DNA of 64,000 nt from a virus, in IMG/VR virus record IMGVR_UViG_3300035670_000033, positions 62,001 to 126,000 of that record. The stretch is one strand, 5' to 3'. A program made the translations under genes and the position numbers. The notes beneath the pieces were generated by a model. The model was given only the letters and a program-made list of their open reading frames with translations. It did not search any database and was not told the DNA's origin. How positions within the stretch are numbered: the first letter of the stretch is position 1; the number at the start of each line of letters is the position of its first letter. Below, piece after piece: positions 1 to 64,000 of the stretch.

Positions 1-164
1 CCTTTGAGTTGAGTCAATTTTTGAAATATGCGTTCGGTGTCTGGTGCGTCGCCTTTTTCTTGTAGGGTTTTTGCTAGTTGTTTTCGTTGTTCTGCTACTA
101 GTGCGAGGAGCCCTTTCATTTGTGGTTCGTTGACATTGAGGGCATATATTTGTCGTTGTCTCAT
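1..164 (-). CDS. Hypothetical protein, 3' end outside the window
   Basis: This reading frame runs leftward off the window edge. Its ATG is at 164, preceded on the minus strand by an AGGAAG ribosome-binding site that overlaps the stop of the upstream nuclease-like gene, so the two are probably translated together. The visible 54 residues begin MRQRQIYALN and are rich in Lys, Gln, Leu and Ala with heptad-like spacing, so a helical protein is likely. I do not recognise the family. Confidence 0.55.
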   Translation of the reverse strand, partial: MRQRQIYALNVNEPQMKGLLALVAEQRKQLAKTLQEKGDAPDTERIFQKLTQLK

Positions 165-175
165 TTTTTGTCTTC

Positions 176-709
176 CTATAGGTGTTTGAGTTGTTGTTCT
201 TTTAGGGTGAGTCTTGGTCCGTAACCGTAGTCGGTTTTTTGGGCGTTTGCAAAAAAATGTTCGCGGGTTGTTCCGCCGATTATTTGGAATTGGGTGTTTG
301 TGCCGATGTTTTCCCATTGGTTTTTGGGTTGGTTGCACCATACAACTATGCATTGTTCGGTGTCTGGTTTCCATAAACCGTATTTGCAGTGTTGGGGGTC
401 GTTGATGATCAGGTCTTTTTGGGATGATGTTTTGATCTCTGTTTTTTTGTTGTTTATGGTGGTGTCAAAGCCGTTGTCTGCGCCTATATAGATTTCCCAA
501 TCTATTTCGGTGTTGTAGTAGCGGGAGATGATTACTTCTCCTGCTTTTCCGAGCATGATGATGCCTTTTTCGGTGGCTCCTGCCGTGTATTTTCGGTCGG
601 TTATTTGGTGTTCGTTTTTGTTTGCTTTGCAGAGGTCGGTGAATCTGCGTAGTTGTAGTACTTCTCGGGCGGTGAGGTGCATCAACGGATATTTAGTAGC
701 GGTTTCCAT
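176..709 (-). CDS. PD-(D/E)XK nuclease-like protein, possible restriction endonuclease
   Basis: The protein is 177 residues. Residues 76-96 carry a PD-(D/E)XK-type core: Asp82 in a GFD turn, then Glu91-x-Lys93 in the strand TEIKTS, with Glu58 on a preceding helix as a further candidate ligand. Such folds bind Mg2+ and hydrolyse DNA. It ends just before the partial gene at 1-164 and starts 11 nt after the stop of a TSPPY DNA methyltransferase on the same strand. That order suggests a compact restriction-modification pair or a nuclease acting on host DNA that lacks the phage modification. The D/E-x-K pattern is short and could be chance; no target-recognition domain is visible. The family is not identified further. 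Confidence 0.55.
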   Translation of the reverse strand: METATKYPLMHLTAREVLQLRRFTDLCKANKNEHQITDRKYTAGATEKGIIMLGKAGEVIISRYYNTEIDWEIYIGADNGFDTTINNKKTEIKTSSQKDLIINDPQHCKYGLWKPDTEQCIVVWCNQPKNQWENIGTNTQFQIIGGTTREHFFANAQKTDYGYGPRLTLKEQQLKHL

Positions 710-720
710 CGCGTTGTAGT

Positions 721-1440
721 TTATCTAGCGGGGGACTGTTTTGCTATCTCCACATATTTTTCGTCTAGGTCGTATCCGATATATTTTCTGCCTAGTTTTT
801 GGGCTGTTGTTGTGGTTGTCCCTATCCCATTGAAGGGGTCTAGGACGATGTCGTCGGGTTGTGTGGTGAGGAGGATGCAGTTTTCTACTAGTTGTGTTGG
901 GAATGGTGCGGGGTGGATTGTTTGCCGTTGTGGTGATATGTCCCATATTTCGCCAAGATATTTGGGGTCTATGTTGTCACGGAATGTTTTCGGCTTGTCT
1001 TTGGATAGCCAGTAGATGTGTTCGGTGTTTGGGAGCAGGTGGTCTTTGCGTATGTTCGGACTGTTTTTGCGGTTCCATATGATCAGTTGATAGATGTGTG
1101 CGTTTGTTTTGTGAATAAATTCGGTGGGTAGCCGTGCTTGGTTGTTGTGTCGGCGTGGTTTGTGGTTAAAAAAGATGGATCCGTCGGGGGTGATCACTCG
1201 GTGTAGTTCGTTGATTATTTCTATAATCCACTCTTGATACATTTTTTCTGGCATGTTGTCGTGGTATTCGTTGTAGTCAATATTGTGTTTTTGCCAGATT
1301 TGGTTGCTGTTTTGTGTTTTGCCGTTTTGGATACCTTTTTTGTTGTATGGCGGGGATGTGACAACGGTGTTTATTGTGTTGTCTGAAAGTTTTTTGAGTT
1401 CTTGTAGGGCGTCACCACATTTTATGATGTCTGTTTCCAC
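721..1440 (-). CDS. DNA methyltransferase, TSPPY class (N6-adenine or N4-cytosine)
   Basis: The 239-residue protein has the catalytic motif IV as TSPPY at residues 28-32 and the AdoMet-binding motif I near the C-terminus (DPFNGIGTT, about residues 196-204), followed by the GRKYIGYDLDEKYVEIA segment typical of this class. The motif order IV before I makes it a beta-class amino-methyltransferase that methylates exocyclic amines in DNA. Translation starts at GTG 1440, with no good ribosome-binding site but a TAAACT box 7 nt upstream. It lies directly upstream of the nuclease-like gene at 176-709, so it may protect phage DNA from that enzyme or from host restriction. The target sequence cannot be read from the protein. 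Confidence 0.88.
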   Translation of the reverse strand: METDIIKCGDALQELKKLSDNTINTVVTSPPYNKKGIQNGKTQNSNQIWQKHNIDYNEYHDNMPEKMYQEWIIEIINELHRVITPDGSIFFNHKPRRHNNQARLPTEFIHKTNAHIYQLIIWNRKNSPNIRKDHLLPNTEHIYWLSKDKPKTFRDNIDPKYLGEIWDISPQRQTIHPAPFPTQLVENCILLTTQPDDIVLDPFNGIGTTTTTAQKLGRKYIGYDLDEKYVEIAKQSPAR

Positions 1441-1450
1441 GCTGTTTAGT

Positions 1451-1909
1451 TTATCCAGCCTTGGACTGTTTTGCCTTACTTCCTAGCAACCCATTTATTC
1501 GTGCTAGTCGGCGTTGTTCTTTTTCTTGTTGTTCGCGTTTGGCTCTTCCAACATACATGAGTGCGTGTTCACCGCTTAACGTTATTTTGTACATGTTTTT
1601 GACATTAAAGTTCTGTGGGTCGTATGGTGCTTCTAGTTTTGTGATGTACCCAACTTTTGTTAAATGTTGTAGTGATGCATCTATTCGTGTTGGGTTCATT
1701 GCGTTTAAACAGAATTTGCGATAGTCGGGAACGGTGAATGGTTTTTTTCCTCTGAATTTTGCGTATGACAAAATTTTGTATGGGCTTTCCCCGTATTTCA
1801 GGAAGTTGGTTGGTTTTGTTAACGGTGTTTGTTTTATTCCCGATTTTTGTGATCTTTTTGAGTTGCGTCGTGCTTTTTGCGGTTCAGTTTTTTCGGGTTG
1901 TGTGTTCAT
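1451..1909 (-). CDS. Winged-helix-like DNA-binding protein
   Basis: From ATG 1909 the protein is 152 residues. An N-terminal basic, disordered stretch is followed by a segment (about residues 45-115) that reads as a winged helix: helices around SPYKILSYAKFRG and YRKFCLNAMNPTRIDASLQHLTKVGYI, then a beta-wing ending MYKITLSGEHALMYVG. The C-terminal tail is a charged helix (KREQQEKEQRRLARI). An upstream in-frame start at 1957 would overlap the divergent gene at 1946. I prefer 1909 because a TATATT -10 box lies 7 nt before it, the arrangement seen at other leaderless starts here. It precedes the methyltransferase and nuclease genes and could regulate them; that role is inferred from position only. 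Confidence 0.6.
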   Translation of the reverse strand: MNTQPEKTEPQKARRNSKRSQKSGIKQTPLTKPTNFLKYGESPYKILSYAKFRGKKPFTVPDYRKFCLNAMNPTRIDASLQHLTKVGYITKLEAPYDPQNFNVKNMYKITLSGEHALMYVGRAKREQQEKEQRRLARINGLLGSKAKQSKAG

Positions 1910-1916
1910 CGCTGTT

Positions 1917-1922
1917 AATATA
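1917..1922 (-). promoter_or_regulatory. Candidate -10 box of a leaderless transcript (TATATT)
   Basis: On the minus strand TATATT is followed by 7 nt and then the ATG at 1909. No convincing Shine-Dalgarno sequence lies in between. The layout matches the TANNNT plus 5-7 nt plus start-codon arrangement at other transcription units in this window. No clear -35 box is seen. Confidence 0.35.
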
Positions 1923-1945
1923 TCTTCACCGATTGGAGGGCGCTT

Positions 1946-2206
1946 ATGAAAAGGCAAAAAAATCCCAAAAAACGTTCAGTGAACAAAAGTGATGTTTCGG
2001 TGAATCGTCTCGGGTCTAGTATAAAAGTTTCTCGCGATTTCAGACCGTGGATGATCAAGCGTGGTTTATCTGAGGCTGAGGTTATTGATTTTTTGTGTGA
2101 TGCGCGTGACGCGATGGATCCTGACGCAAACTACATTATGATGATGCTTGACAGTCATTCTCTTGAAGAGTTGATTGTTGAGGGTTTGATTAGAATTGAA
2201 GACTAA
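1946..2206 (+). CDS. Small hypothetical protein
   Basis: An 86-residue protein starting at ATG 1946 with a TGGAGG ribosome-binding site about 7 nt upstream. The first 25 residues are Lys/Arg/Asn-rich. The rest predicts as two or three short helices (SEAEVIDFLCDARDAMD and HSLEELIVEGLIRIED). It diverges from the winged-helix gene and overlaps the ParB-like gene tail to tail by 4 nt. I do not recognise the family. Confidence 0.6.
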   Translation: MKRQKNPKKRSVNKSDVSVNRLGSSIKVSRDFRPWMIKRGLSEAEVIDFLCDARDAMDPDANYIMMMLDSHSLEELIVEGLIRIED

Positions 2207-2976
2207 TAGTTGGCGTGTGCGTCAACAAAATTTAGTACTCGTTCTGCTGTTGTCTCACCGTCTGTACCGGGATCGCTTTTTAGCCAGCGAATAAAGTCAT
2301 ACCATTTGCGCTGTTGGTCAGGGCTGTCAAATACGAGCGTGTATTGAACGATCGTTTTGGATCCGTTCGCTACTACTGATGGCGCACCTTGAGTTACTGC
2401 TTGGTGTGTGTCGGTTCCTTGTGGTGCGTTGAGAACTGTTTCTCCGCTTTCAAGTTGGACGCTCACGGCTTGTGGAGCCCTATTTTCCTCTTGTGTTAAT
2501 GGTGTTATTGGCTGTATTACGGGAGCCTCATACGGTGCGTCGTCTTCTTGGTAGTAGTCGCCTTCCATGGCGGCTAAATCAAATTCATCCCAACCGAGGG
2601 CATCAATAAGGTTGTCGTATTGTTCGCCTACTTCTCCTAGAAGTTCAAAAAGCATGTTGCTGTCTGTGGTGCCAAGTTCGTTTGTACGGTTGTCTGCTAA
2701 CGCATAGGCGATTGCGCTTTCGGTGTCACCTTGGAATTTTACGCATGCGATTGTTTCCCAGCCAAGTTTTTTTGCTGCTTCGTATTGGTGGTTTCCCGCA
2801 ATGATTGTTGATGTTCCGTCAGGGTTGTCTTTAATTACGATCGGTTTTACTTGCCCGAATTCTCGGTATGACGCAACGATCGCGTCAATGTTTCCTTTGC
2901 GTGGGTTGTTTTCTAGGTGCACAAGTTTTTCTAGCGGTGTTGCTAGGTGTTCTATGCTTTTATGGATACCAGACAT
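2203..2976 (-). CDS. ParB/Spo0J-like nuclease-fold protein
   Basis: The protein is 257 residues. The N-terminal half is a ParB-type (ParB/sulfiredoxin superfamily) domain: LENNPRKGNIDAIVASYREFG, then GQVKPIVIKDN, then the core loop AGNHQYEAAKKLGW in place of the canonical GERR box, then ADNRTNELG. The GNHxYEAA form is typical of phage ParB-like proteins associated with DNA modification or replication rather than chromosome partition. Residues 135 to the end are acidic and low-complexity, followed by a short ordered C-terminus. It is the last gene of a minus-strand run with a RuvC-like resolvase and a 114-residue protein, so a role in DNA processing is likely. No partner ParA is present, which argues against plasmid partition. 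Confidence 0.8.
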   Translation of the reverse strand: MSGIHKSIEHLATPLEKLVHLENNPRKGNIDAIVASYREFGQVKPIVIKDNPDGTSTIIAGNHQYEAAKKLGWETIACVKFQGDTESAIAYALADNRTNELGTTDSNMLFELLGEVGEQYDNLIDALGWDEFDLAAMEGDYYQEDDAPYEAPVIQPITPLTQEENRAPQAVSVQLESGETVLNAPQGTDTHQAVTQGAPSVVANGSKTIVQYTLVFDSPDQQRKWYDFIRWLKSDPGTDGETTAERVLNFVDAHANY

Positions 2977-3321
2977 TTATGCTCCTGTTTGTATGCGAAC
3001 ATTGGCGTTCAGTGTCCTCAGTGCGTCTAAGGATGTTCGCACGGTCAAAAGTTTTTCTCGTTTAGATTTAACTAACGCTTCGCTAATCTTATACGAGTAC
3101 GCCTCGTCCGAAAGTTTGTAGTCCGCCCATGCTTCGCGTTCTTTGATGCTTCCTTTGGCGGCTAGATACTCTTTAGCCCAATTGCCTTTCATGAGCGCAT
3201 CTTTTTTCGCTGCGTCCACAGCAAGAACTTCAAAGGCTTCTGTTTCGTCTTCAAGTATGCCTAGTAATCGCATGATTTCTGATTCAATTTCCACTTGGGA
3301 TATTGGTTGTGACCTAGCCAT
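2977..3321 (-). CDS. Hypothetical helical protein between resolvase and ParB-like genes
   Basis: A 114-residue, mainly alpha-helical charged protein. It abuts the ParB-like gene without a gap and its start overlaps the end of the RuvC-like gene by 8 nt, which implies translational coupling. Long helices are evident at residues 8-40 and 50-95, with many Lys, Glu and Ala. The context suggests a DNA-metabolism accessory protein, but no motif supports a specific function. Confidence 0.65.
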   Translation of the reverse strand: MARSQPISQVEIESEIMRLLGILEDETEAFEVLAVDAAKKDALMKGNWAKEYLAAKGSIKEREAWADYKLSDEAYSYKISEALVKSKREKLLTVRTSLDALRTLNANVRIQTGA

Positions 3322-3841
3322 TTTGTTCTCCTGTTATCGCAGTAAAGTCGCATTTTTTGAGCGCTGAAACCTGATCTTCGTTCCAATCGTATTGCGATAA
3401 TCCCAAATAAGTAAGTGTCATTTGTTCAAGAATCCAAGCATCACATCTGTCATTGCCATCACCGCCAGACCAGATTATCCCCGTTTTCGCAGAGATTGCT
3501 GACATCACTTCTGATTTACCTGAGTTTCCTTTTCCCGTAGCGAATTTGGCTCTACACGTTGGTGGTATGACAACTACAGGGATCCCTGTTTCTCGTAAAG
3601 CAACCCTGACAACACCGCCTAGTTCACCGATGGAATGTGCTTGAGAGTGCCTTGAGGCGTATGAGTAACCTTCTATGGCAACAATTTTTACTTCAGCCTC
3701 TTGGGCGAGTTTCATGATTTCGTTTCGTATTTCTAAAAGTCTCTCAGATCCTCTGTTTTTGGATTTTATGCTCGTTGTCAACCCTCCGATACTCACCCCC
3801 GTACTAGTGAGGGAGAGATCTAAACCCATGATATTCGCCAT
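3314..3841 (-). CDS. RuvC-like Holliday junction resolvase
   Basis: The 175-residue protein has the RuvC/RNase H-fold acidic set: Asp8 in the first strand (IMGLDLSLTSTG), Glu57 in the strand IVAIEGYSYA, and Asp131/Asp134 in the C-terminal helix GNDRCDAW. The length matches bacterial RuvC and phage relatives. The family resolves four-way DNA junctions and debranches DNA before packaging. It is the first gene of a minus-strand unit with a 114-residue protein and a ParB-like protein. Translation begins at ATG 3841, 7 nt after a TAACCT box and with no ribosome-binding site, so the mRNA may be leaderless. Confidence 0.85.
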   Translation of the reverse strand: MANIMGLDLSLTSTGVSIGGLTTSIKSKNRGSERLLEIRNEIMKLAQEAEVKIVAIEGYSYASRHSQAHSIGELGGVVRVALRETGIPVVVIPPTCRAKFATGKGNSGKSEVMSAISAKTGIIWSGGDGNDRCDAWILEQMTLTYLGLSQYDWNEDQVSALKKCDFTAITGEQNG

Positions 3842-3848
3842 ATTTTTT

Positions 3849-3876
3849 AGGTTACTACAGTTTTTTGCACTAATAT
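3849..3876. promoter_or_regulatory. Divergent pair of -10 boxes in a 41-nt intergenic region
   Basis: The space between the resolvase start (minus) and the next plus-strand gene is only 41 nt. On the minus strand TAACCT (3849-3854) lies 7 nt before ATG 3841. On the plus strand TAATAT (3871-3876) lies 6 nt before GTG 3883. Neither gene has a Shine-Dalgarno sequence. Both sides therefore look like leaderless promoters, back to back and overlapping in their upstream regions. -35 boxes are weak. Confidence 0.45.
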
Positions 3877-3882
3877 CTATAT

Positions 3883-4317
3883 GTGGTTAACAAAAAATCT
3901 GCACCTCAAAAACTTGTTGTTTCTATTGAACGGCAAGGAGCGTGGGGAGATGTTTCCTATTATCACAAACTTGAATGCGGTCATATTGAGGTTCGTAAGA
4001 GGGCTTCAACAGCACCACAAATCGCGTGTACATGGTGTGTGATCGGTGAGGAAAAAGGCAGGGAACTCAAGGCGTTAACGATAGTTCAGCCACCAACTCT
4101 TGAGGAGGTGTGGGATTTTTATGATGATTCAATTAACGAAGAAGTAAATGTTGCTCAACTTCGGGCTGGTATTGCAAGTTCTATAGGTTGTCCACAGGAC
4201 AGTGTTGAGGTTGTGTCCGAGGTCGGTGAGGACAATATTCTCCGTGTGAACTATGTGACAGTTTTTTTGGATATTGAACTCGCAAAGAAAATTGGAAAAT
4301 ACGAGAAAAACATTTGA
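3883..4317 (+). CDS. Small zinc-ribbon-like hypothetical protein
   Basis: A 144-residue protein starting at GTG 3883, immediately after a leaderless-type -10 box. Residues 25-55 contain a Cys-Gly-His followed about 15 residues later by Cys-x-x-Cys (ECGHIEV ... IACTWC), a probable zinc-binding knuckle. The second half is acidic and lacks recognisable motifs. It is the first gene of the plus-strand unit with WhiB and the primase-helicase. Confidence 0.6.
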   Translation: MVNKKSAPQKLVVSIERQGAWGDVSYYHKLECGHIEVRKRASTAPQIACTWCVIGEEKGRELKALTIVQPPTLEEVWDFYDDSINEEVNVAQLRAGIASSIGCPQDSVEVVSEVGEDNILRVNYVTVFLDIELAKKIGKYEKNI

Positions 4318-4384
4318 ACTGCGAGACAGCGGTTGTAGTGTTTGGCAAACAATAAACGACTTAAAAGTCAACTCGGGGGGGATT

Positions 4385-4738
4385 TTGGACACTCAAGATA
4401 TAAGCGACTTTTTTGATACAAGCAAAGCCGCGTGCAAGGGCAAGGACATTACTTTGTTCTACCCAAATCTTCCAGCAGGTCAGCATCGTAAAGATGTTGA
4501 AACGGCGAAACAGATGTGCAGTGAATGCGAGGTTATTGAAGGTTGTTTGGATTATTCTCTTCGTTACGAACCACTTGGGGTTTGGGGTGGTAAAAGTGAA
4601 ACCGAAAGAGAAATTTTGAGACGACAAAGGAAAATAACTTTGCCACTTGACCGAAGAGCATCACCTGCTGTAAGAAGATCGGTGAATGCTGGAAGAGTGC
4701 AGAGAATTATTAATAGATTAGACTCAGCGAATGAGTAA
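4385..4738 (+). CDS. whiB: WhiB-family iron-sulfur transcriptional regulator
   Basis: From TTG 4385 the protein is 117 residues. Cys17, Cys45, Cys48 and Cys54 make the C-x27-C-x2-C-x5-C set that binds a 4Fe-4S cluster in WhiB proteins, followed by the GVWGG turn (residues 65-69) and a basic C-terminal tail for DNA binding. WhiB proteins bind region 4 of the housekeeping sigma factor; phage versions can redirect or repress host transcription. A start 111 nt upstream (TTG 4274) is open but lies inside the previous gene. TTG 4385 has a run of G residues as ribosome-binding site 4 nt upstream, so I chose it. Its stop overlaps the primase-helicase start. The family marks an actinobacterial host. 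Confidence 0.9.
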   Translation: MDTQDISDFFDTSKAACKGKDITLFYPNLPAGQHRKDVETAKQMCSECEVIEGCLDYSLRYEPLGVWGGKSETEREILRRQRKITLPLDRRASPAVRRSVNAGRVQRIINRLDSANE

Positions 4739-6485
4739 TGTTTCTGTCCCACAGCATGTTGACAGGTTTCTTTCAAGGCTGAACGGTGTTCGCCCAACTA
4801 GTAACGGTTGGGAGGCTCGTTGCCCATGCCGCAACGATGACAATAACCCATCGCTTTCTGTCGGATTGGGTAACGAAGACAAAATTTTACTTACATGCCA
4901 TCGCGGTCAGGGTTGCTCTGTTGATCAGGTGTGTCAGTCGGTTGGTTTGAAATTGGCTGATCTTTATCCCGAGAAAAAAGAAGAACGAAAACTTTCACTA
5001 GTTGCTACATACGATTATCGCGACGAAAACGGAAAACTACTTTTTCAAAAACAGCGGTTCGTTGATCAGTGGGGGAAGAAAACTTTCCGACAGAGACGAC
5101 CCGACCCTGCAAATAAGGGTAAATACATTTTTTCCTTGGATGACACACCAAAAGTTTTGTATCGCTTGCCTGATGTTCTTCACGCCAAAAACAATGGGGA
5201 AGTAATTTGGCTCGTTGAAGGTGAAAAAGATGCAGACAATATGGTCGCCTTGGGCTTTTGTGCCACCACACCACCTAATGGTGCGGGTAAATGGCTTGAC
5301 ATACATACGCGCGCCTTGGAGGGCGCACAGGTATGGATTATTGCGGATAACGACAGTGTTGGCAGAGACCACGCCAAAATGGTCACCAAGACTTTGGAAC
5401 AAAATGGTTGCACAGTCGTTAGTTGGGTTCCACCGAATAACTTTAAGGATGTATCTGAACTTTTGGGTGCTGGTGGAACAATTGATGATCTAGTTGAAAT
5501 GAAAGACGCTGAGCCTTTGGCTGACATAGTTCAGCATGAGGAAGAGGAACAGCAAACAGATGCGATTGTTGAAGCGACAACGCCGTTGGTTGCGCTTGCA
5601 GAGAGACTTAATTCTTTGTTGATCAGGGAGGACATTTCCGAGAATGTTCGTCTAACGAAAGCATCAATGCTCATCGGTTCCTTTGGTCGTGAAGATGAAA
5701 TTGACAGGGGACGACTCGTCAACTGGTCTGAATTTTTGTTGGAGTCAGAGAACGAAGAATATGATTGGATCATCCCCAATGTTCTTGAACGAGGAGAGCG
5801 TGTAATCGTTGTAGCCGCTGAAGGTGTTGGCAAAACAATGCTTGCAAGACAGGTCGCGATTTGTAGTTCATTTGGCATCAACCCTTTCACTATGTCGCGC
5901 ATGAAGCCGATAAGAACTTTAACTATTGACCTTGAAAACCCTGAGCGAATTATTAGAAGAACATCTGCAAATATTATGGGCGCAGCACGCCATCTCGGAT
6001 ATTTGGATGGTGAACCTGAATGCCATATTTTGATCAAACCGTCAGGTGTTGATTTGATGCGTCCGTCGGATAGGTCAATTATTGAGGAAGCGGTTGAGAC
6101 CATCAAGCCTGATTTAATTTTGTTGGGTCCTATTTACAAATCTTTTGTTGATCCGGGTGGCAGGACTTCGGAATCAATCACTGTTGAAGTAGCGAAATAT
6201 TTTGACATGTTGCGTGATTATTACAACTGTTCGCTTTGGCTTGAACACCATGCCCCTTTGGGTACATCTTCCTCCACTAGGGATTTGCGACCGTTTGGTT
6301 CTGCCGTGTGGTCGCGCTGGCCGGAGTTTGGTCTGTCTTTGACTCCTGATCCAACGGCTGTGGGGGATTATGTTTATGATGTGCGACATTTCCGTGGCGC
6401 GCGAGATATACGGGAGTTCCCGACTAAAATGAGAAGAGGGAAAATCTTCCCATTTGAAGTTATTGAATTTATGAAAGCATCCTGA
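4731..6485 (+). CDS. Primase-helicase: zinc finger, Toprim and RecA-like ATPase
   Basis: The 584-residue protein is a complete two-function replication enzyme. Cys31, Cys33, Cys56 and Cys62 form an N-terminal zinc finger for template recognition. A Toprim domain follows, with Glu163 in LVEGEKD and Asp206-x-Asp208 in IIADNDS, the metal-binding residues of primer synthesis. The C-terminal half is a RecA/RepA-like ATPase: Walker A AAEGVGKT (residues 362-369), a strand TLTIDLENP, a Walker B-like DLILLGP and a sensor-type LEHHAP. This is the layout of T7 gp4-like or RepA-type phage primase-helicases. It overlaps WhiB by 8 nt and precedes the small-terminase-like gene by 1 nt, so all are co-transcribed. 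No DNA polymerase gene is seen in the window. Confidence 0.9.
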   Translation: MSNVSVPQHVDRFLSRLNGVRPTSNGWEARCPCRNDDNNPSLSVGLGNEDKILLTCHRGQGCSVDQVCQSVGLKLADLYPEKKEERKLSLVATYDYRDENGKLLFQKQRFVDQWGKKTFRQRRPDPANKGKYIFSLDDTPKVLYRLPDVLHAKNNGEVIWLVEGEKDADNMVALGFCATTPPNGAGKWLDIHTRALEGAQVWIIADNDSVGRDHAKMVTKTLEQNGCTVVSWVPPNNFKDVSELLGAGGTIDDLVEMKDAEPLADIVQHEEEEQQTDAIVEATTPLVALAERLNSLLIREDISENVRLTKASMLIGSFGREDEIDRGRLVNWSEFLLESENEEYDWIIPNVLERGERVIVVAAEGVGKTMLARQVAICSSFGINPFTMSRMKPIRTLTIDLENPERIIRRTSANIMGAARHLGYLDGEPECHILIKPSGVDLMRPSDRSIIEEAVETIKPDLILLGPIYKSFVDPGGRTSESITVEVAKYFDMLRDYYNCSLWLEHHAPLGTSSSTRDLRPFGSAVWSRWPEFGLSLTPDPTAVGDYVYDVRHFRGARDIREFPTKMRRGKIFPFEVIEFMKAS

Positions 6486-6486
6486 C

Positions 6487-7137
6487 ATGGCTGAAAAAGG
6501 TTTAACTAGAGAATTCCTTGCCGAGCGTGACTTGCGTATTTTCAAGATGCGTCAGGCTGGTGTGCCAATCGCTGAGATTGCACGAAGGTTCGGGGTTGGC
6601 ACTTCTAATGTTTCTAACTCTATTCGCAGGCAACTTGGCAAGTTGAATCAAGAGGCTCTGCTTGCTTATCCTGAGGTTCTACAGATGGAACTTGAGCGGT
6701 TGGATGCGTTGCAGTCTGCGATCTGGCCGTTAACTCAGCACCGTAAACAGAAAATGGATGACGGCACAGAAGTTTCTATTGAGCCAGATATTAAGGCTGT
6801 TTCTACTGTGCTTTCCATTATTGATCGTCGCGCAAAGTTGCTTGGTATGGAACAAACAAATGTGAATGTTCAAATGGATGTTCGTGACACATCCCCGTTG
6901 CGTGCGGTGCTGGCTGGTGCGCCGGGTGTTGTTCAGGCTGAAAAGTTTGATTCCGAGGCTGAGGCGAAAAAACTTTTGATGTTGATGAGCGATGCGGGGA
7001 TTATGCCTCGTGAAACGATTAAAGAGTTGCTTGGTGATTTGTCTGCGTTGGGTGATGGCGAAGATGATATTCAGGACGCCGAAATAGTTGATGCCGACGA
7101 AACTGCTCTATCACAAAAAGAGATTGACACCATCTAA
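6487..7137 (+). CDS. Putative terminase small subunit
   Basis: A 216-residue protein. The N-terminus is a helix-turn-helix (residues 24-48, VPIAEIARRFGVGTSNVSNSIRRQ). It is followed by a helical segment VLQMELERLDALQSAIWPLT and the SIIDRRAKLLGM box found at this position in many actinophage small terminases. The C-terminus is acidic and probably disordered. Such proteins bind the packaging site and regulate the large subunit. The large terminase lies some 36 kb away at 42755, so the pair is split, which lowers certainty. A replication or transcription regulator is the alternative. Confidence 0.65.
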   Translation: MAEKGLTREFLAERDLRIFKMRQAGVPIAEIARRFGVGTSNVSNSIRRQLGKLNQEALLAYPEVLQMELERLDALQSAIWPLTQHRKQKMDDGTEVSIEPDIKAVSTVLSIIDRRAKLLGMEQTNVNVQMDVRDTSPLRAVLAGAPGVVQAEKFDSEAEAKKLLMLMSDAGIMPRETIKELLGDLSALGDGEDDIQDAEIVDADETALSQKEIDTI

Positions 7138-7197
7138 TTTCATAAAACGATAGTTTCTTGCAGTTGATCGCTTGTAGAGATGGCATCATATATCTCT

Positions 7198-7353
7198 ATG
7201 ATTATCGCACTAATACTCACATTTACAGTTATTGTCTCCACTCATTTGTTCGTCATGGATTCCGTAGACAAGTTCAATGGCTACGGCGACGGTGGAGGAA
7301 GTTACCGCGAATGGATTGAGTTTGAAAAAGAGAAGAATTCAGTAGGTTTCTGA
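7198..7353 (+). CDS. Small single-pass membrane protein
   Basis: A 51-residue reading frame from ATG 7198. The first 19 residues are a continuous hydrophobic helix (MIIALILTFTVIVSTHLFV) and the rest is a Gly-rich turn plus a charged helix (YREWIEFEKEKN). It is followed directly by a terminator hairpin, which supports a real short gene. There is no ribosome-binding site. A 13-nt element, TTGCAGTTGATCG, lies 40 nt before the ATG and recurs 38 nt before the Lys-rich gene at 8118. Confidence 0.55.
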   Translation: MIIALILTFTVIVSTHLFVMDSVDKFNGYGDGGGSYREWIEFEKEKNSVGF

Positions 7354-7384
7354 TTTTGGTTTTATAAATCACACCAAAAATCAG
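7350..7384. terminator. Bidirectional hairpin terminator
   Basis: CTGATTTTGG (7350-7359) pairs with CCAAAAATCAG (7374-7384) apart from one bulged A, with a 14-nt loop and T-rich sequence after it on the plus strand. It lies between a plus-strand gene ending at 7353 and a minus-strand gene ending at 7403, so it can serve both. Confidence 0.6.
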
Positions 7385-7402
7385 GTTTTAGGTTTTCTCC
7401 GA

Positions 7403-8035
7403 CTAGATATCGTCTCGGTAGAATATTTCAAAACCACAGTGCATTACTGCCGAAGCAAGTGTTCCAAAATATGTTTCTCTGTCTAGTGAATTGTCAATTG
7501 GCTCTTGATCTAGCCTCAGGGATGCTTTAAGTGCTGCTGGATACTCAATGTCTCTCATTGCTTTTCCGCCGTTAAACCAAAGAACATCACCGAAGTTCAC
7601 TTTTCTTCCCAGTTTCACCTTGTATGGCATTGCTACAAATATGTGTTGATCAACCGTGAGGTGTGTGAACGATATGCATTCTGTTACTGGTGAGTCTTTT
7701 GACGCAAACAGTTGTGCAAGGTTTTCTCCTTGTGTTTCTGCTGGGGACATAGAGCAGTAACCCTCGGCTGCAATCGTGAATTCGGTTATTCCCCAACCAC
7801 GGCGCATGATCACGGATGCCTCTATGAGTGATTCAATGCGCTCATCTTTTGGTGTAGAAAAAGTATTTTTGAGTTGAATTATTGTTGCCAACTCATTATT
7901 TTTCCACCCAAATATATTAATATTTAAATCTGAACCAATTCCTTCTTCTTCAATCAAAGAAGTTTTCGCGGTTTTTATTGACTCAGCGCACAACGCTATT
8001 TTGTCAAATTCCGTCTCATAGAAGCCTGTATACAT
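7403..8035 (-). CDS. Hypothetical protein
   Basis: A 210-residue protein of mixed alpha/beta character, with strands such as ELATIIQLKNTFS, WGITEFTIAAEGYCS and HIFVAMPYKVKLG. It has no membrane segment and no motif that I recognise. It is transcribed alone on the minus strand between two plus-strand genes and has no ribosome-binding site. A TAGGGT box lies 8 nt before ATG 8035, so it may be leaderless. The isolated position suggests an accessory gene. Confidence 0.6.
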   Translation of the reverse strand: MYTGFYETEFDKIALCAESIKTAKTSLIEEEGIGSDLNINIFGWKNNELATIIQLKNTFSTPKDERIESLIEASVIMRRGWGITEFTIAAEGYCSMSPAETQGENLAQLFASKDSPVTECISFTHLTVDQHIFVAMPYKVKLGRKVNFGDVLWFNGGKAMRDIEYPAALKASLRLDQEPIDNSLDRETYFGTLASAVMHCGFEIFYRDDI

Positions 8036-8105
8036 GTTAGGAAACCCTACTGCATATGCCCTCTTAAAAAATATAGGGGTTGCAGTTGATCGTAGTTTTT
8101 TGTAC

Positions 8106-8111
8106 TAGGGT
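8106..8111 (+). promoter_or_regulatory. Candidate leaderless -10 box (TAGGGT) with upstream shared element
   Basis: TAGGGT is followed by six T residues and then ATG 8118, with no ribosome-binding site. Upstream at 8080-8092 lies TTGCAGTTGATCG, identical to 7158-7170 upstream of the small membrane protein. The shared element may be a -35 region or an activator site. Confidence 0.4.
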
Positions 8112-8117
8112 TTTTTT

Positions 8118-8435
8118 ATGTCATCAAAACAATCAAAGAAAACCAACAAGAAGAAGGCTCCTGTGTCCAACAAGAAGAAGGCTCCTGTCAAGAAGGCTGT
8201 AGCGAAGAAGGCTCCTGCAAAGAAGAAGACTTCCGCACCGAAAGCATCGGTCAGCGCAACATCCAAGAACTCTGATCTCCTTTTGACGAAAACGAGTGAA
8301 CCGAAGCCTCAGTTCGCCAGCGCAGATAAGTTAATGAAAACATTGGCTGAGCAGTCTTCTGTCGTTCGTGTAAATGATGTGAAATCTTTGCCTCTTCGCA
8401 AAAGAATGCTTGCGTGGTTTAAGATTTACAAGTAG
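8118..8435 (+). CDS. Lys/Ala/Pro-rich histone H1-tail-like protein
   Basis: A 105-residue, highly basic protein. Residues 1-50 are low-complexity repeats of NKKKAPV and AKKAPAKK type, like the C-terminal tails of histone H1 and of actinobacterial HupB, which bind DNA without sequence specificity. Residues 75-105 (LMKTLAEQSSVVRV ... LRKRMLAWFKIYK) look ordered and may be a short helical domain. It has its own leaderless-type promoter and is followed by a small hairpin. A role in compacting phage or host DNA is likely from composition only. A lysine-deacetylase-like gene lies about 6 kb away at 14372. Confidence 0.65.
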   Translation: MSSKQSKKTNKKKAPVSNKKKAPVKKAVAKKAPAKKKTSAPKASVSATSKNSDLLLTKTSEPKPQFASADKLMKTLAEQSSVVRVNDVKSLPLRKRMLAWFKIYK

Positions 8436-8441
8436 TCTTAT

Positions 8442-8455
8442 CCCCTGATGAGGGG
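8442..8455 (+). terminator. Small hairpin between two genes
   Basis: CCCCT-gatg-AGGGG forms a 5-bp stem just after the Lys-rich gene and before the ribosome-binding site of the methyltransferase. There is no T-tract, so it is at best a weak terminator or attenuating structure. Confidence 0.3.
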
Positions 8456-8469
8456 TTCACGAAAGGACA

Positions 8470-9852
8470 ATGATGAGTGAGGCAAATAGCGGGCTGCCCT
8501 TGAATATTGACAAAAATATTCTTCTTGGTGATGTTCGCGAAACATTGGCTTCACTGGCGGACGGGAGTATTCACTGTGTTGTGACATCGCCTCCGTATTG
8601 GGGTTTGCGAGATTACGGAACAGCGACTTGGATTGGTGGCGATCCAAACTGCTCACACAAACGAGACAGCAAGTTCAGTGAGAGTTGCACAACTGGTCAA
8701 AAGTTGTTGGAAGGTGCTATCGGTGACGGCATCTACAAAGTTCAATGCCCTCGTTGTGGTGCAATGCGAGAAGACAGCCAACTCGGTTTAGAGCCGACAG
8801 TGGATGAATATGTTGAACACATGGTTCAAGTTTTTCGCGAGGTACGCAGGGTACTGAGAGATGATGGAACTCTCTGGTTGAATCTTGGTGATTCCTATGC
8901 TGGTAGTAATGGAAATGGATGGAAGCAAAGCATTGCTTCCACCAATGCTTCCAACGCTGGTGGAGAAAACGAAGATTTCAGAGCAAAAATAGGTCGCGAC
9001 GATGGTGATCTTAAACCAAAAGATTTGGTTGGTGTACCTTGGCGCGTAGCATTCGCGCTACAGGCGGATGGTTGGTATTTGCGTCAAGATATTATTTGGG
9101 CTAAACCAAACCCGATGCCCGAATCTGTTCGTGATAGATGCACCAAGGCACACGAATACATGTTTTTGTTGACAAAAAAGTCACATTATTTCTTTGATAG
9201 CGAAGCCATTAAAGAACCAGCAAAATATGCTTACGATGACAGGGGGTCTCGTGCGGATAGTCGTAAAGATGCAGGTATTTCAAACGCAATGCACGGGTCA
9301 ACTGGAGCCTTCAGGAACAAGAGGTCAGTATGGACTGTAACGACGAAACCATTCAAGGGAGCGCACTTCGCAACATTCCCACAGGATCTGATAGAGCCTT
9401 GTATCTCCGCTGGTACGAGCGAAATGGGATGCTGTGCTCAATGTGGGTCACCGTTGGTTCGGCAAGTGAACCGCAGGCGAATAGCCAGAAACGAACTATC
9501 AGTGGACGACCCTCGCTATCGTCCAAACAACTACGAAGGCGCGTATGGGGAAATAAATGGCAAGGGAGACGCAGGTTATTCTCAAACCGACACAATCGGG
9601 TGGGAAAAGGCTTGCAAATGCGAAACCGTTGAAACCGTTCCATGCACAGTTTTAGATGTGTTTTTTGGTGCTGGCACAACAGGTGTTGTAGCGCAAAAAT
9701 TGGGCAGATCGTATATGGGGTGCGAGTTAAACCCTGAGTATGCGAAAATTGCTACGGAAAGATTGGCTCATGAGAAAGAGAAAAATAGGCTTTTAGTTCT
9801 TGCGAGAGACAGCCAACAGTCTTTATTTGAGGTTACTTCTGACGCAGTTTAA
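8470..9852 (+). CDS. DNA methyltransferase with inserted zinc-binding segments
   Basis: A 460-residue beta-class amino-methyltransferase. Motif IV is TSPPYWGLRDYG from residue 39 and motif I is DVFFGAGTTG near residue 400, followed by GRSYMGCELNPEYAKIA. It is much longer than the methyltransferase at 721 because of insertions. A Cys/His-rich stretch after motif IV contains CPRCG, and a second cluster, CCAQCG, about 90 residues before motif I probably pairs with a later CKC to bind zinc. These insertions are known in phage and plasmid site-specific methyltransferases. Two ATGs in tandem follow a GAAAGGA site, so the start is 8470 or 8473. The probable role is protection of phage DNA or epigenetic control. 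Confidence 0.9.
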   Translation: MMSEANSGLPLNIDKNILLGDVRETLASLADGSIHCVVTSPPYWGLRDYGTATWIGGDPNCSHKRDSKFSESCTTGQKLLEGAIGDGIYKVQCPRCGAMREDSQLGLEPTVDEYVEHMVQVFREVRRVLRDDGTLWLNLGDSYAGSNGNGWKQSIASTNASNAGGENEDFRAKIGRDDGDLKPKDLVGVPWRVAFALQADGWYLRQDIIWAKPNPMPESVRDRCTKAHEYMFLLTKKSHYFFDSEAIKEPAKYAYDDRGSRADSRKDAGISNAMHGSTGAFRNKRSVWTVTTKPFKGAHFATFPQDLIEPCISAGTSEMGCCAQCGSPLVRQVNRRRIARNELSVDDPRYRPNNYEGAYGEINGKGDAGYSQTDTIGWEKACKCETVETVPCTVLDVFFGAGTTGVVAQKLGRSYMGCELNPEYAKIATERLAHEKEKNRLLVLARDSQQSLFEVTSDAV

Positions 9853-9903
9853 ATGTTGTATCATTTATTCACATAGCAATTTCTTTGACTTGGAGGTCAA
9901 TCA

Positions 9904-10335
9904 ATGTCAGCATCAGCACCACTTCTTCTCCCAATGACCGTTAACGGCACTGTTGCAACAACTTCAACCGTTGTTGTTCGCACGCCAGTTGCAGGTCGTG
10001 TCCGAGCAATCACGGTTGCCGCAGGCACCGCACCTGTTGGTTCGGTTTTGAGTGGAACAGTTCGCAAAGCAACAGCAGCGGGAACAGTAATCGGAACTTG
10101 GTCAATCGCAGCATCTGCAACTTCGGCAGTAGCGACAATGTCCTCAACTGATGGTGCAGATGAACTTGCAGAAGACGATCTCGTTCACTTGGTTGTTGGC
10201 GCAGTTGGTTCGGGAACCGCTGGTGCAAACTTGACAGCATTGTTGCAAATTGACCAGTCGGCAGATCAAGACGGTTCGGATGTTGTTTCAGTAGCAACAC
10301 TTCGTGGCAGTCACCCAGGTGGCGTTGTAGCCTGA
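9904..10335 (+). CDS. Ala/Val/Thr-rich beta protein, possible virion surface protein
   Basis: A 143-residue protein with a strong ribosome-binding site (GGAGG, 8 nt before ATG). Composition is dominated by Val, Ala, Thr, Gly and Ser, in alternating beta-strand patterns such as VVVRTPVAGRVRAITVAAG and AVATMSSTDGADELAEDDLVHLVVGAV. The pattern resembles small phage decoration or head-fibre proteins, but no family signature is visible. It is an isolated single gene ending in a very strong terminator, as expected for a highly expressed product. Function is unproven. Confidence 0.6.
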   Translation: MSASAPLLLPMTVNGTVATTSTVVVRTPVAGRVRAITVAAGTAPVGSVLSGTVRKATAAGTVIGTWSIAASATSAVATMSSTDGADELAEDDLVHLVVGAVGSGTAGANLTALLQIDQSADQDGSDVVSVATLRGSHPGGVVA

Positions 10336-10368
10336 TAATTCAGTCAGTAAAAATTTAAACCCGACAAG

Positions 10369-10412
10369 TAGTTGATCCCCCACATCCGTGCAGGTCTGTG
10401 GGGGATCAACTA
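10369..10412. terminator. Strong bidirectional terminator, 16-bp perfect stem
   Basis: Positions 10369-10384 (TAGTTGATCCCCCACA) and 10397-10412 are exact reverse complements with a 12-nt loop. The hairpin sits between two convergent genes ending at 10335 and 10414. No long T-tract follows on either side, but the stem is exceptionally stable. Confidence 0.8.
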
Positions 10413-10413
10413 T

Positions 10414-10779
10414 TTACGGGCGTAGAACTGTTATAGCAACTCTGTTGCTTGCTTGTTGAAGCAAAGAAATGGCATCTTGCTTGGTGTGAGATATACACCA
10501 TTCTGCTGTTTCTTTTCCTATTACCATTTCTAGATATTCACAGAAGAACCGTGCCCTTCCACACATGAAGGGTGCTACACCGCTTTCTTCTGCGTCTGTT
10601 ACCCCTTCGGCAAGAAGTTTTTCTTTAGCCCCACAGGCAAGAAGTATTGCCCCCCATAGGTCTACTTCTTTCGTGTATGGGTCGTATGTTGTGTGGTTTG
10701 AGAATCCGTGTTTCTCTATTGTTTCCGCAGCCCGTTCGTACACATCGTGAGCACCTAGTTCTTTTAAGGTTGGGAACAT
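10414..10779 (-). CDS. Hypothetical protein, possibly DUF6197-like
   Basis: A 121-residue helical protein. The order of features resembles the DUF6197 family of actinobacteria and their phages: an N-terminal helix, a segment DLWGAILLACGAKEKLL, then CGRARFFCEYLEMVIG and a C-terminal helix DAISLLQQASNRVA. I recall the pattern only loosely. It is the last gene of the ribonucleotide reductase unit and overlaps the gene upstream by 1 nt. No function is known. Confidence 0.6.
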   Translation of the reverse strand: MFPTLKELGAHDVYERAAETIEKHGFSNHTTYDPYTKEVDLWGAILLACGAKEKLLAEGVTDAEESGVAPFMCGRARFFCEYLEMVIGKETAEWCISHTKQDAISLLQQASNRVAITVLRP

Positions 10780-11036
10780 TATTTTTTTGAGATACCTTTT
10801 TTATGACAAAGGTCAGCATATGCGTGATTCGGGCTTTCCCCTATACCGATTGACTGCTTGTACTCTTCGGTGAATAGATCAACGGCATCGCAGTCGTCAC
10901 CGTAAAAGTAATCAAGCATGGGTTCAGTGAATTCTTCGCATTCGGCGAATGCAAGCCACTTTCCACCCTCATATATCCCCCCATACCTCGCCTCCCTTAT
11001 GACGACGGGGTAGAGGGTGATAGGTTTTTGAGTCAT
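10779..11036 (-). CDS. Small hypothetical protein following ribonucleotide reductase
   Basis: From ATG 11036 the protein is 85 residues; a longer frame is open but lies inside the reductase gene. It begins MTQKPITLYPVVIREARYGGIYEGGKWLAFA, a pattern I associate with small phage proteins of unknown function, followed by an acidic stretch (YFYGDDCDAVDLFTEEY) and GIGESPNHAYADL. The start lies 1 nt after the reductase stop, so translation is coupled. Confidence 0.65.
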   Translation of the reverse strand: MTQKPITLYPVVIREARYGGIYEGGKWLAFAECEEFTEPMLDYFYGDDCDAVDLFTEEYKQSIGIGESPNHAYADLCHKKGISKK

Positions 11037-11037
11037 T

Positions 11038-12966
11038 TCACTTGATTGGGCATGCACCTGTAGCGCAGTTGTCAAGGTCAAGATCAAGACCTGTTGCCTG
11101 ACTTAAAGGAACTGATGTGTCCACTTTCTTTACGAGCGCATCGTATTCACTTTGTGTGATTTGCTCATATGGTGGCAACGGGAAGTTGTGGTCGGCATGC
11201 AGAAGGAACGAAACCGACTTGACGCCTGTGTCGTAGTTCTTGGACAACCATTCTTTGATTGATTCAAGTTCTTCCTTGCGGTAGTACACGGTCACCGAAA
11301 CGGCGTTGTCTGCCCATTCGGTTTGCATCTTTTTCACCCATTCAAGTTGCTCTACGGCAGTCATGTTTTCGGCGAGCACAGCGTTTTCTGGTGACTTGCA
11401 TGGGAACTCAACAACATAGCGTGTGTGGTCTTCCCGTCCGTCAATACCAATGTCCCAAACAACCTTATGTCCTCGTGCTCGCAAGCCCGCTACAAGGGCG
11501 TCAGACGCGCCAAAACGCACCCTACGGATGTAGAAAGGAGCAAATGCGGGATGAATGCCCGGAGTGATTCCGGGGAGCAAGGAGAGCGTCCCTGAAGGCT
11601 GAACGGTGGTCAACCTTACAGAACGAGGGAAACCTTTTTCCTTTGAATAGTTGACATCAAATTCGTCAAGGTTGCGATATGCCTCATCCAACCAAGAAAC
11701 CTGTTCCTCTGAAGCCTGTAGAACCCCAGAGACACTTTGTCCTAGGCGCGCATTTTTTGCAACAATCGTGTTTGTTTTTGCGTAAGGATAAGTGAGGCGT
11801 GTTATCTGTTTTTGAACCATGTAAAGCAGTTCCGAAAGTTCTTTGAACTGTTCAATACTGCAAATATTCGGCAAAAATATTGTTGAAAGATTGCATGACT
11901 CTCCGTCACCCAAACCAATTTCTGCGCAAGGATTAAATCCTTCAATAGTCTTGTCGGCGCGCTCTTCTTTGAGGCGTCCAAACTTCCTTGCGAGACGACG
12001 ATTCACCAAACCGTATGGTTCACCGCCACCCGTGTAACCCTTCCAGAGTTCTGGCATGATGTGGTCGTAGTAGTCGGCGTAGATGCTGTTGTTTGAGTTT
12101 GCTCGGTAACCCGGGATATCGCCCGATGCCCAGTTCTTTGCTCGCAAAAAGAGAACATCATCAGGGTCTCCAATTGCGATCTGTGCTGAGCGTCGTGATG
12201 AACCAGAAACCACTACACGACCAATGATGTTGCAAATGTCAAGAACATCAATTGAGCGGAGTTTCTTTCCTTCGCGTGCTTCCATGACTTTGCAAATGTC
12301 TGCGATTCCGTCAACTAGTGCACCGGGTCCGCTTGCTGTGCCACCAAATGTCTTGAGTGGTGCACCGAATTCGCGAATAAGGATCGTTGAATAGGAAAAA
12401 GATTTGCCTGTATCAAAATACGATTTCAGAACACTGTGCAGGAGTCGTCGCCAACCCTGACGGGAGTCAGGAACAATGATGTCTGCATCGTTTGAACGGT
12501 CATGCGTGATTTTCACATTAGGCAAAACTTTTGGCAGATCATGGATTTTTGCCCGCTCAACGGAGAACCCAACACCACCTCCAAGCATGAGGTGGTCAAA
12601 TAGGAATTCAAAATCCTCTACTTTTTCTATGTTTACGAAATAGCAGTTATTCAGTGAAGCGGCATTGAACTGTTTGATTAACGGTGTTCCAAGTTGCCAT
12701 AGGGCGCGTCCAGAGAATGATCCACGCAGGTGAAAAACATGGTCAAATAGTTTTTCTGCTTGTTCTTTTGTTAGTGGTGTTCCGATTTCAATTGCGCCAT
12801 TAACGCATCGTTGTACTGTTTCTAGCCATGTTTCGTTTCGGTTCAATTCTTCAATCCGACGCGAGTATGTGCGCAGGTAGACAACCTCCCCAAGACCGCT
12901 GAATCCCCAAGGTGGGGTTTGTGTTTTGTATTGGTCTACGAACTCTTGGGATAACAGCGAAGTCAT
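11038..12966 (-). CDS. nrdJ: Adenosylcobalamin-dependent (class II) ribonucleotide reductase, monomeric type
   Basis: From ATG 12966 the enzyme is 642 residues. It converts ribonucleotides to deoxyribonucleotides for phage DNA synthesis, using coenzyme B12 to make the thiyl radical. The catalytic set is present: Cys108 in LNNCYFV, Cys347 and Glu349 in NPCAEIGL, Cys358 in GESCNLS (the same 11-residue spacing as Cys408/Cys419 of the Lactobacillus leichmannii enzyme), and the C-terminal Cys634-x4-Cys639 pair that is re-reduced by thioredoxin. The length and absence of a neighbouring NrdB or activase fit the single-chain class II form. An upstream GTG at 13023 is open, but ATG 12966 has an AAAGAGGA ribosome-binding site. 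It is co-transcribed with two small genes downstream. Confidence 0.9.
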   Translation of the reverse strand: MTSLLSQEFVDQYKTQTPPWGFSGLGEVVYLRTYSRRIEELNRNETWLETVQRCVNGAIEIGTPLTKEQAEKLFDHVFHLRGSFSGRALWQLGTPLIKQFNAASLNNCYFVNIEKVEDFEFLFDHLMLGGGVGFSVERAKIHDLPKVLPNVKITHDRSNDADIIVPDSRQGWRRLLHSVLKSYFDTGKSFSYSTILIREFGAPLKTFGGTASGPGALVDGIADICKVMEAREGKKLRSIDVLDICNIIGRVVVSGSSRRSAQIAIGDPDDVLFLRAKNWASGDIPGYRANSNNSIYADYYDHIMPELWKGYTGGGEPYGLVNRRLARKFGRLKEERADKTIEGFNPCAEIGLGDGESCNLSTIFLPNICSIEQFKELSELLYMVQKQITRLTYPYAKTNTIVAKNARLGQSVSGVLQASEEQVSWLDEAYRNLDEFDVNYSKEKGFPRSVRLTTVQPSGTLSLLPGITPGIHPAFAPFYIRRVRFGASDALVAGLRARGHKVVWDIGIDGREDHTRYVVEFPCKSPENAVLAENMTAVEQLEWVKKMQTEWADNAVSVTVYYRKEELESIKEWLSKNYDTGVKSVSFLLHADHNFPLPPYEQITQSEYDALVKKVDTSVPLSQATGLDLDLDNCATGACPIK

Positions 12967-13040
12967 TAAATCCTCTTTCGGCGCACTAGGCAATATGGGT
13001 GGAGAACAATAGTACAGCACCAAGGATTTTCAGTAAAACC

Positions 13041-13334
13041 CTAATTACGGGTAAGGTTATATTTTCTTGCCTCAGATAACGGTATCACTTGACCGACAGC
13101 GAATTTGCGAACTTTGGCAAAAACGCCAGCAGAAATTTCTTCATCAACGAAAAAATCTTCTTCTATTCGGAATGTTTGCTTGTCATCAATTGATTTGAAT
13201 ATACCCAACCCAAACAGTCGTTCAGGAGGTTTGTGTCCTTCGGGCACACAGTTCCCGTTGGGGTCGCCACAGACTATGCAAGGCTCGGAAGTTGCTCGCA
13301 GAATTTCTATATCACCAAAAATATACTCAGGCAT
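13041..13334 (-). CDS. Small hypothetical protein with Cys-x2-Cys motif
   Basis: A 97-residue protein from ATG 13334. Near the N-terminus it has PCIVCGDPNGNC, which could bind zinc or act in redox chemistry; the rest is beta-rich (RIEEDFFVDEEISAGVFAKVRKFAVGQVIPLSEA). It precedes the ribonucleotide reductase on the same strand and may be its first operon partner. A TATAAT box lies 5 nt before the ATG. No family is assigned. Confidence 0.6.
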   Translation of the reverse strand: MPEYIFGDIEILRATSEPCIVCGDPNGNCVPEGHKPPERLFGLGIFKSIDDKQTFRIEEDFFVDEEISAGVFAKVRKFAVGQVIPLSEARKYNLTRN

Positions 13335-13339
13335 ATGCA

Positions 13340-13345
13340 ATTATA
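13340..13345 (-). promoter_or_regulatory. Consensus -10 box (TATAAT) of a leaderless transcript
   Basis: On the minus strand a perfect TATAAT is followed by 5 nt and the ATG at 13334. GAGAGG lies upstream of the -10 box and could not act as ribosome-binding site if transcription begins at the ATG. This would drive the 97-residue gene and the ribonucleotide reductase unit. Confidence 0.5.
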
Positions 13346-13365
13346 CCTCTCCCCATCAAAGGAAA

Positions 13366-13389
13366 AAGGAGCGCCTTTCGGCGCTCCTT
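13366..13389 (-). terminator. Hairpin terminator, 10-bp stem
   Basis: AAGGAGCGCC (13366-13375) and GGCGCTCCTT (13380-13389) are exact reverse complements with a TTTC loop. Read on the minus strand it follows the 80-residue basic gene and is succeeded by TTTCC, a short T-tract. Confidence 0.65.
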
Positions 13390-13429
13390 CCCTTCTATGC
13401 GAGGGGGCATAGACTGATTGCCCCAAAAG

Positions 13430-13672
13430 TTAGTTTTTGGGTGCGAACTTGTTTTCCAACTTCATTGCCTTCATTTCTTCTGCAAACAGTTCATCAAACT
13501 CTTCGCTATATCGGGTTTGTAGAACAAAAGATGCACGACGCTTTGCTTCATTGCGACGCTTTGCTTCAACTTTGCGCAGTTCGGCGCGACGAGCGCGCTC
13601 CTCTGCGGGTAGTGGCTTGCGTCCACGGCTAACCCCAAGTTTCTTTTTCAGTTGCTGATATGTTGTAGCCAT
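13430..13672 (-). CDS. Small basic helical protein
   Basis: An 80-residue protein with an AGGAG ribosome-binding site 6-7 nt before ATG 13672. Residues 1-22 (TTYQQLKKKLGVSRGRKPLP) could be a small DNA-binding head. Residues 23-70 are one long charged helix (EERARRAELRKVEAKRRNEAKRRASFVLQTRYSEE is broken here only by charge changes). It has its own promoter and terminator and is thus a single-gene unit. A nucleic-acid-binding role is plausible from charge; nothing more can be said. Confidence 0.6.
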   Translation of the reverse strand: MATTYQQLKKKLGVSRGRKPLPAEERARRAELRKVEAKRRNEAKRRASFVLQTRYSEEFDELFAEEMKAMKLENKFAPKN

Positions 13673-13719
13673 ATTGGGCTCCTATTTCTGTCTAGTGGTT
13701 TATGTCTTCTTGAAAAGAG

Positions 13720-13748
13720 AGACTAACTAACATGTCGGAGAAAAACAA
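13720..13748 (-). promoter_or_regulatory. Candidate promoter with -35 and -10 boxes
   Basis: On the minus strand TTGTTT (13743-13748) is separated by 17 nt from TAGTCT (13720-13725), upstream of the 80-residue basic gene, which has a normal ribosome-binding site. Confidence 0.4.
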
Positions 13749-13805
13749 CTTTTTATATAAAAAAACTTAAATATTTATCCCCCGTATTCTCGGGGTTTTG
13801 GCAGG

Positions 13806-13834
13806 TTGCCGAACACCATACATGGGGCTACACT
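13806..13834 (+). promoter_or_regulatory. Promoter with ideal spacing giving a leaderless mRNA
   Basis: TTGCCG (13806-13811), a 17-nt spacer, then TACACT (13829-13834), followed by 6 nt and ATG 13841. Transcription would start at or next to the A of the ATG. There is no ribosome-binding site for this start. It should drive the phosphatase-like and deacetylase-like genes. A weak CCCCG/CGGGG hairpin with TTTT lies just upstream at 13780-13799. Confidence 0.55.
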
Positions 13835-13840
13835 TACGGT

Positions 13841-14368
13841 ATGAGTAATATACCTACAAATACTAAAGAAAGCGAACATATGGAAACATCACTAATAGCC
13901 ATACCAACCGTCAGGAACCTACAAGAGGCACGAATCCAATGCCTTGAATATGACGCCGTGATCACCGCAGGACCGTTCAAGGACGAAGTGCGTGACTTCA
14001 ACCACCCCGTACATAAAGTGGTTGAATTCAGGGACACCATATTTGAAAGTAACGGCGGACCGACATTTGACGATGTTGTTGAACTAGTTGAATTCGGCGC
14101 TGGCGTCCCAAAACTGTTGGTTCACTGTCATGCAGGAATTTCACGCTCTACGGCTACAGCATGGGGCGTTGCAATAGCAAACGGCTTTGATCCACTTGAA
14201 GCATTTTTGACTTTACAAAAAAATCATCCCATTGAAAAAAGTTTCTACCGTGGTGCCCGACGCACTTTTGCGCCAAACACACTGATGGTTAAACATTTGG
14301 ATAAGTACTTCAATCTTGGTACAACCCTGTCAGAAATACGCGGCAACCATGTAGAAATGGGCTGGTAA
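13841..14368 (+). CDS. Dual-specificity/tyrosine phosphatase-like protein
   Basis: A 175-residue protein with the Cys-x5-Arg phosphatase loop HCHAGISRS: nucleophile Cys96, Arg102 and the following Ser103. Asp65 in EFRDTIFES is a candidate general acid. The size and the HCxAGxSRS form match compact dual-specificity phosphatases, which hydrolyse phosphoserine, phosphothreonine or phosphotyrosine on proteins and sometimes RNA 5' phosphates. The start at 13841 fits a leaderless promoter; ATG 13880 is the alternative. It ends 3 nt before a deacetylase-superfamily gene, so the two are co-expressed and may both reverse modifications on host or phage proteins. The two kinase-like proteins in the head operon are possible counterparts, by inference only. 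Confidence 0.8.
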   Translation: MSNIPTNTKESEHMETSLIAIPTVRNLQEARIQCLEYDAVITAGPFKDEVRDFNHPVHKVVEFRDTIFESNGGPTFDDVVELVEFGAGVPKLLVHCHAGISRSTATAWGVAIANGFDPLEAFLTLQKNHPIEKSFYRGARRTFAPNTLMVKHLDKYFNLGTTLSEIRGNHVEMGW

Positions 14369-14371
14369 TTC

Positions 14372-15319
14372 ATGAAAGTTTTTTGGAACGAAACATACAC
14401 ATGTATTCAGCATGATTTTGACACATCACGAAAGTCAAACAATATTGTCAATCTAATCACTTCGGATAATGAAATTGCCGAAAGGGTTCGTTTGCTTAAA
14501 GACATACCTGAAATCACAATTGTTGACCCTGAACAAATCACGGACATCTCTGTAACAGATCGTCTTATCAGTAAATGGCTTACCCCGAAATATGTTGAAG
14601 CATTAAAGACAAACAACAACCCACACCTAGCGCAAAGCCAAGGTTTCGGGTGGTGCAAAAATACCTACAAGTTTGCCCGCGCGCACACGCACGGGTTAGT
14701 GGCATCAGTGGACGAGATAAAGGCAGGATCCAGTAGAAGTGGGAGCCTTTCTTCAGGGCTACACCATGCCTCAAGAGGTAGCGGTGCAGGTTTCTGCACG
14801 ATCAACGGAATCGCACTGTCAGCAATCTACGCATATCAGCAAGGGTTTGAACCTATCGTCCTTGATTTTGATGCTCACTGTGGTGGTGGAACAATGGACT
14901 TTTTGAAAGAATTCAACAAGAACTTTCAAACATCAGTTAAACCCATCAGACACATTGACCTATCAACCAACCATTTTGACGACTACGACATTGCCGAAAG
15001 CGAGACATGGGCATCCCTTCATGTTCTCTGCCGTGAAGAAAACTATTTAGATGAAATCCGTAACGCCATGAATTTGGCTGAACCATTCATTACAGATAAG
15101 ACATTGTTCATATACAACGCAGGCATTGACCCAATAGGATCTCATGGTATTGACGAAAGTGTTATAGCGGAACGAGAGAAAATGGTTTCTAATTTCATTG
15201 GTTCAAGTAAGGCTATTTTTGCTTTGGCAGGCGGATATTCGGGCGGTAAAACAACACGAGATGATGTAGCAAAAACACATCTCCGAACTATTTATGGTTG
15301 GTCATGGCAGACGAAATAA
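14372..15319 (+). CDS. Histone deacetylase/arginase-deacetylase superfamily enzyme
   Basis: The 315-residue protein keeps the full zinc-deacetylase catalytic set: His131-His132 in GLHHASRGSGAGFC, zinc ligands Asp167 and His169 in LDFDAHCGGGT with charge-relay Asp165, the third ligand Asp253 in NAGIDP, and Tyr289 in LAGGYSGG. In the family (AcuC, HDLP, HDACs, acetylpolyamine amidohydrolases) these residues bind Zn2+ and hydrolyse N-acetyl groups from lysine or polyamines. The usual second His after the zinc His is Cys170 and the following Asp is Gly, a deviation from the classic HHGDG box. It follows the phosphatase-like gene by 3 nt. The substrate cannot be told: candidates are acetylated host proteins, the phage Lys-rich protein, or polyamines. 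Confidence 0.85.
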   Translation: MKVFWNETYTCIQHDFDTSRKSNNIVNLITSDNEIAERVRLLKDIPEITIVDPEQITDISVTDRLISKWLTPKYVEALKTNNNPHLAQSQGFGWCKNTYKFARAHTHGLVASVDEIKAGSSRSGSLSSGLHHASRGSGAGFCTINGIALSAIYAYQQGFEPIVLDFDAHCGGGTMDFLKEFNKNFQTSVKPIRHIDLSTNHFDDYDIAESETWASLHVLCREENYLDEIRNAMNLAEPFITDKTLFIYNAGIDPIGSHGIDESVIAEREKMVSNFIGSSKAIFALAGGYSGGKTTRDDVAKTHLRTIYGWSWQTK

Positions 15320-15570
15320 TTCACGGGCTTTACGCCACATATACGAACCTAAAATGCAGGTGCAACCTCTGCAAAAAGGCAGCGGCAGAGTACATGCGTG
15401 GGTACAGGAAAACTTCCGTCGGGAAGTCTCAGGCACGATTTCACCAAGTTGTTGCCAATAAGCGCTCACAGATTGCCATCAAATGGATTAAAGATAACCA
15501 TCCAGAACAATGGGATAAGATATGTTCACGAGCGCTAAAAATCGTTGAAAAACAAGAGAACGGAGAATGA
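15304..15570 (+). CDS. Small Cys-rich hypothetical protein
   Basis: An 88-residue protein from ATG 15304, overlapping the deacetylase stop by 16 nt. It begins with the HGLYATYTNLKCRCNLCKKA segment, whose CRCNLC cluster with a preceding His resembles the small zinc-binding HGTxxxYxxxCRCxxC proteins frequent in actinophages. The rest is a basic helix region. It may bind nucleic acid through a small zinc knuckle. Confidence 0.65.
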   Translation: MADEIIHGLYATYTNLKCRCNLCKKAAAEYMRGYRKTSVGKSQARFHQVVANKRSQIAIKWIKDNHPEQWDKICSRALKIVEKQENGE

Positions 15571-15571
15571 C

Positions 15572-15796
15572 ATGCCTTACGGTGGAGACAATATTGAAAG
15601 CCGATTTGAAGATTTTGTTGAAGAAACAAACCAAAAAATTAAAGAACTTGAAACAATGATTCGCTTGCTTCAGGATGAATTAAATACAGCAAAAAGGGAA
15701 ACAGCAAAGGTCAATATCACCAATCAGGACATAAAAAATTCACTTGGTTCCACAATCAAAACCGTAAGCGATATTGTCGGCAAAAGGTTTAAGTGA
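15572..15796 (+). CDS. Small coiled-coil protein
   Basis: A 74-residue acidic-then-basic protein from ATG 15572, with GGAG upstream inside the previous gene. Residues 10-45 form a clear coiled coil (heptads in NQKIKELETMIRLLQDELN). It is probably an oligomerising accessory protein. No family is recognised. Confidence 0.55.
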   Translation: MPYGGDNIESRFEDFVEETNQKIKELETMIRLLQDELNTAKRETAKVNITNQDIKNSLGSTIKTVSDIVGKRFK

Positions 15797-15824
15797 GTTG
15801 TGGTGCTTTCCACTCAAAATAAAC

Positions 15825-15830
15825 TAACAT
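15825..15830 (+). promoter_or_regulatory. Candidate leaderless -10 box (TAACAT)
   Basis: TAACAT is followed by exactly 6 nt and ATG 15837 of a 52-residue coiled-coil gene that has no ribosome-binding site. Confidence 0.4.
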
Positions 15831-15836
15831 ATGTAA

Positions 15837-15995
15837 ATGCTTGAGAAAACGAATTTAGCGGAGCAAGAGTTCAATCATCTCGTTGACGACGAGTTGGAAA
15901 GATTGCGCCGAGAGTTGGAAAAGTTGAAAAAGCAAATTGAATATCTTCAAAGCGATTTGAGATACCTAGAACTTCAAAACACAAAAAATCTTTAA
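15837..15995 (+). CDS. Very small coiled-coil protein
   Basis: A 52-residue reading frame. Nearly the whole chain is a coiled coil (heptads in EFNHLVDDELERLRRELEKL and on through KKQIEYLQSDLRYLE). It abuts the next, convergent gene with no gap between stop codons. Codon use and clean heptads support a real gene; function is unknown. Confidence 0.55.
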   Translation: MLEKTNLAEQEFNHLVDDELERLRRELEKLKKQIEYLQSDLRYLELQNTKNL

Positions 15996-16145
15996 TTACT
16001 TTTTCTTATTTCTGATTTCGTCGTTTGGACTGAATCCCTCAAGCATGCCTTTCATGTAAGCATATTGCTCCTGTGGAGTCATATCCCAATAGGTTTTTTC
16101 AACCTTTTTAAACTTGCGAATCATTTTGTCTGTTAGTTTAGCCAT
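15996..16145 (-). CDS. Very small basic protein
   Basis: A 49-residue minus-strand frame, the last of the head operon, starting 1 nt after the stop of the gene at 16147. It begins MAKLTDKMIRKFKKVEKTYW and contains MTPQEQYAYMKGMLEGFSP, which looks like a compact helical protein. The junction with the upstream gene supports co-translation. Unknown family. Confidence 0.5.
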   Translation of the reverse strand: MAKLTDKMIRKFKKVEKTYWDMTPQEQYAYMKGMLEGFSPNDEIRNKKK

Positions 16146-16146
16146 T

Positions 16147-16965
16147 TTAATTTCCCTCTTTTCTTCCTGTAACAATTATACGGAACGACTTTAAAGAAGT
16201 CAACTGTTCTGATAAAGATTTTTCGTTTGCCTTGTAGGTTTTGCTTATCTGCGGAGGCTCAATTGAGTCATATATCTTGGCAAGGTCGGCGAATACGGAG
16301 ACATCTATCGTTTCGGCTCCGTCCCCACCAGAGTCAATGGTTGTTCCAGTCCAGTCACCTGTAGCGAGTGCTATTTGAATTTGGTCTAGGTCTGCGACTG
16401 CTATCTGGTTTTCAGCCTTACCTCTTGCTGGCGCTTTAGCCATGTTTTCTGGTGTGTTGTCGTAGATATCAACAACATCAAGATAGAAGTCTTCTCCGTC
16501 AAGCCATCCGCCAATTCCGACTTCTCGTGCGCCTTCCTTCGGATTCAGAAATACTTCCTTACCATGAAATGCAAGCCAAGCCATTGTCGTTTTGATTGCC
16601 GAATCTTTGGGTTCGCCATTCTCATCAAAAACATCGGATTTTTTAAGTTTTACACCGTGTTTATTTCTTCCGATTGATATTCCAGTTCTAACATCGTCTG
16701 CAACAAGTTTGTCTACAGTGAATCCACCGTCACGACCTTTTTCAAGGATTGCTTTGATTCTTTTCTTTCTCTCTGGATCTGCTTTAACAAAAGACATTGT
16801 ACGCTTTTTTGTTGTTCTACGAACCATTTCGGCAGCCACTGGAAGAGGGACATTGTCTTCATCGCCGAGGGTAAACATTCCATCGCCATCTCCGTCTTTG
16901 GGCACTTTGTCGGAGGAGAAACCACCAATTGGTTGACCAAGTATTTTGTACAAAAGTTCGCTCAT
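16147..16965 (-). CDS. DGDGDG-tagged modular protein with a toxin-like middle domain
   Basis: A 272-residue protein. Residues 9-41 carry the GQPIGG stretch and an EF-hand-like loop DGDGDGMFTLGD with acidic residues at loop positions 1, 3, 5 and 12, then AEMVRR. The same module occurs in the two proteins encoded at 20037 and 21440. The middle (about residues 75-190) contains GGFTVDKL, a block ending GIGGWLDGEDFYLDVVDIYD, and GKAENQIAVADLD. I associate that layout (GG start, GGW, YLDV, NQ-A-xDL) with a domain in phage and secreted polymorphic-toxin proteins, but its activity is not known to me. It lies downstream of the capsid gene, thermonuclease and Cys4 genes. A virion-associated or delivered protein is inferred. 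Confidence 0.65.
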   Translation of the reverse strand: MSELLYKILGQPIGGFSSDKVPKDGDGDGMFTLGDEDNVPLPVAAEMVRRTTKKRTMSFVKADPERKKRIKAILEKGRDGGFTVDKLVADDVRTGISIGRNKHGVKLKKSDVFDENGEPKDSAIKTTMAWLAFHGKEVFLNPKEGAREVGIGGWLDGEDFYLDVVDIYDNTPENMAKAPARGKAENQIAVADLDQIQIALATGDWTGTTIDSGGDGAETIDVSVFADLAKIYDSIEPPQISKTYKANEKSLSEQLTSLKSFRIIVTGRKEGN

Positions 16966-16968
16966 TGG

Positions 16969-17316
16969 TTATTTTGCTTTTACGATTCCGTCGGGGATGA
17001 CAGCAAATCGGCATTTTCCTTCAGGGTTAACAGGTAACGAGATGATCTTGCATGAAGAACCACCTTCGTATAGAACACAATTGGAGCATTTTACGCCTAT
17101 CTGCGCGACTTCGTTTTGTGAAGGATCGTCGTATCCCGCCCAAACTCCTGTGTAATCTTGATTAAATTTTCCATATTTTTGAGTAATTTGAATGAGGGAA
17201 TCAGCCAGCGCTCGCTCTTCGGGGTGAAGGTTTGGCATTTTTGGTTTAGATATCGCAATCATTCTTACAGGGATTTGCGACATCAGCATTTCTATAATTG
17301 ATTTTTCTTTTTCCAT
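16969..17316 (-). CDS. Cys4 (HiPIP-like or zinc) small protein
   Basis: From ATG 17316 the protein is 115 residues. The C-terminal half has four cysteines in the pattern C-x2-C-x9-C-x13-C (KCSNCVLYEGGSSCKII, then PEGKCRF). The spacing and context (CSNCVLY, NPEGKC) resemble the high-potential iron-sulfur-like modules found in phage structural regions; zinc is the alternative. The N-terminal half contains HPEERALADSLIQITQKYGKFN. It starts 1 nt after the thermonuclease stop. An upstream start at 17367 lies within that gene and is less likely. Confidence 0.6.
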   Translation of the reverse strand: MEKEKSIIEMLMSQIPVRMIAISKPKMPNLHPEERALADSLIQITQKYGKFNQDYTGVWAGYDDPSQNEVAQIGVKCSNCVLYEGGSSCKIISLPVNPEGKCRFAVIPDGIVKAK

Positions 17317-17317
17317 G

Positions 17318-17725
17318 TTATTTTGTTTCCTTTTTGAACTCTGCCCAAGTTTTATCCCCAACGCCATAATACTCTCTGGCGTTTCCTGACTGGATCATGT
17401 CAATATTTAGGCACGCTGTTTGAGGGTCTTCAATTTTGTCTGATGAGTAAATTCTTGCCAGAACACGACCATATTTGTCGTTCTTGTCGGGAATCGTGTT
17501 AACGAAAACCCATTTGTGGTTAGTCATCCAATCTTCAACAAACTTTTTTGCTTTTAGACCTAACTCTTTTTCTTTAAGATCTTTTGTTCGTGATTCAGGT
17601 GTGTTGACTCCATATAAACGAACACGGATTTTGTGATGCACGCTGAAACCTAAATCAACCATCAGGTCTACCGTGTCACCGTCAACTACTTTCAGGATTG
17701 TTGCACCATACCAAAATCTTTCCAC
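17318..17725 (-). CDS. Thermonuclease (SNase-like)
   Basis: A 135-residue protein of the staphylococcal nuclease family. The catalytic pair is present: Arg36 and Glu44 in RLYGVNTPE, and Arg87 in KYGRVLARIY. The N-terminal strand has the DGDTVDL metal loop. The family ligand Asp40 is replaced by Asn41, a change that also occurs in other members. SNases cleave DNA and RNA with Ca2+. There is no signal peptide, so the enzyme acts in the cell or, given its place among probable virion proteins next to the capsid gene, may be carried in the particle. It is followed closely by the Cys4 gene. Confidence 0.9.
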   Translation of the reverse strand: MERFWYGATILKVVDGDTVDLMVDLGFSVHHKIRVRLYGVNTPESRTKDLKEKELGLKAKKFVEDWMTNHKWVFVNTIPDKNDKYGRVLARIYSSDKIEDPQTACLNIDMIQSGNAREYYGVGDKTWAEFKKETK

Positions 17726-17727
17726 GG

Positions 17728-18489
17728 CTAATCCTTGTCCTTAGAGTTCTTATATCGTTCAAGCATTCGTTTGCCTTTAGCGGCTAATTCCCTAGCATCA
17801 TCCGCATTCTGTGGAACTGGTTCACCCCAAGCCGCCGCTGAAAGAGCAAGCCGAGTTGGGCGACCCTTTTCATCTTTCATAGGACCAGAAGGATTGGTGA
17901 AGAACCGTGTAAGAAATGATCCCTTACGACGCATCTTTTCTGGTGTGTCAGCAGGACCCTTGACACCCGGCTTCAAATTGGATCCATCTGTTCTGTTGAA
18001 ATGCGCACGACCCGCTGCGGTTAAACCACCTTTAGGGTCTCTCAGTGGTTTGGCAGATTTCTCTTTGACGATCGGACCACCAGCAACCCACGCACGGCAA
18101 GTCCTTTTTGATGCACATTTGAAATCAAATGCTTCGCAATATCCAAGTTCGCCAGCGCTATCAATTGCTTCCCACTCATCCTGACGATCCCCGCCAGTTA
18201 CACCTTTATTGATGCAGTCTTTCATTGAGGGTGTTTGAATGAAAAGTGAACAGTTACCGCACAATTGTTTTTTAGCGGAAGCATTATCAACGTCCCACTC
18301 TTTTGCTAACTTCCCCCAATACTCTGTGTTTGGTTCAGAAGGGTTGAGCGGACCATACATTGCTGTCTTTATCGCTTTTCCTCTGTTGGCAAGGTTTACG
18401 GCAATGTCCTGTGTGGCTTTAGGGCAAGATTCTTCTGCCTTGACACGGATAGAAATCGGTTGACCGTTGATTAAATCGGTAAATTTCAT
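17728..18489 (-). CDS. DUF6321-containing protein with Cys-rich N-terminal part
   Basis: A 253-residue two-part protein. Residues 1-145 include EYWGKLAKEW and a cysteine cluster (LCGNCSLF, DCINKG, LGYCEAFDFKCASKRTCRAW) that probably binds metal. Residues 150-250 match DUF6321: GGLTAAGRAHFNRTDGSNLK, then a KGSFLTRFF stretch, then GRPTRLALSAAAWGEPVP and a C-terminal helix. DUF6321 is known from large aquatic phages and giant viruses, often in the same genomes as DUF5872, which occurs here at 32573. It lies just downstream of the capsid terminator. Function is unknown. Confidence 0.75.
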   Translation of the reverse strand: MKFTDLINGQPISIRVKAEESCPKATQDIAVNLANRGKAIKTAMYGPLNPSEPNTEYWGKLAKEWDVDNASAKKQLCGNCSLFIQTPSMKDCINKGVTGGDRQDEWEAIDSAGELGYCEAFDFKCASKRTCRAWVAGGPIVKEKSAKPLRDPKGGLTAAGRAHFNRTDGSNLKPGVKGPADTPEKMRRKGSFLTRFFTNPSGPMKDEKGRPTRLALSAAAWGEPVPQNADDARELAAKGKRMLERYKNSKDKD

Positions 18490-18514
18490 AGTTCCTTATT
18501 ATCCCACAAAAAGC

Positions 18515-18554
18515 AAAAACCCCGCCCCAACCTTTCGGCTAGAGCGGGGTTTTT
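18515..18554. terminator. Intrinsic terminator after the major capsid gene
   Basis: AAAAACCCCGC (18515-18525) pairs perfectly with GCGGGGTTTTT (18544-18554) across an 18-nt loop. With A- and T-runs on the flanks it can act on both strands. It separates the capsid gene from the downstream genes, so capsid mRNA could be made in excess. Confidence 0.8.
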
Positions 18555-18570
18555 GTTAATTACTTAATGA

Positions 18571-19884
18571 TTAGGCTGATGGAGCCGCATCAAAACTTAC
18601 CTTCACGAACGACTCTGGTCGCTTCACAGCGAGAGCGAGGCGTTGCTCGGCAAGGATCACAATTGCGTTACGCACGAAGAAGTCTGCGTGCTGTTCGCTA
18701 ATGCGGATGCTTGGTGATTCACGGTCGTAGATTTGTGCTCCCGTACCGAATGCACCGATAAGTGCTGTACCTTCAGCAATTGCAGGGGTGTCCACAACTG
18801 GGATCCTCCACAACTTCTGCTCGCCACCCATTGCAACAGAGACTGCTACGACATAAGCGCCGTTGCCGTCCTTGCTGAGTTCAATGTCTTCCCAATCGTT
18901 CGGGTTAAGAACGATACCCGATGGCTCGTAGTAAGCCAAGAAGGAAAGGGTTGCGGCACGACGGATTGCGTCAGCCTTGGTGTCGCTCATACCAGCAGTT
19001 GCTGAGTACACGCCATCCGACCAGTTGTAGGTCTGTACGCCTGAGGTATTCAAGATACCTGTCAGGTTTTCGCCAGTTCCCGAACCGTTAAGGATTTGTG
19101 CATCTTCCTGCAAGCGGAGACCGTACATCAACTCGTTGTCAATGATTGAGCGCAGTTGTGGCTCATCAGCAAGAACATTGCGGTGTGCGGCTTCCCAGTG
19201 AGCCAAGGTGCGAACAGGAGCCTGCTCACCAACGAAGGTGAAAGACGACTGTGGCTTGGCACCGAATGCGGAACCCGAACGCTCAGCAACTGCTGCTGCG
19301 TTGTTGGTGAATCCCGTCATGCGGAAGTATTCAATGATCGCAGCAGTTGTGGTGCGACTTGGGAACAAGTCACGAACACGCTTGGTGCGCATTGGAGGGA
19401 TGACGATTGCATCGCGTTGAATGGTTCCAAACGAGCCAGGTGTACCAGTTGGGAGTGCCGAGTACAAGTCCTTCTGACTGTACACTTCGCTACCCGACTT
19501 GTATGGTGCTGGCATGTTTGCTGAACCGCTAGCCAAAAGGGACTTGAACTCTGCTGAAGCAAGGAATGCTTCACCGATGCTCTTGCGACCCATTGACTGA
19601 ACTACTTGCTGGATTTCCTGTGAAGCGTAAGCAGAAGCCTGTGCTACTGAATCCTGTGGCTCTGAAGCCCACTTGTCAGCATCACGCATTGACTCAAGGC
19701 TCTCAACGAGCGACTTGATCTCGCGGATATCTGCCATGTTCTTGTCAAACGCGGTCTTTTGTTCTGCGGATACGACTACGGTGCCGTCTTCAATTTTGAA
19801 GTTGTCGGCGATTGTCTTGTTTTCTGCCATCTTGGCGCGCATTGCACCTTGAAGTTCAGTTAAACGGCTGTTGTCAAATGACAT
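18571..19884 (-). CDS. Major capsid protein, HK97 fold
   Basis: From ATG 19884 the protein is 437 residues; the AGGAG site 8 nt upstream favours this over GTG 19893. Residues 1-110 are a charged coiled-coil delta domain, normally cut off by the prohead protease. The body has the HK97-family pattern: GSEVYSQKDLYSALPTG, PPMRTKRVRDLFPSRTTTA (N-arm to E-loop), ADEPQLRSIIDNELMYGLRLQEDAQILNG (spine helix), then an A-domain ending ERQ-type residues near DFFVRNAIVILAEQRLALAVKRPESFVKV. It forms the icosahedral shell. It has its own promoter-like sequence and terminator. Gene order portal, protease, then capsid is conserved, but 18 kb of other genes intervene. Confidence 0.92.
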   Translation of the reverse strand: MSFDNSRLTELQGAMRAKMAENKTIADNFKIEDGTVVVSAEQKTAFDKNMADIREIKSLVESLESMRDADKWASEPQDSVAQASAYASQEIQQVVQSMGRKSIGEAFLASAEFKSLLASGSANMPAPYKSGSEVYSQKDLYSALPTGTPGSFGTIQRDAIVIPPMRTKRVRDLFPSRTTTAAIIEYFRMTGFTNNAAAVAERSGSAFGAKPQSSFTFVGEQAPVRTLAHWEAAHRNVLADEPQLRSIIDNELMYGLRLQEDAQILNGSGTGENLTGILNTSGVQTYNWSDGVYSATAGMSDTKADAIRRAATLSFLAYYEPSGIVLNPNDWEDIELSKDGNGAYVVAVSVAMGGEQKLWRIPVVDTPAIAEGTALIGAFGTGAQIYDRESPSIRISEQHADFFVRNAIVILAEQRLALAVKRPESFVKVSFDAAPSA

Positions 19885-19969
19885 GTTTTTCACTCCTAGT
19901 GAATTGGATTTGGTTGGTGATTACTTATGTTTCTTTATTGCAGACTTCGGTAAGCACCTAGTCCAGTTA

Positions 19970-19998
19970 CTATTACTGTAATACGAGAATAACATCAA
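19970..19998 (-). promoter_or_regulatory. Candidate promoter for the major capsid gene
   Basis: On the minus strand TTGATG (19993-19998) and TAATAG (19970-19975) are separated by 17 nt, about 85 nt before the capsid ATG. The 150-nt gap between the 20037 gene and the capsid gene is otherwise empty and AT-rich, unlike the overlapping junctions upstream. Confidence 0.45.
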
Positions 19999-20036
19999 AG
20001 TAGTATTAGAAATGCAACCCCATATTTAACACTTGG

Positions 20037-21443
20037 CTATTTTGAACGGTATCTTTTAACCGCCTGTGGACAGCATCCGCCAGCGTATTTAATACCGTAT
20101 TCCCCTTCATCAAAACCAGCCCATTTTTTGGCTGTTTTACGGTTTTTCCATGGGTGGTCAATAGGCAAAAGATCATTATCTTCCGAATATTTTACATCTT
20201 TGGGTTTTTCCGAGTTCAGCAAAGACAGGAACTTTGAGACCCGCTTATTCGCTTCTTCCCGACCGCCGTCAGCAAAACCTCTAACGAACACAACCTTAAG
20301 GTCGCGAAGGTTGGTTTTGGCAGAAGTTTTTGCTTTAGCATTATTTTTGCGCACCATAACAGCGAGATTATTGATGTCTGTGCTTGTCACGGTTGGAGGC
20401 TTTTTCTTTGGCTTGGGTACACCTTTGTAAAAAAATATTCCGTCGTCCAGTACATCTTTTTGCGATCTTTTAGCCCCACGCGCAAGCATCACATCTCTCA
20501 CATTTAGTTCCTCTGGAGTAACTACGTAAGGAAGTTTCTCTGCGCGACCTACTTCGTTAATGTGTTGTTGTACTTCCTTGGGTGAAAGTTTATATTTGCG
20601 CGATGCGCGAAGGTATGCGAATTTTTGAATTCTGCGCATTTTTTTGGCGTATTCCTTGTCATCTTTGCTGAGACCTGAAGTTTTTACGATCTCATCAATT
20701 GATGATTTCCAATAATTCTTGACATCTTTTGCCTTGTCGTAATCTATTCGTGTTACAGAACGAGGTGCATTCGCTTCACGAGATGGGCTCTTGGGTGCAT
20801 TTTGCCTTCTTCTCCGAACCATTTCTGCTTGATGTTCAGCAAAACTAAGGCGCTGTTTCTTCGGCTTGTTTGCTTTTGGTTTTGGCACTTTTGCTACAGG
20901 AATATTATCTTCGCCATCTGCACCCGTAGCGAAACCATCTCCGTCTCCGTCTTCAAGAGCACCCATCCCACCGATCGGTTTGAACATTCTTCTATAACCA
21001 CTGATTGAACGACCAAGCGCTTTTTCGTCCATTTCTGACTTCTTCTTAAACCCTGAACCTTGGCGTCGCGGATTATTTATCGGACTGTTATCCCCGCGGA
21101 TACCTGTGACACGGTTGTAATCAGAAACATTTGTACAAGGAAGCCAAACAAGTTTTCCATCGCGTGCCGTGTAACGGCGAATACCTATACATCCAAGGTT
21201 GCGTGCACGAATACGGGCAGACTCGGGGTCACTGAAAGTATCAGGATCTGTGGAACGGCTAACAAAGTTAACGAAACCCTTTTCTTCTACAGGTTTCTCT
21301 AAAGTCTGCTTTTTATTCATGCCTTTGATGTACTCAGCAGGATTTTGATTTTTCACTATTGTAAAGTAATAAAAATCAGCCTTCTCATCAGGCGACAAGG
21401 TTTGTACGAGAATGGCTAATTCTCTTGATTCGGTAGGTGTCAT
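20037..21443 (-). CDS. DGDGDG-tagged basic modular protein, first of the two before the capsid gene
   Basis: A 468-residue, strongly basic protein. Residues 1-45 form a helical head. Residues 76-103 contain ARNLGCIGIRR ending KLVWLPC, a repeat shared with the next gene upstream. Residues 143-183 carry the shared module: ALGRSISG, KPIGG and the EF-hand-like DGDGDGFATGAD followed by GEDNIPV. The rest is Lys/Arg-rich and helical, with a C-terminal segment (DLKVVFVRGFADGGREEANKRVSKF, written here only as landmarks VVFVRGFADGG and KWAGFDEG) that I do not recognise. It overlaps the upstream ART-like gene by 4 nt. Shared tags with that protein suggest the same destination, probably the prohead. Confidence 0.65.
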   Translation of the reverse strand: MTPTESRELAILVQTLSPDEKADFYYFTIVKNQNPAEYIKGMNKKQTLEKPVEEKGFVNFVSRSTDPDTFSDPESARIRARNLGCIGIRRYTARDGKLVWLPCTNVSDYNRVTGIRGDNSPINNPRRQGSGFKKKSEMDEKALGRSISGYRRMFKPIGGMGALEDGDGDGFATGADGEDNIPVAKVPKPKANKPKKQRLSFAEHQAEMVRRRRQNAPKSPSREANAPRSVTRIDYDKAKDVKNYWKSSIDEIVKTSGLSKDDKEYAKKMRRIQKFAYLRASRKYKLSPKEVQQHINEVGRAEKLPYVVTPEELNVRDVMLARGAKRSQKDVLDDGIFFYKGVPKPKKKPPTVTSTDINNLAVMVRKNNAKAKTSAKTNLRDLKVVFVRGFADGGREEANKRVSKFLSLLNSEKPKDVKYSEDNDLLPIDHPWKNRKTAKKWAGFDEGEYGIKYAGGCCPQAVKRYRSK

Positions 21444-22678
21444 ATGGTTTCCACAAATCCTTCTTCAACGGCGAGCATTGACCTATCCCATACAACAAAA
21501 AAATTGTCTTTAGTTAGAGCAGCCCTATGACCCTTAGCCGCGAAGAGACGACCAATATCGTCGTCTCCACCGAACTCACTTTTTCTACCGCTGTATCTCG
21601 CCTCAATCATTTCATCAAATTCTGATCTCTCTGTAACGGTGTTCGGGGGAATTGCCACCCTCATCACCGTTCCTTGCATCGCATTATTAATATAGGCGTA
21701 TTGTCTAGCGGTTCTAAGGTCATCCGTAAAATAGATTCCATTAGCCTGATGACCCATACCCGCCCAGTAGTCACCTTCCATAAACTGTTTTGCCAACTGT
21801 TCAGATGTTGACAATCTATTATCAGGGGTGCCAGGTAAATCGGCGTTAAAAACATCCTTAATGCCTCGGTAAGCAATCGTCCAACCCTCTTGTTCCAACT
21901 GTTTCATTTTTTCAGACGAGACAACTTTTGGCTTGCCCGTAAAACCCTGTTTTTCCGCAATTATTTCAAGTTGGACATCTCCATATTGCTTTCCAGCAAG
22001 TTTGTATTCATTCGTTCGCTTTTTTATTTCTTTGTCGCCCTCTGATCTAACTTCAATAAAACCCCTATAGTTTCCAAAGTAAACTTTCAAATCGTCCGTA
22101 ATGTCCTTGGCTCGCTTAAGTATTTTTTTAGTAGGGGCAGGAATATTGTCTTCTCCGTCAGGACCAGTAGTGAACCCGTCGCTATCGCCGTCAAACTCTG
22201 CTACACCACCAATAGGGCGACCTAAAGACTTGCCAGAAAACGAGCCAGTTACAAGCCCACCACCCGGCAAGGTTGCGATGCCAGTAATAGGTTTCTCGTC
22301 AAGGTTCTCCCAACCCCGTTTAGGTGCCTTGTGGTTGCAAACCGCATAATACTTTTTCCCTGCAAGCAGAACAGTTCGTACACCACCACAACCACGAGCC
22401 TTAGAAATAGCAACAGCATCAGCACGATTCTCATAATATGCATCAGACTTTGTTTCTAAACGCTTGGTGCGTTGAACCATTTTCGGCAAAGGTTTTTTAT
22501 TATTTGAAGCACGAACTTTTAAATACTCTTCTTTACCCTTTTTGATTCCCTCATATTCTTCGTGTGAGGCGCAAGGCATCCAACCAGCATCGGTCTCATG
22601 GGCTCCCTGACATCCAAGCATGCGGGCAACACGAAGCGCCTGATCCCTAGTGGTTTTATTCTTTTCGTCTTCAGACAT
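21440..22678 (-). CDS. DGDGDG-tagged protein with ADP-ribosyltransferase-like C-terminal domain
   Basis: A 412-residue protein. The N-terminal third has two cysteine repeats (ARMLGCQGAHE ending WMPC, and SKARGCGGVRT ending AVC). Residues 152-182 hold the tag: LGRPIGG, then the calcium-loop-like DGDSDGFTTGPD, then GEDNIPAP. Residues 255-412 look like an ADP-ribosyltransferase fold: Arg271 in AYRGI, a Ser-Thr-Ser at 290-292, NGIYFTDD followed by ARQYA, and acidic residues around TERSEFDEM. Such enzymes move ADP-ribose from NAD+ to proteins or nucleic acids. T4 Alt is the known example of a capsid-packaged, injected ART. Here the catalytic assignment rests on short motifs, so activity is likely but unproven. 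Confidence 0.65.
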   Translation of the reverse strand: MSEDEKNKTTRDQALRVARMLGCQGAHETDAGWMPCASHEEYEGIKKGKEEYLKVRASNNKKPLPKMVQRTKRLETKSDAYYENRADAVAISKARGCGGVRTVLLAGKKYYAVCNHKAPKRGWENLDEKPITGIATLPGGGLVTGSFSGKSLGRPIGGVAEFDGDSDGFTTGPDGEDNIPAPTKKILKRAKDITDDLKVYFGNYRGFIEVRSEGDKEIKKRTNEYKLAGKQYGDVQLEIIAEKQGFTGKPKVVSSEKMKQLEQEGWTIAYRGIKDVFNADLPGTPDNRLSTSEQLAKQFMEGDYWAGMGHQANGIYFTDDLRTARQYAYINNAMQGTVMRVAIPPNTVTERSEFDEMIEARYSGRKSEFGGDDDIGRLFAAKGHRAALTKDNFFVVWDRSMLAVEEGFVETI

Positions 22679-22941
22679 TATTGTTTTTCTTTTTTAGATA
22701 CTTTTTCAACCTCTGAAGCATATTCCATAGACATCGCGTACTGATCAAATAGTTCATCTATTTTGTCTGCATTCTCTTTGTTCATCAGATACGAGACCAT
22801 TGACTCAAGGTCACCATCTTTGCCATTTTCATTTGCATACCCGTAGGCAATGGCAATAATTTTAGAACGTGTCTCAGGGTTCTTTACTGTCGTTAGCAGT
22901 TGATTTTTGATTGAGTTTTTTTGTTCTGTTGTAAGTTTCAT
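22678..22941 (-). CDS. Small acidic helical protein after the 1048-residue protein
   Basis: An 87-residue, all-helical protein. It begins MKLTTEQKNSIKNQLLTTV and ends FDQYAMSMEYASEVEKVSKK. Its start overlaps the stop of the giant gene upstream by 1 nt and its stop overlaps the ART-like gene by 1 nt, so it is tightly coupled to both. The ending SMEYASE resembles SMSAQYSSD in the 103-residue protein at 26091. A chaperone, packaging adaptor or immunity-type partner of the giant protein is possible by position; no motif decides. Confidence 0.6.
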   Translation of the reverse strand: MKLTTEQKNSIKNQLLTTVKNPETRSKIIAIAYGYANENGKDGDLESMVSYLMNKENADKIDELFDQYAMSMEYASEVEKVSKKEKQ

Positions 22942-25900
22942 TACGCCAACCTCGGTGGTTCCACCCGTATTCTAGGGCGAGCAATTTTTGGTTTCTTAGG
23001 GAGTTTCTGACCAATTTTTTGTTCAGCAAAAGATAGCGTTCCACCACCAAATCCAAGATTTGCTTTAAACCATTGTTTCACATATTCCATTTTTTCCCTG
23101 TCGCCAGTAGGATCATCCAAAGCAAAGATTATGTCTTGATGCTGATACTGCTTACCACCTCGCGCCTGTGCGAGAATTGATTTAATTCTCGCATATTCTG
23201 CGTCATTGTTTATCAATCCGCCAGCACCAAAATCCTCATAAAATTTGAGAGGTGACTGAAGCACCTGTAGGTCTCTGTCTGCCAAGCCATAGTTTCTTTT
23301 GAATCCAACACGAGCCCAAACATATTGTCCATCATCGGCTGCGTTCACCATCGCCTTTGTGACACCTATTTGCTTCAGGTAAAGAAACGCGTGCTGGTTA
23401 TAAATTGTTTGAATATCAGCGCCTCTATCTATTTTGCTTGTCACAAACATTGAATTTTGGCTTACCGTACCCTGCGATACGCTTACACTCCGAGACGATT
23501 TAGCGATTGCTGCTCTTATAACTTCACCGTTTGCGTTGATCTCGTCAAACGTAACCGAAATCTGAAACCCATTTTGAGGAGACACTGTTGCGGTAGCACG
23601 GTAAAGTTTCCCGTTCTTGCCTTCAATTCTTTGGTGGGAATAAGCCTGTTTCAAGTACTCTGCCTTTTGCGGAGCAGTGAGTCTTCCCCATTTTACGGGT
23701 GTCATGTCTTCATATGGTGCACCACCGTTTGGGTGCCGTTGCTTAAGATACTTAGCAAGTTTCCCTTGACGACGTTCAATCGCCTCGTTCACCTGATCAT
23801 TGATCTTCTTCGCTACATCTTCTGGAAGCGGTCTAGGAATATTTGTTGCATCTGGATTGAAAACAAAACCTTGTTTCCTTCTTTCTGATGCTTTCCGTAT
23901 TTCTGGTCCTAATGCTTCTATCAACTGAAGATGACCTTCATATTTGCCAATATCAGACTGTAATTGAGCAATTTTTTTCATTGTCTCAACACGGTTGAAT
24001 TCTTTTGCTTCTGGAGTATTTCCAATAGGTGAACGCATAAGTCTGAATTCTGCGCTTAGTTGTGTTTCTAATTCGGTAAGTTTGGTTCGCACACCCGCGA
24101 CACCACCTTGTGGTCTTACGTATCCGATATATTTTCTTTTTGCCTCGGTGACTAAAGCCGATACATCGGCATCGGGGTTTGCTCGGAGCAAATCAGCAAC
24201 TCTTGAAAGTTCTTTTTGAAAGTTCCGCACCGCTAGTTGGCGACCTTCATTTTGGTTGAACAATGCTTGATCGGCTAGTAATCCAAGTTGTCCCAAAAGT
24301 TTTGGATCTTGCATTTGAAGCAATACTTCTTCAATCAGATCTTCATTTTCTTTTTTGAATTTGGCTGCTTCCATCTTTGGTGGAACATGCTTCAGTTCGT
24401 CTGGAACATCTCGGATATCGCGTGGCGATGGGGTGTCAACACTATTAGCGATCGGAGCGTCAACTGGAGGTTCTCCAGTACGGTTGGCGTCATAGATTTC
24501 CTGCCATGCGTCCCTGTAGTCTTTAATATATGTTTTAATGCGGGCAATATTTATTTCCTCGTCTTGCCTTCGTTCAATGAAGTCATTGTCAGAAAGTTCA
24601 CCTCTAGCAATCGCTTGCTCTATACGCGCTATCCTTGCATCCGCTGCAACTATTTTTTGTGCGGCTTCAACCAATTTCTGTCCGCGTCCAGCGCCAATGG
24701 GTGGGAAGTTGGCGGGGTCATTGATGATCATTATCCTGTCATTTGGCATGACATCATTTAAAACATAACCTTCAAAGTCTCTATCGTTAAGAACTTCATT
24801 CAGGTTAACCCTTTGTCCTGCACCACGCGCTCTATCCGCTCTGGCTTGGCGCATTCTTTCCGAGTTGGCAGCGTTGTCACTGTTGCCGGGTTGTGGGCGA
24901 GCGGGAGATGCCTCTGGTTTTGGTTTTCTGCGTTTAGGTCCTGCTACGGCACGACGCTCTTCCGATTCGGCATCAAGTAGTGCACCAATATCGTTCCTGT
25001 CGGGGTTTGCCCTAGGGCGACGAGGTTTAACTACTTTTGGCTCAACAACTGAGCGTGGAGGCTGAAGACGCCTTACCTCTTCTTCCAACTTAACTATTTT
25101 TTCTCGTTGACGCCTGATTGCTTGTGGCGCCGCACTATTCTGTCGCATCATCTGCAACATGTCTCGTGCTTCGTTAAGATCACGCTCTGCTACTGCGAGC
25201 GGATCGGTCTCATTTGCTCGGCGTGTTGGTGCTTTAGGTTTCTTTGTTGCTTCAACTACGGCACGACGGCGACGGCGAGCAGGCGCTTCACCAGTTCTTG
25301 GTGCACCCGGCTGTTCAATTTCGCGTTGCATTCTTCTTTGTTCTGATTCACGAAGATTTCCTTCACCTCGTGGTCTTGCAGGTTGACGTCTGCGAGCAGG
25401 GCGTGCAGGAGCATTGCGTCGTCTTAGTTCCGCCATTACTCGTTTGTAATCGTCGCTGTCTCTTCCGCCAGTAGCGTTCTCTAATTCGTCGCGCATTTCC
25501 TCTAAAACCTCTAGAGGTTCTGCGGCGAGAAGATTTGCTTCGTCACGGGCAGGGCGAGCGGGTGCTTGTCGTCTGCGTTGCGGACGAGGTGCAGGTGTTA
25601 ACTCTCTAGGTGCTTCAGGTGTGTCAACCGACGGTGGTCGTGCAACAACAGTTCGCCTACGAGCGCCACGAGGACTAGGGGCATTCCCGCCATCCAGTCG
25701 CTCAGCAATACCACGTAAACCTTGCTCAAGACGACCAGCACCACCGCCTTGGGGGTTAAGTCTTGCAAGTATTCGGCGTTCACGACGAGCAATACGACGA
25801 CCACGGCGAGCATCATCAACATTTTCCAACCGTTGACCAATATCTGATATTTGATTAGCGATGCGTCGTGCGACCCCCCAACCGCAAGACCGACCAAAAC

Positions 25901-26087
25901 GATCTGTTATCTGTCCACCATACCGTGTCCCCGTTGGACAGCGCCAGCCTCCACGACGGTTAGTGCCGGGGATAGAAAGACTCGGATCCCACATGGCGCG
26001 AACAGCCTTGACTTCATAAGCAATAGTTGACGTGTTCCGTTCGCTAAGAAAAGATTTTGCCTTAAAGTCGGCGATATTCTGAAGCAT
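22941..26087 (-). CDS. Giant modular protein 1: shared N-terminal module, Pro/Arg linker, GNAT-like C-terminus
   Basis: The 1048-residue protein has four parts. Residues 1-133 are the shared module (WDPSLSIPGTNRRGG, CPTGTRYGGQITDRFGRSC with Cys50 and Cys68, then ARRIANQI and RLENVDD, ending GLRGIAERLDGG). Residues 134-420 are Pro/Arg/Ala-rich and disordered, with GNLRESEQRRMQREIEQPGA also found in the protein at 29708. Residues 430-800 are long charged helices. The C-terminal 230 residues contain LYRATATVSPQNGFQISVTFDE, ADIQTIYNQHAFLYLKQIGVTKAMV cut here by a loop, and YVWARVGFKRNYG, which resemble a GNAT-like acyltransferase fold. That assignment is tentative. It is the last and largest of three paralogous giant proteins between protease and capsid. 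Confidence 0.7.
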   Translation of the reverse strand: MLQNIADFKAKSFLSERNTSTIAYEVKAVRAMWDPSLSIPGTNRRGGWRCPTGTRYGGQITDRFGRSCGWGVARRIANQISDIGQRLENVDDARRGRRIARRERRILARLNPQGGGAGRLEQGLRGIAERLDGGNAPSPRGARRRTVVARPPSVDTPEAPRELTPAPRPQRRRQAPARPARDEANLLAAEPLEVLEEMRDELENATGGRDSDDYKRVMAELRRRNAPARPARRRQPARPRGEGNLRESEQRRMQREIEQPGAPRTGEAPARRRRRAVVEATKKPKAPTRRANETDPLAVAERDLNEARDMLQMMRQNSAAPQAIRRQREKIVKLEEEVRRLQPPRSVVEPKVVKPRRPRANPDRNDIGALLDAESEERRAVAGPKRRKPKPEASPARPQPGNSDNAANSERMRQARADRARGAGQRVNLNEVLNDRDFEGYVLNDVMPNDRIMIINDPANFPPIGAGRGQKLVEAAQKIVAADARIARIEQAIARGELSDNDFIERRQDEEINIARIKTYIKDYRDAWQEIYDANRTGEPPVDAPIANSVDTPSPRDIRDVPDELKHVPPKMEAAKFKKENEDLIEEVLLQMQDPKLLGQLGLLADQALFNQNEGRQLAVRNFQKELSRVADLLRANPDADVSALVTEAKRKYIGYVRPQGGVAGVRTKLTELETQLSAEFRLMRSPIGNTPEAKEFNRVETMKKIAQLQSDIGKYEGHLQLIEALGPEIRKASERRKQGFVFNPDATNIPRPLPEDVAKKINDQVNEAIERRQGKLAKYLKQRHPNGGAPYEDMTPVKWGRLTAPQKAEYLKQAYSHQRIEGKNGKLYRATATVSPQNGFQISVTFDEINANGEVIRAAIAKSSRSVSVSQGTVSQNSMFVTSKIDRGADIQTIYNQHAFLYLKQIGVTKAMVNAADDGQYVWARVGFKRNYGLADRDLQVLQSPLKFYEDFGAGGLINNDAEYARIKSILAQARGGKQYQHQDIIFALDDPTGDREKMEYVKQWFKANLGFGGGTLSFAEQKIGQKLPKKPKIARPRIRVEPPRLA
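25689..26087 (-). repeat. Shared N-terminal module, copy 1
   Basis: Codes residues 1-133 of the 1048-residue protein. It is nearly identical over the WDPSLSIPGTNRRGG to GVARRIANQI core to the modules at 28553-28942 and 32174-32572. The two cysteines are 18 residues apart. Confidence 0.85.
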
Positions 26088-26090
26088 GGT

Positions 26091-26402
26091 TTAAGCCTTA
26101 AAACTTTTTTTATTTGGAAGAGACTTAATTTGATTTTTATACATTTCTTCAGTTACTTGCCCATCAGAACTGTATTGTGCGGACATTGAATTAAGACGGT
26201 AAAGAATATATTCCATTCCGCTTCCCTCCAAAGGGATCTCGTTTCGTGCCGACGATTCTGAAAGAATTTCAATAAGTTGATCAACAAGTTCTTTATCGGA
26301 AGCGTGTATTTCTACAAGTCCATCAATATTTTTTCCAGCGCAAGACCCATTTACCTTGTTTGTAAATGGATCCATGAATTGACCTATAAAAAACTCTCTC
26401 AT
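26091..26402 (-). CDS. Small hypothetical protein after the 959-residue protein
   Basis: From ATG 26402 the protein is 103 residues, with AAGGTG as ribosome-binding site inside the preceding gene (a GTG at 26408 is also in frame). It contains KVNGSCAGKNIDGLVEIHASDKELVDQLI and MEYILYRLNSMSAQYSSDGQVTEEM; only short landmarks are given because the family is unknown. It follows the second giant protein and precedes the third, repeating the giant-then-small order of this region. Confidence 0.55.
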   Translation of the reverse strand: MREFFIGQFMDPFTNKVNGSCAGKNIDGLVEIHASDKELVDQLIEILSESSARNEIPLEGSGMEYILYRLNSMSAQYSSDGQVTEEMYKNQIKSLPNKKSFKA

Positions 26403-26404
26403 GA

Positions 26405-29284
26405 TCACCTTTGGTTACTTGGAATTATGTTGACTATCTCATTTTCGGCGTTGCGAAGGTTTGCAAGACTTCGTACCATGCCATCATAAAGTGCTCCTGC
26501 TCGGGCTTTATTTGAGTCAGTCTTACTTACTTTTTGCAATGCGTCTGTTATGAATTGTTCACGACCGACAGCAAGTGTTTTTTCTGTTTGCACAACAACC
26601 TGTCTGTACACTTCTTGAATTCGCGCATAAGTTTCACGCCTTTGCGCGGCTGACATAGCGGGTAGTGCGGTGCGCATAGTGGCAAGAATGTCCGTGTCCA
26701 TACGAAAACCCCGTTGGTAACGATCAAATAGTCCTCCGTGATCCCTTCCAGCCCAACCCAAGTCCATCGGAACGACATGCGCTAATTTCTTGCCGTCTGG
26801 TAATTCCACTACACGACCCATACCGTTGCCTCCGTGGCGGTCGCTAACACCAAGAATATAGTTGGCTAGAACATTAGACAATCTTTCAGGAAGACCTTTA
26901 TCTGGAAGGGCATTCAGGGCTCCTTTGTTGAAATCGTAGCCACCAGCAGCACCGCCGATTACTGCTCCTTCAGGCACGTCGTTGTGTGCCAGAGGGATCA
27001 TGATGTAGGGGGTTCCTTTTCGGACTGTTCCAAGAGGCTTTCGTACATCTGCTTCAAGTTTACCGTCTTGAATTGCTCCGTCTTCCAAGATCCCTACAGC
27101 AGCCAAGTAGTTCCATCCAATGAGTTCGCCGACATTGTCGGCAGGTTTTGCAGCCTTGAAAACCCATCCCTGATTAGTTGGATTTCCATTTTCATCACGC
27201 AAAAAGTAAATTTTAGTTACACCTACAGCGCCACCGTTGGGTTGTACTTTTTTGAAACGCTTATTCGTGTCTCGTGGATCTGATGAAGCGTTTGCTTCTA
27301 TGGCAATGTGCATGAATTTTGCTGGAACCTTTTGTATGTCTCCACCATTTTTTATATGGTCAATCGCTTTTTGTTCCGTGTTAATTGTTCGGTCTTCTTC
27401 TGAAACAAATTTTCCAATTGGAGAATTCCGTCTATCTATCTTTAATTTGCCATGCGCATTTTTGCTTCTAGCAAATTTTCGGAAAGGAGATTTTTTTTGC
27501 TGTTTTGCTTGTTGCGCTTGCGGTGATGGTGGTGTCCTTGGCGTTGGTGGTTCAGGTGGTTCGCTATTTCCGTTGCTTAGATCCAAAAACTGTTGACTAA
27601 AATCGCGTAAGTAACGATTCAGTGACGCTTGACCCTGTGGACCTCGGTACTCTTGTTCTAGCGCGTCACCATCAACGATATTTCTGGCTAGGAAACCACG
27701 AAATTTTCCGCTTTCTTGTGGGAGTAATTCAATTTCCCAGTTTCCTTTTTTCCATCTAGTTGAACCATCAGGTTGGTTAATAGCGTCCCAACCTTCTCCA
27801 CCAAAATCGGGCATTCTTACATTTGCCCGTGCCGGTGCGCCTCCGTCCCCAGGTGTGACAAAACCGCGACCATCTGGTGAGCGTCGCGGTTGGCGTGCAG
27901 GGCGTGCAGGGCGTGCAGGTGCTGGCTCGGGAATATCATTCGCTTGTGGTTTGCGTGATGCGCTACGACCAGCACCCTGTGCTGTTGCTTGCCGACGGCG
28001 ACGACGGCTATTTTGTGGGCGACGATTACGAGGCGCTGGTGGTTCAAAATCTATTGGTGCTGAACGACCGTGTGCATCTTTCCAAGCATCGCGAAGATTA
28101 TTTTTGTTGATCTCGTACCATTCACGGCGAGTCAACATTCCTGCGTTCCCGCCACCTTCGCGAATTTCTCGTACTCGTTTAGCGTATTCACCATATTTTC
28201 GTAATACATACGGTTTGAAATCTTCTGTTTCACCAGCGTCGGAAGCATCTCTTGCGGTGAGAACATCAACATTTGCTGGTTGTGGTGCAACGCGCGGGCG
28301 TGCCTGTGGTCGTGCCTGTGGGCGTCGTTGTCCTGCTGGTGCTGGTCGGCGTGCAGGACGAGGTGTTGGTGCGGGTGTAGGCGCTGTTTCTGGTATTGCG
28401 TCACGACGACGGTTTCTCGGCACTCGTGCTGGTGCCTCAACTTCAGGTGTTTCGTCGTTGCGTCGTCCACCTCTATTGACTCTTCGGTTAATAGCACCCG
28501 CTAAACCTTCATTGTTTACCCTGTCCAACAAATTCCCTCGCCGTGGGGACTCACCTCCCTCAAGGCGATCAGCGATATTCCGCAGACCGCCTTCAACCCG
28601 ACCAGTTTCCGCAACTCCGCCAAGCCTTCTCATCATTCGTGCGTTACGGCGATCAAGACGACGCTTCCGTTTGTCATCATCTCGTTGTTCTAAGCGTTCG
28701 CCAATGTCAGCAATTTGGTTTGCAATTCGTCGCGCAACTCCCCATCCGCACGAACGACCAAAACGATCTGTTATCTGTCCGCCGTATCTTGTGCCTACAG
28801 GGCATCGGAAACCGCCACGGCGGTTAGTGCCGGGGATGGAGAGGCTTGGATCCCAAACTGCACGAACACCTTTGATTTCAAAATGCGCTGACGAACGAGT
28901 TTGGTCAGAAATAAAAGAAGATGCTTTAAAAGTCAAAACATTTTTGAACTCTTCGTTAGAAAACTCAGAAAGCAAAACTTCAGAAATAGATAAAACTGGC
29001 AGGTTTTTGAATTCCATCGGCTCACTTTGAATATGTGCAAGTGAAGCAACTTTTTTCTGAACTGCTGTTCCTGATGGGCTCGGACCTTCAATTATTTTGG
29101 ATGCATCCATTGACTGAACTAGTTCAGGCTTAGTGATTGGGGTGTCGGCGTATTCTTCGCGGAGTATCCCAACAAGTTCCTTTGCATCTTCCGTCATCGG
29201 TTTGAATGTGGATCCCTTGGGGGTCGTTGAAACAACCATAAATGGTGTGTTGTCACGGTTCTTGATAATGAAAACTAGGTTCAT
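26405..29284 (-). CDS. Giant modular protein 2: shared module and DRHGGN kinase-like C-terminus
   Basis: The 959-residue protein starts with about 110 residues of its own (MNLVFIIKNRDNTPFMVV, EDAKELVGILREEYAD), then the shared module at residues 115-244 with Cys161 and Cys179. A Pro/Arg/Ala-rich linker runs to about residue 580. The C-terminal 330 residues resemble PI3K/HipA-type atypical kinases: a nucleotide-binding strand GWVFKAAKP, the catalytic loop SDRHGGNGMG with Asp815 and Asn820, and a metal-binding Asp841 in PMDLGWAG. These enzymes transfer phosphate from ATP to protein or lipid. The protein at 29708 has a related domain. The N-terminal 110 residues look like one of the small neighbouring genes fused on. 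No membrane segments are seen. Confidence 0.75.
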   Translation of the reverse strand: MNLVFIIKNRDNTPFMVVSTTPKGSTFKPMTEDAKELVGILREEYADTPITKPELVQSMDASKIIEGPSPSGTAVQKKVASLAHIQSEPMEFKNLPVLSISEVLLSEFSNEEFKNVLTFKASSFISDQTRSSAHFEIKGVRAVWDPSLSIPGTNRRGGFRCPVGTRYGGQITDRFGRSCGWGVARRIANQIADIGERLEQRDDDKRKRRLDRRNARMMRRLGGVAETGRVEGGLRNIADRLEGGESPRRGNLLDRVNNEGLAGAINRRVNRGGRRNDETPEVEAPARVPRNRRRDAIPETAPTPAPTPRPARRPAPAGQRRPQARPQARPRVAPQPANVDVLTARDASDAGETEDFKPYVLRKYGEYAKRVREIREGGGNAGMLTRREWYEINKNNLRDAWKDAHGRSAPIDFEPPAPRNRRPQNSRRRRRQATAQGAGRSASRKPQANDIPEPAPARPARPARQPRRSPDGRGFVTPGDGGAPARANVRMPDFGGEGWDAINQPDGSTRWKKGNWEIELLPQESGKFRGFLARNIVDGDALEQEYRGPQGQASLNRYLRDFSQQFLDLSNGNSEPPEPPTPRTPPSPQAQQAKQQKKSPFRKFARSKNAHGKLKIDRRNSPIGKFVSEEDRTINTEQKAIDHIKNGGDIQKVPAKFMHIAIEANASSDPRDTNKRFKKVQPNGGAVGVTKIYFLRDENGNPTNQGWVFKAAKPADNVGELIGWNYLAAVGILEDGAIQDGKLEADVRKPLGTVRKGTPYIMIPLAHNDVPEGAVIGGAAGGYDFNKGALNALPDKGLPERLSNVLANYILGVSDRHGGNGMGRVVELPDGKKLAHVVPMDLGWAGRDHGGLFDRYQRGFRMDTDILATMRTALPAMSAAQRRETYARIQEVYRQVVVQTEKTLAVGREQFITDALQKVSKTDSNKARAGALYDGMVRSLANLRNAENEIVNIIPSNQR
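28553..28942 (-). repeat. Shared module, copy 2 (internal)
   Basis: Codes residues 115-244 of the 959-residue protein. The core matches copies 1 and 3 almost residue for residue, but here the module is internal, after a 114-residue extension, so it need not be at the N-terminus to be kept. Confidence 0.85.
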
Positions 29285-29408
29285 TGTTTACTTTCCACAT
29301 TTGTGAAGGCATTGAGCAAGCCCTGTAAGTCTTGCGTCGCAATATCGCTACTGTAAAATGGTATCACTAACGGCAGATATCAAAATTATGACACTGTAAA
29401 CATATTAT

Positions 29409-29702
29409 TTATTTGTCTAATTTTTTGTGCCCTAATTGAATAAGAAAATTATCAATTTTCTCTTTGCTTGAACCCTCGTATTTTAATATTTCTGCATTGA
29501 GGTAAGAGTACCCATGCAACATGTTTTCAAGAGTCGCCATCTTGGGGGAATTCTTCTTCATAGTTAGGAAATGCTCATTATCTCGTTTGTCGTTATCGCG
29601 ATTTTTTGAGTAATAAGTGATAATCCCCTTATCGTCTTCCACCAAAACAATTGGGGAAGCCTGAACCAGTGGATCCTTAGAGGTGATGATTGCCGCTCTC
29701 AT
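29409..29702 (-). CDS. Small hypothetical protein after the 954-residue protein
   Basis: A 97-residue protein beginning MRAAIITSKDPLVQASPIVL and containing GIITYYSKNRDNDKRDNEHF. It starts 5 nt after the giant gene upstream and is followed by a 124-nt gap before the next giant gene. Its KNRDN stretch recalls the IIKNRDN of the first 15 residues of that next protein, a weak hint of common origin. No function can be assigned. The following gap (29285-29408) holds no gene; an AT-rich stretch there may contain a promoter, but no good -35/-10 pair was found. Confidence 0.55.
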   Translation of the reverse strand: MRAAIITSKDPLVQASPIVLVEDDKGIITYYSKNRDNDKRDNEHFLTMKKNSPKMATLENMLHGYSYLNAEILKYEGSSKEKIDNFLIQLGHKKLDK

Positions 29703-29707
29703 GATAT

Positions 29708-32572
29708 TTACAATCCTAATAGCAAGTCGGCGATCCTTGATGGATCAACATCGGTCAAATATTTCATTTTCTTTTGTGGTCTTTCGCCAATTCTGACAAC
29801 AGCCTGATCTCCAGCCCTTGGATTCGGTGTTCCATCTCCGCCTGTTTTTAGAACATCATTAACCATATTCAAATATGGGTTTTTTCTTTCGGCTTCGCGA
29901 ATAGATTTCTGCACATCGGCAACCGCGGCTATTACCTCACGCCTACTCAGTCTCCCCTGTCTAACCTGTTCGCGAAGAGTTGAAAGCATGTCGTTTCGTC
30001 CACCACCGTAACTATCTCGTAGCCACCCTACAAAACCAGCGTCGTCGCCATCAAATGCTTCAAATGCTCTACCTCCCCAGTTGACATCAAAACCAAGAGA
30101 TGGGTCAATTGGAACAAATCGGAGTTTCCCGTTCGCGTCTGGCGCAACAAAAAAGTTACCACCGTGACGATCTCTATTAACAATTACAAAGTCCATTAAT
30201 GTCGCACGAACACGATCAGACGGCTTTATGTCGCCCATATTCGCAACGTCTCTTCCCAATCGCAGTCTTCCTTCAACATAGTTTCCTGCGTGTTCGTAAA
30301 CTATTGCGCGACCACCGCTATGTGGTACACCATTCCCGCCTTTTTGTTTGCCGTCTAGTCGCAAACCACCAACGGGCATGCCGAAACGACCTGCGAGATT
30401 ATTGCCGACCATTTCGTGAATATCTTCGTTTTCCGCCTGTGCACCAGCCTGATATTTAAGGAAATACTGTTTCCCTGTTACGGAATCCGTAAACATGTGC
30501 ATGTTGTCAGGGATCATTCCGTTAACTCCACCACCAGCATCCTGTTTGCTGAATCTATTCGTCGCACCATGTAACGCTTCTCCCAAGAATTCGTCTGGTA
30601 CGTCGGCTAAATCTCCACCTTGTTCTAGGTGAGCGATTGCTTGTCCCTTGGTGTCAATTCCTTTATTTCCCACAGGAACGCTTTTCACGTCAGGGAGACC
30701 ATCTTCTCCTTTGGAATTTAGTTTCTCTGGTGCGTGATCTTGCTTCGCTGAAGGTGGAGAAACATCCCAACCTCCTTCGGGCTCTGGTATTTCCGCTGGT
30801 CTATCAGGTGGGCGGACTGGAGGTTGTACTCGTGGGGCATTAGGGGCTTCAACATTGTTGTTGGCAACAACAGGAGGTCTTTGCCTGAAGGCAATATCCG
30901 CCTCAATTTCAACAGCCCTTAATTCAGCAGCGGCAACATTCTCTTTAATTTTTTCTTTTTGCGCCCATGATCGCAATAAATTCTCTCGGGCTTCATCTCT
31001 TTCTCTTTGATTTCCGTTTTTCTTAGAACGCCAGTCGTCGTATGCTTTATCAAAACCAGTTTGTGCCTGTTTCAAAAGGTCTTGATATTCATTTTTTTTG
31101 CCTAAAACTTGTTCCCTTGACAGGTTGCGCAAATTGTTGTAGGCGTTTGGCTTGTATCTTGCAACTTCATCTTTGACTATTTTGACCAAATCTTTATCTC
31201 CCGGCTGGTCAAACTCTGCATCTGGGTTTATGTCTCTTGCAGGAATCGGTGGTGGACCTGCTGGTCGTGCGGGTGCTTTTGGTGCGGGCGCTGGCGGTGC
31301 AGGCTGTGGCGCTCCTGCCTGTTGTGCAAATATTTGTTGGTTAACAAAATTGCCACGAGCATTACGCTTATTGTTGTCACCGTAATAGCGACCGAACCTT
31401 CTTTCTAGTTCGGCTCTCTCTTCACCTTCAGGGAAATCTGGTTTACGCCAATACGCATCTTCGGGTAGCCCGCGAAGATCACCGAAACGGTTACGAACAT
31501 TGCGAATAGAAGCAGCGTCTGGAACGCTTCCACCCAACTCGTCTGCTGTTGGATTCCATGCGGGTGGATCAGGAATTGGTGTTGATGGTTTCTGTTGTTC
31601 TGGCGGTTTTGGTGCAGGTTTTCTGCGTGGCACCTTCGTCGGTTCGGGTTTAGCACTGTCAACAAAATCTGCTTCAGGCTTTCTTCTTGCTGTTCGTTTC
31701 GCGCCCTGTTGTGCTGCGGCTCGTCGTCGGCGTCGTGGAGCATTCGGTCTTGGTGGTTCACCTGTACGCGGTGCGCCGGGTTCAACTAATTCTCGTTCCA
31801 TTCTTCGTGCTTCAGATTCGCGAAGGTTCCCTTGTCGGCGAGGTGCTTTTTTACCTCTACGATTCAGTTCCGCGTTAACTTTGTCTAGACGTTGCCGTGC
31901 GGTAGATCTTTGAACACTGACAGGGAGCATACCGATTCTTCCGTCATCACGAGGTTTGTCCACTGCGTCTCGCAGAATGTCAACTGCTCGTTGTGCGTCT
32001 TGATACTGTTTTTCTAGATCTTCATCACTCATAGTGCGAAGGTTCTCTACATATGGATCTTTGTCATCTCGTCTCGGAAGTGCGGGAATATCGCGAGTTG
32101 GCATTACTGGACGGGCTGGAGGTTGCGCAGGGATTCTTGGGCGTGCTGTTGGTCGTGCCTGTTGCGGAGCCTGTCCACCCTCAAGTGCTTCTGCAATATT
32201 TCTTGCACCACGCTCAAGAAAACCTGGCTTGTTCTGACGAGCCAACATTCGTTGTACACGAGCATTGCGTCTTGCCAAACGGTCGTTTCGTTTGCGGTCA
32301 TCAATGTTTTCTAAACGCTCACCGATATCTGCGATTTGGTTTGCAATACGACGTGCAACACCCCATCCGCATGAGCGACCAAATCTGTCGGTTATCTGTC
32401 CACCGTAACGGGTGCCAACCGGGCATCGCCATCCTCCGCGACGATTCGTTCCGGGGATAGAAAGACTCGGATCCCAAATCGCTCTAACGCCTTTTACTTC
32501 ATAACTGAAAGTACTGGATGTTTGTTCAGAGAGGAAAGTAAGAGCCTTAAAATTTACTTCGTTTTTGAGCAT
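29708..32572 (-). CDS. Giant modular protein 3: shared module and DRHGGN kinase-like C-terminus
   Basis: The 954-residue protein begins directly with the shared module (residues 1-133, Cys50 and Cys68). A long disordered Pro/Arg/Ala linker follows, with GNLRESEARRMERELVEPGA in common with the protein at 22941, and a helical segment near residues 480-600. The C-terminal 300 residues are kinase-like: YFLKYQAG (candidate ATP-binding Lys), EMVGNNLAGRFGMPVGG, catalytic loop NRDRHGGNFF with Asp801 and Asn806, and Asp823 in PIDPSLGFD. This is the PI3K/HipA-type signature. HipA phosphorylates glutamyl-tRNA synthetase and halts growth, one precedent for such a fold acting on the host. Substrate is unknown here. 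It abuts the DUF5872 gene upstream. Confidence 0.78.
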   Translation of the reverse strand: MLKNEVNFKALTFLSEQTSSTFSYEVKGVRAIWDPSLSIPGTNRRGGWRCPVGTRYGGQITDRFGRSCGWGVARRIANQIADIGERLENIDDRKRNDRLARRNARVQRMLARQNKPGFLERGARNIAEALEGGQAPQQARPTARPRIPAQPPARPVMPTRDIPALPRRDDKDPYVENLRTMSDEDLEKQYQDAQRAVDILRDAVDKPRDDGRIGMLPVSVQRSTARQRLDKVNAELNRRGKKAPRRQGNLRESEARRMERELVEPGAPRTGEPPRPNAPRRRRRAAAQQGAKRTARRKPEADFVDSAKPEPTKVPRRKPAPKPPEQQKPSTPIPDPPAWNPTADELGGSVPDAASIRNVRNRFGDLRGLPEDAYWRKPDFPEGEERAELERRFGRYYGDNNKRNARGNFVNQQIFAQQAGAPQPAPPAPAPKAPARPAGPPPIPARDINPDAEFDQPGDKDLVKIVKDEVARYKPNAYNNLRNLSREQVLGKKNEYQDLLKQAQTGFDKAYDDWRSKKNGNQRERDEARENLLRSWAQKEKIKENVAAAELRAVEIEADIAFRQRPPVVANNNVEAPNAPRVQPPVRPPDRPAEIPEPEGGWDVSPPSAKQDHAPEKLNSKGEDGLPDVKSVPVGNKGIDTKGQAIAHLEQGGDLADVPDEFLGEALHGATNRFSKQDAGGGVNGMIPDNMHMFTDSVTGKQYFLKYQAGAQAENEDIHEMVGNNLAGRFGMPVGGLRLDGKQKGGNGVPHSGGRAIVYEHAGNYVEGRLRLGRDVANMGDIKPSDRVRATLMDFVIVNRDRHGGNFFVAPDANGKLRFVPIDPSLGFDVNWGGRAFEAFDGDDAGFVGWLRDSYGGGRNDMLSTLREQVRQGRLSRREVIAAVADVQKSIREAERKNPYLNMVNDVLKTGGDGTPNPRAGDQAVVRIGERPQKKMKYLTDVDPSRIADLLLGL
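32174..32572 (-). repeat. Shared N-terminal module, copy 3
   Basis: Codes residues 1-133 of the 954-residue protein. Together with copies 1 and 2 it defines a family of about 130 residues: a variable 27-residue start, the Cys-containing core, a basic helix, and a closing IAExLEGG-like turn. Confidence 0.85.
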
Positions 32573-34288
32573 TTACGATTTCTTTCGCTCTTTCGCGAGG
32601 TCGGGTTTGATGAATGTTTCGTAAAGCCAGCGCGGAGCCTTTCGCTTGACACCATCAGTACCAGTGTATTCAACAAGTTGAAGTGCATCTGGAATCTCAC
32701 CACTGTCAACATTGAATTTGAATGCGCCTTCTGACGCGTTAGCAAAATCTTCAATATTTTTTATGATGTTGTCTTTGTTGCTTGACTCGGCAAGAGAGTT
32801 AATCATTCGCGGAAACTTTCGCTTCTCACCGATAGTGAAAGGACGTGATCGTTCAATACTGATGCTCACACCGTTGGGCGCAACGAAAGCAATTTTACTC
32901 ATTGAAGGACCACCCAATAGCGCTAGGTCATCAGCACCTATGTCAGATGGAAGTTGAACTGCGCGAACCATTGCACCGTCAACCATGTCAGGGTTCTCAC
33001 TGAAGGAACGCAAAACCGATGATGGAACTACAGGGCGAAGAACCACTCCATCTCTGCGGATCATTCGTCCTTCGCCTCGTGGAGCACCCTTCAAAAGACT
33101 CACCGCATCCGACACAGACTTGCCGAACCTATCTTTTTGGAAAGCACCTGTTCTTGGTATTTGCGCCATGCGTTGAATCTGTATGGTGCGCGTATTGCTT
33201 GGATTTCCTTCTAATACTTCAGAAAGGTTTTCTGCTCGTGCTTGTGGAAGTCGTGTGGTTGCCCCTCGTACCGCGCGAGCGGCTAGTGCGAGTGGTCCTG
33301 GTATTTCAAACAGTTGCGCACCACAGGTTGAAAAACGGTTGTCCGTGAATCGTCCACCATATTCAAAACCAGCAGGGCATCGTGCTTGACGCTTGCGATT
33401 GGGCTTTAGTCTACTTAACGCTCCACCGCCCCCACCGGGTACGAGTGCACCATAAACTCGTGAACGGATAGGTGATGTAAGTGGTGAAATGTTCCCCGGC
33501 GTTAGTGCAGAACCAACGGCTTGTGCCGCTCTGCCTGCCGTGCTTCCAGAACCTATAAGTCCTGCTTTCGTTTCCATGTCCTCTGCATCGTCTTTGCCGA
33601 CACGGTATCCACCACCACGTTTTTTATATTCACGAACAAGCCAAGCATTAGCGTAAGCAGATGGGTATACATTGAATTTCTTTTTTGCTTCTGCTTTGAC
33701 CCGTGCATAAAGTTCAGGGTCTGTGGGGATATTTTCGCTCTTGAATTCTTCTCCATCGGACTTAAATGTGGAGACATTGATCGGCTTGTTTTCTTCCCGA
33801 TCTCCTGTTGTTTCTGCTCGTCGTTTTCTGCGTACCGCTGAATCAATTTCTTCCGCAGACATTTTCATGGCGGTAGATTTCTTTACACACTTAGGGTATT
33901 TACCTGAATCTGCGTCCCCGCGACCGCAAGGTTCAAAACCGCCACCTTTTTTAGGGCGTGAAATGTCAACCCATTCTTCTTCAAACCATTTGCCCAAACC
34001 ACCACGCTTGGTTTCATCACCGACGAATGTTTCTGCACCGAGCCTTGAGGAGCGAGACTTCAGGTAAAGTTTTGCTTTGAAGTTTAGAAGAGTTCTGCTT
34101 CCGTCAAGTGGAGTTTTACGAACATCTGATCCTTTAGTAAAAAGGAATTTTGTTTTCGCATTATCAGGATTAAAATAAAGTTCCTCACCCGAGACAATAT
34201 TTGTGCGTTTCATGGCAGTTTTCATGCGCATGGACATACGGAGTTTCCTTGCGAAATACTCAAAGTCTTGGTTGAGGTAGTTGCTCAT
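32573..34288 (-). CDS. DUF5872 protein with a diverged copy of the Cys module
   Basis: A 571-residue protein. Residues 95-160 match DUF5872 (KWFEEEWVDISRPKKGGG, EPCGRG, KYPKCV, then SAVRRKRRAE), and the segment YPSAYANAWLVREYKKRGGG near residue 205 is the companion motif usually found with it. DUF5872 is known from large aquatic phages and giant viruses; its function is not established. Residues 295-350 contain a diverged form of the shared module: ARCPAGFEYGGRFTDNRF, then a Cys, and later ENLSEVLEG. The C-terminus is an alpha/beta region ending in a basic tail. It abuts the 954-residue gene. Its position and the common module link it to the giant proteins. Confidence 0.75.
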   Translation of the reverse strand: MSNYLNQDFEYFARKLRMSMRMKTAMKRTNIVSGEELYFNPDNAKTKFLFTKGSDVRKTPLDGSRTLLNFKAKLYLKSRSSRLGAETFVGDETKRGGLGKWFEEEWVDISRPKKGGGFEPCGRGDADSGKYPKCVKKSTAMKMSAEEIDSAVRRKRRAETTGDREENKPINVSTFKSDGEEFKSENIPTDPELYARVKAEAKKKFNVYPSAYANAWLVREYKKRGGGYRVGKDDAEDMETKAGLIGSGSTAGRAAQAVGSALTPGNISPLTSPIRSRVYGALVPGGGGGALSRLKPNRKRQARCPAGFEYGGRFTDNRFSTCGAQLFEIPGPLALAARAVRGATTRLPQARAENLSEVLEGNPSNTRTIQIQRMAQIPRTGAFQKDRFGKSVSDAVSLLKGAPRGEGRMIRRDGVVLRPVVPSSVLRSFSENPDMVDGAMVRAVQLPSDIGADDLALLGGPSMSKIAFVAPNGVSISIERSRPFTIGEKRKFPRMINSLAESSNKDNIIKNIEDFANASEGAFKFNVDSGEIPDALQLVEYTGTDGVKRKAPRWLYETFIKPDLAKERKKS

Positions 34289-34416
34289 TTTGTCAGTTCT
34301 TTAGGTGCTAATTGATCTGGCAGGGATTTTCCCATTGCATACTGGGCACCAACCCGCTATCTAAAGAATATCAGGTTGATGCCTTCTTGAATATTTGCGT
34401 ACTTAGACAGTGGCTT

Positions 34417-34617
34417 TCAGCCGTCTTGTTTTACTGGCTCCCAATATCCTCGGGAAAGAACCGAGTCAATCATGACTTCCGTTTGGACGCCGTTCCCCAT
34501 TTGTATGAAACCCATTCTCCTAGACACACCTTCCACAGGGCTGTCATGGGTGTAAAAAAGTTTATCGTTACCCCTGTTGGCTATGTGCTGATTGTTGACT
34601 AAGTGCTGATTTTTCAT
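34417..34617 (-). CDS. Small hypothetical protein coupled to the DUF3626-like gene
   Basis: A 66-residue frame whose ATG (34617) overlaps the TGA of the gene upstream in an ATGA junction, a strong sign of coupled translation. It contains NRGNDKLFYTHDSPVEGVS and MGNGVQTEVMIDSVLSRGYW. The family is unknown. Of the 325 nt between the large genes here, this frame fills most; nothing is seen in 34289-34416. Confidence 0.5.
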   Translation of the reverse strand: MKNQHLVNNQHIANRGNDKLFYTHDSPVEGVSRRMGFIQMGNGVQTEVMIDSVLSRGYWEPVKQDG

Positions 34618-36290
34618 ACAGGCGATTCTTCCTCTACTAATTCTTGTTCTGTCTTCACCACATCCATAATTGTCCCCGACTGCACATCAAACTTTTGATT
34701 TTTCCTTACAGGTGCGACACGAATGCCTGCTTTTTCAAGTTTTTCTCTGATGGTTTCAAAGTCTTTTTCGGTGACACTGTTACCAAACGGATCGTTGTCG
34801 TCAACGGCGATAACGGCAAATTCAACGTCTCCTGTGGATACGCCTCCGTGCAATTGTGCTTCCGCATACTCAATTTTGTATGGACTCCAAACCGCATCTG
34901 CGCTTGGTGTGCCAATAGGTGCTGGTTTGTAGGTAGGTCTTCCGAGACTGTCTCCACCTGTATATGTTGAGCGCGACTCAATGTCTTTTTTCATCATCAA
35001 CTGAATGGCACCATAAGTTCTGACTTCGGTCAACGAATCACGGTCAACCTTCCCGTTCTGTGTGAGATATCCGTAAATAGGACGCTTTGACGGCTCAACA
35101 CTTGGGTGGTACCCCAACTGAACAGCCTCTGATTGTGCGCGTTGACCAAAATCCAAAGTACCCATAGATGTACCTGTTTCAAACTGCGATTTGAAACGAC
35201 CAGATTCAAGTATCTTGTCCAAAACATCGGGTTGTACTGCAATTGTCACGCGCGAGTTTTCTATGGTTTCTTTCGCTGTTTGCAAACGACGCTCTTCACT
35301 AAAGTTTTCATCAAAGGCGGTGACGTTTCCGGCTCTAGTTTGCGCCTGCCATCTTTTGTGTCTGAGTAAATCAACTTGTGCTTCAACAATTATTTTTGTT
35401 TCATCTGAATTGAAACCTAGATTTCCGTATTCAGTTGTTGCTATTTTCGCGTAGGCGTCCATCAGATCTGTTACTTCGCTGTCTGTTGTATTTGGATCTT
35501 GAATTAACGGCAAAGAACGATCATATTTATCTTGTACTGAACTTGGGAAAGTCCCAACTAGAAGCATCTTCAATGGTCTTCCAGTTTCCTTTGCTTCGGC
35601 GATGTCATCTGTTGGGGTGCGAACATCATCAAGTTCTTTTTCTTTTTCTTTTTTATCTTTACGCCTTTTCAGGCTTGCTAGCACAAAGTTTCTTGCGTCA
35701 ACCGCAGCATCTTTTTTGAGTTTTGACGCAACCGCTTCCAACTGTTCTTTTTTCTTGTCAGATATTTTGCCTCGTTTATGTAGCGAATCAGAAGCAAAAT
35801 CCAATAGTTGCCCCCCACCAACCCTTAATAGCATCGCGCTCATGAGTGTGGAATCAGTAAGAGAACCTGAACCGTCTACATGCATATAATCTAATGTTTG
35901 TAAAGCCAAGAGCGCTGTTGCTTTTGCGCCATTCCTTATATTTTCGTTTTTTAGGATGCCTCTAGCACCATCAATGAGTTTCCCAGCCATAGAAGCCGCC
36001 CCGCGGGCTGCTGATTCAGCAGAAGGTGTAAGACAGTTTGACATTTGCATGTCGGTAAATTGGTTCGCATTTGGAGTTCCGGGCGGGCATCGTAGTTTGC
36101 CTGATGAGTCAACAATAACACCAGCGGCTCGCGCTGCTCTTACTCCAACAGAACCTAGTTCGGGTTTATCTTTGATCGTCGGACCAAGAAAACCTTTGAA
36201 TAAAAGAATGTTATCTTGGACAACTTTCACCGACTGAAAATAGTCGGCTACTCTCTCGTTTGCGTCAAATGCGCGAGACGATTTGCTCAT
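34614..36290 (-). CDS. DUF3626-like protein, possible ADP-ribosyltransferase fold, with Cys module
   Basis: From ATG 36290 (GGAGGAG site) the protein is 558 residues. Residues 70-100 hold a diverged Cys module: KLRCPPGTPNANQFTDMQMS followed by Cys. A helical region follows. The C-terminal 260 residues resemble DUF3626: RPIYGYL, then RTYGAIQLMMKKDI, then SRSTYTGGDSL, then EYAEAQLHGGVSTGDVEFAV. The Arg, Ser-Thr and Glu-x-Gln landmarks are in the order expected of an ADP-ribosyltransferase-type fold, so it may modify proteins with ADP-ribose, but I rely on short motifs. It is the first large protein after the protease-proximal genes and overlaps the 66-residue gene. Confidence 0.6.
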   Translation of the reverse strand: MSKSSRAFDANERVADYFQSVKVVQDNILLFKGFLGPTIKDKPELGSVGVRAARAAGVIVDSSGKLRCPPGTPNANQFTDMQMSNCLTPSAESAARGAASMAGKLIDGARGILKNENIRNGAKATALLALQTLDYMHVDGSGSLTDSTLMSAMLLRVGGGQLLDFASDSLHKRGKISDKKKEQLEAVASKLKKDAAVDARNFVLASLKRRKDKKEKEKELDDVRTPTDDIAEAKETGRPLKMLLVGTFPSSVQDKYDRSLPLIQDPNTTDSEVTDLMDAYAKIATTEYGNLGFNSDETKIIVEAQVDLLRHKRWQAQTRAGNVTAFDENFSEERRLQTAKETIENSRVTIAVQPDVLDKILESGRFKSQFETGTSMGTLDFGQRAQSEAVQLGYHPSVEPSKRPIYGYLTQNGKVDRDSLTEVRTYGAIQLMMKKDIESRSTYTGGDSLGRPTYKPAPIGTPSADAVWSPYKIEYAEAQLHGGVSTGDVEFAVIAVDDNDPFGNSVTEKDFETIREKLEKAGIRVAPVRKNQKFDVQSGTIMDVVKTEQELVEEESPV

Positions 36291-36302
36291 CGTCTCCTCC
36301 AA

Positions 36303-36569
36303 CTATTCTTTGCTGGTTTCTGTCGCTTTTGTAAGTGTGGAAAGTGGAACAACATCATCATCCTCTACTGCTTTTTTAGGAGCCTTCTTCGTTTCCACTT
36401 TTTGCTCTACGACAACTTCTTGCTCAACAGTTTCTTCTTTTACTTCAACTTCAATAACCGCAGGAGTATCTACCACAACAACATCTGGTGTTGGCTGTAT
36501 TTCTTCCTTGGTATCAAAGGTTAAGCCAGAAGTACTGACTGAATCATTGATTTGGTTTTTCTTTTTCAC
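36303..36569 (-). CDS. Small acidic Val/Glu-rich low-complexity protein
   Basis: An 88-residue protein from GTG 36569, overlapping the gene upstream by 4 nt. The middle is a run of Val, Glu, Thr and Lys (DVVVVDTPAVIEVEVKEE and EQEVVVEQKVETKK), followed by an acidic turn EDDDVVPL. It is probably disordered. A scaffold-like or linker role is conceivable from position next to head genes, without direct support. Confidence 0.5.
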   Translation of the reverse strand: MKKKNQINDSVSTSGLTFDTKEEIQPTPDVVVVDTPAVIEVEVKEETVEQEVVVEQKVETKKAPKKAVEDDDVVPLSTLTKATETSKE

Positions 36570-37897
36570 TTATCCAAACCTGTTTCAATTTCAAGCATTT
36601 CAAGTTCCATCAAACTGCTCAAGAACTCTTTTGCTTCATCATCAAGAAGGGTCTTCTCTTCTGACCACTCAGCAGGAATCATGTCCTCTTTGTCAAGTTC
36701 CATTGCACGCTTTTTGATGTGTGCCATTGCCTTGCTCTTGTCTTTTGCGCGACCATAAGCCATGATTGCGTTCTTGAGGTCTTCCTCGTCCTTGATTGGG
36801 TAAGAACCGTCAGCCATAGCCATTCCGCCCTTAGCCATTTCCATGCGCTCATCTTCGTCGTACATTGCCTTCAAAGCAATGTCGGCTACTTCTTCGTCAA
36901 TGTCGGCTGCTTCTTCAGGATCGTATTCATCAAAGCCAAGGATTTCTCCGTCTACTCCGACATAAACATCGTAAGACTTTCCATCCAAACCTTCAATTTC
37001 AACTGCGTATGCGTCGTAACCGTCAAACATGTCTGCATCAACGGAAACAACATCGCCTTCAATTGACTTTGTTGCGATTGCTGAAGCCTCACTGAAAGAA
37101 ATTACTTTCTGACCCGGAACGGTTACTACTTCACCGATCAGATCTTCGTTAAGAAGATGCCAACCCATGCACTCACCGCTTGTTCCGTCAAAGTAAGCCT
37201 CAACAGGTTTTCCATCTTTGCGTTGAACATCTACAACGAAGATGTCTACTTCGTCTGCATAGCCTGAGTCAAGAACTTTTCCTGCGAACATACTCTCAGC
37301 CATACCTTCAACTTCAAGAAGGCTTGGCATTGTGTCTTGTTGTTCACATCCACCTGGACATGAAGCGCAGATTTCCGAACCACCTGAATAAACGCGACGC
37401 TCAATAGCGCAAACAAAAGCAAGATCGTCATAGTCAGCAGACTTGACACCCATTGTCTCCATGCGCTTTGCGCGTGCCTTCTTGCGCTGTTCCATCATCT
37501 TTTCAATCTCGCCATACATCTTTTCTTCTTCATCGTCAAGATCTTCAGGCATGTCTTCTTCGTCGTCTTCCTCTTCCATTTCCACGACTTCAGCAGGCTT
37601 CTTTTTCTTTTTGGTTGAAGAGGTTGACATTTCGTCTTCCATCATCGCAAGATCTTCTTCCAACTTTGCGCCCTTCTCTTCCGAAGCGGTAACCCATTCC
37701 GATTTCTCCACTGGTGTTGCTGCCTCAGGCGCGGCATCTGCTGGAACTTCTTCTTCTGTTTGTGTTACAGCCTTCGCTCCACACTTGCCACAAACTTTTG
37801 CGCCGGGCTTGTAGCCACAGTCTTTTAGTTCTAAACCTTTTGCACACTCAATTCCGCCGTCTGCTAAAAGTTTTACTGTCGGTGTTTCGCTAGCCAT
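36566..37897 (-). CDS. Acidic head-operon protein with PepSY-like repeats
   Basis: From ATG 37897 (AAGGAG site) the protein is 443 residues; the frame is open to 38047 and that extension also has a Cys cluster (CSVCSNPSRC), so a longer form is possible. Residues 10-40 contain ECAKGLELKDCGYK and VCGKCG. An acidic helical stretch is followed by two related alpha/beta units (IFVVDVQRKDGKPVEAYFDG and AYAVEIEGLDGKSYDVYVGV) that resemble PepSY domains. The C-terminus, DGSYPIKDEEDLKNAIMAYG then HIKKRAMEL and IPAEW, is a segment commonly found at the ends of phage portal, protease or MuF proteins. Located directly after the protease, it may be a scaffold or decoration protein. Confidence 0.65.
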   Translation of the reverse strand: MASETPTVKLLADGGIECAKGLELKDCGYKPGAKVCGKCGAKAVTQTEEEVPADAAPEAATPVEKSEWVTASEEKGAKLEEDLAMMEDEMSTSSTKKKKKPAEVVEMEEEDDEEDMPEDLDDEEEKMYGEIEKMMEQRKKARAKRMETMGVKSADYDDLAFVCAIERRVYSGGSEICASCPGGCEQQDTMPSLLEVEGMAESMFAGKVLDSGYADEVDIFVVDVQRKDGKPVEAYFDGTSGECMGWHLLNEDLIGEVVTVPGQKVISFSEASAIATKSIEGDVVSVDADMFDGYDAYAVEIEGLDGKSYDVYVGVDGEILGFDEYDPEEAADIDEEVADIALKAMYDEDERMEMAKGGMAMADGSYPIKDEEDLKNAIMAYGRAKDKSKAMAHIKKRAMELDKEDMIPAEWSEEKTLLDDEAKEFLSSLMELEMLEIETGLDK

Positions 37898-38101
37898 GTT
37901 CGTGGACTCCTTGTAGTGCATCGTTTTAGCGATACACCTTGATGGATTAGAGCAAACAGAGCATGGCGTCAGACGCTTTTCGCCTGACATCAAACACTGA
38001 TACTTTGCTGTTTTTTGTGGTAAACCTGTTATTGAAGTATAACTCATAATAGTGTTTTGTTTCTGCTACAAATGGAACCAATACAAAAACCGTATGATTA
38101 T

Positions 38102-40201
38102 TTACATTGAGTCCATAATGTTGAGAAGCGCATCAAAGGCATCATCTTCAACATCACCGATTTCAACTTGTACACCCTCTTCCGTGACTTCTGATTTCAT
38201 CTGATAATAATCCAAAATCGGATCAAGAAGTTCTTTCACTTCATACAGGGAGTGCTCCGACGAGGAGATGAGAAGCATTTCTTTTTCATCACCCAACAGT
38301 GATTTTGCTTCAATATCCGAAGAAACGCCACCAGCATTAAGAACTTCTTTTAGAAGATTGAAAGCGTTTTGCAGTTTTGTCATATTGCGAGAATTAATGA
38401 CTCGTCCTGCCTTCACCTCAATGTCTTCGTCGGCATCTTTGCCCATAAGTTCCGAAATAGCCGCCATAAGCATGCCCATCATTTGCTTTGGGTCTTTGCC
38501 CCCGCCGCCACAACCACAGTCGTCATCGTCTCCGTCTCGGGAGTATGGCATCTCTACAACGCCACCATTATCATCGTCGCCTTCCATGACCCAATTGTCT
38601 TTATCAGCCATGTAGTTGATGAAATCTGGTTCAGCGTTCATGAATTCCTTAAGAGCCTCATACGCTTTTTCGTTGCCCTCGTCTTCGTTCTCAAACTCAA
38701 CATCTTCCATTTTCATGGTTTCTTCTGTTTCATCTGATTCAGCCAAACGACTAGCCATAGCCTCCATCATTTCATAACCCTTTTCCTCAGAGTCAAGGAA
38801 GTCAAATATTGACTTGATTTCTTCTTCAGTCATGGATTCAATAGACTTTCCGGGTTTGAGCACTCCGCCGAGACGGTTATTAAACTCACTGTCATCCCAA
38901 TTTCGTTTGCGTAGTTTTCCACGACAATTCTTCATGCCCGGATGATGGCATCCTTCGTTCGGCCAGAGACCCGTTGTTTCGTGATGCAACCAAGCACAGA
39001 TATTGCTCAACGGGTAAAGTTCTGGATGATTTGCAAGGATTACTCGGCATCGGCGGAATCCGCCCGGCTTGCGCATGATTGGGCGCCAGTAGCGAAGTAG
39101 TTTTTCAAGGTTCCCACGACGCGGACCGTATCCACGGGTTCGTGCGGTAACAATTTCCTGAGGGATTATTCCGCCAAGTGGGTCAGCCTTTTCAGGTGAC
39201 TTTGGCTTAACACCAGCAGGTACTTGTGGGTCTTCATCCATGCGGTAGCGGTCTTCATAACGGCGTTCACCATCAGACCCGCTAGGCGTATCGCCGTCTG
39301 CGTTGATATAGACGGTTTGTGGCTTAACCCTTGTTGGTTCGCCGAACATGAACTGTCCATCTTCAAAATGGTAGGAGACACGCATAGTGGTAATTCCACC
39401 CTGTTCGCCTCTGTGGTCAAAGATGACGCTGTTCGCATCTGATTCCCTTAACCGTACTGCTCCACCAAACTTCTTCGCTAAAGCAAGCGGAAGGTTCTCT
39501 TTGCGTCCCTTTGCTGGCATTGGAGCATCAACCGCATCATCATCTTCTTCTTCACGAGGCTTCTGCCTGTTCATGCTGTTAGCGAGAATACGCATAAGCA
39601 AAGAACGACCTTGTTCTGTTAACTTGCCATCACCATCGCGCATTTGACCTTTGATTTCAGAATCATCTGTTTGATTTTCAACCGACTTTATTGAAATCGT
39701 GCCAGTCAGTTGGTTTGCGCCATGAAGCACAGGGCTTGCTTCATAGAGTTCAACTTTTTTCAAAACATTTGCTTGACGCTGTGGGTCAAAGTCCGCATCT
39801 AGAGTCTTGTAGCCAATTGACCATTCTTGTTCTTCGCCAAAGAAAGCAACATCAGCGAAAGCCTGTCGTCCTCGTTCGGACTTCAGGTTGAACTGAACTT
39901 TCGCGTACAGACCGCCGATACCAGCGGCGCGCATTTTGATAGGAAGTCGTGGGTCAGAAGGTGGAACTTCATACATTTCAAGGACTTTGCCGATTGGCTC
40001 ATTCCAGTTGTGTCCCCATACAACACGGGGTTTGCGCCTTTTCAGGCTTTCCGTGAACGCGCCGGGGACGATGATGTCGCCTACAGAGTCCTTGTTGCCA
40101 ATTCCCGCGACGAAACATTCAACAACGCCGAGTGCCTCGTCAATATTGAATTGACCCTGAAGGGCTTTATATTGCTGTGTTTCTGATAATGCTGTTGGCA
40201 T
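38102..40201 (-). CDS. Prohead protease (HK97/S78 family) with long C-terminal extension
   Basis: From ATG 40201 (GGAG upstream) the protein is 699 residues, about three times the usual protease length. Residues 1-165 are the protease: EALGVVECFVAG, the loop with His64 in VVWGHNW, and Ser128 in EWSIGY, the catalytic His and Ser of the family. It matures the prohead by cutting scaffold, capsid delta domain and possibly cargo proteins. The extension includes EQGRSLLMRILANSMN, then GGFRRCRVILANHPELYP with CAWLHHETTGLWPNEGCHH, a Cys/His-rich block that may bind zinc, and an acidic tail with DCGCGGGG. The extension could be a fused scaffold. It lies 92 nt after the portal gene. Confidence 0.88.
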   Translation of the reverse strand: MPTALSETQQYKALQGQFNIDEALGVVECFVAGIGNKDSVGDIIVPGAFTESLKRRKPRVVWGHNWNEPIGKVLEMYEVPPSDPRLPIKMRAAGIGGLYAKVQFNLKSERGRQAFADVAFFGEEQEWSIGYKTLDADFDPQRQANVLKKVELYEASPVLHGANQLTGTISIKSVENQTDDSEIKGQMRDGDGKLTEQGRSLLMRILANSMNRQKPREEEDDDAVDAPMPAKGRKENLPLALAKKFGGAVRLRESDANSVIFDHRGEQGGITTMRVSYHFEDGQFMFGEPTRVKPQTVYINADGDTPSGSDGERRYEDRYRMDEDPQVPAGVKPKSPEKADPLGGIIPQEIVTARTRGYGPRRGNLEKLLRYWRPIMRKPGGFRRCRVILANHPELYPLSNICAWLHHETTGLWPNEGCHHPGMKNCRGKLRKRNWDDSEFNNRLGGVLKPGKSIESMTEEEIKSIFDFLDSEEKGYEMMEAMASRLAESDETEETMKMEDVEFENEDEGNEKAYEALKEFMNAEPDFINYMADKDNWVMEGDDDNGGVVEMPYSRDGDDDDCGCGGGGKDPKQMMGMLMAAISELMGKDADEDIEVKAGRVINSRNMTKLQNAFNLLKEVLNAGGVSSDIEAKSLLGDEKEMLLISSSEHSLYEVKELLDPILDYYQMKSEVTEEGVQVEIGDVEDDAFDALLNIMDSM

Positions 40202-40293
40202 GACGCTCCATATATGTTGGTTTATAAACAATAAACCATTTGAAGCGTCAAAAAAGGAACACTTTCAGTATAACTAGGTTATTTTACTGAAAA

Positions 40294-42504
40294 CTACTCT
40301 TTGTCAAACCCGAAACGAAGACGACAACGACAATTAAATGTAAGCGCAGGTGGCGCTATCGGATCACCCGGAAATCGCAACATCATTCCGTCAACAACAA
40401 AACCATCACCAAATTTAACGGTTTTGCCTTCAAGGAACTTGTGAGCGTTGCGAACACGGGAATCTTTTCTAGTCAGCCAAGTCTTAGTGAAACCACCCTG
40501 ACTGTCTTTACCCGCTAAATAAACACCGCCGTTGTACGAAGCCTGAGCCTCATGTTCAGCAATGTCCCTTTTCCTCTTGGAAATAAGTTTCAAAAATATC
40601 GCTATCAAAGCCAACCTCAAAAGAGTGGATCGTTCCTCTTGGTCTGCTTCCATCATGGCAACAGCGATCGCCGCGGCTATCTCTTCTGCTGTCCCCGTGT
40701 TGGCTTGTTGCATCCGCTCTATTTGCTGTTGCGCAAGTTTTTCAACTTCCTGTGGTTCAAGCGCGACTTGCTCACTGGTTCGCGACGCCACATATTCCTT
40801 GGCGTCAACATAAATCGCGGAGATAATTGGCTCCAGGTCATCTTCTAATTGCTTGTTCCAAATCTCGGGATCAAAAACCATGTCAACAGTAAGCGCTCCG
40901 CTAGCCAGTGCTTTCACGCCACGCTTACCAAACGCTTTTTCCATGACCACTCGTTGCTGTCTTTCAAATAGTCGCTCTAAAGCGCGATCAAGTATTTCCG
41001 TCCACCTGTCAGTATCTGTGTCGGCTTTGGTTTCAATTTCCTCAACGAACTTAAGTTGCATCTCATGTTGAATTTTTTCAAACTCTGAGAGTTGTTGATC
41101 AGGCGTGAGAGCCGCTGTTTCTGTTGGTGCTTCCGCTGGCATATCTGGCGCTGGCACTGGTGCAGGTGGAGCGGGTGGCGGTATAGCCATTGCACCATCT
41201 TGAGGTGGAAGACCGCCGGGTACTGCATTCGGATCAACACCAGCCATATCAACAGGCTGTTGTTCTTCAGGTTTGAACGGCTTCTCCGTGTTCGCGATAG
41301 GCGTGAGGTTCGGGTTAGAGAGAAGCGAATCCGCAAGTTCTGATTCAACTTTTTTTCTTCCTGTTGCCGTACGGTACTCGTTCAACGAAATGAGACCCTG
41401 TTGAAATTCGTCCATTACATATCGTTCGCGTTCTTGTTTAGCAAGAATCAAAATAGGAATGTCGTCGGTATCAAAGTCAACATAATATTTATCGTCAAGT
41501 TCATCAAGCGCACGAGCAATCGTGTGCAGGTGAGGAGCCATTGTCTCCATCCAAAAAACACGCAGTTCTTCTGACGCATTTGAGAAAGTTCTTCCAGCGG
41601 CGTTACCGATTACTGACTCTGGCACTCCGAACGCGGCAAAGATTTCGTTCTTCTGTATTTCTCTCATTTGCGAGTAGGCGGCATCTCGCGGTGATGCGGA
41701 GGTGTCTACATAGTCAACTCCTGCTTCAGATGCAATAACTGTTGTAGAACCAGTCTTGGAAAGGTTGCCCCTGAAACGGTTTTTCAATTCTTGTTTATCG
41801 TCGTCTTCCATGTCGCCACGAACAACTAGCAAACCGCCGGGTCGTCCATCGTTCAACAAGTAGTTCCTGTTATACAGTTTTGACAGAGTTTCTAATTCAA
41901 TTGCTATACCAGCAGATTCCATTGGTGTCATGGAAAGGTATGGATCTAATGGGTGGGGTCGGCGAATCCAACAAACATCTTCTGGCTTAAGAACAAACTT
42001 TGTTCCGTTGCGCATATCAACTTCAAAACCTGCAACAAATCTTTTAGGGTCAGGGATCGGTGCAGTGAATTGAGGCGGAAGAAGTTGCAGAGCAATAATT
42101 TTCCCGTCTCGCGAGCGAACCTTCTCAATGAATACGCCTCTTGTGCTCATCAAAAGTTGAGCGGAAATTCTGTAGCGGAAAGCGAATGAGTTTTCACCTT
42201 CATTGGACTTGGAGTTAAAAATCTCTAGTAGTGACTCGTTGCTCTTTGTTTTTTCTCCACGCTGATCATTGCCTTTTCGCAAGATGACAGGAAGTCGCGC
42301 TTGGTTTCCTGCGATTGCATCTATGCATCGGAAAACCCATGTAACTTTTTGCATGCCGTCGCGATATGCGCGTTCAATGTCCCAACCGTCTTTGTACGGT
42401 TTGCCTTGGCGTGAAACATCAAATGCAACTGGTGCGCCGGGGTTTGACATTGCCTTTTCAGCAAAGTTCCTGAGATCCTTATTGTTATTGCTGTTCCAAG
42501 CCAT
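40294..42504 (-). CDS. Portal protein fused to a MuF-like head morphogenesis domain
   Basis: A 736-residue protein. Residues 1-400 are an HK97-type portal: AYRDGMQKVTWVFRCIDAIAG, DVCWIRRPHPLDPYLSMTP, a LYNRNYLLNDGRPGGLLV helix and FGVPESVIGNAAGRTFSNA. A Pro/Ala-rich linker follows at 410-480. The C-terminal 250 residues are MuF-like: KTWLTRKDSRVRNAHKFLEG, then NCRCRLRF at the end. The portal forms the dodecamer at the packaging vertex. MuF domains sit inside the head and in other phages are often joined to effector or toxin domains. The start overlaps a small membrane protein gene by 1 nt. Confidence 0.92.
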   Translation of the reverse strand: MAWNSNNNKDLRNFAEKAMSNPGAPVAFDVSRQGKPYKDGWDIERAYRDGMQKVTWVFRCIDAIAGNQARLPVILRKGNDQRGEKTKSNESLLEIFNSKSNEGENSFAFRYRISAQLLMSTRGVFIEKVRSRDGKIIALQLLPPQFTAPIPDPKRFVAGFEVDMRNGTKFVLKPEDVCWIRRPHPLDPYLSMTPMESAGIAIELETLSKLYNRNYLLNDGRPGGLLVVRGDMEDDDKQELKNRFRGNLSKTGSTTVIASEAGVDYVDTSASPRDAAYSQMREIQKNEIFAAFGVPESVIGNAAGRTFSNASEELRVFWMETMAPHLHTIARALDELDDKYYVDFDTDDIPILILAKQERERYVMDEFQQGLISLNEYRTATGRKKVESELADSLLSNPNLTPIANTEKPFKPEEQQPVDMAGVDPNAVPGGLPPQDGAMAIPPPAPPAPVPAPDMPAEAPTETAALTPDQQLSEFEKIQHEMQLKFVEEIETKADTDTDRWTEILDRALERLFERQQRVVMEKAFGKRGVKALASGALTVDMVFDPEIWNKQLEDDLEPIISAIYVDAKEYVASRTSEQVALEPQEVEKLAQQQIERMQQANTGTAEEIAAAIAVAMMEADQEERSTLLRLALIAIFLKLISKRKRDIAEHEAQASYNGGVYLAGKDSQGGFTKTWLTRKDSRVRNAHKFLEGKTVKFGDGFVVDGMMLRFPGDPIAPPALTFNCRCRLRFGFDKE

Positions 42505-42680
42505 TATTCAGATCCCAACAGATACCCATAGATTCCGCAAGCAACTCCACCAGTGATAAATCCCGCAGGGAGAAATATGAGACCAGTACCTAAAGAAACA
42601 CCTACGACGAATAGAAACATCAGACAGTTTGCTAGGTTGCGGCGTGTAGCGAATAACTTTAGTTTGCGATAAATATCCAT
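42504..42680 (-). CDS. Small two-helix membrane protein upstream of portal
   Basis: A 58-residue frame from ATG 42680, with AAGGTGA upstream. After a basic N-terminus (MDIYRKLKLFATRRNLANC) there are two hydrophobic stretches, LMFLFVVGVSLGTGLIFL and FITGGVACGIYGYLLG, which form a hairpin of membrane helices. The TAATG overlap with the portal start shows it belongs to the operon. It could be a membrane anchor for prohead assembly or a small holin; nothing in the sequence decides. Confidence 0.6.
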   Translation of the reverse strand: MDIYRKLKLFATRRNLANCLMFLFVVGVSLGTGLIFLPAGFITGGVACGIYGYLLGSE

Positions 42681-42754
42681 TTAGACCGTCACCTTAGCAA
42701 ATGAAAGACCTATTTAATACTACATTATGTATCTATCCACATTTACGAGGACAC

Positions 42755-44062
42755 ATGACCGCTGACTGGAATAAAGTTTACGAGTATCTACAACCGAAGG
42801 AACCTTTGTATTGTCCTGAAGGGGCATCGTTAACTCAGAAAGTATTTTTGCGGAGTTATTCACTTGAAGGTCTTTTTGGTGGAGCGGCTGGTGGGGGCAA
42901 AAGCAGCGCCTTGCTTATGGCGGCTTTGCAATATGTGGATGTCCCAAATTACTCTGCAATTCTCTTTCGTCGTACTTACGCCGACTTGGCTTTGCCGGGT
43001 GCTTTGATGGATCGTTTCCGAAATTGGGTTATGTCCTATGAGGATGTTCATTGGAACGCGAATAGTTATGTGGCTACTTTCCCTTCTGGTGCTCGTGTTT
43101 CATTCGGTTATCTGAATAATACGAACGATTATCTGCGATATAAGGGTTCGGAGTTTCAGTTCATAGGTATGGATGAGGTCACCGAAATTCGCGAAAGTGA
43201 CTACAGGTATATGTTCTCCCGTTTGCGTCGTCCTGCTTCTGGTCCGCTTTCCAAGGTTCCACTGCGGATGCGTTCGGCTTCAAACCCTGCCCCTAATTGG
43301 GTTCGCCAACGCTTTATTGTGGAAGGCAAAAATGAACAGAGATTTTTTGTACCCTCATTTTTAACTGATAACCCAGGAATTGACGCCGAGTCCTACCGTC
43401 AAGCATTGTCCGTTCTTGACCCTGTTGAGCGAAAAAGGCTTGAGTTTGGCGACTGGTGGGCTACAACTCTTGGAACATTGTTTGACAGAACTGATTTCCC
43501 CATTATTGACGGTTCAGATGTCCCCGAAATCACTAGTAGCGCCCGCGCCGTACGATATTGGGACTTGGCGGCTACCGAGCCCCATTCAGGGAATACTGAC
43601 CCTGACTGGACGGTGGGTACTCTCATGTTGTTTGACCAAGGAATTGCTTATGTTATGGATGTCCGCAAAATTAGGGCTAAATCAGACAAGGTGGAGTCCT
43701 TCATCTCTCAAACAGCCCAAGAAGACGGCAAAGCGGTGGCAATCAGAATGGAGCAGGAACCCGGATCTTCAGGAAAAGCCCTAATTGATCAATATGCACG
43801 GTATGTCGTTCCGGGCTGGGACTTGCAGGGCATCAGGTCGTCGGGGGATAAAGAAACGAGGGCGAGACCGTTCGCCGCGGCTGTAGCAAACGGAAATGTT
43901 CGCTTGGTGCGAGGCAAGTGGATAACTGATTGGCTTGACGAAATTTCTTCGTTTCCTGAGGCTTGCAACCATGATGACCAAGTTGACTCTGCGGTTGGAG
44001 CATTTACTTTTTTAACTGGATTGGGGTTGCCACAGAGGAAAAGAGCCACTATCATCGTGTGA
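42755..44062 (+). CDS. terL: Terminase large subunit
   Basis: From ATG 42755 (GAGGAC site) the protein is 435 residues; an upstream ATG at 42701 is open but has no site. The ATPase has Walker A GGAAGGGKS (residues 42-50), Walker B FIGMDE with Asp140-Glu141, and the coupling motif RSASNPAP. The C-terminal RNase H-like nuclease has the acidic residues in VRYWDLAATEP, DPDWTVG and HDDQVDSAVGAF. It cuts concatemers and drives DNA into the prohead. It is divergent from the portal operon and begins the plus-strand late region. Confidence 0.93.
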   Translation: MTADWNKVYEYLQPKEPLYCPEGASLTQKVFLRSYSLEGLFGGAAGGGKSSALLMAALQYVDVPNYSAILFRRTYADLALPGALMDRFRNWVMSYEDVHWNANSYVATFPSGARVSFGYLNNTNDYLRYKGSEFQFIGMDEVTEIRESDYRYMFSRLRRPASGPLSKVPLRMRSASNPAPNWVRQRFIVEGKNEQRFFVPSFLTDNPGIDAESYRQALSVLDPVERKRLEFGDWWATTLGTLFDRTDFPIIDGSDVPEITSSARAVRYWDLAATEPHSGNTDPDWTVGTLMLFDQGIAYVMDVRKIRAKSDKVESFISQTAQEDGKAVAIRMEQEPGSSGKALIDQYARYVVPGWDLQGIRSSGDKETRARPFAAAVANGNVRLVRGKWITDWLDEISSFPEACNHDDQVDSAVGAFTFLTGLGLPQRKRATIIV

Positions 44063-44101
44063 GATAAACCTATACCACTATTGCCCGAAAGGAATAGAAA
44101 T

Positions 44102-44353
44102 ATGAAAAAGACCCTAAAACCACCAACAAAAACACAGTTACGAACTGCCACCAATCAAAGCAAGACAGTTATTTCTGAGTGGGTTAGGAACTCTCGCACG
44201 ACACTTGAACTCAGTCAAGAAGGTTTGGCTGAAATCGCAGGCGTTGATCGCAAGACAATTAACCGAATTGAAAACGGACACTTCTCGCCAAGCATTGATA
44301 CTTTGGTAAGAATTTCTGTATCTCTCAACTCAAAAATCCCTGCACTCGTATGA
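44102..44353 (+). CDS. XRE/Cro-type transcriptional regulator
   Basis: From ATG 44102 (GAAAGGAA site) the protein is 83 residues. Residues 30-80 are a Cro/C1-type helix-turn-helix: RTTLELSQEGLAEIAGVDRK, then TINRIENGHFSPSIDTLVRI. The N-terminal 25 residues are Lys/Thr/Gln-rich. It overlaps the next gene by 4 nt and leads the recombination gene set, so it may control that unit. Confidence 0.82.
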   Translation: MKKTLKPPTKTQLRTATNQSKTVISEWVRNSRTTLELSQEGLAEIAGVDRKTINRIENGHFSPSIDTLVRISVSLNSKIPALV

Positions 44354-44856
44354 GCAATTGGGATAATGAAAATCTAGCACCATTTGTTGAGATCCGAAAA
44401 GCCCTTATGGCTATCGGTGACAAGGCTTTGGACAACCTAGATCAGGATGATGAACAACTTTGGTTTGACACACTCGTCTTGCTTCACTCTGTCAAGAGCG
44501 ATATTGCGAATATTTTCACGCAGTACTCAAATTTGATTGCTACCAAACTTGAAAAAGATGAGGCAACAGCATCAAATGGTCAAAAGATTGAGAAAAAATC
44601 AGCGTTTGACCGCAAGGGTTGGAAGCATGAAGACCTCGCTTCAGAGGTTCTGCGCAGACTAAATGACCTGTCTGTTGACATGGACACAGGCGAAGTTGTG
44701 ATGTCTTCTAGCGAGATTGCGATGAAACTTCTTGACTATGTACAACCATCGTATTGGCGCATAAAAGAATTGTCCAAACTTGGAATCAACGCAGATCAAT
44801 ACTGTGAAGTCGGAGAACTAAAAACAAGCATTATCGTACGAAAGGAACAATCATGA
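44350..44856 (+). CDS. Hypothetical protein in the recombination operon
   Basis: A 168-residue, largely helical protein. The middle, KIEKKSAFDRKGWKHEDLAS, is basic and may contact DNA. The C-terminal part (SSEIAMKLLDYVQPSYWRIK) is followed by a short beta segment. Overlaps of 4 nt with both neighbours show tight coupling to the XRE regulator and the Rad52-like gene. Proteins of this type accompany recombination genes in actinophages but have no known activity to my knowledge. Confidence 0.65.
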   Translation: MSNWDNENLAPFVEIRKALMAIGDKALDNLDQDDEQLWFDTLVLLHSVKSDIANIFTQYSNLIATKLEKDEATASNGQKIEKKSAFDRKGWKHEDLASEVLRRLNDLSVDMDTGEVVMSSSEIAMKLLDYVQPSYWRIKELSKLGINADQYCEVGELKTSIIVRKEQS

Positions 44857-45548
44857 GTAACATTTATTCACAGTTAACGGAATACTTTCCACCAGAGATG
44901 GAGAAGCGTCTCAACAAGGGTGGCGCGAACTTGGTGTACATCCCAATCAGCGAAGTGATCAACCGAATGAACAAGGTTCTCGGTGTAGAAAATTGGTCAT
45001 TCACTGTGAAGAACTGGCAACAACTTGGAACTTCCATCGTTGCACATGTTTCTGTTGTAGCCACGATTGATGGCAATGTGGTCACTCGTGAAGGTGTGGG
45101 TGGGCAGAAAATCAAGATGTCCAAAAACGGTGATCCTGTTGACATTGGCGACGAGGTTAAGGGTGCGGTTTCTGATGCCCTGAAAAAGGCTGTACAGACT
45201 CTCGGCATCGGTCTTTACCTTGCTCGCTCTGAAGAAGCAATTGAAATAGAGCACGCAATTGATGCCACCGCTATTACACCATTGGCACCTGTGGTTTCAC
45301 CAAAGTACACACAGTTCAAGTCGTTGCTTGAGTCAAAAGAAGAGAATAAAGCAAAGATTAAGACTTTTTGGTCTAACTATGGTGGCGGTCGTCCAGTACC
45401 AAAGCCTTCAGAGTTCACTGAAGAAGAACTTGATGCGCTCATCACCGAATTGATTTCGTATCAGTTTGAGGGGTCTGTGGTCGTAGAGGCAACAGCGCCT
45501 AAAAAGACTAAATCTCCCGAGATGCCACCTCGCAGAGATATTGACTGA
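44853..45548 (+). CDS. Rad52-like single-strand annealing protein
   Basis: A 231-residue protein. Residues 1-130 match the Rad52/Erf-type annealing fold: LVYIPISEVINRMNKVLG, ENWSFTVKNWQQLG, VSVVATIDGNVVTREGVGG and GDEVKGAVSDALKKAVQTLG, then IGLYL. These proteins form rings that bind and anneal single-stranded DNA. The C-terminal 80 residues are charged and probably flexible, as usual in the family. The next gene is a RecB/Cas4-like nuclease, giving an annealase-exonuclease pair like the lambda Red or RecET systems. Confidence 0.85.
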   Translation: MSNIYSQLTEYFPPEMEKRLNKGGANLVYIPISEVINRMNKVLGVENWSFTVKNWQQLGTSIVAHVSVVATIDGNVVTREGVGGQKIKMSKNGDPVDIGDEVKGAVSDALKKAVQTLGIGLYLARSEEAIEIEHAIDATAITPLAPVVSPKYTQFKSLLESKEENKAKIKTFWSNYGGGRPVPKPSEFTEEELDALITELISYQFEGSVVVEATAPKKTKSPEMPPRRDID

Positions 45549-46314
45549 TGTGCTCAACGCCCCTGAATATCTTTCGCCGAGTTCTATAGCCACATTTCAT
45601 CAGTGCCCGTTCAAGTACAAACTTTCTCGGATTGATGGACTAAAAGAACCGCCAACAGAACACACACTGTTGGGCAACTATGTCCATTCCATTTTGGAAG
45701 AGTTCTATCGTCTTGAAGCATCTGAACGAACAGTTTTGGGTGCTAGGACATTATTTCGTGCCATTTGGGATGATTACGCAGAAGCGGTGATAGGCATATA
45801 CCGAGGCGACAAGGTTCATGTTGATCAATTTAGGCTCAGGGCTCGCTACTGCGTAGAGAACTTGTTGAAAATGGAACCATCTGATGCAATTGAGTTTGAT
45901 GGCATTGAAACCGAATTGAATCATGCTGTTCTTGGCGTTCAAATCAAAGGATTCATTGACCGTTGGGCTATCAAAGATGGGAAATTAAACATCGGCGATT
46001 ACAAAACAGGAAAAGTCCCACAATTACGGTTTCGCGATGACAAGTTTGATCAACTTTTAATTTATGCGATTATCTTGTCTGAACTTGAAGACAAAGAGAT
46101 CGGCACATTGGAGTTGCTCTACATTAAAGACGGAGTTAGGCTTACCAAAGAACCGACAGAAGAAGATGTAAATAGAATTAAGTCAATGTTAGTAGAAACA
46201 AGAAATTCCATAGATGAACGATGCCAGACTGGTGTTTTTGAAACAAAAGTTGGGGTGTTGTGCGGATGGTGCCATTTTAAACCTATATGTCCTGCATGGA
46301 GCAAAAACAAATGA
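45541..46314 (+). CDS. RecB/Cas4-type PD-(D/E)XK exonuclease
   Basis: A 257-residue protein from TTG 45541, overlapping the Rad52-like gene by 8 nt (GTG 45550 is the alternative). The N-terminus, SPSSIATFHQCPFKYKLS, has the first Cys of an iron-sulfur cluster. The nuclease core is GFIDRW with Asp, then IGDYKTG with Asp-x-Lys. The C-terminus has CGWCHFKPICPAW, which supplies the remaining three Cys. This is the layout of Cas4/AddB-like nucleases that resect DNA ends. It should provide single strands for the annealing protein encoded just upstream. Confidence 0.88.
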   Translation: MTDVLNAPEYLSPSSIATFHQCPFKYKLSRIDGLKEPPTEHTLLGNYVHSILEEFYRLEASERTVLGARTLFRAIWDDYAEAVIGIYRGDKVHVDQFRLRARYCVENLLKMEPSDAIEFDGIETELNHAVLGVQIKGFIDRWAIKDGKLNIGDYKTGKVPQLRFRDDKFDQLLIYAIILSELEDKEIGTLELLYIKDGVRLTKEPTEEDVNRIKSMLVETRNSIDERCQTGVFETKVGVLCGWCHFKPICPAWSKNK

Positions 46315-46820
46315 ACGATGAAGCATTCTCGCGACTTGTCGCCGAAGAAGTTAAAAACAAAGCATCTGATGCGCAGAAGAAGTACTTGGCGCTACCCGAA
46401 AATTTGGAAAGATGGAAACGGGCGTTGCAATATCTTGCCTCAAACTTGGAAGAGCAGATTGTTGAAATTGACCGTCAAGAAAAAACTCGTTTAACTCAAT
46501 ACGAGGGATTGGGCGCAGAGGGAGATCTTTTGATCGCGGAGGCTTCCGCTAATTCTGCTATTCGTAGATCAAAGATTGATCGCTTCAGGTTCTTCGTTAC
46601 GGCAAAACTTGATGAAGTTACAAGAATTTCTGCATCGTCTTCTGATGAGAATTTATCCGATGATTTTTATCGCAGGGCTATCAAAAAGTGGTGGTCTTTG
46701 ATGGAAGATTTTGAGATGGAACCAACACGAATTGACTATGCGCTTCACGCATCTTTGGATGGCAAATGGGAATTTGATGATTTGAGCCTAGAAAATAATT
46801 TTGACGACTTTGAAGACTAG
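46311..46820 (+). CDS. Hypothetical acidic helical protein
   Basis: A 169-residue protein from ATG 46311, sharing an ATGA junction with the nuclease gene. It predicts as long helices (AFSRLVAEEVKNKASDAQKK and LEEQIVEIDRQEKTRLTQYE) and ends in an acidic tail (ENNFDDFED). No family is recognised. It probably belongs to the same DNA-processing unit. Confidence 0.65.
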   Translation: MNDEAFSRLVAEEVKNKASDAQKKYLALPENLERWKRALQYLASNLEEQIVEIDRQEKTRLTQYEGLGAEGDLLIAEASANSAIRRSKIDRFRFFVTAKLDEVTRISASSSDENLSDDFYRRAIKKWWSLMEDFEMEPTRIDYALHASLDGKWEFDDLSLENNFDDFED

Positions 46821-46831
46821 GAGATAATCCT

Positions 46832-47965
46832 TTGACTCGTCAACGACTGTTCCTAGACACTTCTTGTGTTGATGCCGCTCGCGAGCGGTTGCGCCATGTT
46901 TATGACACTTTTGACACTGTCTGCTATCAATTCTCTGGAGGCAAAGACAGTACTGCGATCATTTATTTGGCAAAAGAAATACATGAAGAACGAAACCTAG
47001 GAAAAGTAAAGGTTATTTTTCGTGACGAAGAAATGGTCAGTCCGTCTGTTGTTAGTTTTGTTGAAAAAGTTCGCCAATACGATTGGGTTGATATGGAATG
47101 GTATTGCCTTCCATCAGGTCAAGAGATTTGGGTTTTGGGTAGACGAGAGTATGTTTTGCTGTGGTCGCCTCAACGAAAAGCAGAAGGTCGTTTAGTTAGA
47201 GAAATGCCTGAATGGGCTATTAGGGCTGAACACTTTGGTTTAGATCCATCTAAGCCTTGCCCGAATCTTGTTGACTATTACACGATGCAAGGCAAAAAGG
47301 GTAGGACTGCTTTTGTTATGGGTGTCAGAGCGAACGAGTCAATGGTTAGGTATCGCTCATGCGTACAAAAATTGCATGAAAACTATATTGTTTCCCCGTT
47401 CTTGTTGCAAAAATCAATCCCATTAAAATTTGCGAAAGTCATTTACGATTGGACAACCGAAGATGTTCTCAAATTCATTATTGATGAACATAAAGCGGAG
47501 TACTGCGAATATTATGATTTGGCTGAACTAACAGGTAGCAATAGCCGTGTTGGTATCCCGTTGCATTCTGTTGCCATTCGCAGGATCGGTGATGTTGTCG
47601 CTACCGAACCCGAGTTCTACGATCAACTTGTTCGCTGTTTCCCTCAAATAGATGCACAACGCAGATATTGGGCTGATTTTGATATTGAATCTTTGATTTC
47701 CAATTATGCAGTCAACGGGTGGGATGGTGTTTCGGACTGTATTGATGACCATATGCTCACACCGGGGATGCGTTTAGATGCGCTGAAATTTGCTTCTGCT
47801 TTTCGTAAAAAACGAGTAGTTGACCCATATGGTTTTCCACTTGAGTATCTGATAAGAACTTTGCTTCTTAACGAATTCCATCAGTCAACACCAACGCCTG
47901 TCGGTCCTAAAACAAGGGCTCACACTATGAGGTTGAAGGCGATTGAAGCGGGGGACGATTACTAG
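46832..47965 (+). CDS. PAPS reductase-like PP-loop protein (IbrA/DndC-like)
   Basis: A 377-residue protein. The PP-loop SGGKDS is at residues 35-40, followed by a Rossmann-like fold with VKVIFRDEEMVSPSV and a conserved VMGVRANESMVRYRS box, then YDWTTEDVLKFI. This architecture belongs to the phosphoadenosine-phosphosulfate reductase family in the broad sense, which includes IbrA, DndC and sulfur-modification enzymes that activate substrates with ATP. True assimilatory reductases use a C-terminal ECGIH motif, which is absent. Directly downstream lie a nuclease-like gene and a ParB-like gene, as with the IbrA-IbrB pair. A DNA or nucleotide modification role is inferred. Confidence 0.78.
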   Translation: MTRQRLFLDTSCVDAARERLRHVYDTFDTVCYQFSGGKDSTAIIYLAKEIHEERNLGKVKVIFRDEEMVSPSVVSFVEKVRQYDWVDMEWYCLPSGQEIWVLGRREYVLLWSPQRKAEGRLVREMPEWAIRAEHFGLDPSKPCPNLVDYYTMQGKKGRTAFVMGVRANESMVRYRSCVQKLHENYIVSPFLLQKSIPLKFAKVIYDWTTEDVLKFIIDEHKAEYCEYYDLAELTGSNSRVGIPLHSVAIRRIGDVVATEPEFYDQLVRCFPQIDAQRRYWADFDIESLISNYAVNGWDGVSDCIDDHMLTPGMRLDALKFASAFRKKRVVDPYGFPLEYLIRTLLLNEFHQSTPTPVGPKTRAHTMRLKAIEAGDDY

Positions 47966-48469
47966 ATGGCTTTCAATTATGTTGAGTCGTTTCATATTGG
48001 TGGATTTTGGTCTAAGGAAGTTGCAAAAGTTTTGAATGGGCGTGGAGTGAGGTGTGTTGCTCCTGATGTCAAGATCGCTAAAAATAATCATGAGCGTGAT
48101 GAAATGACGAAGTTTGAGAAAGACATTATTTTTGATTGGACAGATAAATGTCTTGAAGTCAAATCTTCAACACGAGAGTTTACTGATGATGTTTTTCAAT
48201 ATCCTTTTGAATCTTTATTTGTTGACACTGTTTCGGGATATGACGCCAAGGTTGACAAACCTCTTGCTTATGTTTTGATTTCGCAGAAAACCCGTGGGAT
48301 TGTTTGTATTTCACCTAAAACTTATGACAAGTGGAGAAAGGTGAACACCTTTGACCATAAGAGGGAAATCATGGAATGGTTTTATAGTGCCCCTAAAGGT
48401 GTTCTGCAACCTTTTGATTCTTTGGTTAATCATCTCATTAAAATTCAGAACGAAAGCGATGGCTGGTAA
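47966..48469 (+). CDS. PD-(D/E)XK-like protein between the PP-loop and ParB-like genes
   Basis: A 167-residue protein. The stretch DIIFDWTDKCLEVKSSTREF, with Asp followed by Glu-x-Lys in consecutive strands, resembles a PD-(D/E)XK nuclease core; Glu upstream in KFEKD is a further candidate. The second half (LAYVLISQKTRGIVCISPKT) is alpha/beta and fits such a fold. It starts right after the PP-loop gene and overlaps the ParB-like gene by 1 nt, so the three are one cassette. Nuclease activity is inferred. Confidence 0.6.
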   Translation: MAFNYVESFHIGGFWSKEVAKVLNGRGVRCVAPDVKIAKNNHERDEMTKFEKDIIFDWTDKCLEVKSSTREFTDDVFQYPFESLFVDTVSGYDAKVDKPLAYVLISQKTRGIVCISPKTYDKWRKVNTFDHKREIMEWFYSAPKGVLQPFDSLVNHLIKIQNESDGW

Positions 48470-49017
48470 TGGAAATATCTTTTGTAGACAACAAGCAACT
48501 CAAGATCCCTTCGTGGGGGGTGACTAGTATTTTGCGACCCGAGAAGATGCTCCTTAAGGCTTCAATGGTTGATTATGGGTGGATACAGCCAATAGTTGTC
48601 AAGTCTTCTGACAACATGATCATTGACGGCTATCAAAGGTATTTGATATCCATTGACGACGACAAGTTTCTCAAAAAGCACGGGAGTTTGGTCCCTGTCA
48701 TTTACAAAAACGTAGATGAAGTTGAAGCGATGGTTTTACATATTCGTTTGAACCGTGCGCGTGGTGTTGTGAATTCGTATGCGCTCAGCCGTGCTGTTAA
48801 AAGGTTGGTTTCATCAGGGAAATATGAAGAAGATGATTTATCTAATTTGTTTCTGATGCATGATGATGAAATTGATTTGCTTATGTCGGATGGGCTTTTG
48901 AAGAAGAAGAACTGGCAAAAATACGAGTATTCTCGCGCATGGGTGCCGATTGAGGTTGCAAAACCAGTCGCAGAGGAAACTGTGACCATTGAGCGTCCAC
49001 CGAATAGAGATCGCTAA
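48469..49017 (+). CDS. ParB-like protein (IbrB-like)
   Basis: A 182-residue protein with the ParB/sulfiredoxin fold: RPEKMLLKASMVDYGWIQPI, then VVKSSDNMIIDGYQRYL in place of the usual GERR box, then VPVIYKNVDEVEAMVLHIRL and an RARGVVN turn. The C-terminal half is helical and ends in a Pro/Arg-rich tail. Its partnership with a PP-loop protein is the IbrA-IbrB type arrangement. It is distinct from the longer ParB-like protein at 2203. Confidence 0.78.
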   Translation: MEISFVDNKQLKIPSWGVTSILRPEKMLLKASMVDYGWIQPIVVKSSDNMIIDGYQRYLISIDDDKFLKKHGSLVPVIYKNVDEVEAMVLHIRLNRARGVVNSYALSRAVKRLVSSGKYEEDDLSNLFLMHDDEIDLLMSDGLLKKKNWQKYEYSRAWVPIEVAKPVAEETVTIERPPNRDR

Positions 49018-49020
49018 ATA

Positions 49021-49047
49021 TTGCCGATACTCCATATGTGGTAAAAT
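49021..49047 (+). promoter_or_regulatory. Candidate promoter for the structural genes
   Basis: TTGCCG (49021-49026) and TAAAAT (49042-49047) are separated by 15 nt, slightly short of ideal. They lie in the 58-nt gap before the Arg-rich gene, which has a good AGGAG site. Confidence 0.35.
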
Positions 49048-49075
49048 CCGAGTAGCCCTTTTTAGGAGAATACTC

Positions 49076-49483
49076 ATGCCACGACCAAGAATGACGGAAG
49101 ATGTTGAGTTCCGCACAGATGTAGACACTGCTGGCGATGTTGTTCGCCGCGCTCGTTTTGTTCGTCGTCGTCGTCGTGTGGGTGGTCGTAATGTGCCCGG
49201 AAATGCTCGGTATTACCGTCGCCGTCAGGCAGAACTCAACGCGGCGAGGCGTCAACGCCGTGGCGCTGTAGCAGGTGCTCGTAACGCCGCTCGTCGTGGT
49301 CGTGCCGCTGAAAGAACAGCGCGAGGCGCAGGTCGTGCAGGTCGTAACGCTGGCAATTCACGCACCGTAACCCCTCGGGCGACTCAGGGGGCAACTCGTC
49401 GTGGCGGAATCAGGGGAGCGTTGGCTCGGGTAGCAAGAGCAGCCGCCAACAGGCTTGAGAGACGCCGTAATAGTCGTCGCTAA
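49076..49483 (+). CDS. Arg-rich, Lys-free basic protein (protamine-like composition)
   Basis: From ATG 49076 (AGGAGAA site) the protein is 135 residues. I count 41 arginines and no lysine. After an acidic start (MTEDVEFRTDVDTAGD) come Arg runs in VVRRARFVRRRRRVGGRN and Ala/Gly/Arg repeats with little hydrophobic core. Such composition suits charge-neutralising binding of DNA or RNA. It stands first in the connector-tail gene block, so it may be a virion component bound to packaged DNA. An earlier in-frame start at 48989 lies inside the ParB-like gene and is unlikely. Confidence 0.65.
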   Translation: MPRPRMTEDVEFRTDVDTAGDVVRRARFVRRRRRVGGRNVPGNARYYRRRQAELNAARRQRRGAVAGARNAARRGRAAERTARGAGRAGRNAGNSRTVTPRATQGATRRGGIRGALARVARAAANRLERRRNSRR

Positions 49484-49499
49484 TAATCGGAGGTAACCG

Positions 49500-50375
49500 A
49501 TGGCTTTGGTGACGGTTTCTGAACTGAAGACTTACATGGATATTAGTTTTTCTAATAGACAAGAAGACGCTGCTCAATTTGTGATTGATGGTCTTCAAAG
49601 CGAGTTGGAAACATATTTGCGACGACCAATTGAAGTTGATTCTTTCGTGGAAACACATGTTCTTGAATCTGATCATGTTGGCTTGCCTATGAGTTCAAGT
49701 CTTTTCAATGACGTTTATAACGCAACAGATATTGATCCTGTTGGAATAGTTACATTCGGTACCCCGCCTCCAACGATCTATTTGCTTAACTCTCCCGTCA
49801 TATCTGTGCAGAGCGTCACTATAAAAAATCTCTCTCAGGCACAACAGGTTTTGGGTGAGGCACTGAAAAGGACCGCAACTGTAACAGGGGCAACTGTTAC
49901 TTCAACAACTGTTACTTATACTGCCTCAAACCATGGTTTCACGATCGGTCAAAATGTTTCTGTAACAGGAATGAGTAATTCTCAAATTAATTTGGCATCA
50001 AAAATTATTTCCGCTGTAACTTCATCAACTTTTGTGGTTGAACAAACTGGTTTGACTACAGGAACTTTTACTCAAACGGGTACAGCGGACGCAACAGGGT
50101 ATGACTATACGGTTCGTAAATATGGAATTGATTTTTATCGTGGGTATGCAAATGACAATGTCACCGTCACCTATACTGCTGGTCTCGCTGGAGATGGAAT
50201 ACCAATGTTTAAACTCATGATTCTTCGCGCCGCTGCTCGTGAAGTTCAAAACATGCATGACGATGTTGTGGGTATCAAGGATCTTGGTGCTCGTGAAGTA
50301 GCCCTTCAGGAAACAGGGTTTTTGGAGAAAGAATTGATGGCTGTGAAACGGTGGCGCAGAAACAGGATTGGGTAG
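49500..50375 (+). CDS. Head-tail connector protein with an inserted beta domain
   Basis: A 291-residue protein with GGAGG upstream. The N-terminal 60 residues (VSELKTYMDISFSNRQEDAA, LQSELETYLRRPIE) and the C-terminal 70 (GIPMFKLMILRAAAREVQNM and later EKELMAVKRWRR) fit the HK97 gp6-like adaptor fold that docks on the portal. Between them, about residues 120-200, is an inserted Thr/Val-rich beta domain (TVTYTASNHGFTIGQNVSVT then STFVVEQTG). A similar insert occurs in the baseplate J protein at 60562. It is the first recognisable connector gene. Confidence 0.75.
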   Translation: MALVTVSELKTYMDISFSNRQEDAAQFVIDGLQSELETYLRRPIEVDSFVETHVLESDHVGLPMSSSLFNDVYNATDIDPVGIVTFGTPPPTIYLLNSPVISVQSVTIKNLSQAQQVLGEALKRTATVTGATVTSTTVTYTASNHGFTIGQNVSVTGMSNSQINLASKIISAVTSSTFVVEQTGLTTGTFTQTGTADATGYDYTVRKYGIDFYRGYANDNVTVTYTAGLAGDGIPMFKLMILRAAAREVQNMHDDVVGIKDLGAREVALQETGFLEKELMAVKRWRRNRIG

Positions 50376-50378
50376 ATA

Positions 50379-50843
50379 ATGGCAAGTGACCTGAAAATAA
50401 AAATAAAGGTTGATGCCCGCGCCGCCATAGCGAGAATGAAAGCGATGGAGCGACGCTCAATGGATTTTCGTCCTGTTTTCAAATGGGCTAAACGAGAGTT
50501 GCAAAGAGCGAACGCAGCGAACTTTACTGCGAATGGTTTACCTGTTGGTGGATGGTCTCCGTTGAAGCCTCGTTACGCGGCTTGGAAGGCAACAAGATTC
50601 CCCGGTGCACCGACTTTGGTTATGTCTGGAAAACTATTTCGTGAATTACGCTCTCTTGATGGTCCTGCGAATAGTGTCGGTTTGAAGAAGGCTACTTTTG
50701 GTACTGATGTTGAGTACGCAAAGTTTCATCAATATGGAACCACGAATATGGCGAAACGGCAGATAGTTTATGAGCCAACTGGTTTTGCTGAGAGGCTCGC
50801 AATAATTGCTGCCGACTATGTCACTGACGGGCGGGTGCGCTAA
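50379..50843 (+). CDS. Tail completion/virion morphogenesis protein (Mu gpG-like)
   Basis: A 154-residue protein. The segments LPVGGWSPLKPRYAAWKA, then LVMSGKLFRELRS, then VEYAKFHQYGT and RQIVYEPTGFAERL follow the phage virion morphogenesis family (Mu gpG, HK97 gp10-like), which connects the head completion complex to the tail. It lies between connector and tail terminator candidates with near-zero spacing, as expected. Confidence 0.78.
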   Translation: MASDLKIKIKVDARAAIARMKAMERRSMDFRPVFKWAKRELQRANAANFTANGLPVGGWSPLKPRYAAWKATRFPGAPTLVMSGKLFRELRSLDGPANSVGLKKATFGTDVEYAKFHQYGTTNMAKRQIVYEPTGFAERLAIIAADYVTDGRVR

Positions 50844-51455
50844 ATGTCTACCCCTGTAACAGATTTGATGCATGGCGCACAGTGGGCTAAGTATTATGTC
50901 AACAATTATTTGATTAGTGATTTGCCGAACAGAATGAACCGTTACCGTTCAGGTTGGAACCTTGACTCAAACGAACTTCCAACACCCGAGTTCTTCTTAA
51001 CCTATGAGCCAATCGCGCTTGACCACTGGCCGACAATTATCACCGTATGTTTATCCACTTCGCCTTTTGAGCGAATGATGCAGGGTCTTCAAGGCGATCC
51101 CATCTATCGTGTCACCTACAGTATGCGCACATACATTTGGACGAAAACCGAAGGTTCCGAAGAAGTGACACTGATGCGAGATAGGTTGACAACTGTTGTC
51201 AGGTCGGCGTTGATGGATAAGCCCTGTCTGACACGGTATGACAGCACCCTTGACACCGAAGTAATGGTTGAGGAATCATCTATTCGTGAAGAGTTTTCTG
51301 ATTTAACTCTCATAAAAGGTGACCGCGTATTAGCGGGAGCATATTTAGGCTATGATTTAATATTGAACGAAGTCATTTATAGAGATCAAATTGCGGCTAT
51401 AACTGGCTACAACATTGAAAACTACAACATGCGCAACACAGGAGCAACGTACTAA
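50844..51455 (+). CDS. Putative tail terminator protein
   Basis: A 203-residue alpha/beta protein starting directly after the gpG-like gene. The strands TIITVCLSTSPFERMMQGLQ and YRVTYSMRTYIWTKTEG, followed by a helix LMRDRLTTVVRSALM, resemble tail terminator or neck proteins that cap the tail tube. The position just before the sheath gene agrees. Sequence support is moderate. Confidence 0.6.
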   Translation: MSTPVTDLMHGAQWAKYYVNNYLISDLPNRMNRYRSGWNLDSNELPTPEFFLTYEPIALDHWPTIITVCLSTSPFERMMQGLQGDPIYRVTYSMRTYIWTKTEGSEEVTLMRDRLTTVVRSALMDKPCLTRYDSTLDTEVMVEESSIREEFSDLTLIKGDRVLAGAYLGYDLILNEVIYRDQIAAITGYNIENYNMRNTGATY

Positions 51456-51820
51456 TGGAGCCAAATTACGGCAAAACGGGTTCTAAGGGCACTATTCGTG
51501 TCTGGAATACAACCAATGGCTACCTTGACGTATCTGAGGAAGGACACCTCCTTCAAGGACAAACCGCTGCATGGGTGGAAGAAACTTCAGAAATAGTTTC
51601 CCTGATTGAACAAGGACTATTAGAAGTGCTTGAAGGTCAAGTAAGCGTAAGCACACAAACCTCTTCCGCTGAAATGCCAAAAAAAAAGAAGTCATCCCCA
51701 TTAGCAGGGGAAACATCCAGCAATTCGGAAACAGACGATCAAGTTGCTGTGGACGACGATAAAAAAGATGAAAAAGAATCAACCCAATCAAATAATGATG
51801 TTTCTGTTGAGACAGTTTAA
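51455..51820 (+). CDS. Small hypothetical protein before the tail sheath
   Basis: A 121-residue protein whose ATG overlaps the stop of the gene upstream. Residues 1-65 look ordered (GTIRVWNTTNGYLDVSEEGH and a helix). The rest is Lys/Ser/Asp/Glu-rich and disordered. No family is recognised; a minor neck protein is possible from position. Confidence 0.55.
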   Translation: MEPNYGKTGSKGTIRVWNTTNGYLDVSEEGHLLQGQTAAWVEETSEIVSLIEQGLLEVLEGQVSVSTQTSSAEMPKKKKSSPLAGETSSNSETDDQVAVDDDKKDEKESTQSNNDVSVETV

Positions 51821-51826
51821 GTAATG

Positions 51827-51832
51827 TATACT
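51827..51832 (+). promoter_or_regulatory. Possible -10 box before the tail sheath gene
   Basis: TATACT lies 41 nt before the sheath ATG, in the only sizeable gap of the connector-tail block. The -35 region is weak (TTGAGA at 14 nt). Confidence 0.3.
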
Positions 51833-51873
51833 CGTTTTACGGAAATTTCTTCAACTCAAATGGATGGTGCTAG

Positions 51874-53346
51874 ATGGCCGGAGTAACAATTACAACAGCA
51901 GTTCGCACGGGCGCTGTCAATGTGGGAACCGCACCCGCAGCGAAATTTTTCCTTTTGGGAACAGCCGAGCGCGGAAAAGGTTCCGTAGCGGTCGCTGTAA
52001 CTTCGCTTGAAGATTTTGAAGACAAATTCGGAGTACATGTAAGCGGTTCGTACTCGTGGTACTCAATGAAGACCTTCTTTGAAGAAGGTGGTGTTGAGGC
52101 TTACTTTGTTAAAGTTGACGCCGACGCTGGCGTTGCGGCAACGAAAGCACTAACAAGCGCAACCTCCGCAGGACCTGGTGTAACTTTTACAGCAGTAAGT
52201 AAAGGCGCTTGGGGTAACACGGCAACATTTGTGGTAACCAACAACACAACCACTTTTGACCTGACGATCTCGTATGACACTAGCGGAGCAACCATTTTTT
52301 CTGGCACGGGCTACACCTCGCTTACCGAATTGGTTGAAGCAGCGAATGCAGATACGACACTGGCGAACTACTACACCTGCGCCCTGACATCTGGTGCAGA
52401 TGCTTCACACCTTTTGGCGACATCTGCTTCTTCTTCAGCAACTAACGGCGCGGACGGAACAGTGGCGAAATCAGATTTCATTAGCGCGATTTCTTTGTTC
52501 ACCGAAGATCTCGGTTCAGGGGCAGTTGCGGCACCGGGTGTCGCTACAGGCTCTTCTGATGCGGCTTTGTATGATGCTCTTCGCACGCATGCCGTTTCAT
52601 ATAACCGTATTGCGCTTTGTGGTTTCGCTTCATCTGCGACACTTGCTCAGGCACGCTCCGCTTCAACGGGATACACGGGAACGACTTCACACGAATATAT
52701 GGCTTTCTACCATCCATGGGTGCAAATCCCTAATGGTTCAGTAACCGTTGACATACCAGCAGAAGCATATGTAGCCGCTGTCCGTTCACGCACACACAAC
52801 GCAGTTGGTGCTTGGAAGGCTTACGCAGGTGTTGCTTCTGAAGCAAAATTCGTAACAGGTATCACATTACCTGTAAGCAGAAGCGATGCGGATCTAATGG
52901 ATGCATCGTATGTCAACCCATTGCGTATCATCAACGGTCGTGTCCGCATCTATGGTGCTCGTTCACACTCATCGGTTGTTGCTCAATGGCGTTTCATTAC
53001 TGCCCGCGACACAATCAACTACATCAATGTTGAGGCAAACAACCGTCTAGAGGATCTCGTGTTCTCAACCATTGACGGACGAAGCACCCTTTACGCAAAC
53101 ATCATCAACGCAATTCAATCCGTTGTTGAACCGATTCGCATTAACGGTGGCTTCTACGAAGGCTTCGCCGCTGATGGTCGCCGTATTGACTACGGTTACA
53201 CAATCAAGTGTGATGCTTCTTTGAACCCGCTGTCACAACTTGAAGCAGGAACAGTTAAGGCAAGACTTGGTGTTCGCGTCTCAAGTATCGGCGACAAAAT
53301 TGAAGTTGATCTCATCAAGTCAAATCTAACAACTGCTTTGGCATAA
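51874..53346 (+). CDS. Contractile tail sheath protein
   Basis: A 490-residue protein with the sheath-family layout. The N-terminal domain starts VTITTAVRTGAVNVGTAP and contains the LEDFEDKFGVHVSGSYSW block. A variable, Ala/Thr/Ser-rich outer domain spans about residues 85-230. The conserved C-terminal domain has HEYMAFYHPWVQIPNGS, VAAVRSRTHNAVGAWKA, NPLRIINGRVRIYGARS and a final SQLEAGTVKARLGVR strand. It polymerises around the tube and contracts to drive infection, which fixes the morphotype as myovirus. It precedes the tube gene by 11 nt. Confidence 0.92.
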   Translation: MAGVTITTAVRTGAVNVGTAPAAKFFLLGTAERGKGSVAVAVTSLEDFEDKFGVHVSGSYSWYSMKTFFEEGGVEAYFVKVDADAGVAATKALTSATSAGPGVTFTAVSKGAWGNTATFVVTNNTTTFDLTISYDTSGATIFSGTGYTSLTELVEAANADTTLANYYTCALTSGADASHLLATSASSSATNGADGTVAKSDFISAISLFTEDLGSGAVAAPGVATGSSDAALYDALRTHAVSYNRIALCGFASSATLAQARSASTGYTGTTSHEYMAFYHPWVQIPNGSVTVDIPAEAYVAAVRSRTHNAVGAWKAYAGVASEAKFVTGITLPVSRSDADLMDASYVNPLRIINGRVRIYGARSHSSVVAQWRFITARDTINYINVEANNRLEDLVFSTIDGRSTLYANIINAIQSVVEPIRINGGFYEGFAADGRRIDYGYTIKCDASLNPLSQLEAGTVKARLGVRVSSIGDKIEVDLIKSNLTTALA

Positions 53347-53357
53347 CGGAGGAATAA

Positions 53358-53837
53358 ATGGCTCGTCCACAACTGTTCAAGAATCTTGCTACACAACGCC
53401 AAATTGTTGGTAAGATCACGCCATCGCAAGGCACCGTTGGTCTCCCAACATTCCCTGACTATTTCACACAGATCTCTGGTGGAGAAATCACGGCATCGGT
53501 TGAGAAGGTGTATCACGGTGGAGACTTGTTCTCAGAAACTCTTTGTGCCCCAATGGAAATTGGCGACATCACCGTAACGGGATATGTGTCAACTGATAGT
53601 GCGTTTATGCAGAAGATTCAGGCTTTGCGTCCAGTTGTTGGTCGTGTCCGTTACGACATTGATGTTCATGTTTTTGACTGTGATATTGCTGTTCCTGGTG
53701 CTGACCGTCAGTACACCAACGCTCTTCTTGTTGGTTTGACCGAACCAGACGGTGATGCCACCTCGGGAACTCCAGCGACTTTCACGCTGACATTCAGTGT
53801 CGCTACCGTTTCTGTGGGTAACACGCCACAAGCATAA
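53358..53837 (+). CDS. Tail tube protein
   Basis: A 159-residue protein with GGAGG upstream. Strand patterns ISGGEITASVEKVYHGGDLF, EIGDITVTGYVSTDSAFMQ and RYDIDVHVFDCDIAVPGA, with a final TFTLTFSVATVSV, are those of the tube fold of contractile phages. Size and position directly after the sheath agree. Confidence 0.85.
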   Translation: MARPQLFKNLATQRQIVGKITPSQGTVGLPTFPDYFTQISGGEITASVEKVYHGGDLFSETLCAPMEIGDITVTGYVSTDSAFMQKIQALRPVVGRVRYDIDVHVFDCDIAVPGADRQYTNALLVGLTEPDGDATSGTPATFTLTFSVATVSVGNTPQA

Positions 53838-53894
53838 TCACCCTTTTATTCGGGGTTGCATTTTGGTGGTTGAAGCCGTGTTAGTGTTGCGTCC

Positions 53895-54443
53895 ATGACC
53901 AACATTCAATTCAATTCAGAAGATAGTACGAGTTTCACTACTTCGGCAGTGCCAATGTCTCGTCGTGTGGATAGTACGACTGCGGAACCAGACAATGTTT
54001 TGGACAGTTTGAAGAAAGTTATTCAAGACAAGGTTCGCCGCGGTGATGTCTATATTCCAATCCCAGAGCGACCCGGTGTCATGATTCGTGTATCACCAAA
54101 CATCTCCCAAGCGCAACTTAAGAGTTGGCGTCGTAACGCTGGCGAGGAGCGCAAGGGCGGAATGGACACATTGAAGTTCTCAACTAATCTCATCGCCGCG
54201 ACAACTACAGGCATTTTGCTTAACGAAGTTGTTGCTACTGATGACAATGGTGTTGAAGTAACTTTTGCTTCGCCTGAGATCATGGCTATGACTAACACTT
54301 CGCGACCACACCCTGACTGCGTTTTGGCTTTCTTCGGTTTGGAACCTCATGTTGAAGCAGCGGCTGTAGCGATCATTGAGGCTGCTGGTTATGGAGACAA
54401 TGTGGACGCATTGGACCCTACGAAGAGGTCTTCCGAGAGTTAA
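53895..54443 (+). CDS. Tail assembly chaperone, G-like part
   Basis: A 182-residue protein between tube and tape measure, where tail assembly chaperones lie. It has an N-terminal acidic stretch, then DVYIPIPERPGVMIRVSPN, a SWRRNAGEERKGGMDTLKFS segment and a C-terminal helical part ending DNVDALDPTKRSSES. The overlapping -1 frame continues for another 60 residues without a start codon of its own, so a G-T type frameshift is expected near the end. Confidence 0.78.
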   Translation: MTNIQFNSEDSTSFTTSAVPMSRRVDSTTAEPDNVLDSLKKVIQDKVRRGDVYIPIPERPGVMIRVSPNISQAQLKSWRRNAGEERKGGMDTLKFSTNLIAATTTGILLNEVVATDDNGVEVTFASPEIMAMTNTSRPHPDCVLAFFGLEPHVEAAAVAIIEAAGYGDNVDALDPTKRSSES

Positions 54444-54616
54444 CGGACGATTTCCGCGTAATTTTAGCGGCGAGGCTTGGAGACCTCTTCAAAACCGATC
54501 CAATACAACTCTTGAACAGCACTACAGAAGAATGGATTATTCGTCTTGCTTGTGCTAAAGTTATACAGACGGATAGAGAAAAACAGGAAGCAGAACAACG
54601 AAGAAATTCTCGTTGA
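54380..54616 (+). CDS. Tail assembly chaperone, T-like part, made by -1 frameshift
   Basis: The -1 frame relative to the G-like gene is open from 54380 to the TGA at 54614-54616 and has no usable start. From about 54419 it reads YEEVFRELTDDFRVILAARL, then GDLFKTDPIQLL, EEWIIRLACAKVI and a charged end, which looks like a coherent chaperone tail. No canonical XXXYYYZ heptamer was found in the overlap. CCCT at 54416-54419 would let a proline tRNA re-pair after a one-base slip. The exact shift site is uncertain; the start given is the limit of the open frame. Confidence 0.65.
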   Translation, partial: GCWLWRQCGRIGPYEEVFRELTDDFRVILAARLGDLFKTDPIQLLNSTTEEWIIRLACAKVIQTDREKQEAEQRRNSR

Positions 54617-54663
54617 TTTGCTGGAGCGCTCATATTCATAACCCTTAAAACGGAGATGGATGT

Positions 54664-57600
54664 ATGCCAGCCGAGCGCGTAGTAATTGATATTGAGGTCA
54701 ATTCTGATATCGCGACGATTGAGGCTACCCGTCAAGCCCTTGATCGTTTAACGAACGCACAACGCAGATATAACCGTGAGCGAGACCGAGAACCCCGTGG
54801 TGGGGGTGGCGGTGGCTCAGGTAGTGGGGGCGGTGGCTCTGGTGGTGGTTCTGGTGGCGGTGGCGGACGAGGAGGACGAGGTGGCGGAGGTCGTCGCGGC
54901 AACGGACGCTATGACGGATTCGGTGGACAAGTTTTTGACTTCCGTGGGGACGCAGGAAAAGCAATCGCTAGTTACGGAAAACTTCTTGGGTTGGTTAACA
55001 AACTTTCAATGATTTCTCTTCCGCTTATGGCGGGCGCATTGGGTTTGATAAGTCTCGCTTTTAAGGCTGGGACATATTTTGTGAAAATGTATCAGGCGGC
55101 GATGTCTACGCTTGCCTCAAGTGTTGGTATCGCGTTTGTTGCATTGACAACGTTCTTGGCTGCGCAAAGAGAGTTTTCTGCTGTGCAGAACTCGCCAGCC
55201 TATTATCAGGGCGCGGTAAACACTACCGATAGGTTTGTTGCCGCTGGGCAGGCTCTTTCAATGTTCACAGACAACACCCAACTTGCTGTAGTTGGGGCGA
55301 AAGGTTTGCAGGCTTCTTTCACAACGCTGAGCAAAGTAAAACCAGTTACTGGTGAAACTGTTGCCGCTTACACATCGTTGATGGATGTTGTTGCTGGTAG
55401 TGGTGGAGACTTGGAGAAGGGTTCACAGAAACTTGCCGACTTCTTGGCGGCTGTGCAAAAGAAGGGTAGTCTTGCTGGTGGTGCTCAAGCCGCCAAAGAG
55501 TTGGGTCCTGATTTTGAAAAGATAGTCAAAGAAGCATCTGCTCTCGGTATTAAAACTAGTGAAGAGTTTTTGAAAGCAGCGGCTGAAGGAAAACTTGGTG
55601 AAACTTTTGCCACCAAATACGCTGGAACATTAGACGCCTTAAACAATACTGTAATGGGTCGTTTCAAGCAGGCTATTACCGCAATCAAGGGGCAACTAAC
55701 CGATCTCGGTGGACAGTACCTCGGTGAAACTGGTGGGGCGATTTCTCGTCTTCAGGGGATTATTTCTAAGGTCATTTCTCGTCTGAATTATGTGCTTCAG
55801 GATTTTGATGTAAGCGGGAAAATGGGTGGTTTTCTTGATGCTGTAGATAAGGGTGCAGACAAGTTAATTGTTTTGATGACCAAGTATCTCAATACAACAC
55901 CTACTCTTTTTCAGTTTTTTGCAAACAGTTTTAACACGATCGGCAATGCGTTTGACGCTATGCAGGATTGGATGAGACAATTCCAAGCCGCTGGCGAACT
56001 TATCAATGAATACTTTTTTAAACCTCTGTTTTCTTCGTTGGGTACGAGTTTCACAACGAGCATGTCAAGTCTTGCTGACACCATTGAAAGAAACAAGGGA
56101 AGTATTGAATCTTTTGCAAATCAAATTGCGAACACCCTTATTGCTATCGGCAAGTATGGCGATGTTGTTCGTCAACTATTCGTGGGGGCGATGCCTGTAT
56201 TGCAACTCCTTTTGAAAGTTGTTGAATTATTTTTCAAAGGGTTAGCAGGTTTCGGCAAGGCTGCTTTGAGTATCGCCAACGCCTTAAAGTCTATTGGTCT
56301 AGGCAAATTAGGCGGTGTAGTCAATGTCGTTGCCTTGTACGCATTGTTCACTATTGCTAAAAGATTTTTTACTGTTCTTGGAACAATGTTTGGGAAAAGA
56401 ATGCCAAATATGAACATTCAGGCTGGTGTGGTAAATGTTAATGGAGGAATCGGTGCAGGTGGTTTGACCCCCAACCAGATGTCGGGTAGGGGCTACATGT
56501 CAGCGAGACAAAGAATGATGTCTATGGGCAGACAAATAAGGGGTGGTGGTTTAGTGAGAGGAGGCAGGGCGGCATTGGCTGGTGTTTCAAAATTTGCCGC
56601 TCCTCTTGCGATCGCTGGTGGTTCATATTTGGCAGGAAGCGCAATCGCTGGACGATTCAATGACGACTCCGTAAAATCTAAAGGAACTTCTGCGCTTGCG
56701 AGCGCGGCGGTCGGCGCTGCTATTGGTGGCGCTATTGGTGGTCCTGTTGGTGCTGGTATCGGTGCGGCTATAGGTGGTTTAACTGGATATCTCAAGGCAG
56801 GAAAACAACGAAAAGAAACACGCAAAGCCGCAGAGGGTCTTTTAGACAATTTCTCAGCAAGCATTGACGAGGCTATCGCTGGCGGAAACGTTGACGACCT
56901 GTTAGCAGCCCGAGATCAACTCATTGCTGATAGAGCAAAACTAATAAACACCAACGCCGATCCAGCGTATGCCGCTAAGGCTGTTGCAAAATATGATGCT
57001 GAGTTTGAAAAGTTGAACTCGCATATAGATAATTACACAAACAATGTTGGTATTTCTGATAAATATTTTGGTATCGGCGCTGAATCTTTGAACAAACTCG
57101 CACTCGCTGCGGGTATTGACCTTAAAGACCGAATGATGAATTTCCGTGAAGTTCTTGACCTTGTTGGTAAAACCGCTGAGGAAAAAGCAAGACTGATAAA
57201 AGTTGCTTGGGCGAACATAGGTTCTTTTGCTGTTAGTGAGGCAATGAGTTACTTTGATAAGAAGGCTCAAGCCAAGGAGCAAGGGAAGCAACTTAACGCT
57301 ACTCAAGCGAGAATTTTGACTGGTGATGTTTCTACTGCGACAAGCGATCAATATCTTAAGCAGATGTTGGATTACAACGTTTCCAAGTTTGGTGATGTTG
57401 GTGGTTTAACTAACGCTTTTGTTACTTTAGAAAAGCAGTTGACCACTGGTAGTTTGAAGGATATTAGTGATACTCAAAAAGAGTATTTGCGCAGTGAATT
57501 AGTTAATGCTGGTGCTACACCTGAGGCATTGTTGAAGAACATTGACGCAACCGAACTGGCAACCCTTGTCAGTGGTAATGGTGGCTTGTCGGCTTTCACT

Positions 57601-58002
57601 AAGTCCGACGGAACAATAGACTCAGCAAGATTAATGAGTATGATTACGAGTAAGGTTTCCACTGATCCAACATTCCTTGCGAACTTTATTGAAGCACAGC
57701 AATCAGCAGATGCTTCGGTTGCCGCTTATCAGACGAACGCGCTTTTAACAACTGGTTCCGTACCAGCATCAATGATTGGCGCTGGTGGGTCAATGTCTCC
57801 AGCGGAAAGAAATGCTAGGGGCATACCTAGCGTTTATACCCCACCAGCAGCAAATGCTATGTCCCCGTCATATGTAAACACTACGATCAACGCTTCTGTT
57901 TTGGATCGTGGAACTATTCAACAAATTGAAGCGGCTATCGCTAAGGCTCTTCGTGAACAAAAAGAGCGCGGTGCACAAGCACCAGTCGCACCGAGATCGT
58001 AG
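54664..58002 (+). CDS. Tape measure protein
   Basis: A 1112-residue protein. After a short ordered start (VVIDIEVNSDIATIEATRQA) there is a Gly/Ser-rich linker at about residues 45-80. Long helical and hydrophobic stretches follow, including LVNKLSMISLPLMAGALGLI, VGIAFVALTTFLAAQ and a Gly/Ala-rich GAAIGGAIGGPVGAGIGAAI region, with helical repeats to the end. Length and composition match tape measure proteins, which set tail length and are ejected. At about 1.5 angstrom per residue, the known rule, the tail would be near 165 nm. It follows the frameshifted chaperone as in most tailed phages. Confidence 0.9.
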   Translation: MPAERVVIDIEVNSDIATIEATRQALDRLTNAQRRYNRERDREPRGGGGGGSGSGGGGSGGGSGGGGGRGGRGGGGRRGNGRYDGFGGQVFDFRGDAGKAIASYGKLLGLVNKLSMISLPLMAGALGLISLAFKAGTYFVKMYQAAMSTLASSVGIAFVALTTFLAAQREFSAVQNSPAYYQGAVNTTDRFVAAGQALSMFTDNTQLAVVGAKGLQASFTTLSKVKPVTGETVAAYTSLMDVVAGSGGDLEKGSQKLADFLAAVQKKGSLAGGAQAAKELGPDFEKIVKEASALGIKTSEEFLKAAAEGKLGETFATKYAGTLDALNNTVMGRFKQAITAIKGQLTDLGGQYLGETGGAISRLQGIISKVISRLNYVLQDFDVSGKMGGFLDAVDKGADKLIVLMTKYLNTTPTLFQFFANSFNTIGNAFDAMQDWMRQFQAAGELINEYFFKPLFSSLGTSFTTSMSSLADTIERNKGSIESFANQIANTLIAIGKYGDVVRQLFVGAMPVLQLLLKVVELFFKGLAGFGKAALSIANALKSIGLGKLGGVVNVVALYALFTIAKRFFTVLGTMFGKRMPNMNIQAGVVNVNGGIGAGGLTPNQMSGRGYMSARQRMMSMGRQIRGGGLVRGGRAALAGVSKFAAPLAIAGGSYLAGSAIAGRFNDDSVKSKGTSALASAAVGAAIGGAIGGPVGAGIGAAIGGLTGYLKAGKQRKETRKAAEGLLDNFSASIDEAIAGGNVDDLLAARDQLIADRAKLINTNADPAYAAKAVAKYDAEFEKLNSHIDNYTNNVGISDKYFGIGAESLNKLALAAGIDLKDRMMNFREVLDLVGKTAEEKARLIKVAWANIGSFAVSEAMSYFDKKAQAKEQGKQLNATQARILTGDVSTATSDQYLKQMLDYNVSKFGDVGGLTNAFVTLEKQLTTGSLKDISDTQKEYLRSELVNAGATPEALLKNIDATELATLVSGNGGLSAFTKSDGTIDSARLMSMITSKVSTDPTFLANFIEAQQSADASVAAYQTNALLTTGSVPASMIGAGGSMSPAERNARGIPSVYTPPAANAMSPSYVNTTINASVLDRGTIQQIEAAIAKALREQKERGAQAPVAPRS

Positions 58003-58008
58003 GCGGTT

Positions 58009-58815
58009 ATGGCTAATACAGTTACTGTTTGGGTGAGATTAAAGGATCCAACACCAGAGGCTGACCGACTTCAGTCGGCTACACCGGGTGCTTCTCCGCT
58101 TATTCTTCGTATGCGTTCTTCTGATTCTACGACTGAGGAAGATTTTGTTTTTCCTTACAGTCCTAGGGAAATAAATATCGGTAAACTTTCTGACGAAATG
58201 GTTCAGATAGCACGACCGGGTACAACTCCGATTGTTGCGTTTAAGTCACACAATCTTATGACCCTTGATTTTACGGCACTTATTGCACATCCGGGTGATG
58301 GTCTTATTCAGAGTGTTGATTCAGAAATTTTTGCTTTGCGGAGAATGGCTTCAAGTAGCGATAAAGTTTTTCAGTTGCTTAATTACGATATTTTTACACG
58401 AACACCTTATGTTTATCGGAATATGAGTGAAGAGAGAATGAGTGGATTGTTTTTCTCAATCACCGAGATGAGCATTGATGTGACGCGTAGGAATAAAGAA
58501 AATTCAATAACTAGCGCAAATGTGAAGATCAGTTTGGTAGAAAATAGGAACCCTAATATCAATATTGCTCTGATCCCTCCTTTGAAATTTACTCGCGGTA
58601 ATCCTTCATGCAAGGATCCTGCGTATGCAAAAAAGTTTCCGAGAAGGTGTAAAACAACAAAAACTTCAAAAACGACCAACTCTGCCACCAACGAAGCAGA
58701 CACTTCTGCTGGTCAAACACAAAACAAATTTAAGGGCAAATTGGGTCAACTGTGTTTGCAGGCTGATGGAACAGAAAAGTTTATTCAACCGGGTCAACCT
58801 GGGTATTGCGGATAA
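58009..58815 (+). CDS. Baseplate/tail protein (XkdP or gp53-like)
   Basis: A 268-residue protein after the tape measure. The first 190 residues are beta-rich: EEDFVFPYSPREINIGKLSD, VAFKSHNLMTLDFTALIAH and LFFSITEMSIDVTRRNKENS, as in tail proteins that link tape measure and hub. The C-terminal 75 residues are Lys/Thr/Ser-rich with four cysteines (SCKDP, RRCK, LCLQ, YCG). No LysM repeat is clear. The position matches XkdP of PBSX-like tails. Confidence 0.65.
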   Translation: MANTVTVWVRLKDPTPEADRLQSATPGASPLILRMRSSDSTTEEDFVFPYSPREINIGKLSDEMVQIARPGTTPIVAFKSHNLMTLDFTALIAHPGDGLIQSVDSEIFALRRMASSSDKVFQLLNYDIFTRTPYVYRNMSEERMSGLFFSITEMSIDVTRRNKENSITSANVKISLVENRNPNINIALIPPLKFTRGNPSCKDPAYAKKFPRRCKTTKTSKTTNSATNEADTSAGQTQNKFKGKLGQLCLQADGTEKFIQPGQPGYCG

Positions 58816-59837
58816 TGATTACAGATTCTACGATAAAAATAATCGGGCACTCTCAGGTTGAGGCGGTTCGCCTCATAGCCCAAAGCGTCACCAATATCAC
58901 CGTCAGTTATACGGTTGATGGGGCATCGCAGGTGACAGTGGAACTAGTAGACGAAGATCTAGCCATGTGGAACAACAACTATTTTGCTGTAAGCAATATT
59001 GTTTTATTTAATGATGGGACGGTCACGGAAAGGTACATGATCGCAAGTCATGAAATTTCCAACGGTGAAGGTAGGCATTTTAATATCAAATTAGAGTTAC
59101 GGACAGAGGCAATACAGAAAATGAAGTTGGATAAAAAGCCTCAAGCGTTCAGATCTACAACTGGATACGAGTTTGCCCGAAAGGTAGCCAAAAAGTTTGG
59201 TTTAGAGTTTTTGGGTCAGGAACCCAAGGGTGTTAAAACAACAACCATCAAGGTAAAAACTGACAAAAATCAAGAGTCCGTGTACGACGTTTTGGTTCGT
59301 TCTGCAAAAGATATCCAATATCTTTGTTTCGTGATGTATGCGATACCCGAGGGTAAAACGGTGGCGGTTCCAACATTGTTCTATGGTTCGCCGAACTGGT
59401 TGCTTGGTCGTTGGGGGATAGAAAAAACACCTGCATACACATTCACCACGACAGACGGTAAAAAAGAGGTTCGCCCGCTCTACTACATTCCCCTCAAATA
59501 CCCTAATGATGACAAAATGAACTTTTTCCTGACAGAAGTTCCTGAACTTCGCAGGTCAATGGACAGCCCTAAAGAGTCCGAGGGTTCCGCAAACATATGG
59601 GTTGGGGACAAGTACGAGCAGAATGTCGGAAGCGCCTACAATATAAGGGCAGGGATGACTGTCGTTATATACGGCATCAAAGGGTTTGACCAAACAGCAT
59701 ATTTGATCACTTCGGTTCAATATTTGTACGGTCAGCCTGAACCCGTAAAGATCAGTTTTGCTACTTTGGAAAAAATTTCGCCAGAGGACAAAAAGAAGAT
59801 TGATCAAAAAGTTTCAGAAACTATAGTGATTGGATAA
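58815..59837 (+). CDS. Baseplate hub protein (gp27/XkdQ/gpD-like)
   Basis: From ATG 58815, overlapping the previous stop, the protein is 340 residues. Segments VTNITVSYTVDGASQVTVEL, then GYEFARKVAKKFGLEFLG, NQESVYDVLVRSAKDIQYLC and the late NIRAGMTVVIYG with YLITSVQYLYGQPEPVKISF follow the hub family that includes T4 gp27 and XkdQ. The hub trimer closes the tail tube and carries the spike. The spike gene follows directly. Confidence 0.8.
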   Translation: MITDSTIKIIGHSQVEAVRLIAQSVTNITVSYTVDGASQVTVELVDEDLAMWNNNYFAVSNIVLFNDGTVTERYMIASHEISNGEGRHFNIKLELRTEAIQKMKLDKKPQAFRSTTGYEFARKVAKKFGLEFLGQEPKGVKTTTIKVKTDKNQESVYDVLVRSAKDIQYLCFVMYAIPEGKTVAVPTLFYGSPNWLLGRWGIEKTPAYTFTTTDGKKEVRPLYYIPLKYPNDDKMNFFLTEVPELRRSMDSPKESEGSANIWVGDKYEQNVGSAYNIRAGMTVVIYGIKGFDQTAYLITSVQYLYGQPEPVKISFATLEKISPEDKKKIDQKVSETIVIG

Positions 59838-59846
59838 GGCGGAATT

Positions 59847-60260
59847 ATGTCAATAATAGGTGGAGATGCAATAGATCAGATGAGCCGCCCTGACTCGGCT
59901 GCGCCAACATTTGCTGAGTTTTCTTCCATTCATCTTGGGGTTTTGACAGCCAAGAATGATGCTACGAGAACTGGTTTCGTGAAAATTACTGCACTGAACA
60001 CCAACGCTCAACTCGGTCCATACAAGTTCATGGCACCTTTCACTTTCCCTGTCAGCACTGCTGTTGAGCAGACTTTGAACACCACAACAGCAGTCGTTTC
60101 GGGAACATCTGTTGTTACTAGTGCTTCGCTTTCCGAAACCACAACAAACATTTCTGGTTCCTACAGCGCAACATTGTCCTTGCCCGCTGTTGGTGCTCGT
60201 GTCCTTGTTGTACTATTAAACAATTCCCTTGACGAGGGCGTGATTGTTGGGTCTTTATGA
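59847..60260 (+). CDS. Baseplate spike protein with OB fold (gp5/gpV-like)
   Basis: A 137-residue protein. The OB-type barrel reads HLGVLTAKNDATRTGFVKIT, then a Thr-rich loop, and closes with LPAVGARVLVVLLNNSLDEG and VIVGSL, the typical ending of gp5 N-terminal and gpV proteins. It is short, without a lysozyme domain or long beta-helix, so the puncturing tip may be a separate protein. Confidence 0.75.
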   Translation: MSIIGGDAIDQMSRPDSAAPTFAEFSSIHLGVLTAKNDATRTGFVKITALNTNAQLGPYKFMAPFTFPVSTAVEQTLNTTTAVVSGTSVVTSASLSETTTNISGSYSATLSLPAVGARVLVVLLNNSLDEGVIVGSL

Positions 60261-60559
60261 ACACGATTAGATTACCGATGAAATTCAAACATGAATCATT
60301 TGAGATGGAGACGATAGTTGACCAATCGGATGAGTATTATGCGACGCTCATAGGTTTCGCTGTTCAAATTGAGCCGGGTTCTTTGCCTATTTCAACTTTT
60401 TACGGAACAAAGGATCCAACTTTTGACAGTAAACAAACAAGACAGGTTGGCGTTCAGGTGGGAAACTTAATACCAGAAATACGAATAACTGGTGTTGATG
60501 TTATACCAGACAATAACGGTCAAACAAATCTAACAATCAAATTTGAACGGACATCGTAA
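60257..60559 (+). CDS. Baseplate wedge protein, gpW/gp25-like
   Basis: A 100-residue protein overlapping the spike gene by 4 nt. The second half, FDSKQTRQVGVQVGNLIPEI, then RITGVDVIPDNNGQTNLTIK, is characteristic of the C-terminal part of gp25-like lysozyme-fold wedge proteins. Gene order spike, gp25-like, baseplate J is standard. Confidence 0.75.
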   Translation: MNTIRLPMKFKHESFEMETIVDQSDEYYATLIGFAVQIEPGSLPISTFYGTKDPTFDSKQTRQVGVQVGNLIPEIRITGVDVIPDNNGQTNLTIKFERTS

Positions 60560-60561
60560 TC

Positions 60562-61971
60562 ATGGCTTCACCAAACTTTTTGAATTATGTAAATTTAACC
60601 GTAAACGATAAAGATATTACGGATATCTATGATGATGCGGTTGAATACGCACAGACAGCGATGCCCGAATTCGCTCCTCGTGTCGGTACGGTTGAAAATG
60701 CTTTACTTGAGGCTGTTTCTCATACGACTGGCAGTTTGATCGCGACCATTAACCGTCTTCCCGACGGTTTGATGGAGGGTTTGCTGAATTTGATGGGCTT
60801 TTCTCGCATTGAGGCAACAGCAGCAACTGGAACTGTTGAAATTGAATTATCAGTCAATACTGGAGCGACCATCGTTGCAGGAACGGTTTTCTCGTACGAT
60901 GTTTACGATGGTTCTGGTGTTCTAACACAATATCTTTACGAAACAATTAACGACATCACCATAGAGTCGGGAAGTACTACAGGTTCCGTTTCAGTTATTG
61001 CTTCCGACCCATCTCTATACCCTGACACACCTACACCGTCAGAATTAACTGTTGTTTCTAGCACCCCTTTCATCCTTTCCGCAACACTTACCTCTCTGGC
61101 GAGTGTTGGAACTGATACGGAAACGGATACGGAATATTTTGATCGTGCTGTCACGTTTCTTGGTTCATTGAGTAGTTCAATCACTACCGCCGCACAGTTA
61201 ACAAACTATATTGCAGTAAATTATCCGACCATTAGCAGGTTCAAGGTTTATGACCTAACACAAGCAAAAGAAAATGACATTGTTAATGCTGTCCTCACTT
61301 CAAATGTGGTCACTTTGACAACGAGATATGCCCACGATTTTTCGGTTGGTGATGTAGTTGACGTCGCAGATATGGCTACCGCCACTTACAACGGAACATA
61401 CACGATAACAGCAACACCAACCGCAACGACATTCAGTTATGCACGAACCAATGCTAATATTGCTACAGCAGTAACCACCGTCGGAAGTGTTGTTCTCGGG
61501 AACGGGATGCTATTTGCTACAGCAGATGTCGGTGGCGCGGTAACTATTTCTATGTGTGACTCAACTGGAGCGTCATTGTCAACCGCCCAAAAATTGATTG
61601 TTGAACAAGATATTGAATCCCGTGTTGTCGCTGGTCTTATAGTTCACCTTCACGACATGAACACGTTTGATGTAACCGTTAACGCAAGTATTGTCGTTGA
61701 ACCAAACTACTCAACTTCAGACGTCGGAGCATCCGTATCGGAAGCGATAGAAAATTACCTTTCCGTAAATGGATGGGATTTCTCAGAGTCAGTAAACCGC
61801 CTATATTTGACTACAATTGCATCAAAAATTGCTGGTGTTAAATATGTTAGTTCAATGACCGCGGCTGTTGTTGGTTCTCCATCTTTTGCGTCAGATAACT
61901 CGGGTGATGTTTCAATACTTGAAAAAGGTGCCATACCGATTGGTGAATGTACGACTGTAGCGACTGCCTGA
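60562..61971 (+). CDS. Baseplate J (gp6-like wedge) protein with inserted beta domain
   Basis: A 469-residue protein. The N-terminus (YVNLTVNDKDITDIYDDAVE, LLEAVSHTTGSLIATINRLP), the middle TDTEYFDRAVTFLGSLSSSI and the C-terminal VEPNYSTSDVGASVSEAIEN follow the baseplate J family, which builds the wedge ring that triggers sheath contraction. Residues about 235-310 (VLTSNVVTLTTRYAHDFSVG then NGTYTITATPTATTFSYA) form an inserted beta domain absent from minimal family members and similar to the insert in the connector at 49500. Confidence 0.85.
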   Translation: MASPNFLNYVNLTVNDKDITDIYDDAVEYAQTAMPEFAPRVGTVENALLEAVSHTTGSLIATINRLPDGLMEGLLNLMGFSRIEATAATGTVEIELSVNTGATIVAGTVFSYDVYDGSGVLTQYLYETINDITIESGSTTGSVSVIASDPSLYPDTPTPSELTVVSSTPFILSATLTSLASVGTDTETDTEYFDRAVTFLGSLSSSITTAAQLTNYIAVNYPTISRFKVYDLTQAKENDIVNAVLTSNVVTLTTRYAHDFSVGDVVDVADMATATYNGTYTITATPTATTFSYARTNANIATAVTTVGSVVLGNGMLFATADVGGAVTISMCDSTGASLSTAQKLIVEQDIESRVVAGLIVHLHDMNTFDVTVNASIVVEPNYSTSDVGASVSEAIENYLSVNGWDFSESVNRLYLTTIASKIAGVKYVSSMTAAVVGSPSFASDNSGDVSILEKGAIPIGECTTVATA

Positions 61972-61973
61972 TT

Positions 61974-63251
61974 ATGGGGATAATATTCAACTACATTGAT
62001 GAAACAGAGAGAACGTTTCTTGAATCATCAACTTTTATTTCTTCAATAACAGATTTATGGACTTCCGACGGAACCCTATCTGTAGACGCAGTTAACTATC
62101 AAGACTCAAATTATGGGTCTTTGAAACTGTCTCCTACAGCATTGGAGAATTTTGTTTATTACAACAATCACGCTTTGACATCGGATACGCCTTCACAGTT
62201 TTCTATAACACTTTCTCAGGATGCTGGAGATTTCGTTGAAAGTTTCATGTGGGTAAAGCCAACAAAAAACTGCACAATTTACCTAAAAACCGTTTTGTCT
62301 GAAGTTGAATTTGACGAAAATAGTTCAACTTTCTCTTTCATTGACCCATTCAATCAGGTTATTGGAAATGAGGGTTCGTTTGTTGTCGCGCTTGGTGGAG
62401 CAGATGAACCTAGATGGCAATTACTCCGATCTGTTCCTGTACAGGTTCCAGAAAATGGACGATGGTCAATACAGTTACAGTTTCGTGTTGTTTTCTCAAC
62501 CTTAACTGATGCGTATCTAAATATTTCTAGACCTACGGCTCATCAATCTAAAAGAATTTTCTCTAATACATTCTTAAGTCAGTCTTTTGAATATATACCA
62601 GAAATTTTTCTTGAATCAGACTTGGCTGACTTCACGACAAATGAGCCAACATACCCTCTTGCTCGTTTTTTTGATGTTATGACCTCTTCTTCTGATGATA
62701 TTTACGATCAAGTTGTTTCTTTTGAATATCTTGATAGAAGTGAGGGTGGTGACCCCACCAATTTGGCAACCCTGAGTCGTTTCATTGATCCACGAGTGTG
62801 CGACAGTTCGTACCTTTCTTGGATTGCACAGTTCAGAGGGCGACCAATATTGGTGACTTACCAACCTTCAACCGAAGGTGTTGGATGGGAGATTTTCACT
62901 TTGAACTCAAGCCTTCTAGACGGTGATGACGTTCTCGGAAGTGGTGCAACAAACTTGGGAGGTCTCCCCGCTGGAATTGATGCTTTTGCTCGTTGGCAGG
63001 TAGAGACAGGATATTACGGACATAACGCTGGAACCCTTCAGTCCATGGTCAGTGCAATACAAAGAAACTTAACTGGAGACAAAGTTGTCGGATACTCCAT
63101 AAGCCCTAATCAAATAGATTTCACGACAAGTCAAGCAGAAACATTCGGCACGCTACCCGAAGGCGTGGGTACATCAAATGAGGTTATTTTGTCGTTAATT
63201 GAACCAGCAAGACCTTTGGGAATGATTGTCACTCACACATTGACTGCGTGA
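61974..63251 (+). CDS. Tail protein, P2 gpI-like, with N-terminal beta domain
   Basis: From ATG 61974 the protein is 425 residues. The first 200 are a beta-sandwich-like region (NFVYYNNHALTSDTPSQFSI, FVESFMWVKPTKNCTIYLKT, RWSIQLQFRVVFSTLTDAYL) reminiscent of carbohydrate-binding or fibre-attachment domains. Residues 220-400 match gpI: LARFFDVMTSSSDDIYDQVV, LSRFIDPRVCDSSYLSWIAQ and FARWQVETGYYGHNAGTLQS. gpI connects baseplate to fibres, so fibre genes should follow outside the window. Confidence 0.78.
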   Translation: MGIIFNYIDETERTFLESSTFISSITDLWTSDGTLSVDAVNYQDSNYGSLKLSPTALENFVYYNNHALTSDTPSQFSITLSQDAGDFVESFMWVKPTKNCTIYLKTVLSEVEFDENSSTFSFIDPFNQVIGNEGSFVVALGGADEPRWQLLRSVPVQVPENGRWSIQLQFRVVFSTLTDAYLNISRPTAHQSKRIFSNTFLSQSFEYIPEIFLESDLADFTTNEPTYPLARFFDVMTSSSDDIYDQVVSFEYLDRSEGGDPTNLATLSRFIDPRVCDSSYLSWIAQFRGRPILVTYQPSTEGVGWEIFTLNSSLLDGDDVLGSGATNLGGLPAGIDAFARWQVETGYYGHNAGTLQSMVSAIQRNLTGDKVVGYSISPNQIDFTTSQAETFGTLPEGVGTSNEVILSLIEPARPLGMIVTHTLTA

Positions 63252-63288
63252 TGTAGAATATGTAGGTAACTTCAAAATTGGAGGATCC

Positions 63289-63549
63289 ATGGAAGAGGAA
63301 AATTCCCAAAGTTCTGTGGATAAAGAAATTGAGGAACTCCTTCGGGGGGCTTTGCCTCAGGGTCTTGTAACCAATTTTGTTCTTATCGCAGAAGTAGTTT
63401 CCGACTCTCAACAGGAGTTGGTTCTATCCATTTCCGATTCTATGACCCCATGGCTTGCCCAAGGGATGCTTGACACGGCGATGGACATGCTTCGCGCAGG
63501 CGAATACCAATTCCCTATAACGGAGGAAAACAATGGACAAGAATATTAA
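63289..63549 (+). CDS. Small acidic phage protein
   Basis: An 86-residue protein with a GGAGG site. It has a helix SSVDKEIEELLRGAL, strands VTNFVLIAEVVSDSQQELVL and WLAQGMLDTAMDMLRAGEYQ. Small proteins of this pattern are common in actinophage tail or lysis regions, but no function is known. It overlaps the membrane protein gene by 17 nt. Confidence 0.6.
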   Translation: MEEENSQSSVDKEIEELLRGALPQGLVTNFVLIAEVVSDSQQELVLSISDSMTPWLAQGMLDTAMDMLRAGEYQFPITEENNGQEY

Positions 63550-63775
63550 AGCAAACGTAAGTGATCAGGCTGTCAAGGGTGCCCTTTTAGGTGGTCTTGG
63601 ATATTTGGCAAATAAGTGGGGTGTTTCGGCTGAAGTCGTGGCTTTGGTTATGCCTGTAGCCCTTACCGCCCTTGCTTGGGTTTCAACCAAGATTGGTGAC
63701 AAGAACACTACGGCTATTTTCACTGCTGTTACAGCGATTGTTGACGCTCAAGCGAAAAGCAAGAAAAAGGCTTAA
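63533..63775 (+). CDS. Small membrane protein, holin candidate
   Basis: An 80-residue protein with GGAGG before ATG 63533. Two hydrophobic stretches, AVKGALLGGLGYLA and VVALVMPVALTALAWVSTKI, flank a short loop, and the C-terminus is a positively charged tail (AKSKKKA). This fits small holins, which form lesions in the membrane to time lysis. No endolysin is in the window, so the assignment rests on topology only. Confidence 0.55.
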   Translation: MDKNIKANVSDQAVKGALLGGLGYLANKWGVSAEVVALVMPVALTALAWVSTKIGDKNTTAIFTAVTAIVDAQAKSKKKA

Positions 63776-63787
63776 CGCTTCAAATCG

Positions 63788-63813
63788 TCAAGATACAAGT
63801 GTTGTATTCTTGA
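63788..63813 (+). terminator. Imperfect hairpin after the holin candidate
   Basis: TCAAGATACAA (63788-63798) pairs with TTGTATTCTTGA (63802-63813) apart from one bulged T, with a 3-nt loop. No T-tract follows, so it may be a weak terminator, an mRNA processing site or an operator. Confidence 0.35.
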
Positions 63814-63854
63814 TGGGTGACAGCAGTTTGTGCTGCGTTACGGATTGAGGGCTG

Positions 63855-64000
63855 ATGCTTGCAGGAAAATACAACATGGTATGTGATCAGGGGTCAACCT
63901 TTACGCGTACCATTGAGATCAAAGAAGCAGACGGAACAGTTTTCCCTTTAGCGGGCTACACCGCACGCATGGAAGTACGGCGAACTGTTGACGCCTCTTC
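63855..64000 (+). CDS. Start of a phage structural-type protein, continues outside the window
   Basis: ATG 63855 has GAGGG upstream and the frame is open to the window end (48 complete codons). The beginning, MLAGKYNMVCDQGSTFTRTI followed by DGTVFPLAGYTARMEVRR, matches an N-terminal pattern common in phage baseplate-upper or fibre-region proteins. Its position after baseplate genes agrees. Most of the protein is outside, so the product is not named. Confidence 0.65.
   Translation, partial: MLAGKYNMVCDQGSTFTRTIEIKEADGTVFPLAGYTARMEVRRTVDAS

What the first reader, a model, noticed from the sequence alone, without database searches (positions are those of the whole stretch)
19970..36302. Large effector-like gene array inserted between prohead protease and major capsid gene
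Portal, protease and capsid genes are in canonical order on one strand, but roughly 18 kb separates protease (ends 38102) from capsid (starts 19884). The gap holds tightly overlapping genes for large modular proteins with kinase-like, GNAT-like, ADP-ribosyltransferase-like, DUF3626-like and DUF5872 domains. Enzyme domains in this place suggest proteins built into the prohead and ejected with the DNA, as T4 Alt is. This would be a modular, multi-effector injection system in an actinobacterial myophage. Gene order and motifs are seen; packaging and delivery are inference.
Basis: partly seen in the sequence, partly recalled or inferred. Interest (0 to 1): 0.88.

Follow-up and report, generated by a model that had tools for sequence, protein, structure and literature searches.

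The report
Swappable effector cassettes in phage-head operon

Summary
On the minus strand 18 kb separate an S78 prohead protease (38102-40231) from the HK97-type capsid gene (18571-19893), and the gap is filled by tightly packed genes for large modular proteins. Two tails are kinases and one is GNAT-fold; the ADP-ribosyltransferase call stays weak. WhiB, sheath and baseplate genes support an actinobacterial myophage; no integrase was found. Relatives (20 arrays, about 140 loci) show more. (1) Five array proteins carry one cysteine-containing tag (RCPxG[TF]..GG[Q/R].TD...C); in eight phage records it occurs only between portal and capsid, and nothing similar was found in 50,697 cultured-phage records or 84,980 prokaryote genomes. 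(2) Tails behind the tag are swapped (10 tail clusters in one slot). (3) Swappable-tail genes are usually followed by a 60-160 aa gene that tracks the tail, not the tag: different tails share a similar small protein in 1 of 1,942 pairs, tails at least 50% identical in 98 of 98. Tag genes with a constant tail have none (0 of 73). In sister phages the protease itself is fused to ArdC, metallopeptidase and helicase domains (up to 4,736 aa). Best reading: prohead-packaged, polymorphic-toxin-like injected effectors with cognate partners. Packaging and ejection remain inferred.

The parts
40294..42504 (-). portal protein with C-terminal MuF domain; upstream border of the head operon
   Evidence: PF04860 E=1e-48 and PF04233 E=2.5e-7; phrog_2662 portal
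38102..40231 (-). S78 prohead protease with C-terminal extension; in sister phages the same gene continues into ArdC, metallopeptidase and helicase domains
   Evidence: PF04586 E=2e-11; fusions in L179, L177, L175
36566..38047 (-). conserved 493-aa protein with PepSY-like domain; its C-terminus matches the C-terminus of the Gordonia GMA6 protease; possible scaffold
   Evidence: 57% identity over 73 aa to GMA6 protease C-terminus; weak PepSY
36303..36569 (-). small acidic-rich ORF (88 aa) between 36566-38047 and 34614-36302
   Evidence: ORF with 4-bp overlap to the gene before it; similarly placed small ORFs in most relatives
34614..36302 (-). slot 1 tag protein; tag core about aa 69-90; DUF3626-type tail here, 10 tail clusters across relatives
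   Evidence: Pfam DUF3626 E=6e-10; alignment A1; tail clustering
34417..34617 (-). small partner (66 aa) of the slot 1 protein, ATGA overlap with its stop
   Evidence: sequence; conserved with the same tail in L205
32573..34288 (-). tag protein with constant C-terminal part (DUF5872 in the N-terminal half); no small partner; candidate core or scaffold component
   Evidence: PF19197 E=4e-14; never followed by a small gene in 73 relatives
29708..32572 (-). tag-module protein with C-terminal PI3K/HipA/CtkA-like kinase (about aa 605-954)
   Evidence: invariant K, DRHxxN and D in 32 sequences; PDB profile E=4e-5; fold
29409..29702 (-). small partner (97 aa) of 29708-32572
   Evidence: cluster of 24 that follows this kinase type
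26405..29284 (-). tag-module protein with a second, 24%-identical kinase tail
26091..26408 (-). small partner (105 aa) of 26405-29284, 4-bp overlap
22941..26087 (-). tag-module protein with GNAT-fold tail
   Evidence: model pLDDT 81; all 50 listed PDB matches acetyltransferases or GNAT domains
22678..22941 (-). small partner (87 aa) of 22941-26087, 1-bp overlap
   Evidence: cluster of 18 that follows GNAT tails
21440..22678 (-). DUF3721 plus DxDxDG-motif protein with an exchanged, possibly ART-like tail
   Evidence: PF12518 E=5e-10, ART-PolyVal only E=0.21; tail 41% but N-terminus 93% identical to L010
20037..21443 (-). DUF3721-like plus DxDxDG-motif protein, last gene before the capsid; fused to the 21440-22678 type in near relatives
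18571..19893 (-). HK97-type major capsid protein
   Evidence: PF05065 E=5e-46
18514..18555 (-). terminator-like hairpin (19-bp stem) directly after the capsid gene
   Evidence: consensus match only

Best explanation
The array is a set of effector cassettes built into the head-assembly operon of a probably virulent actinobacterial myophage. A conserved N-terminal module, with the two-cysteine RCPxG[TF]..GG[Q/R][F/I]TD...C tag, sorts each protein into the prohead; in the tag-module proteins a long basic Arg/Pro-rich linker follows, and the C-terminal domain is an enzyme that acts in the host after ejection with the DNA (kinase, acetyltransferase and others). The C-terminal domain is exchanged by recombination together with the small gene behind it. 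The small protein most likely binds and neutralises its own tail in the producing cell until the effector is shut in the head. Shown: gene order, shared tag and its confinement to the locus, kinase active-site conservation, GNAT-like fold, tail swapping, and co-variation of the small gene with the tail under purifying selection. Inferred: packaging, ejection, host targets, and neutralisation by the small proteins.
For: Tag shared by slot 1, 32573-34288 and the three tag-module genes (hhalign E=1e-8 to 6e-6) and confined to the portal-capsid interval in 8 phage records, 25 of 25 matches (placed). Kinase residues invariant, kinase relatives by profile and fold, GNAT fold. Ten tail clusters behind one slot-1 N-terminus and five behind the tag module. 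Small partner tracks the tail: 1/257 and 0/1685 for different tails against 38/68 and 234/593 for related tails, 98/98 for tails at least 50% identical, co-change in slot-1 near relatives 9/9 against 22/23 kept; constant-tail tag gene never has one, 0/73; median dN/dS 0.12. Protease fused in frame to ArdC, MPTase-PolyVal, helicase and sigma-like domains in sister phages. Linkers carry a median net charge of +26.
Against: No virion proteomics; no proteolytic cleavage site identified; the tag has no known fold and was not shown to bind any head protein. Phages without integrase have no obvious long-term need for immunity proteins. Sequence pairs are not independent, so the co-variation counts are descriptive. 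Slot 1 lacks a called partner in 12 of 42 cases. The best Foldseek E-values are only about 2e-3 to 4e-3.
Confidence: 0.6

Rival explanations
1. The effectors are packaged and injected as above, but the small partners are dedicated folding or loading chaperones for the tails, not immunity proteins.
For: Small genes directly behind the large gene, often overlapping (82 of 94), fit translational coupling and chaperoning; kinases and acetyltransferases made late need not harm a cell that is about to lyse; no integrase found.
Against: Partner follows the tail and not the tag or the slot, and the tag protein with a constant tail has none (0 of 73); a chaperone for sorting into the head would be expected to go with the tag.
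Confidence: 0.22
2. The proteins are host-takeover or superinfection-exclusion enzymes made late in the infected cell and never packaged; they lie in the head operon only for timing.
For: Packaging is not shown; cultured actinophages also carry non-structural genes such as RNA ligases in this interval.
Against: Tag confined to the portal-capsid interval and effector-like domains fused to the prohead protease itself in relatives are hard to explain without a place in the head.
Confidence: 0.15
3. The large proteins are structural core or scaffold proteins whose enzyme-like domains have lost activity and serve as spacers.
For: Location in the head operon; long low-complexity linkers; the constant-tail tag protein 32573-34288 may well be such a core protein.
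Against: In the kinase family at about 20% identity the only invariant positions are the catalytic ones; tails are replaced by unrelated families and not only drifted; tail-specific partners.
Confidence: 0.08

Closest known systems
Polyvalent proteins of phages and conjugative elements (Iyer et al. 2017, PMC5512222)
   Same: Multidomain phage proteins with kinase, GNAT, ART, ArdC, metallopeptidase and helicase domains, predicted to be packaged and injected; the protease fusions of the sister clade carry Pfam's MPTase-PolyVal and ArdcN domains
   Different: Here single effector domains sit at the C-terminus behind one shared tag, in several paralogous genes, with tail-specific small partners; the kinase is of the PI3K/HipA/CtkA kind, whereas the paper describes a truncated Ser/Thr/Tyr kinase family
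MuF polymorphic toxins of temperate phages (Jamet et al. 2017, PMC5576092)
   Same: Constant N-terminal head-related part, variable C-terminal toxin-like domain, small ORF behind the gene taken as immunity gene, location in the DNA packaging module
   Different: N-terminal part is not MuF (MuF sits in the portal here); several slots per genome; no integrase found; DNA packaging gene set differs
T4 Alt and other head-packaged enzymes (P1 DarB, N4 vRNAP)
   Same: Enzyme proposed to sit in the head and leave with the DNA
   Different: Packaging not shown here; no confirmed ADP-ribosyltransferase in the window; many exchangeable enzymes with partner genes instead of one or a few fixed enzymes
Prophage PEST cassettes of Mycobacterium (PMC10654092)
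   Same: Shared N-terminal signal, exchangeable toxin domain, immunity protein co-varying with it
   Different: PEST proteins carry WXG100-like N-termini, are linked to type VII secretion and are expressed in lysogeny; here the genes lie inside the head operon
Cultured actinophages Gordonia GMA6/Hanem/UBSmoodge, Brevibacterium Cantare, Streptomyces Gilgamesh
   Same: Homologous portal, protease and capsid (46-56% capsid identity; Gilgamesh capsid 37%) and large unknown or enzymatic genes in the portal-capsid interval, including an annotated VIP2-like ART and a 4,626-aa protein
   Different: In the Gordonia and Brevibacterium phages protease and capsid are adjacent and the extra genes lie between portal and protease; no tag homologue in the five regions nor in 50,697 phage records

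Membership tests
Polyvalent proteins (Iyer 2017) | two to 15 domains in one polypeptide from the polyvalent domain set | tested here: inconclusive
   Met for the protease fusions of sister phages (ArdcN, MPTase-PolyVal, helicase); the window's proteins have one recognised effector domain each
Polyvalent proteins (Iyer 2017) | context of phage packaging genes | tested here: met
   between protease and capsid in the window and relatives
Polyvalent proteins (Iyer 2017) | transfer into the host with the DNA | not testable with these tools
   needs virion proteomics or an ejection assay
MuF polymorphic toxins (Jamet 2017) | N-terminal MuF domain on the toxin protein | tested here: not met
   no PF04233 in the array proteins; MuF is in the portal protein
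MuF polymorphic toxins (Jamet 2017) | encoded by temperate phages | tested here: not met
   no tyrosine integrase or serine recombinase in 10 records, controls positive; records may be incomplete
Polymorphic toxin systems (general logic) | constant N-terminal trafficking part with exchangeable C-terminal domains | tested here: met
   10 tail clusters in slot 1, 5 behind the tag module; exchange in near relatives
Polymorphic toxin systems (general logic) | small gene directly downstream that co-varies with the C-terminal domain | tested here: met
Polymorphic toxin systems (general logic) | C-terminal domain toxic, small protein neutralises it | not testable with these tools
   needs expression experiments
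T4 Alt-type head ADP-ribosyltransferase | ART catalytic domain | tested here: inconclusive
   ART-PolyVal E=0.21 for 21440-22678, no ART match in PDB; DRAT in a relative just below cut-off
T4 Alt-type head ADP-ribosyltransferase | present in the virion head and injected | not testable with these tools
   no proteomics available
PI3K/HipA/CtkA-like kinases | ATP-binding Lys, catalytic DxxxxN and metal-binding Asp | tested here: met
   K132, DRHxxN (D227-N232) and D249 invariant in 32 sequences; profile and fold matches
GNAT acetyltransferases | GNAT fold | tested here: met
   all 50 listed PDB matches are acetyltransferases or GNAT domains, best E=2e-3; acetyl-CoA binding not tested

The most novel reading that the evidence does not exclude
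A virulent-phage weapon system not described before: several effectors per virion, each addressed to the prohead by a common cysteine tag, with enzyme tails exchanged between phages as cassettes together with their own immunity proteins. The small proteins protect the producing cell, and perhaps let a resident phage neutralise effectors injected by a superinfecting relative, a kin recognition between virions.
Probability: 0.35. Interest if true: 0.88.

Novelty: new variant of a known kind. Interest (0 to 1): 0.74.

Why it matters
If true, these actinophages load a changeable set of enzymes into every virion, and the tag and the partner genes give a direct handle on two open questions: how phages sort cargo proteins into proheads, and which host systems must be disabled in the first moments of infection. 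Related phages are common in the viral contig collection, their portal-capsid interval is a ready-made catalogue of candidate anti-host enzymes with candidate specific inhibitors, and no cultured phage record searched here holds the tag.

Tried and rejected
Single-protein Pfam and PHROG scans left most array proteins without a family; family alignments were needed. An ART in 21440-22678 could not be confirmed. A profile search of the GNAT tail against PDB sequences found nothing; only the fold search did. Tail family A6 looked like DUF3626 by eye, but hhalign gave probability 3%, E=0.015, so the two stay separate, although the family count may be slightly too high. The HExxH family has only a weak zincin-type match (E=0.16). 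The tag was sought in prokaryote genomes without success, so there is no prophage-based host link. The linker motif NLRESExRRMxRE..PGAPRTGE occurs in 30 of 74 tag-module proteins and, outside them, only in one truncated protein, but no role could be assigned. The promoter scan gave no excess over shuffles. Pfam scans of the partner proteins gave nothing above cut-off. Gene-order analogy with T4 alone was not accepted as evidence of packaging.
Full report
OBSERVATION. The window is part (62001-126000) of a 138,071-base IMG/VR virus record. On the minus strand the order is portal-MuF (40294-42504), S78 prohead protease (38102-40231), a 493-aa conserved protein (36566-38047), the array (20037-36302) and the HK97 capsid gene (18571-19893), followed by a terminator-like hairpin with a 19-bp stem. 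Most array genes overlap by 1-4 bp or lie within 5 bp; the exceptions are gaps of 124 and 128 bp. Terminase, sheath, tube, tape-measure and baseplate genes lie on the plus strand beside it, so the phage is a myovirus. WhiB, used as an actinophage marker (PMC10202952), is present in the window's record and in 11 of 12 relatives. No integrase or serine recombinase was found in 10 records although controls were positive, so the phages are probably virulent, with the caveat that records may be incomplete.

RELATIVES. Scans with capsid and protease gave about 140 related viral contigs; 20-kb stretches downstream of the portal were taken from 20 of them. The order portal - protease - 36566 homologue - slot 1 - 32573 homologue - tag-module genes - 20037/21440 homologue - capsid is largely kept, while gene lengths and tails differ greatly. 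In cultured relatives (Gordonia Hanem and UBSmoodge, Brevibacterium Cantare) protease and capsid are adjacent, and an RNA ligase and large unknown proteins, in the Gordonia phages also an annotated VIP2-like ADP-ribosyltransferase, lie between portal and protease; GMA6 has the same layout with unnamed genes. The array between protease and capsid is therefore a feature of this uncultured lineage. The C-terminus of the 493-aa protein matches the C-terminus of the GMA6 protease (57% over 73 aa), as if the ancestral protease gene had been split.

THE TAG. Three array proteins share an N-terminal module of about 80 aa; they are 62-72% identical over their first 130-170 aa while their tails differ. 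The core of the module, RCPxG[TF]..GG[Q/R][F/I]TD...C, recurs in the N-terminus of slot 1 (there with AN in place of GG) and in the 32573-34288 protein (hhalign E=1e-8, 4e-7, 6e-6). So five proteins of the window carry it. A profile search of eight phage records gave 25 matches, all of which lie between portal and capsid when placed against those genes. No relative was found in 84,980 prokaryote species genomes or in 50,697 phage records. The tag-module structure itself was predicted with only moderate confidence (pLDDT about 55-82 over the first 110 residues).

THE TAILS. The kinase alignment of 32 sequences, most of them 19-42% identical to the first, keeps a Lys, DRHxxN and a later Asp invariant, and a Glu in 90% or more. 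Its profile finds PI3K (best, E=4e-5), PI4K, mTOR and Fam20C, and the predicted structure, with the kinase region mostly above pLDDT 80, matches CtkA and PI4KIIalpha best. The tail of 22941-26087 is predicted with mean pLDDT 81, and its 50 listed PDB matches are all acetyltransferases or GNAT domains. Slot 1 carries 10 tail clusters in 38 complete proteins, among them kinase, DUF3626-type, an HExxH family and one with a DRAT match just below cut-off. The ART suggested for 21440-22678 remains weak. This gene shows exchange between near relatives: phages with a 98%-identical capsid (L002, L004) have one 735-aa gene whose parts match the N-terminus of 21440-22678 (94-95%) and 20037-21443 (69-95%) but which lacks the ART-like tail, whereas L010 has that tail at only 41% identity although its N-terminus is 93% identical. 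In a sister clade the prohead protease itself continues in frame into sigma70_r4, KTSC, UvrD helicase, RNase_T, ArdcN and MPTase-PolyVal domains (4,736 aa).

THE PARTNER GENES. Most tag genes with an exchangeable tail are followed by a small gene of 60-160 aa; 82 of 94 collected pairs overlap or lie within 10 bp. Its similarity tracks the tail. Same N-terminal family, different tail: 1 of 257 (slot 1) and 0 of 1,685 (tag module) pairs have a similar small protein; related tail: 38 of 68 and 234 of 593. Tails at least 50% identical always have similar partners (20 of 20 in slot 1, 78 of 78 in tag-module genes). Among slot-1 pairs with N-terminal identity times coverage of at least 60%, all 9 with changed tails have changed partners and 22 of 23 with the same tail keep it. 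Across slots, 11 of 181 related-tail pairs and 0 of 1,587 different-tail pairs share a partner. An internal control: the tag gene with the constant tail (32573 type) is never followed by a small gene (0 of 73), tag-module genes nearly always (67 of 71), slot 1 in 30 of 42. The small genes are under purifying selection (pN<pS in all 99 pairs tested, median dN/dS 0.12 where defined). In the window the pairs are 34614-36302 + 34417-34617 (ATGA overlap), 29708-32572 + 29409-29702, 26405-29284 + 26091-26408, and 22941-26087 + 22678-22941. Pairs of sequences are not independent, so the counts are descriptive.

MECHANISM. The combination of constant tag, basic linker (median net charge +26), exchangeable enzyme tail and tail-specific partner is the logic of polymorphic toxin systems, placed in the head operon. 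I propose that the tag sorts the protein into the prohead, the partner keeps the tail harmless in the producing cell, and the effector leaves with the DNA to modify the next host. Packaging is made plausible by the confinement of the tag to the head-gene interval, by the protease fusions, and by published precedents and predictions of head-packaged effectors (PMC5512222; PMC9503650), but it is not shown. Whether the partner is an immunity protein or a chaperone is open; co-variation with the tail and its absence behind the constant-tail protein favour immunity.

NOVELTY. Head-packaged effectors (T4 Alt, P1 DarB, N4 vRNAP), polyvalent proteins and MuF polymorphic toxins are known (PMC5512222, PMC5576092). 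New here, as far as these searches reach, are the unrelated cysteine tag, the multi-gene array with several slots, tail-specific partner genes in apparently virulent phages, and prohead-protease fusions to ArdC and helicase domains (fusion of a Nudix domain to the capsid-processing peptidase is on record, PMC9503650). I therefore rate it a new variant of a known kind.

Noticed in passing
L179:104-14314, L177:109-8841, L175:13608-19877: Prohead protease genes fused in frame to giant C-terminal regions (4,736, 2,910 and 2,089 aa) with sigma-like, KTSC, UvrD helicase, exonuclease, ArdC and metallopeptidase domains in varying combination.
   Followed up: partly
window 16147-16965 and 20037-22678: A DxDxDG...EDN(I/V)P motif (EF-hand-like) is shared by the gene after the capsid group and the two genes before it, alongside DUF3721-like repeats; a possible second sorting signal.
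   Followed up: partly
linkers of window 22941-26087 and 29708-32572: Linker motif NLRESExRRMxRE..PGAPRTGE, in 30 of 74 tag-module proteins and almost nowhere else in the loci held; role unknown, perhaps a protease site.
   Followed up: partly
window 13841-14368 and 14372-15319: Plus-strand neighbours: a phosphatase-like ORF (DSPc E=0.001, below cut-off) and a histone-deacetylase-family ORF (PF00850 E=2e-18).
   Followed up: no
window 17318-17725: Staphylococcal-nuclease-like gene in the minus-strand group just after the capsid gene (PF00565 E=5e-13).
   Followed up: no
window 46832-47965: Phosphoadenosine phosphosulfate reductase-like gene (phrog_2302 E=5e-75) among terminase and tail genes.
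   Followed up: no
L184:2678-16552 (Streptomyces phage Gilgamesh gp48): A cultured relative carries one hypothetical protein of about 4,626 aa between portal and capsid, so far without the tag; a tractable test case for virion proteomics.
   Followed up: partly

Follow-up and report, generated by a model that had tools for sequence, protein, structure and literature searches.

Effectors carried in phage heads have precedents in T4 Alt, the polyvalent proteins and MuF fusions (PMC5512222, PMC5576092). The MuF polymorphic toxins of temperate phages are encoded among the head genes, join a conserved N-terminus to a variable C-terminal effector and have cognate immunity genes; the word "kinase" is absent from the paper describing them (PMC5576092). 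Polyvalent proteins are likewise large proteins of virion context that are predicted to be injected, and they include ARTs as well as kinases of the Ser/Thr/Tyr superfamily, which have lost their C-terminal subdomain and come chiefly from Verrucomicrobia/Chlamydia and Bacteroidetes phages (PMC5512222). A related kinase fold is found in the HipBA, HipBST and HipJ systems, and in HipBST and HipJ a small cognate gene adjoins that of the kinase (PMC8262856). PI3/PI4-kinases, CotH, Fam20C and CtkA resemble the domains described below in fold and catalytic residues.

Here, we analyze a 64,000-nt stretch (the window; 62001-126000 in a virus record of 138,071 bases) whose head operon encodes two kinase-like proteins, at positions we term slots A and B, and find that each kinase domain and the small partner gene downstream of it are exchanged between related phages as one cassette. 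The swap pattern is like that of a toxin and its antidote and suggests, by analogy, interchangeable weapons in the virus particle. Compared with MuF toxins, the locus has a different 70-aa tag and PI3/4K-like kinase effectors, and no integrase was found across the record, itself a fragment outside which one could lie. By domain search the MuF domain resides in the portal protein and is absent from slots A-C, so we do not class the kinases as MuF toxins. Compared with polyvalent proteins, the window has a PI3/PI4K/HipA fold, one recognized enzyme domain per protein and a co-swapped partner; compared with the Hip systems, it has a DRHxGN motif, a partner without HipS-like sequence and fusion to a head-operon tag. 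The kinases are 7-15% identical to PI3/PI4-kinases, CotH, Fam20C and CtkA, and no lipid-kinase accessory domains were seen.

The window carries a WhiB-like regulator gene (4274-4738, E 1e-14), an actinobacterial host signature, and the nearest isolates by major capsid protein are Gordonia and Brevibacterium phages; together these point to an actinobacterium as the host of this uncultured virus. Read along the minus strand, the operon runs in the following order, with the two kinase genes between those for the prohead protease and the major capsid protein:

40294..42504, minus strand: portal fused to a MuF domain (domain search)
38102..40231, minus strand: prohead maturation protease
36566-38047, minus strand: PepSY-like protein, between the protease and slot 0
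34614..36302, minus strand: slot 0 protein, ending in DUF3626 and bearing a related Cys motif (RCPPGTPNANQFTD...C)
32573..34288, minus strand: DUF5872-region protein, 571 aa, with a Cys motif as in the slot 0 protein (RCPAGFEYGGRFTD...C)
29708..32572, minus strand: slot A protein, 954 aa, with an N-terminal tag, an Arg/Pro/Ala-rich linker and a predicted C-terminal kinase of family K1
29409..29702, minus strand: slot A partner gene, 97 aa, family S0, starting 9 nt beyond the final sense codon of the kinase gene
26405..29284, minus strand: slot B protein, 959 aa, with an N-terminal extension of ~130 aa, the tag, an Arg-rich linker and a predicted kinase of family K2
26091..26408, minus strand: slot B partner gene, 105 aa, family S3, which overlaps the stop codon of the kinase gene
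22941..26087, minus strand: slot C protein, 1048 aa, with the common tag and a non-kinase C-terminal domain
22678..22941, minus strand: 87-aa protein following slot C, 54-95% conserved and not swapped
21440-22678, minus strand: protein with a weak ART match, 3' of the 87-aa gene
20037-21443, minus strand: further protein, between the weak-ART protein and the major capsid gene
18571..19893, minus strand: HK97-type major capsid protein

An earlier note had read the slot A and B proteins as giant phage proteins ending in paralogous PI3K/HipA-type kinase-like domains. Both open reading frames are real; at 950-960 aa, "giant" overstates their size. The position in the head operon, the small gene paired with each kinase and the exchange of cassettes go beyond that note. 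The domains are:

29711..30745, minus strand: slot A kinase domain, aa 610-954, with K706, E720, DRHGGN at 801-806 and D823
26408..27442, minus strand: slot B kinase domain, aa 615-959, with K710, E720, DRHGGN at 815-820 and D841

The Asp and Asn of the catalytic loop (D801/N806 in slot A, D815/N820 in slot B) and the downstream metal-binding Asp (823 and 841) lie where the note had placed them. We aligned 15 C-terminal domains, most of them 20-27% identical to the first sequence, and found nine invariant positions alone: K, E, two G, D, R, H, N and D. These include K706, E720, D801, R802, H803, N806 and D823 in slot A and K710, E720, D815, R816, H817, N820 and D841 in slot B, which adds an invariant lysine and glutamate to the residues that the note had named. 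The strong divergence of the two paralogues was also confirmed: the kinases are about 25% identical, against 87% for their tags, and fall into separate families, which makes different substrates plausible. Their profiles align over 313 columns (E 4e-38, the two sets having two sequences in common).

The common module attributed to the pair is genuine, 71 aa long and 87% identical between the two proteins, but it is not specific to them, as slot C carries a third copy:

32303..32515, minus strand: common tag, slot A (WDPSLSIPGTNRRGGWRCPVGTRYGGQITDRFGRSCGWGVARR...)
28679..28891, minus strand: common tag, slot B, 87% identical to the slot A tag
25818..26030, minus strand: common tag, slot C, 89% identical to the slot A tag

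Tag identity is 83-89% among these slots and a distant phage. A looser Cys motif, CPxG...TD...C, occurs in five open reading frames of the whole 138-kb genome, all within the head operon; 200 shuffles gave none. Between tag and C-terminal domain the linkers are rich in Arg, Pro and Ala, with Ser and Thr together making up just 5-7%. Among 49 complete tagged proteins from viral contigs, 37 have the kinase motif and the other 12 the slot C domain, a split biased by the collection of some tagged loci via their kinases; a tag-only search of viral contigs yielded no third kind of C-terminus. The tag was found at 47 loci in environmental metagenomes and in no bacterial genome, and tblastn searches of 50,697 isolate records, with the tag, the slot A protein, a slot 0 kinase and a relative's kinase as queries, gave no match under the thresholds applied.

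Comparison with a related phage, L003, revealed how the kinases vary. DNA homology along the window is lost at 30803 and returns at 29371, then is lost at 27526 and returns at 26087, resuming before or at the next gene. Each gap of ~1.4 kb thus holds one kinase domain and its downstream small gene:

29372..30803, minus strand: slot A cassette (kinase domain and partner), without DNA homology to L003; flanks 85-89% identical
26088..27526, minus strand: slot B cassette (kinase domain and partner), without DNA homology to L003; flanks 87-89% identical

At slot A the N-termini of the two phages are 100% identical, the kinases 25% identical and the partners unrelated; at slot B the N-termini are 95% and the kinases 22% identical. 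Across related phages, tag modules are 82-100% identical where swapped kinases are 20-25% identical. Kinase and partner families match as K1-S0, K2-S3, K3-S1, K4-S2 and K5-S5, and in 148 of 148 pairs the same partner family went with the same kinase family (shuffles: mean 21.6, maximum 45). Within homologous slots across phages, kinase identity follows partner identity (r = 0.96 and 0.94) and is independent of the identity of the kinase's own N-terminus (r = -0.01 and 0.12), a contrast that speaks against shared whole-genome ancestry as the cause of the match and led us to reject it. The slots combine in several ways: K1+K2 in the window, K1+K5 in L001, K1+K3 in L005 and L076, and K0+K3 in L003, L004 and L013. 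Two features by which polymorphic toxins are recognized are therefore observed here, a conserved N-terminus with an exchangeable C-terminal domain and a cognate gene that is swapped along with it.

The partners gave no significant match to PDB or Pfam and resembled no known immunity protein, and no orphan copies were found elsewhere in the genome. We also considered the partner as a HipS-like protein or HipA N-subdomain and found no sequence similarity to either. Two of the partner profiles, A7 and A8, may form one family, since hhalign pairs them over most of their length (E 2e-5, probability 76%).

On the strength of these sequence patterns we consider it reasonably probable that both genes code for polymorphic kinase effectors that are associated with the virion and have a dedicated partner each. 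The Cys-containing N-terminal tag would most likely load the protein into the procapsid or anchor it there, while the Arg/Pro/Ala-rich linker, probably disordered, would hold the protein with the DNA or let it thread out. The C-terminal PI3/PI4K-like kinase would then enter the next host cell along with the DNA and phosphorylate a molecule of the host or of a competing phage. The ~100-aa partner would most likely be an inhibitor that silences newly made kinase in the producing cell, and recombination would swap the kinase-partner cassette and keep tag and linker, giving each phage different kinase pairs. Packaging and ejection are suggested by the head-operon position, the MuF-fused portal, the confinement of the Cys motif to the operon and the fact that viral proteins annotated "phage head morphogenesis" match the kinase model. 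The proposal would combine three known themes, namely head-carried effectors, growth inhibition by PI3K/HipA-fold kinases and the pairing of polymorphic toxins with cognate partners. Counting against the proposal, slots A and B exchange kinase for kinase, whereas classical polymorphic toxins change activity freely.

For the partner, a kinase-specific chaperone, packaging adaptor or activator, swapped because it must fit the kinase fold, is a possible though secondary reading, and as chaperone or activator the partner would fit nearly as well as an inhibitor does. Effector-specific helpers are common in delivery systems, and the small gene either comes immediately downstream of the kinase gene or shares bases with its end. 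Fam20C, which the slot B model matches in fold, has an activating partner, Fam20A. A packaging adaptor, by contrast, is expected to track the tag, and the partner tracks the kinase alone; we therefore prefer inhibition to a packaging role. Since no integrase was found, the partner probably does not serve lysogen immunity, and in a probably lytic phage a late inhibitor is less obviously needed, which counts against the inhibitor. A somewhat unlikely variant holds that virion-delivered kinase and immunity serve phage-phage competition, the kinases disabling cells or rivals and the partner protecting cells infected by the same type; this would account for both the exchange of matched pairs and the free combination of slots.

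To place the domains structurally, we compared confident AlphaFold models of the slot A kinase (pLDDT 85.0, pTM 0.87) and the slot B kinase (pLDDT 80.0, pTM 0.81) with known folds. By VIA-align, the slot A model matches CotH (Z 14.3 over 251 residues), PI4KII alpha (13.6), CtkA (12.2), actin-fragmin kinase (12.1) and HipA (11.4), and the slot B model CtkA (9.7), PI4KII alpha (9.6), Fam20C (9.5) and HipA (9.5); the slot B scores are modest, and its top matches are all kinases of one group. HipT is also among the fold matches. The PI3K/HipA-type kinase fold anticipated by the earlier note is thus supported by prediction, and by motif and modeled fold the domains belong to the broad PI3/PI4K-fold kinase group.

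The prominence of CotH raises the alternative that the kinases work at home, phosphorylating head or internal proteins of the phage itself while it is being assembled, as CotH phosphorylates spore coat proteins, and their location among head genes would suit such a role. We regard this as unlikely. CotH substrates differ from Arg/Pro/Ala-rich, Ser/Thr-poor linkers such as those found here, and capsid assembly offers no clear reason to swap kinases of 20-25% identity together with a partner in phages whose tags are 82-100% identical.

At the sequence level, PF00454 (PI3/PI4-kinase) is matched by 18 of 20 relatives (best E 6.9e-9) and HipA_2 by nine of the 20 (best E 1e-5), more than chance would give. 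In a direct Pfam scan the window's own two domains score 12-14 bits against PF00454, below its gathering cut-off of 27.1, and family assignment was therefore made through relatives, two of which exceed that cut-off (L030, 31.5 bits; L105, 27.2 bits). The PHROGs family phrog_3162, whose function is unassigned there, matches 19 of the 20 kinases. Searched against solved structures, the slot B profile finds PI4K beta (PI4KB) and PI3K alpha first (E 0.002-0.004), and the slot A profile gives weak matches alone, led by Golgi casein kinase, Fam20-type xylosylkinase and PI4K.

These results bear on a quite unlikely reading, that each kinase-partner pair is a toxin-antitoxin module of the HipA family, joined to a phage protein and targeting tRNA synthetases. 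In its favor, HipA and HipT are among the fold matches, and HipJ kinases also have small downstream HipS-like antitoxins (PMC8262856). However, the catalytic motif of E. coli HipA is DGHAKN, whereas both window kinases have DRHGGN and the group DRHxGN; profile comparison of slot A (E 0.0019) and slot B (E 0.086) with HipA covers the catalytic loop only, and neither kinase gave a full-length profile match to E. coli HipA. We therefore leave the domains outside the HipA family; the partners, moreover, are not HipS-like in sequence, and PF00454 is the more widely matched model. "HipA-type" is thus true of the fold only: the closest family by sequence is that of the PI3/PI4-kinases, and by fold CotH outscores HipA for slot A. 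That the domains are catalytically dead structural folds, their motif kept for stability only, would agree with their sub-threshold Pfam scores and is very improbable given a full catalytic set invariant at 20-25% identity and strong purifying selection (omega 0.04-0.24 wherever synonymous change is unsaturated, in kinases and partners alike, indicating that both are maintained).

The neighboring slots behave differently. The slot C C-terminal domain is conserved, lacks the kinase motif, is not exchanged between phages and has no family or PDB match; it contains DGQYVWARVGF and looks GNAT-like by eye only. Slot 0 of the window has a DUF3626 C-terminus (E 6e-10) where relatives have kinase K4 and partner S2, and its gap holds no partner-like open reading frame. 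Separately, the proteins at 21440-22678, 20037-21443 and 16147-16965 have another motif in common, roughly DGDxDGxxTxGxDGEDNIP, possibly a second tag; in the first of these it stands beside the weak match, which is to ART-PolyVal.

Among isolates, Gordonia phage GMA6 and Brevibacterium phage Cantare have a related capsid protein and large predicted effectors between portal and capsid genes, in GMA6 an ART, a 2H phosphoesterase and an HNH. They differ from the window in their N-terminal motif, YxGxPxGTxI, and no DRHxxN kinases were present in the proteins checked. That motif lies on large proteins at the same operon place (GMA6, L123:7660-8775 and L123:8772-11801; Cantare, L122:7662-10784), the first GMA6 protein being the ART and the second having the HNH domain. 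The cultured haloarchaeal virus HSTV-2 encodes in its head gene region a PF00454-type kinase, gp16 (E 1.5e-5, DRHYGN), without the tag:

L128:10647-12339: HSTV-2 gp16 kinase, its end overlapped by the 76-aa gp17

For gp17 as a homologous partner we found no support, as no homology was detectable, and we dropped HHTV-1 gp13, taken for that virus's 1100-aa fold-search match, which has no DRHxxN motif.

Virion-carried effectors are already known, and databases annotate single phage proteins as PI3K-like. What appears to be new is a dedicated small gene for each kinase and the joint exchange of the two as a cassette inside a phage head operon; in the literature searched we found no description of phage-head kinases of the PI3/PI4K type that are exchanged together with a partner. 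Relatives of this phage are found repeatedly in environmental metagenomes, yet the tag and the tested kinases are unmatched in isolate records at the thresholds used, and HSTV-2 gp16-gp17 offers a cultured model for such kinases. If the proposal holds, it would provide a tag for modular delivery, a large natural collection of kinases paired with an inhibitor (or helper) and a route to the host or rival molecules that phages phosphorylate within minutes of infecting a cell.
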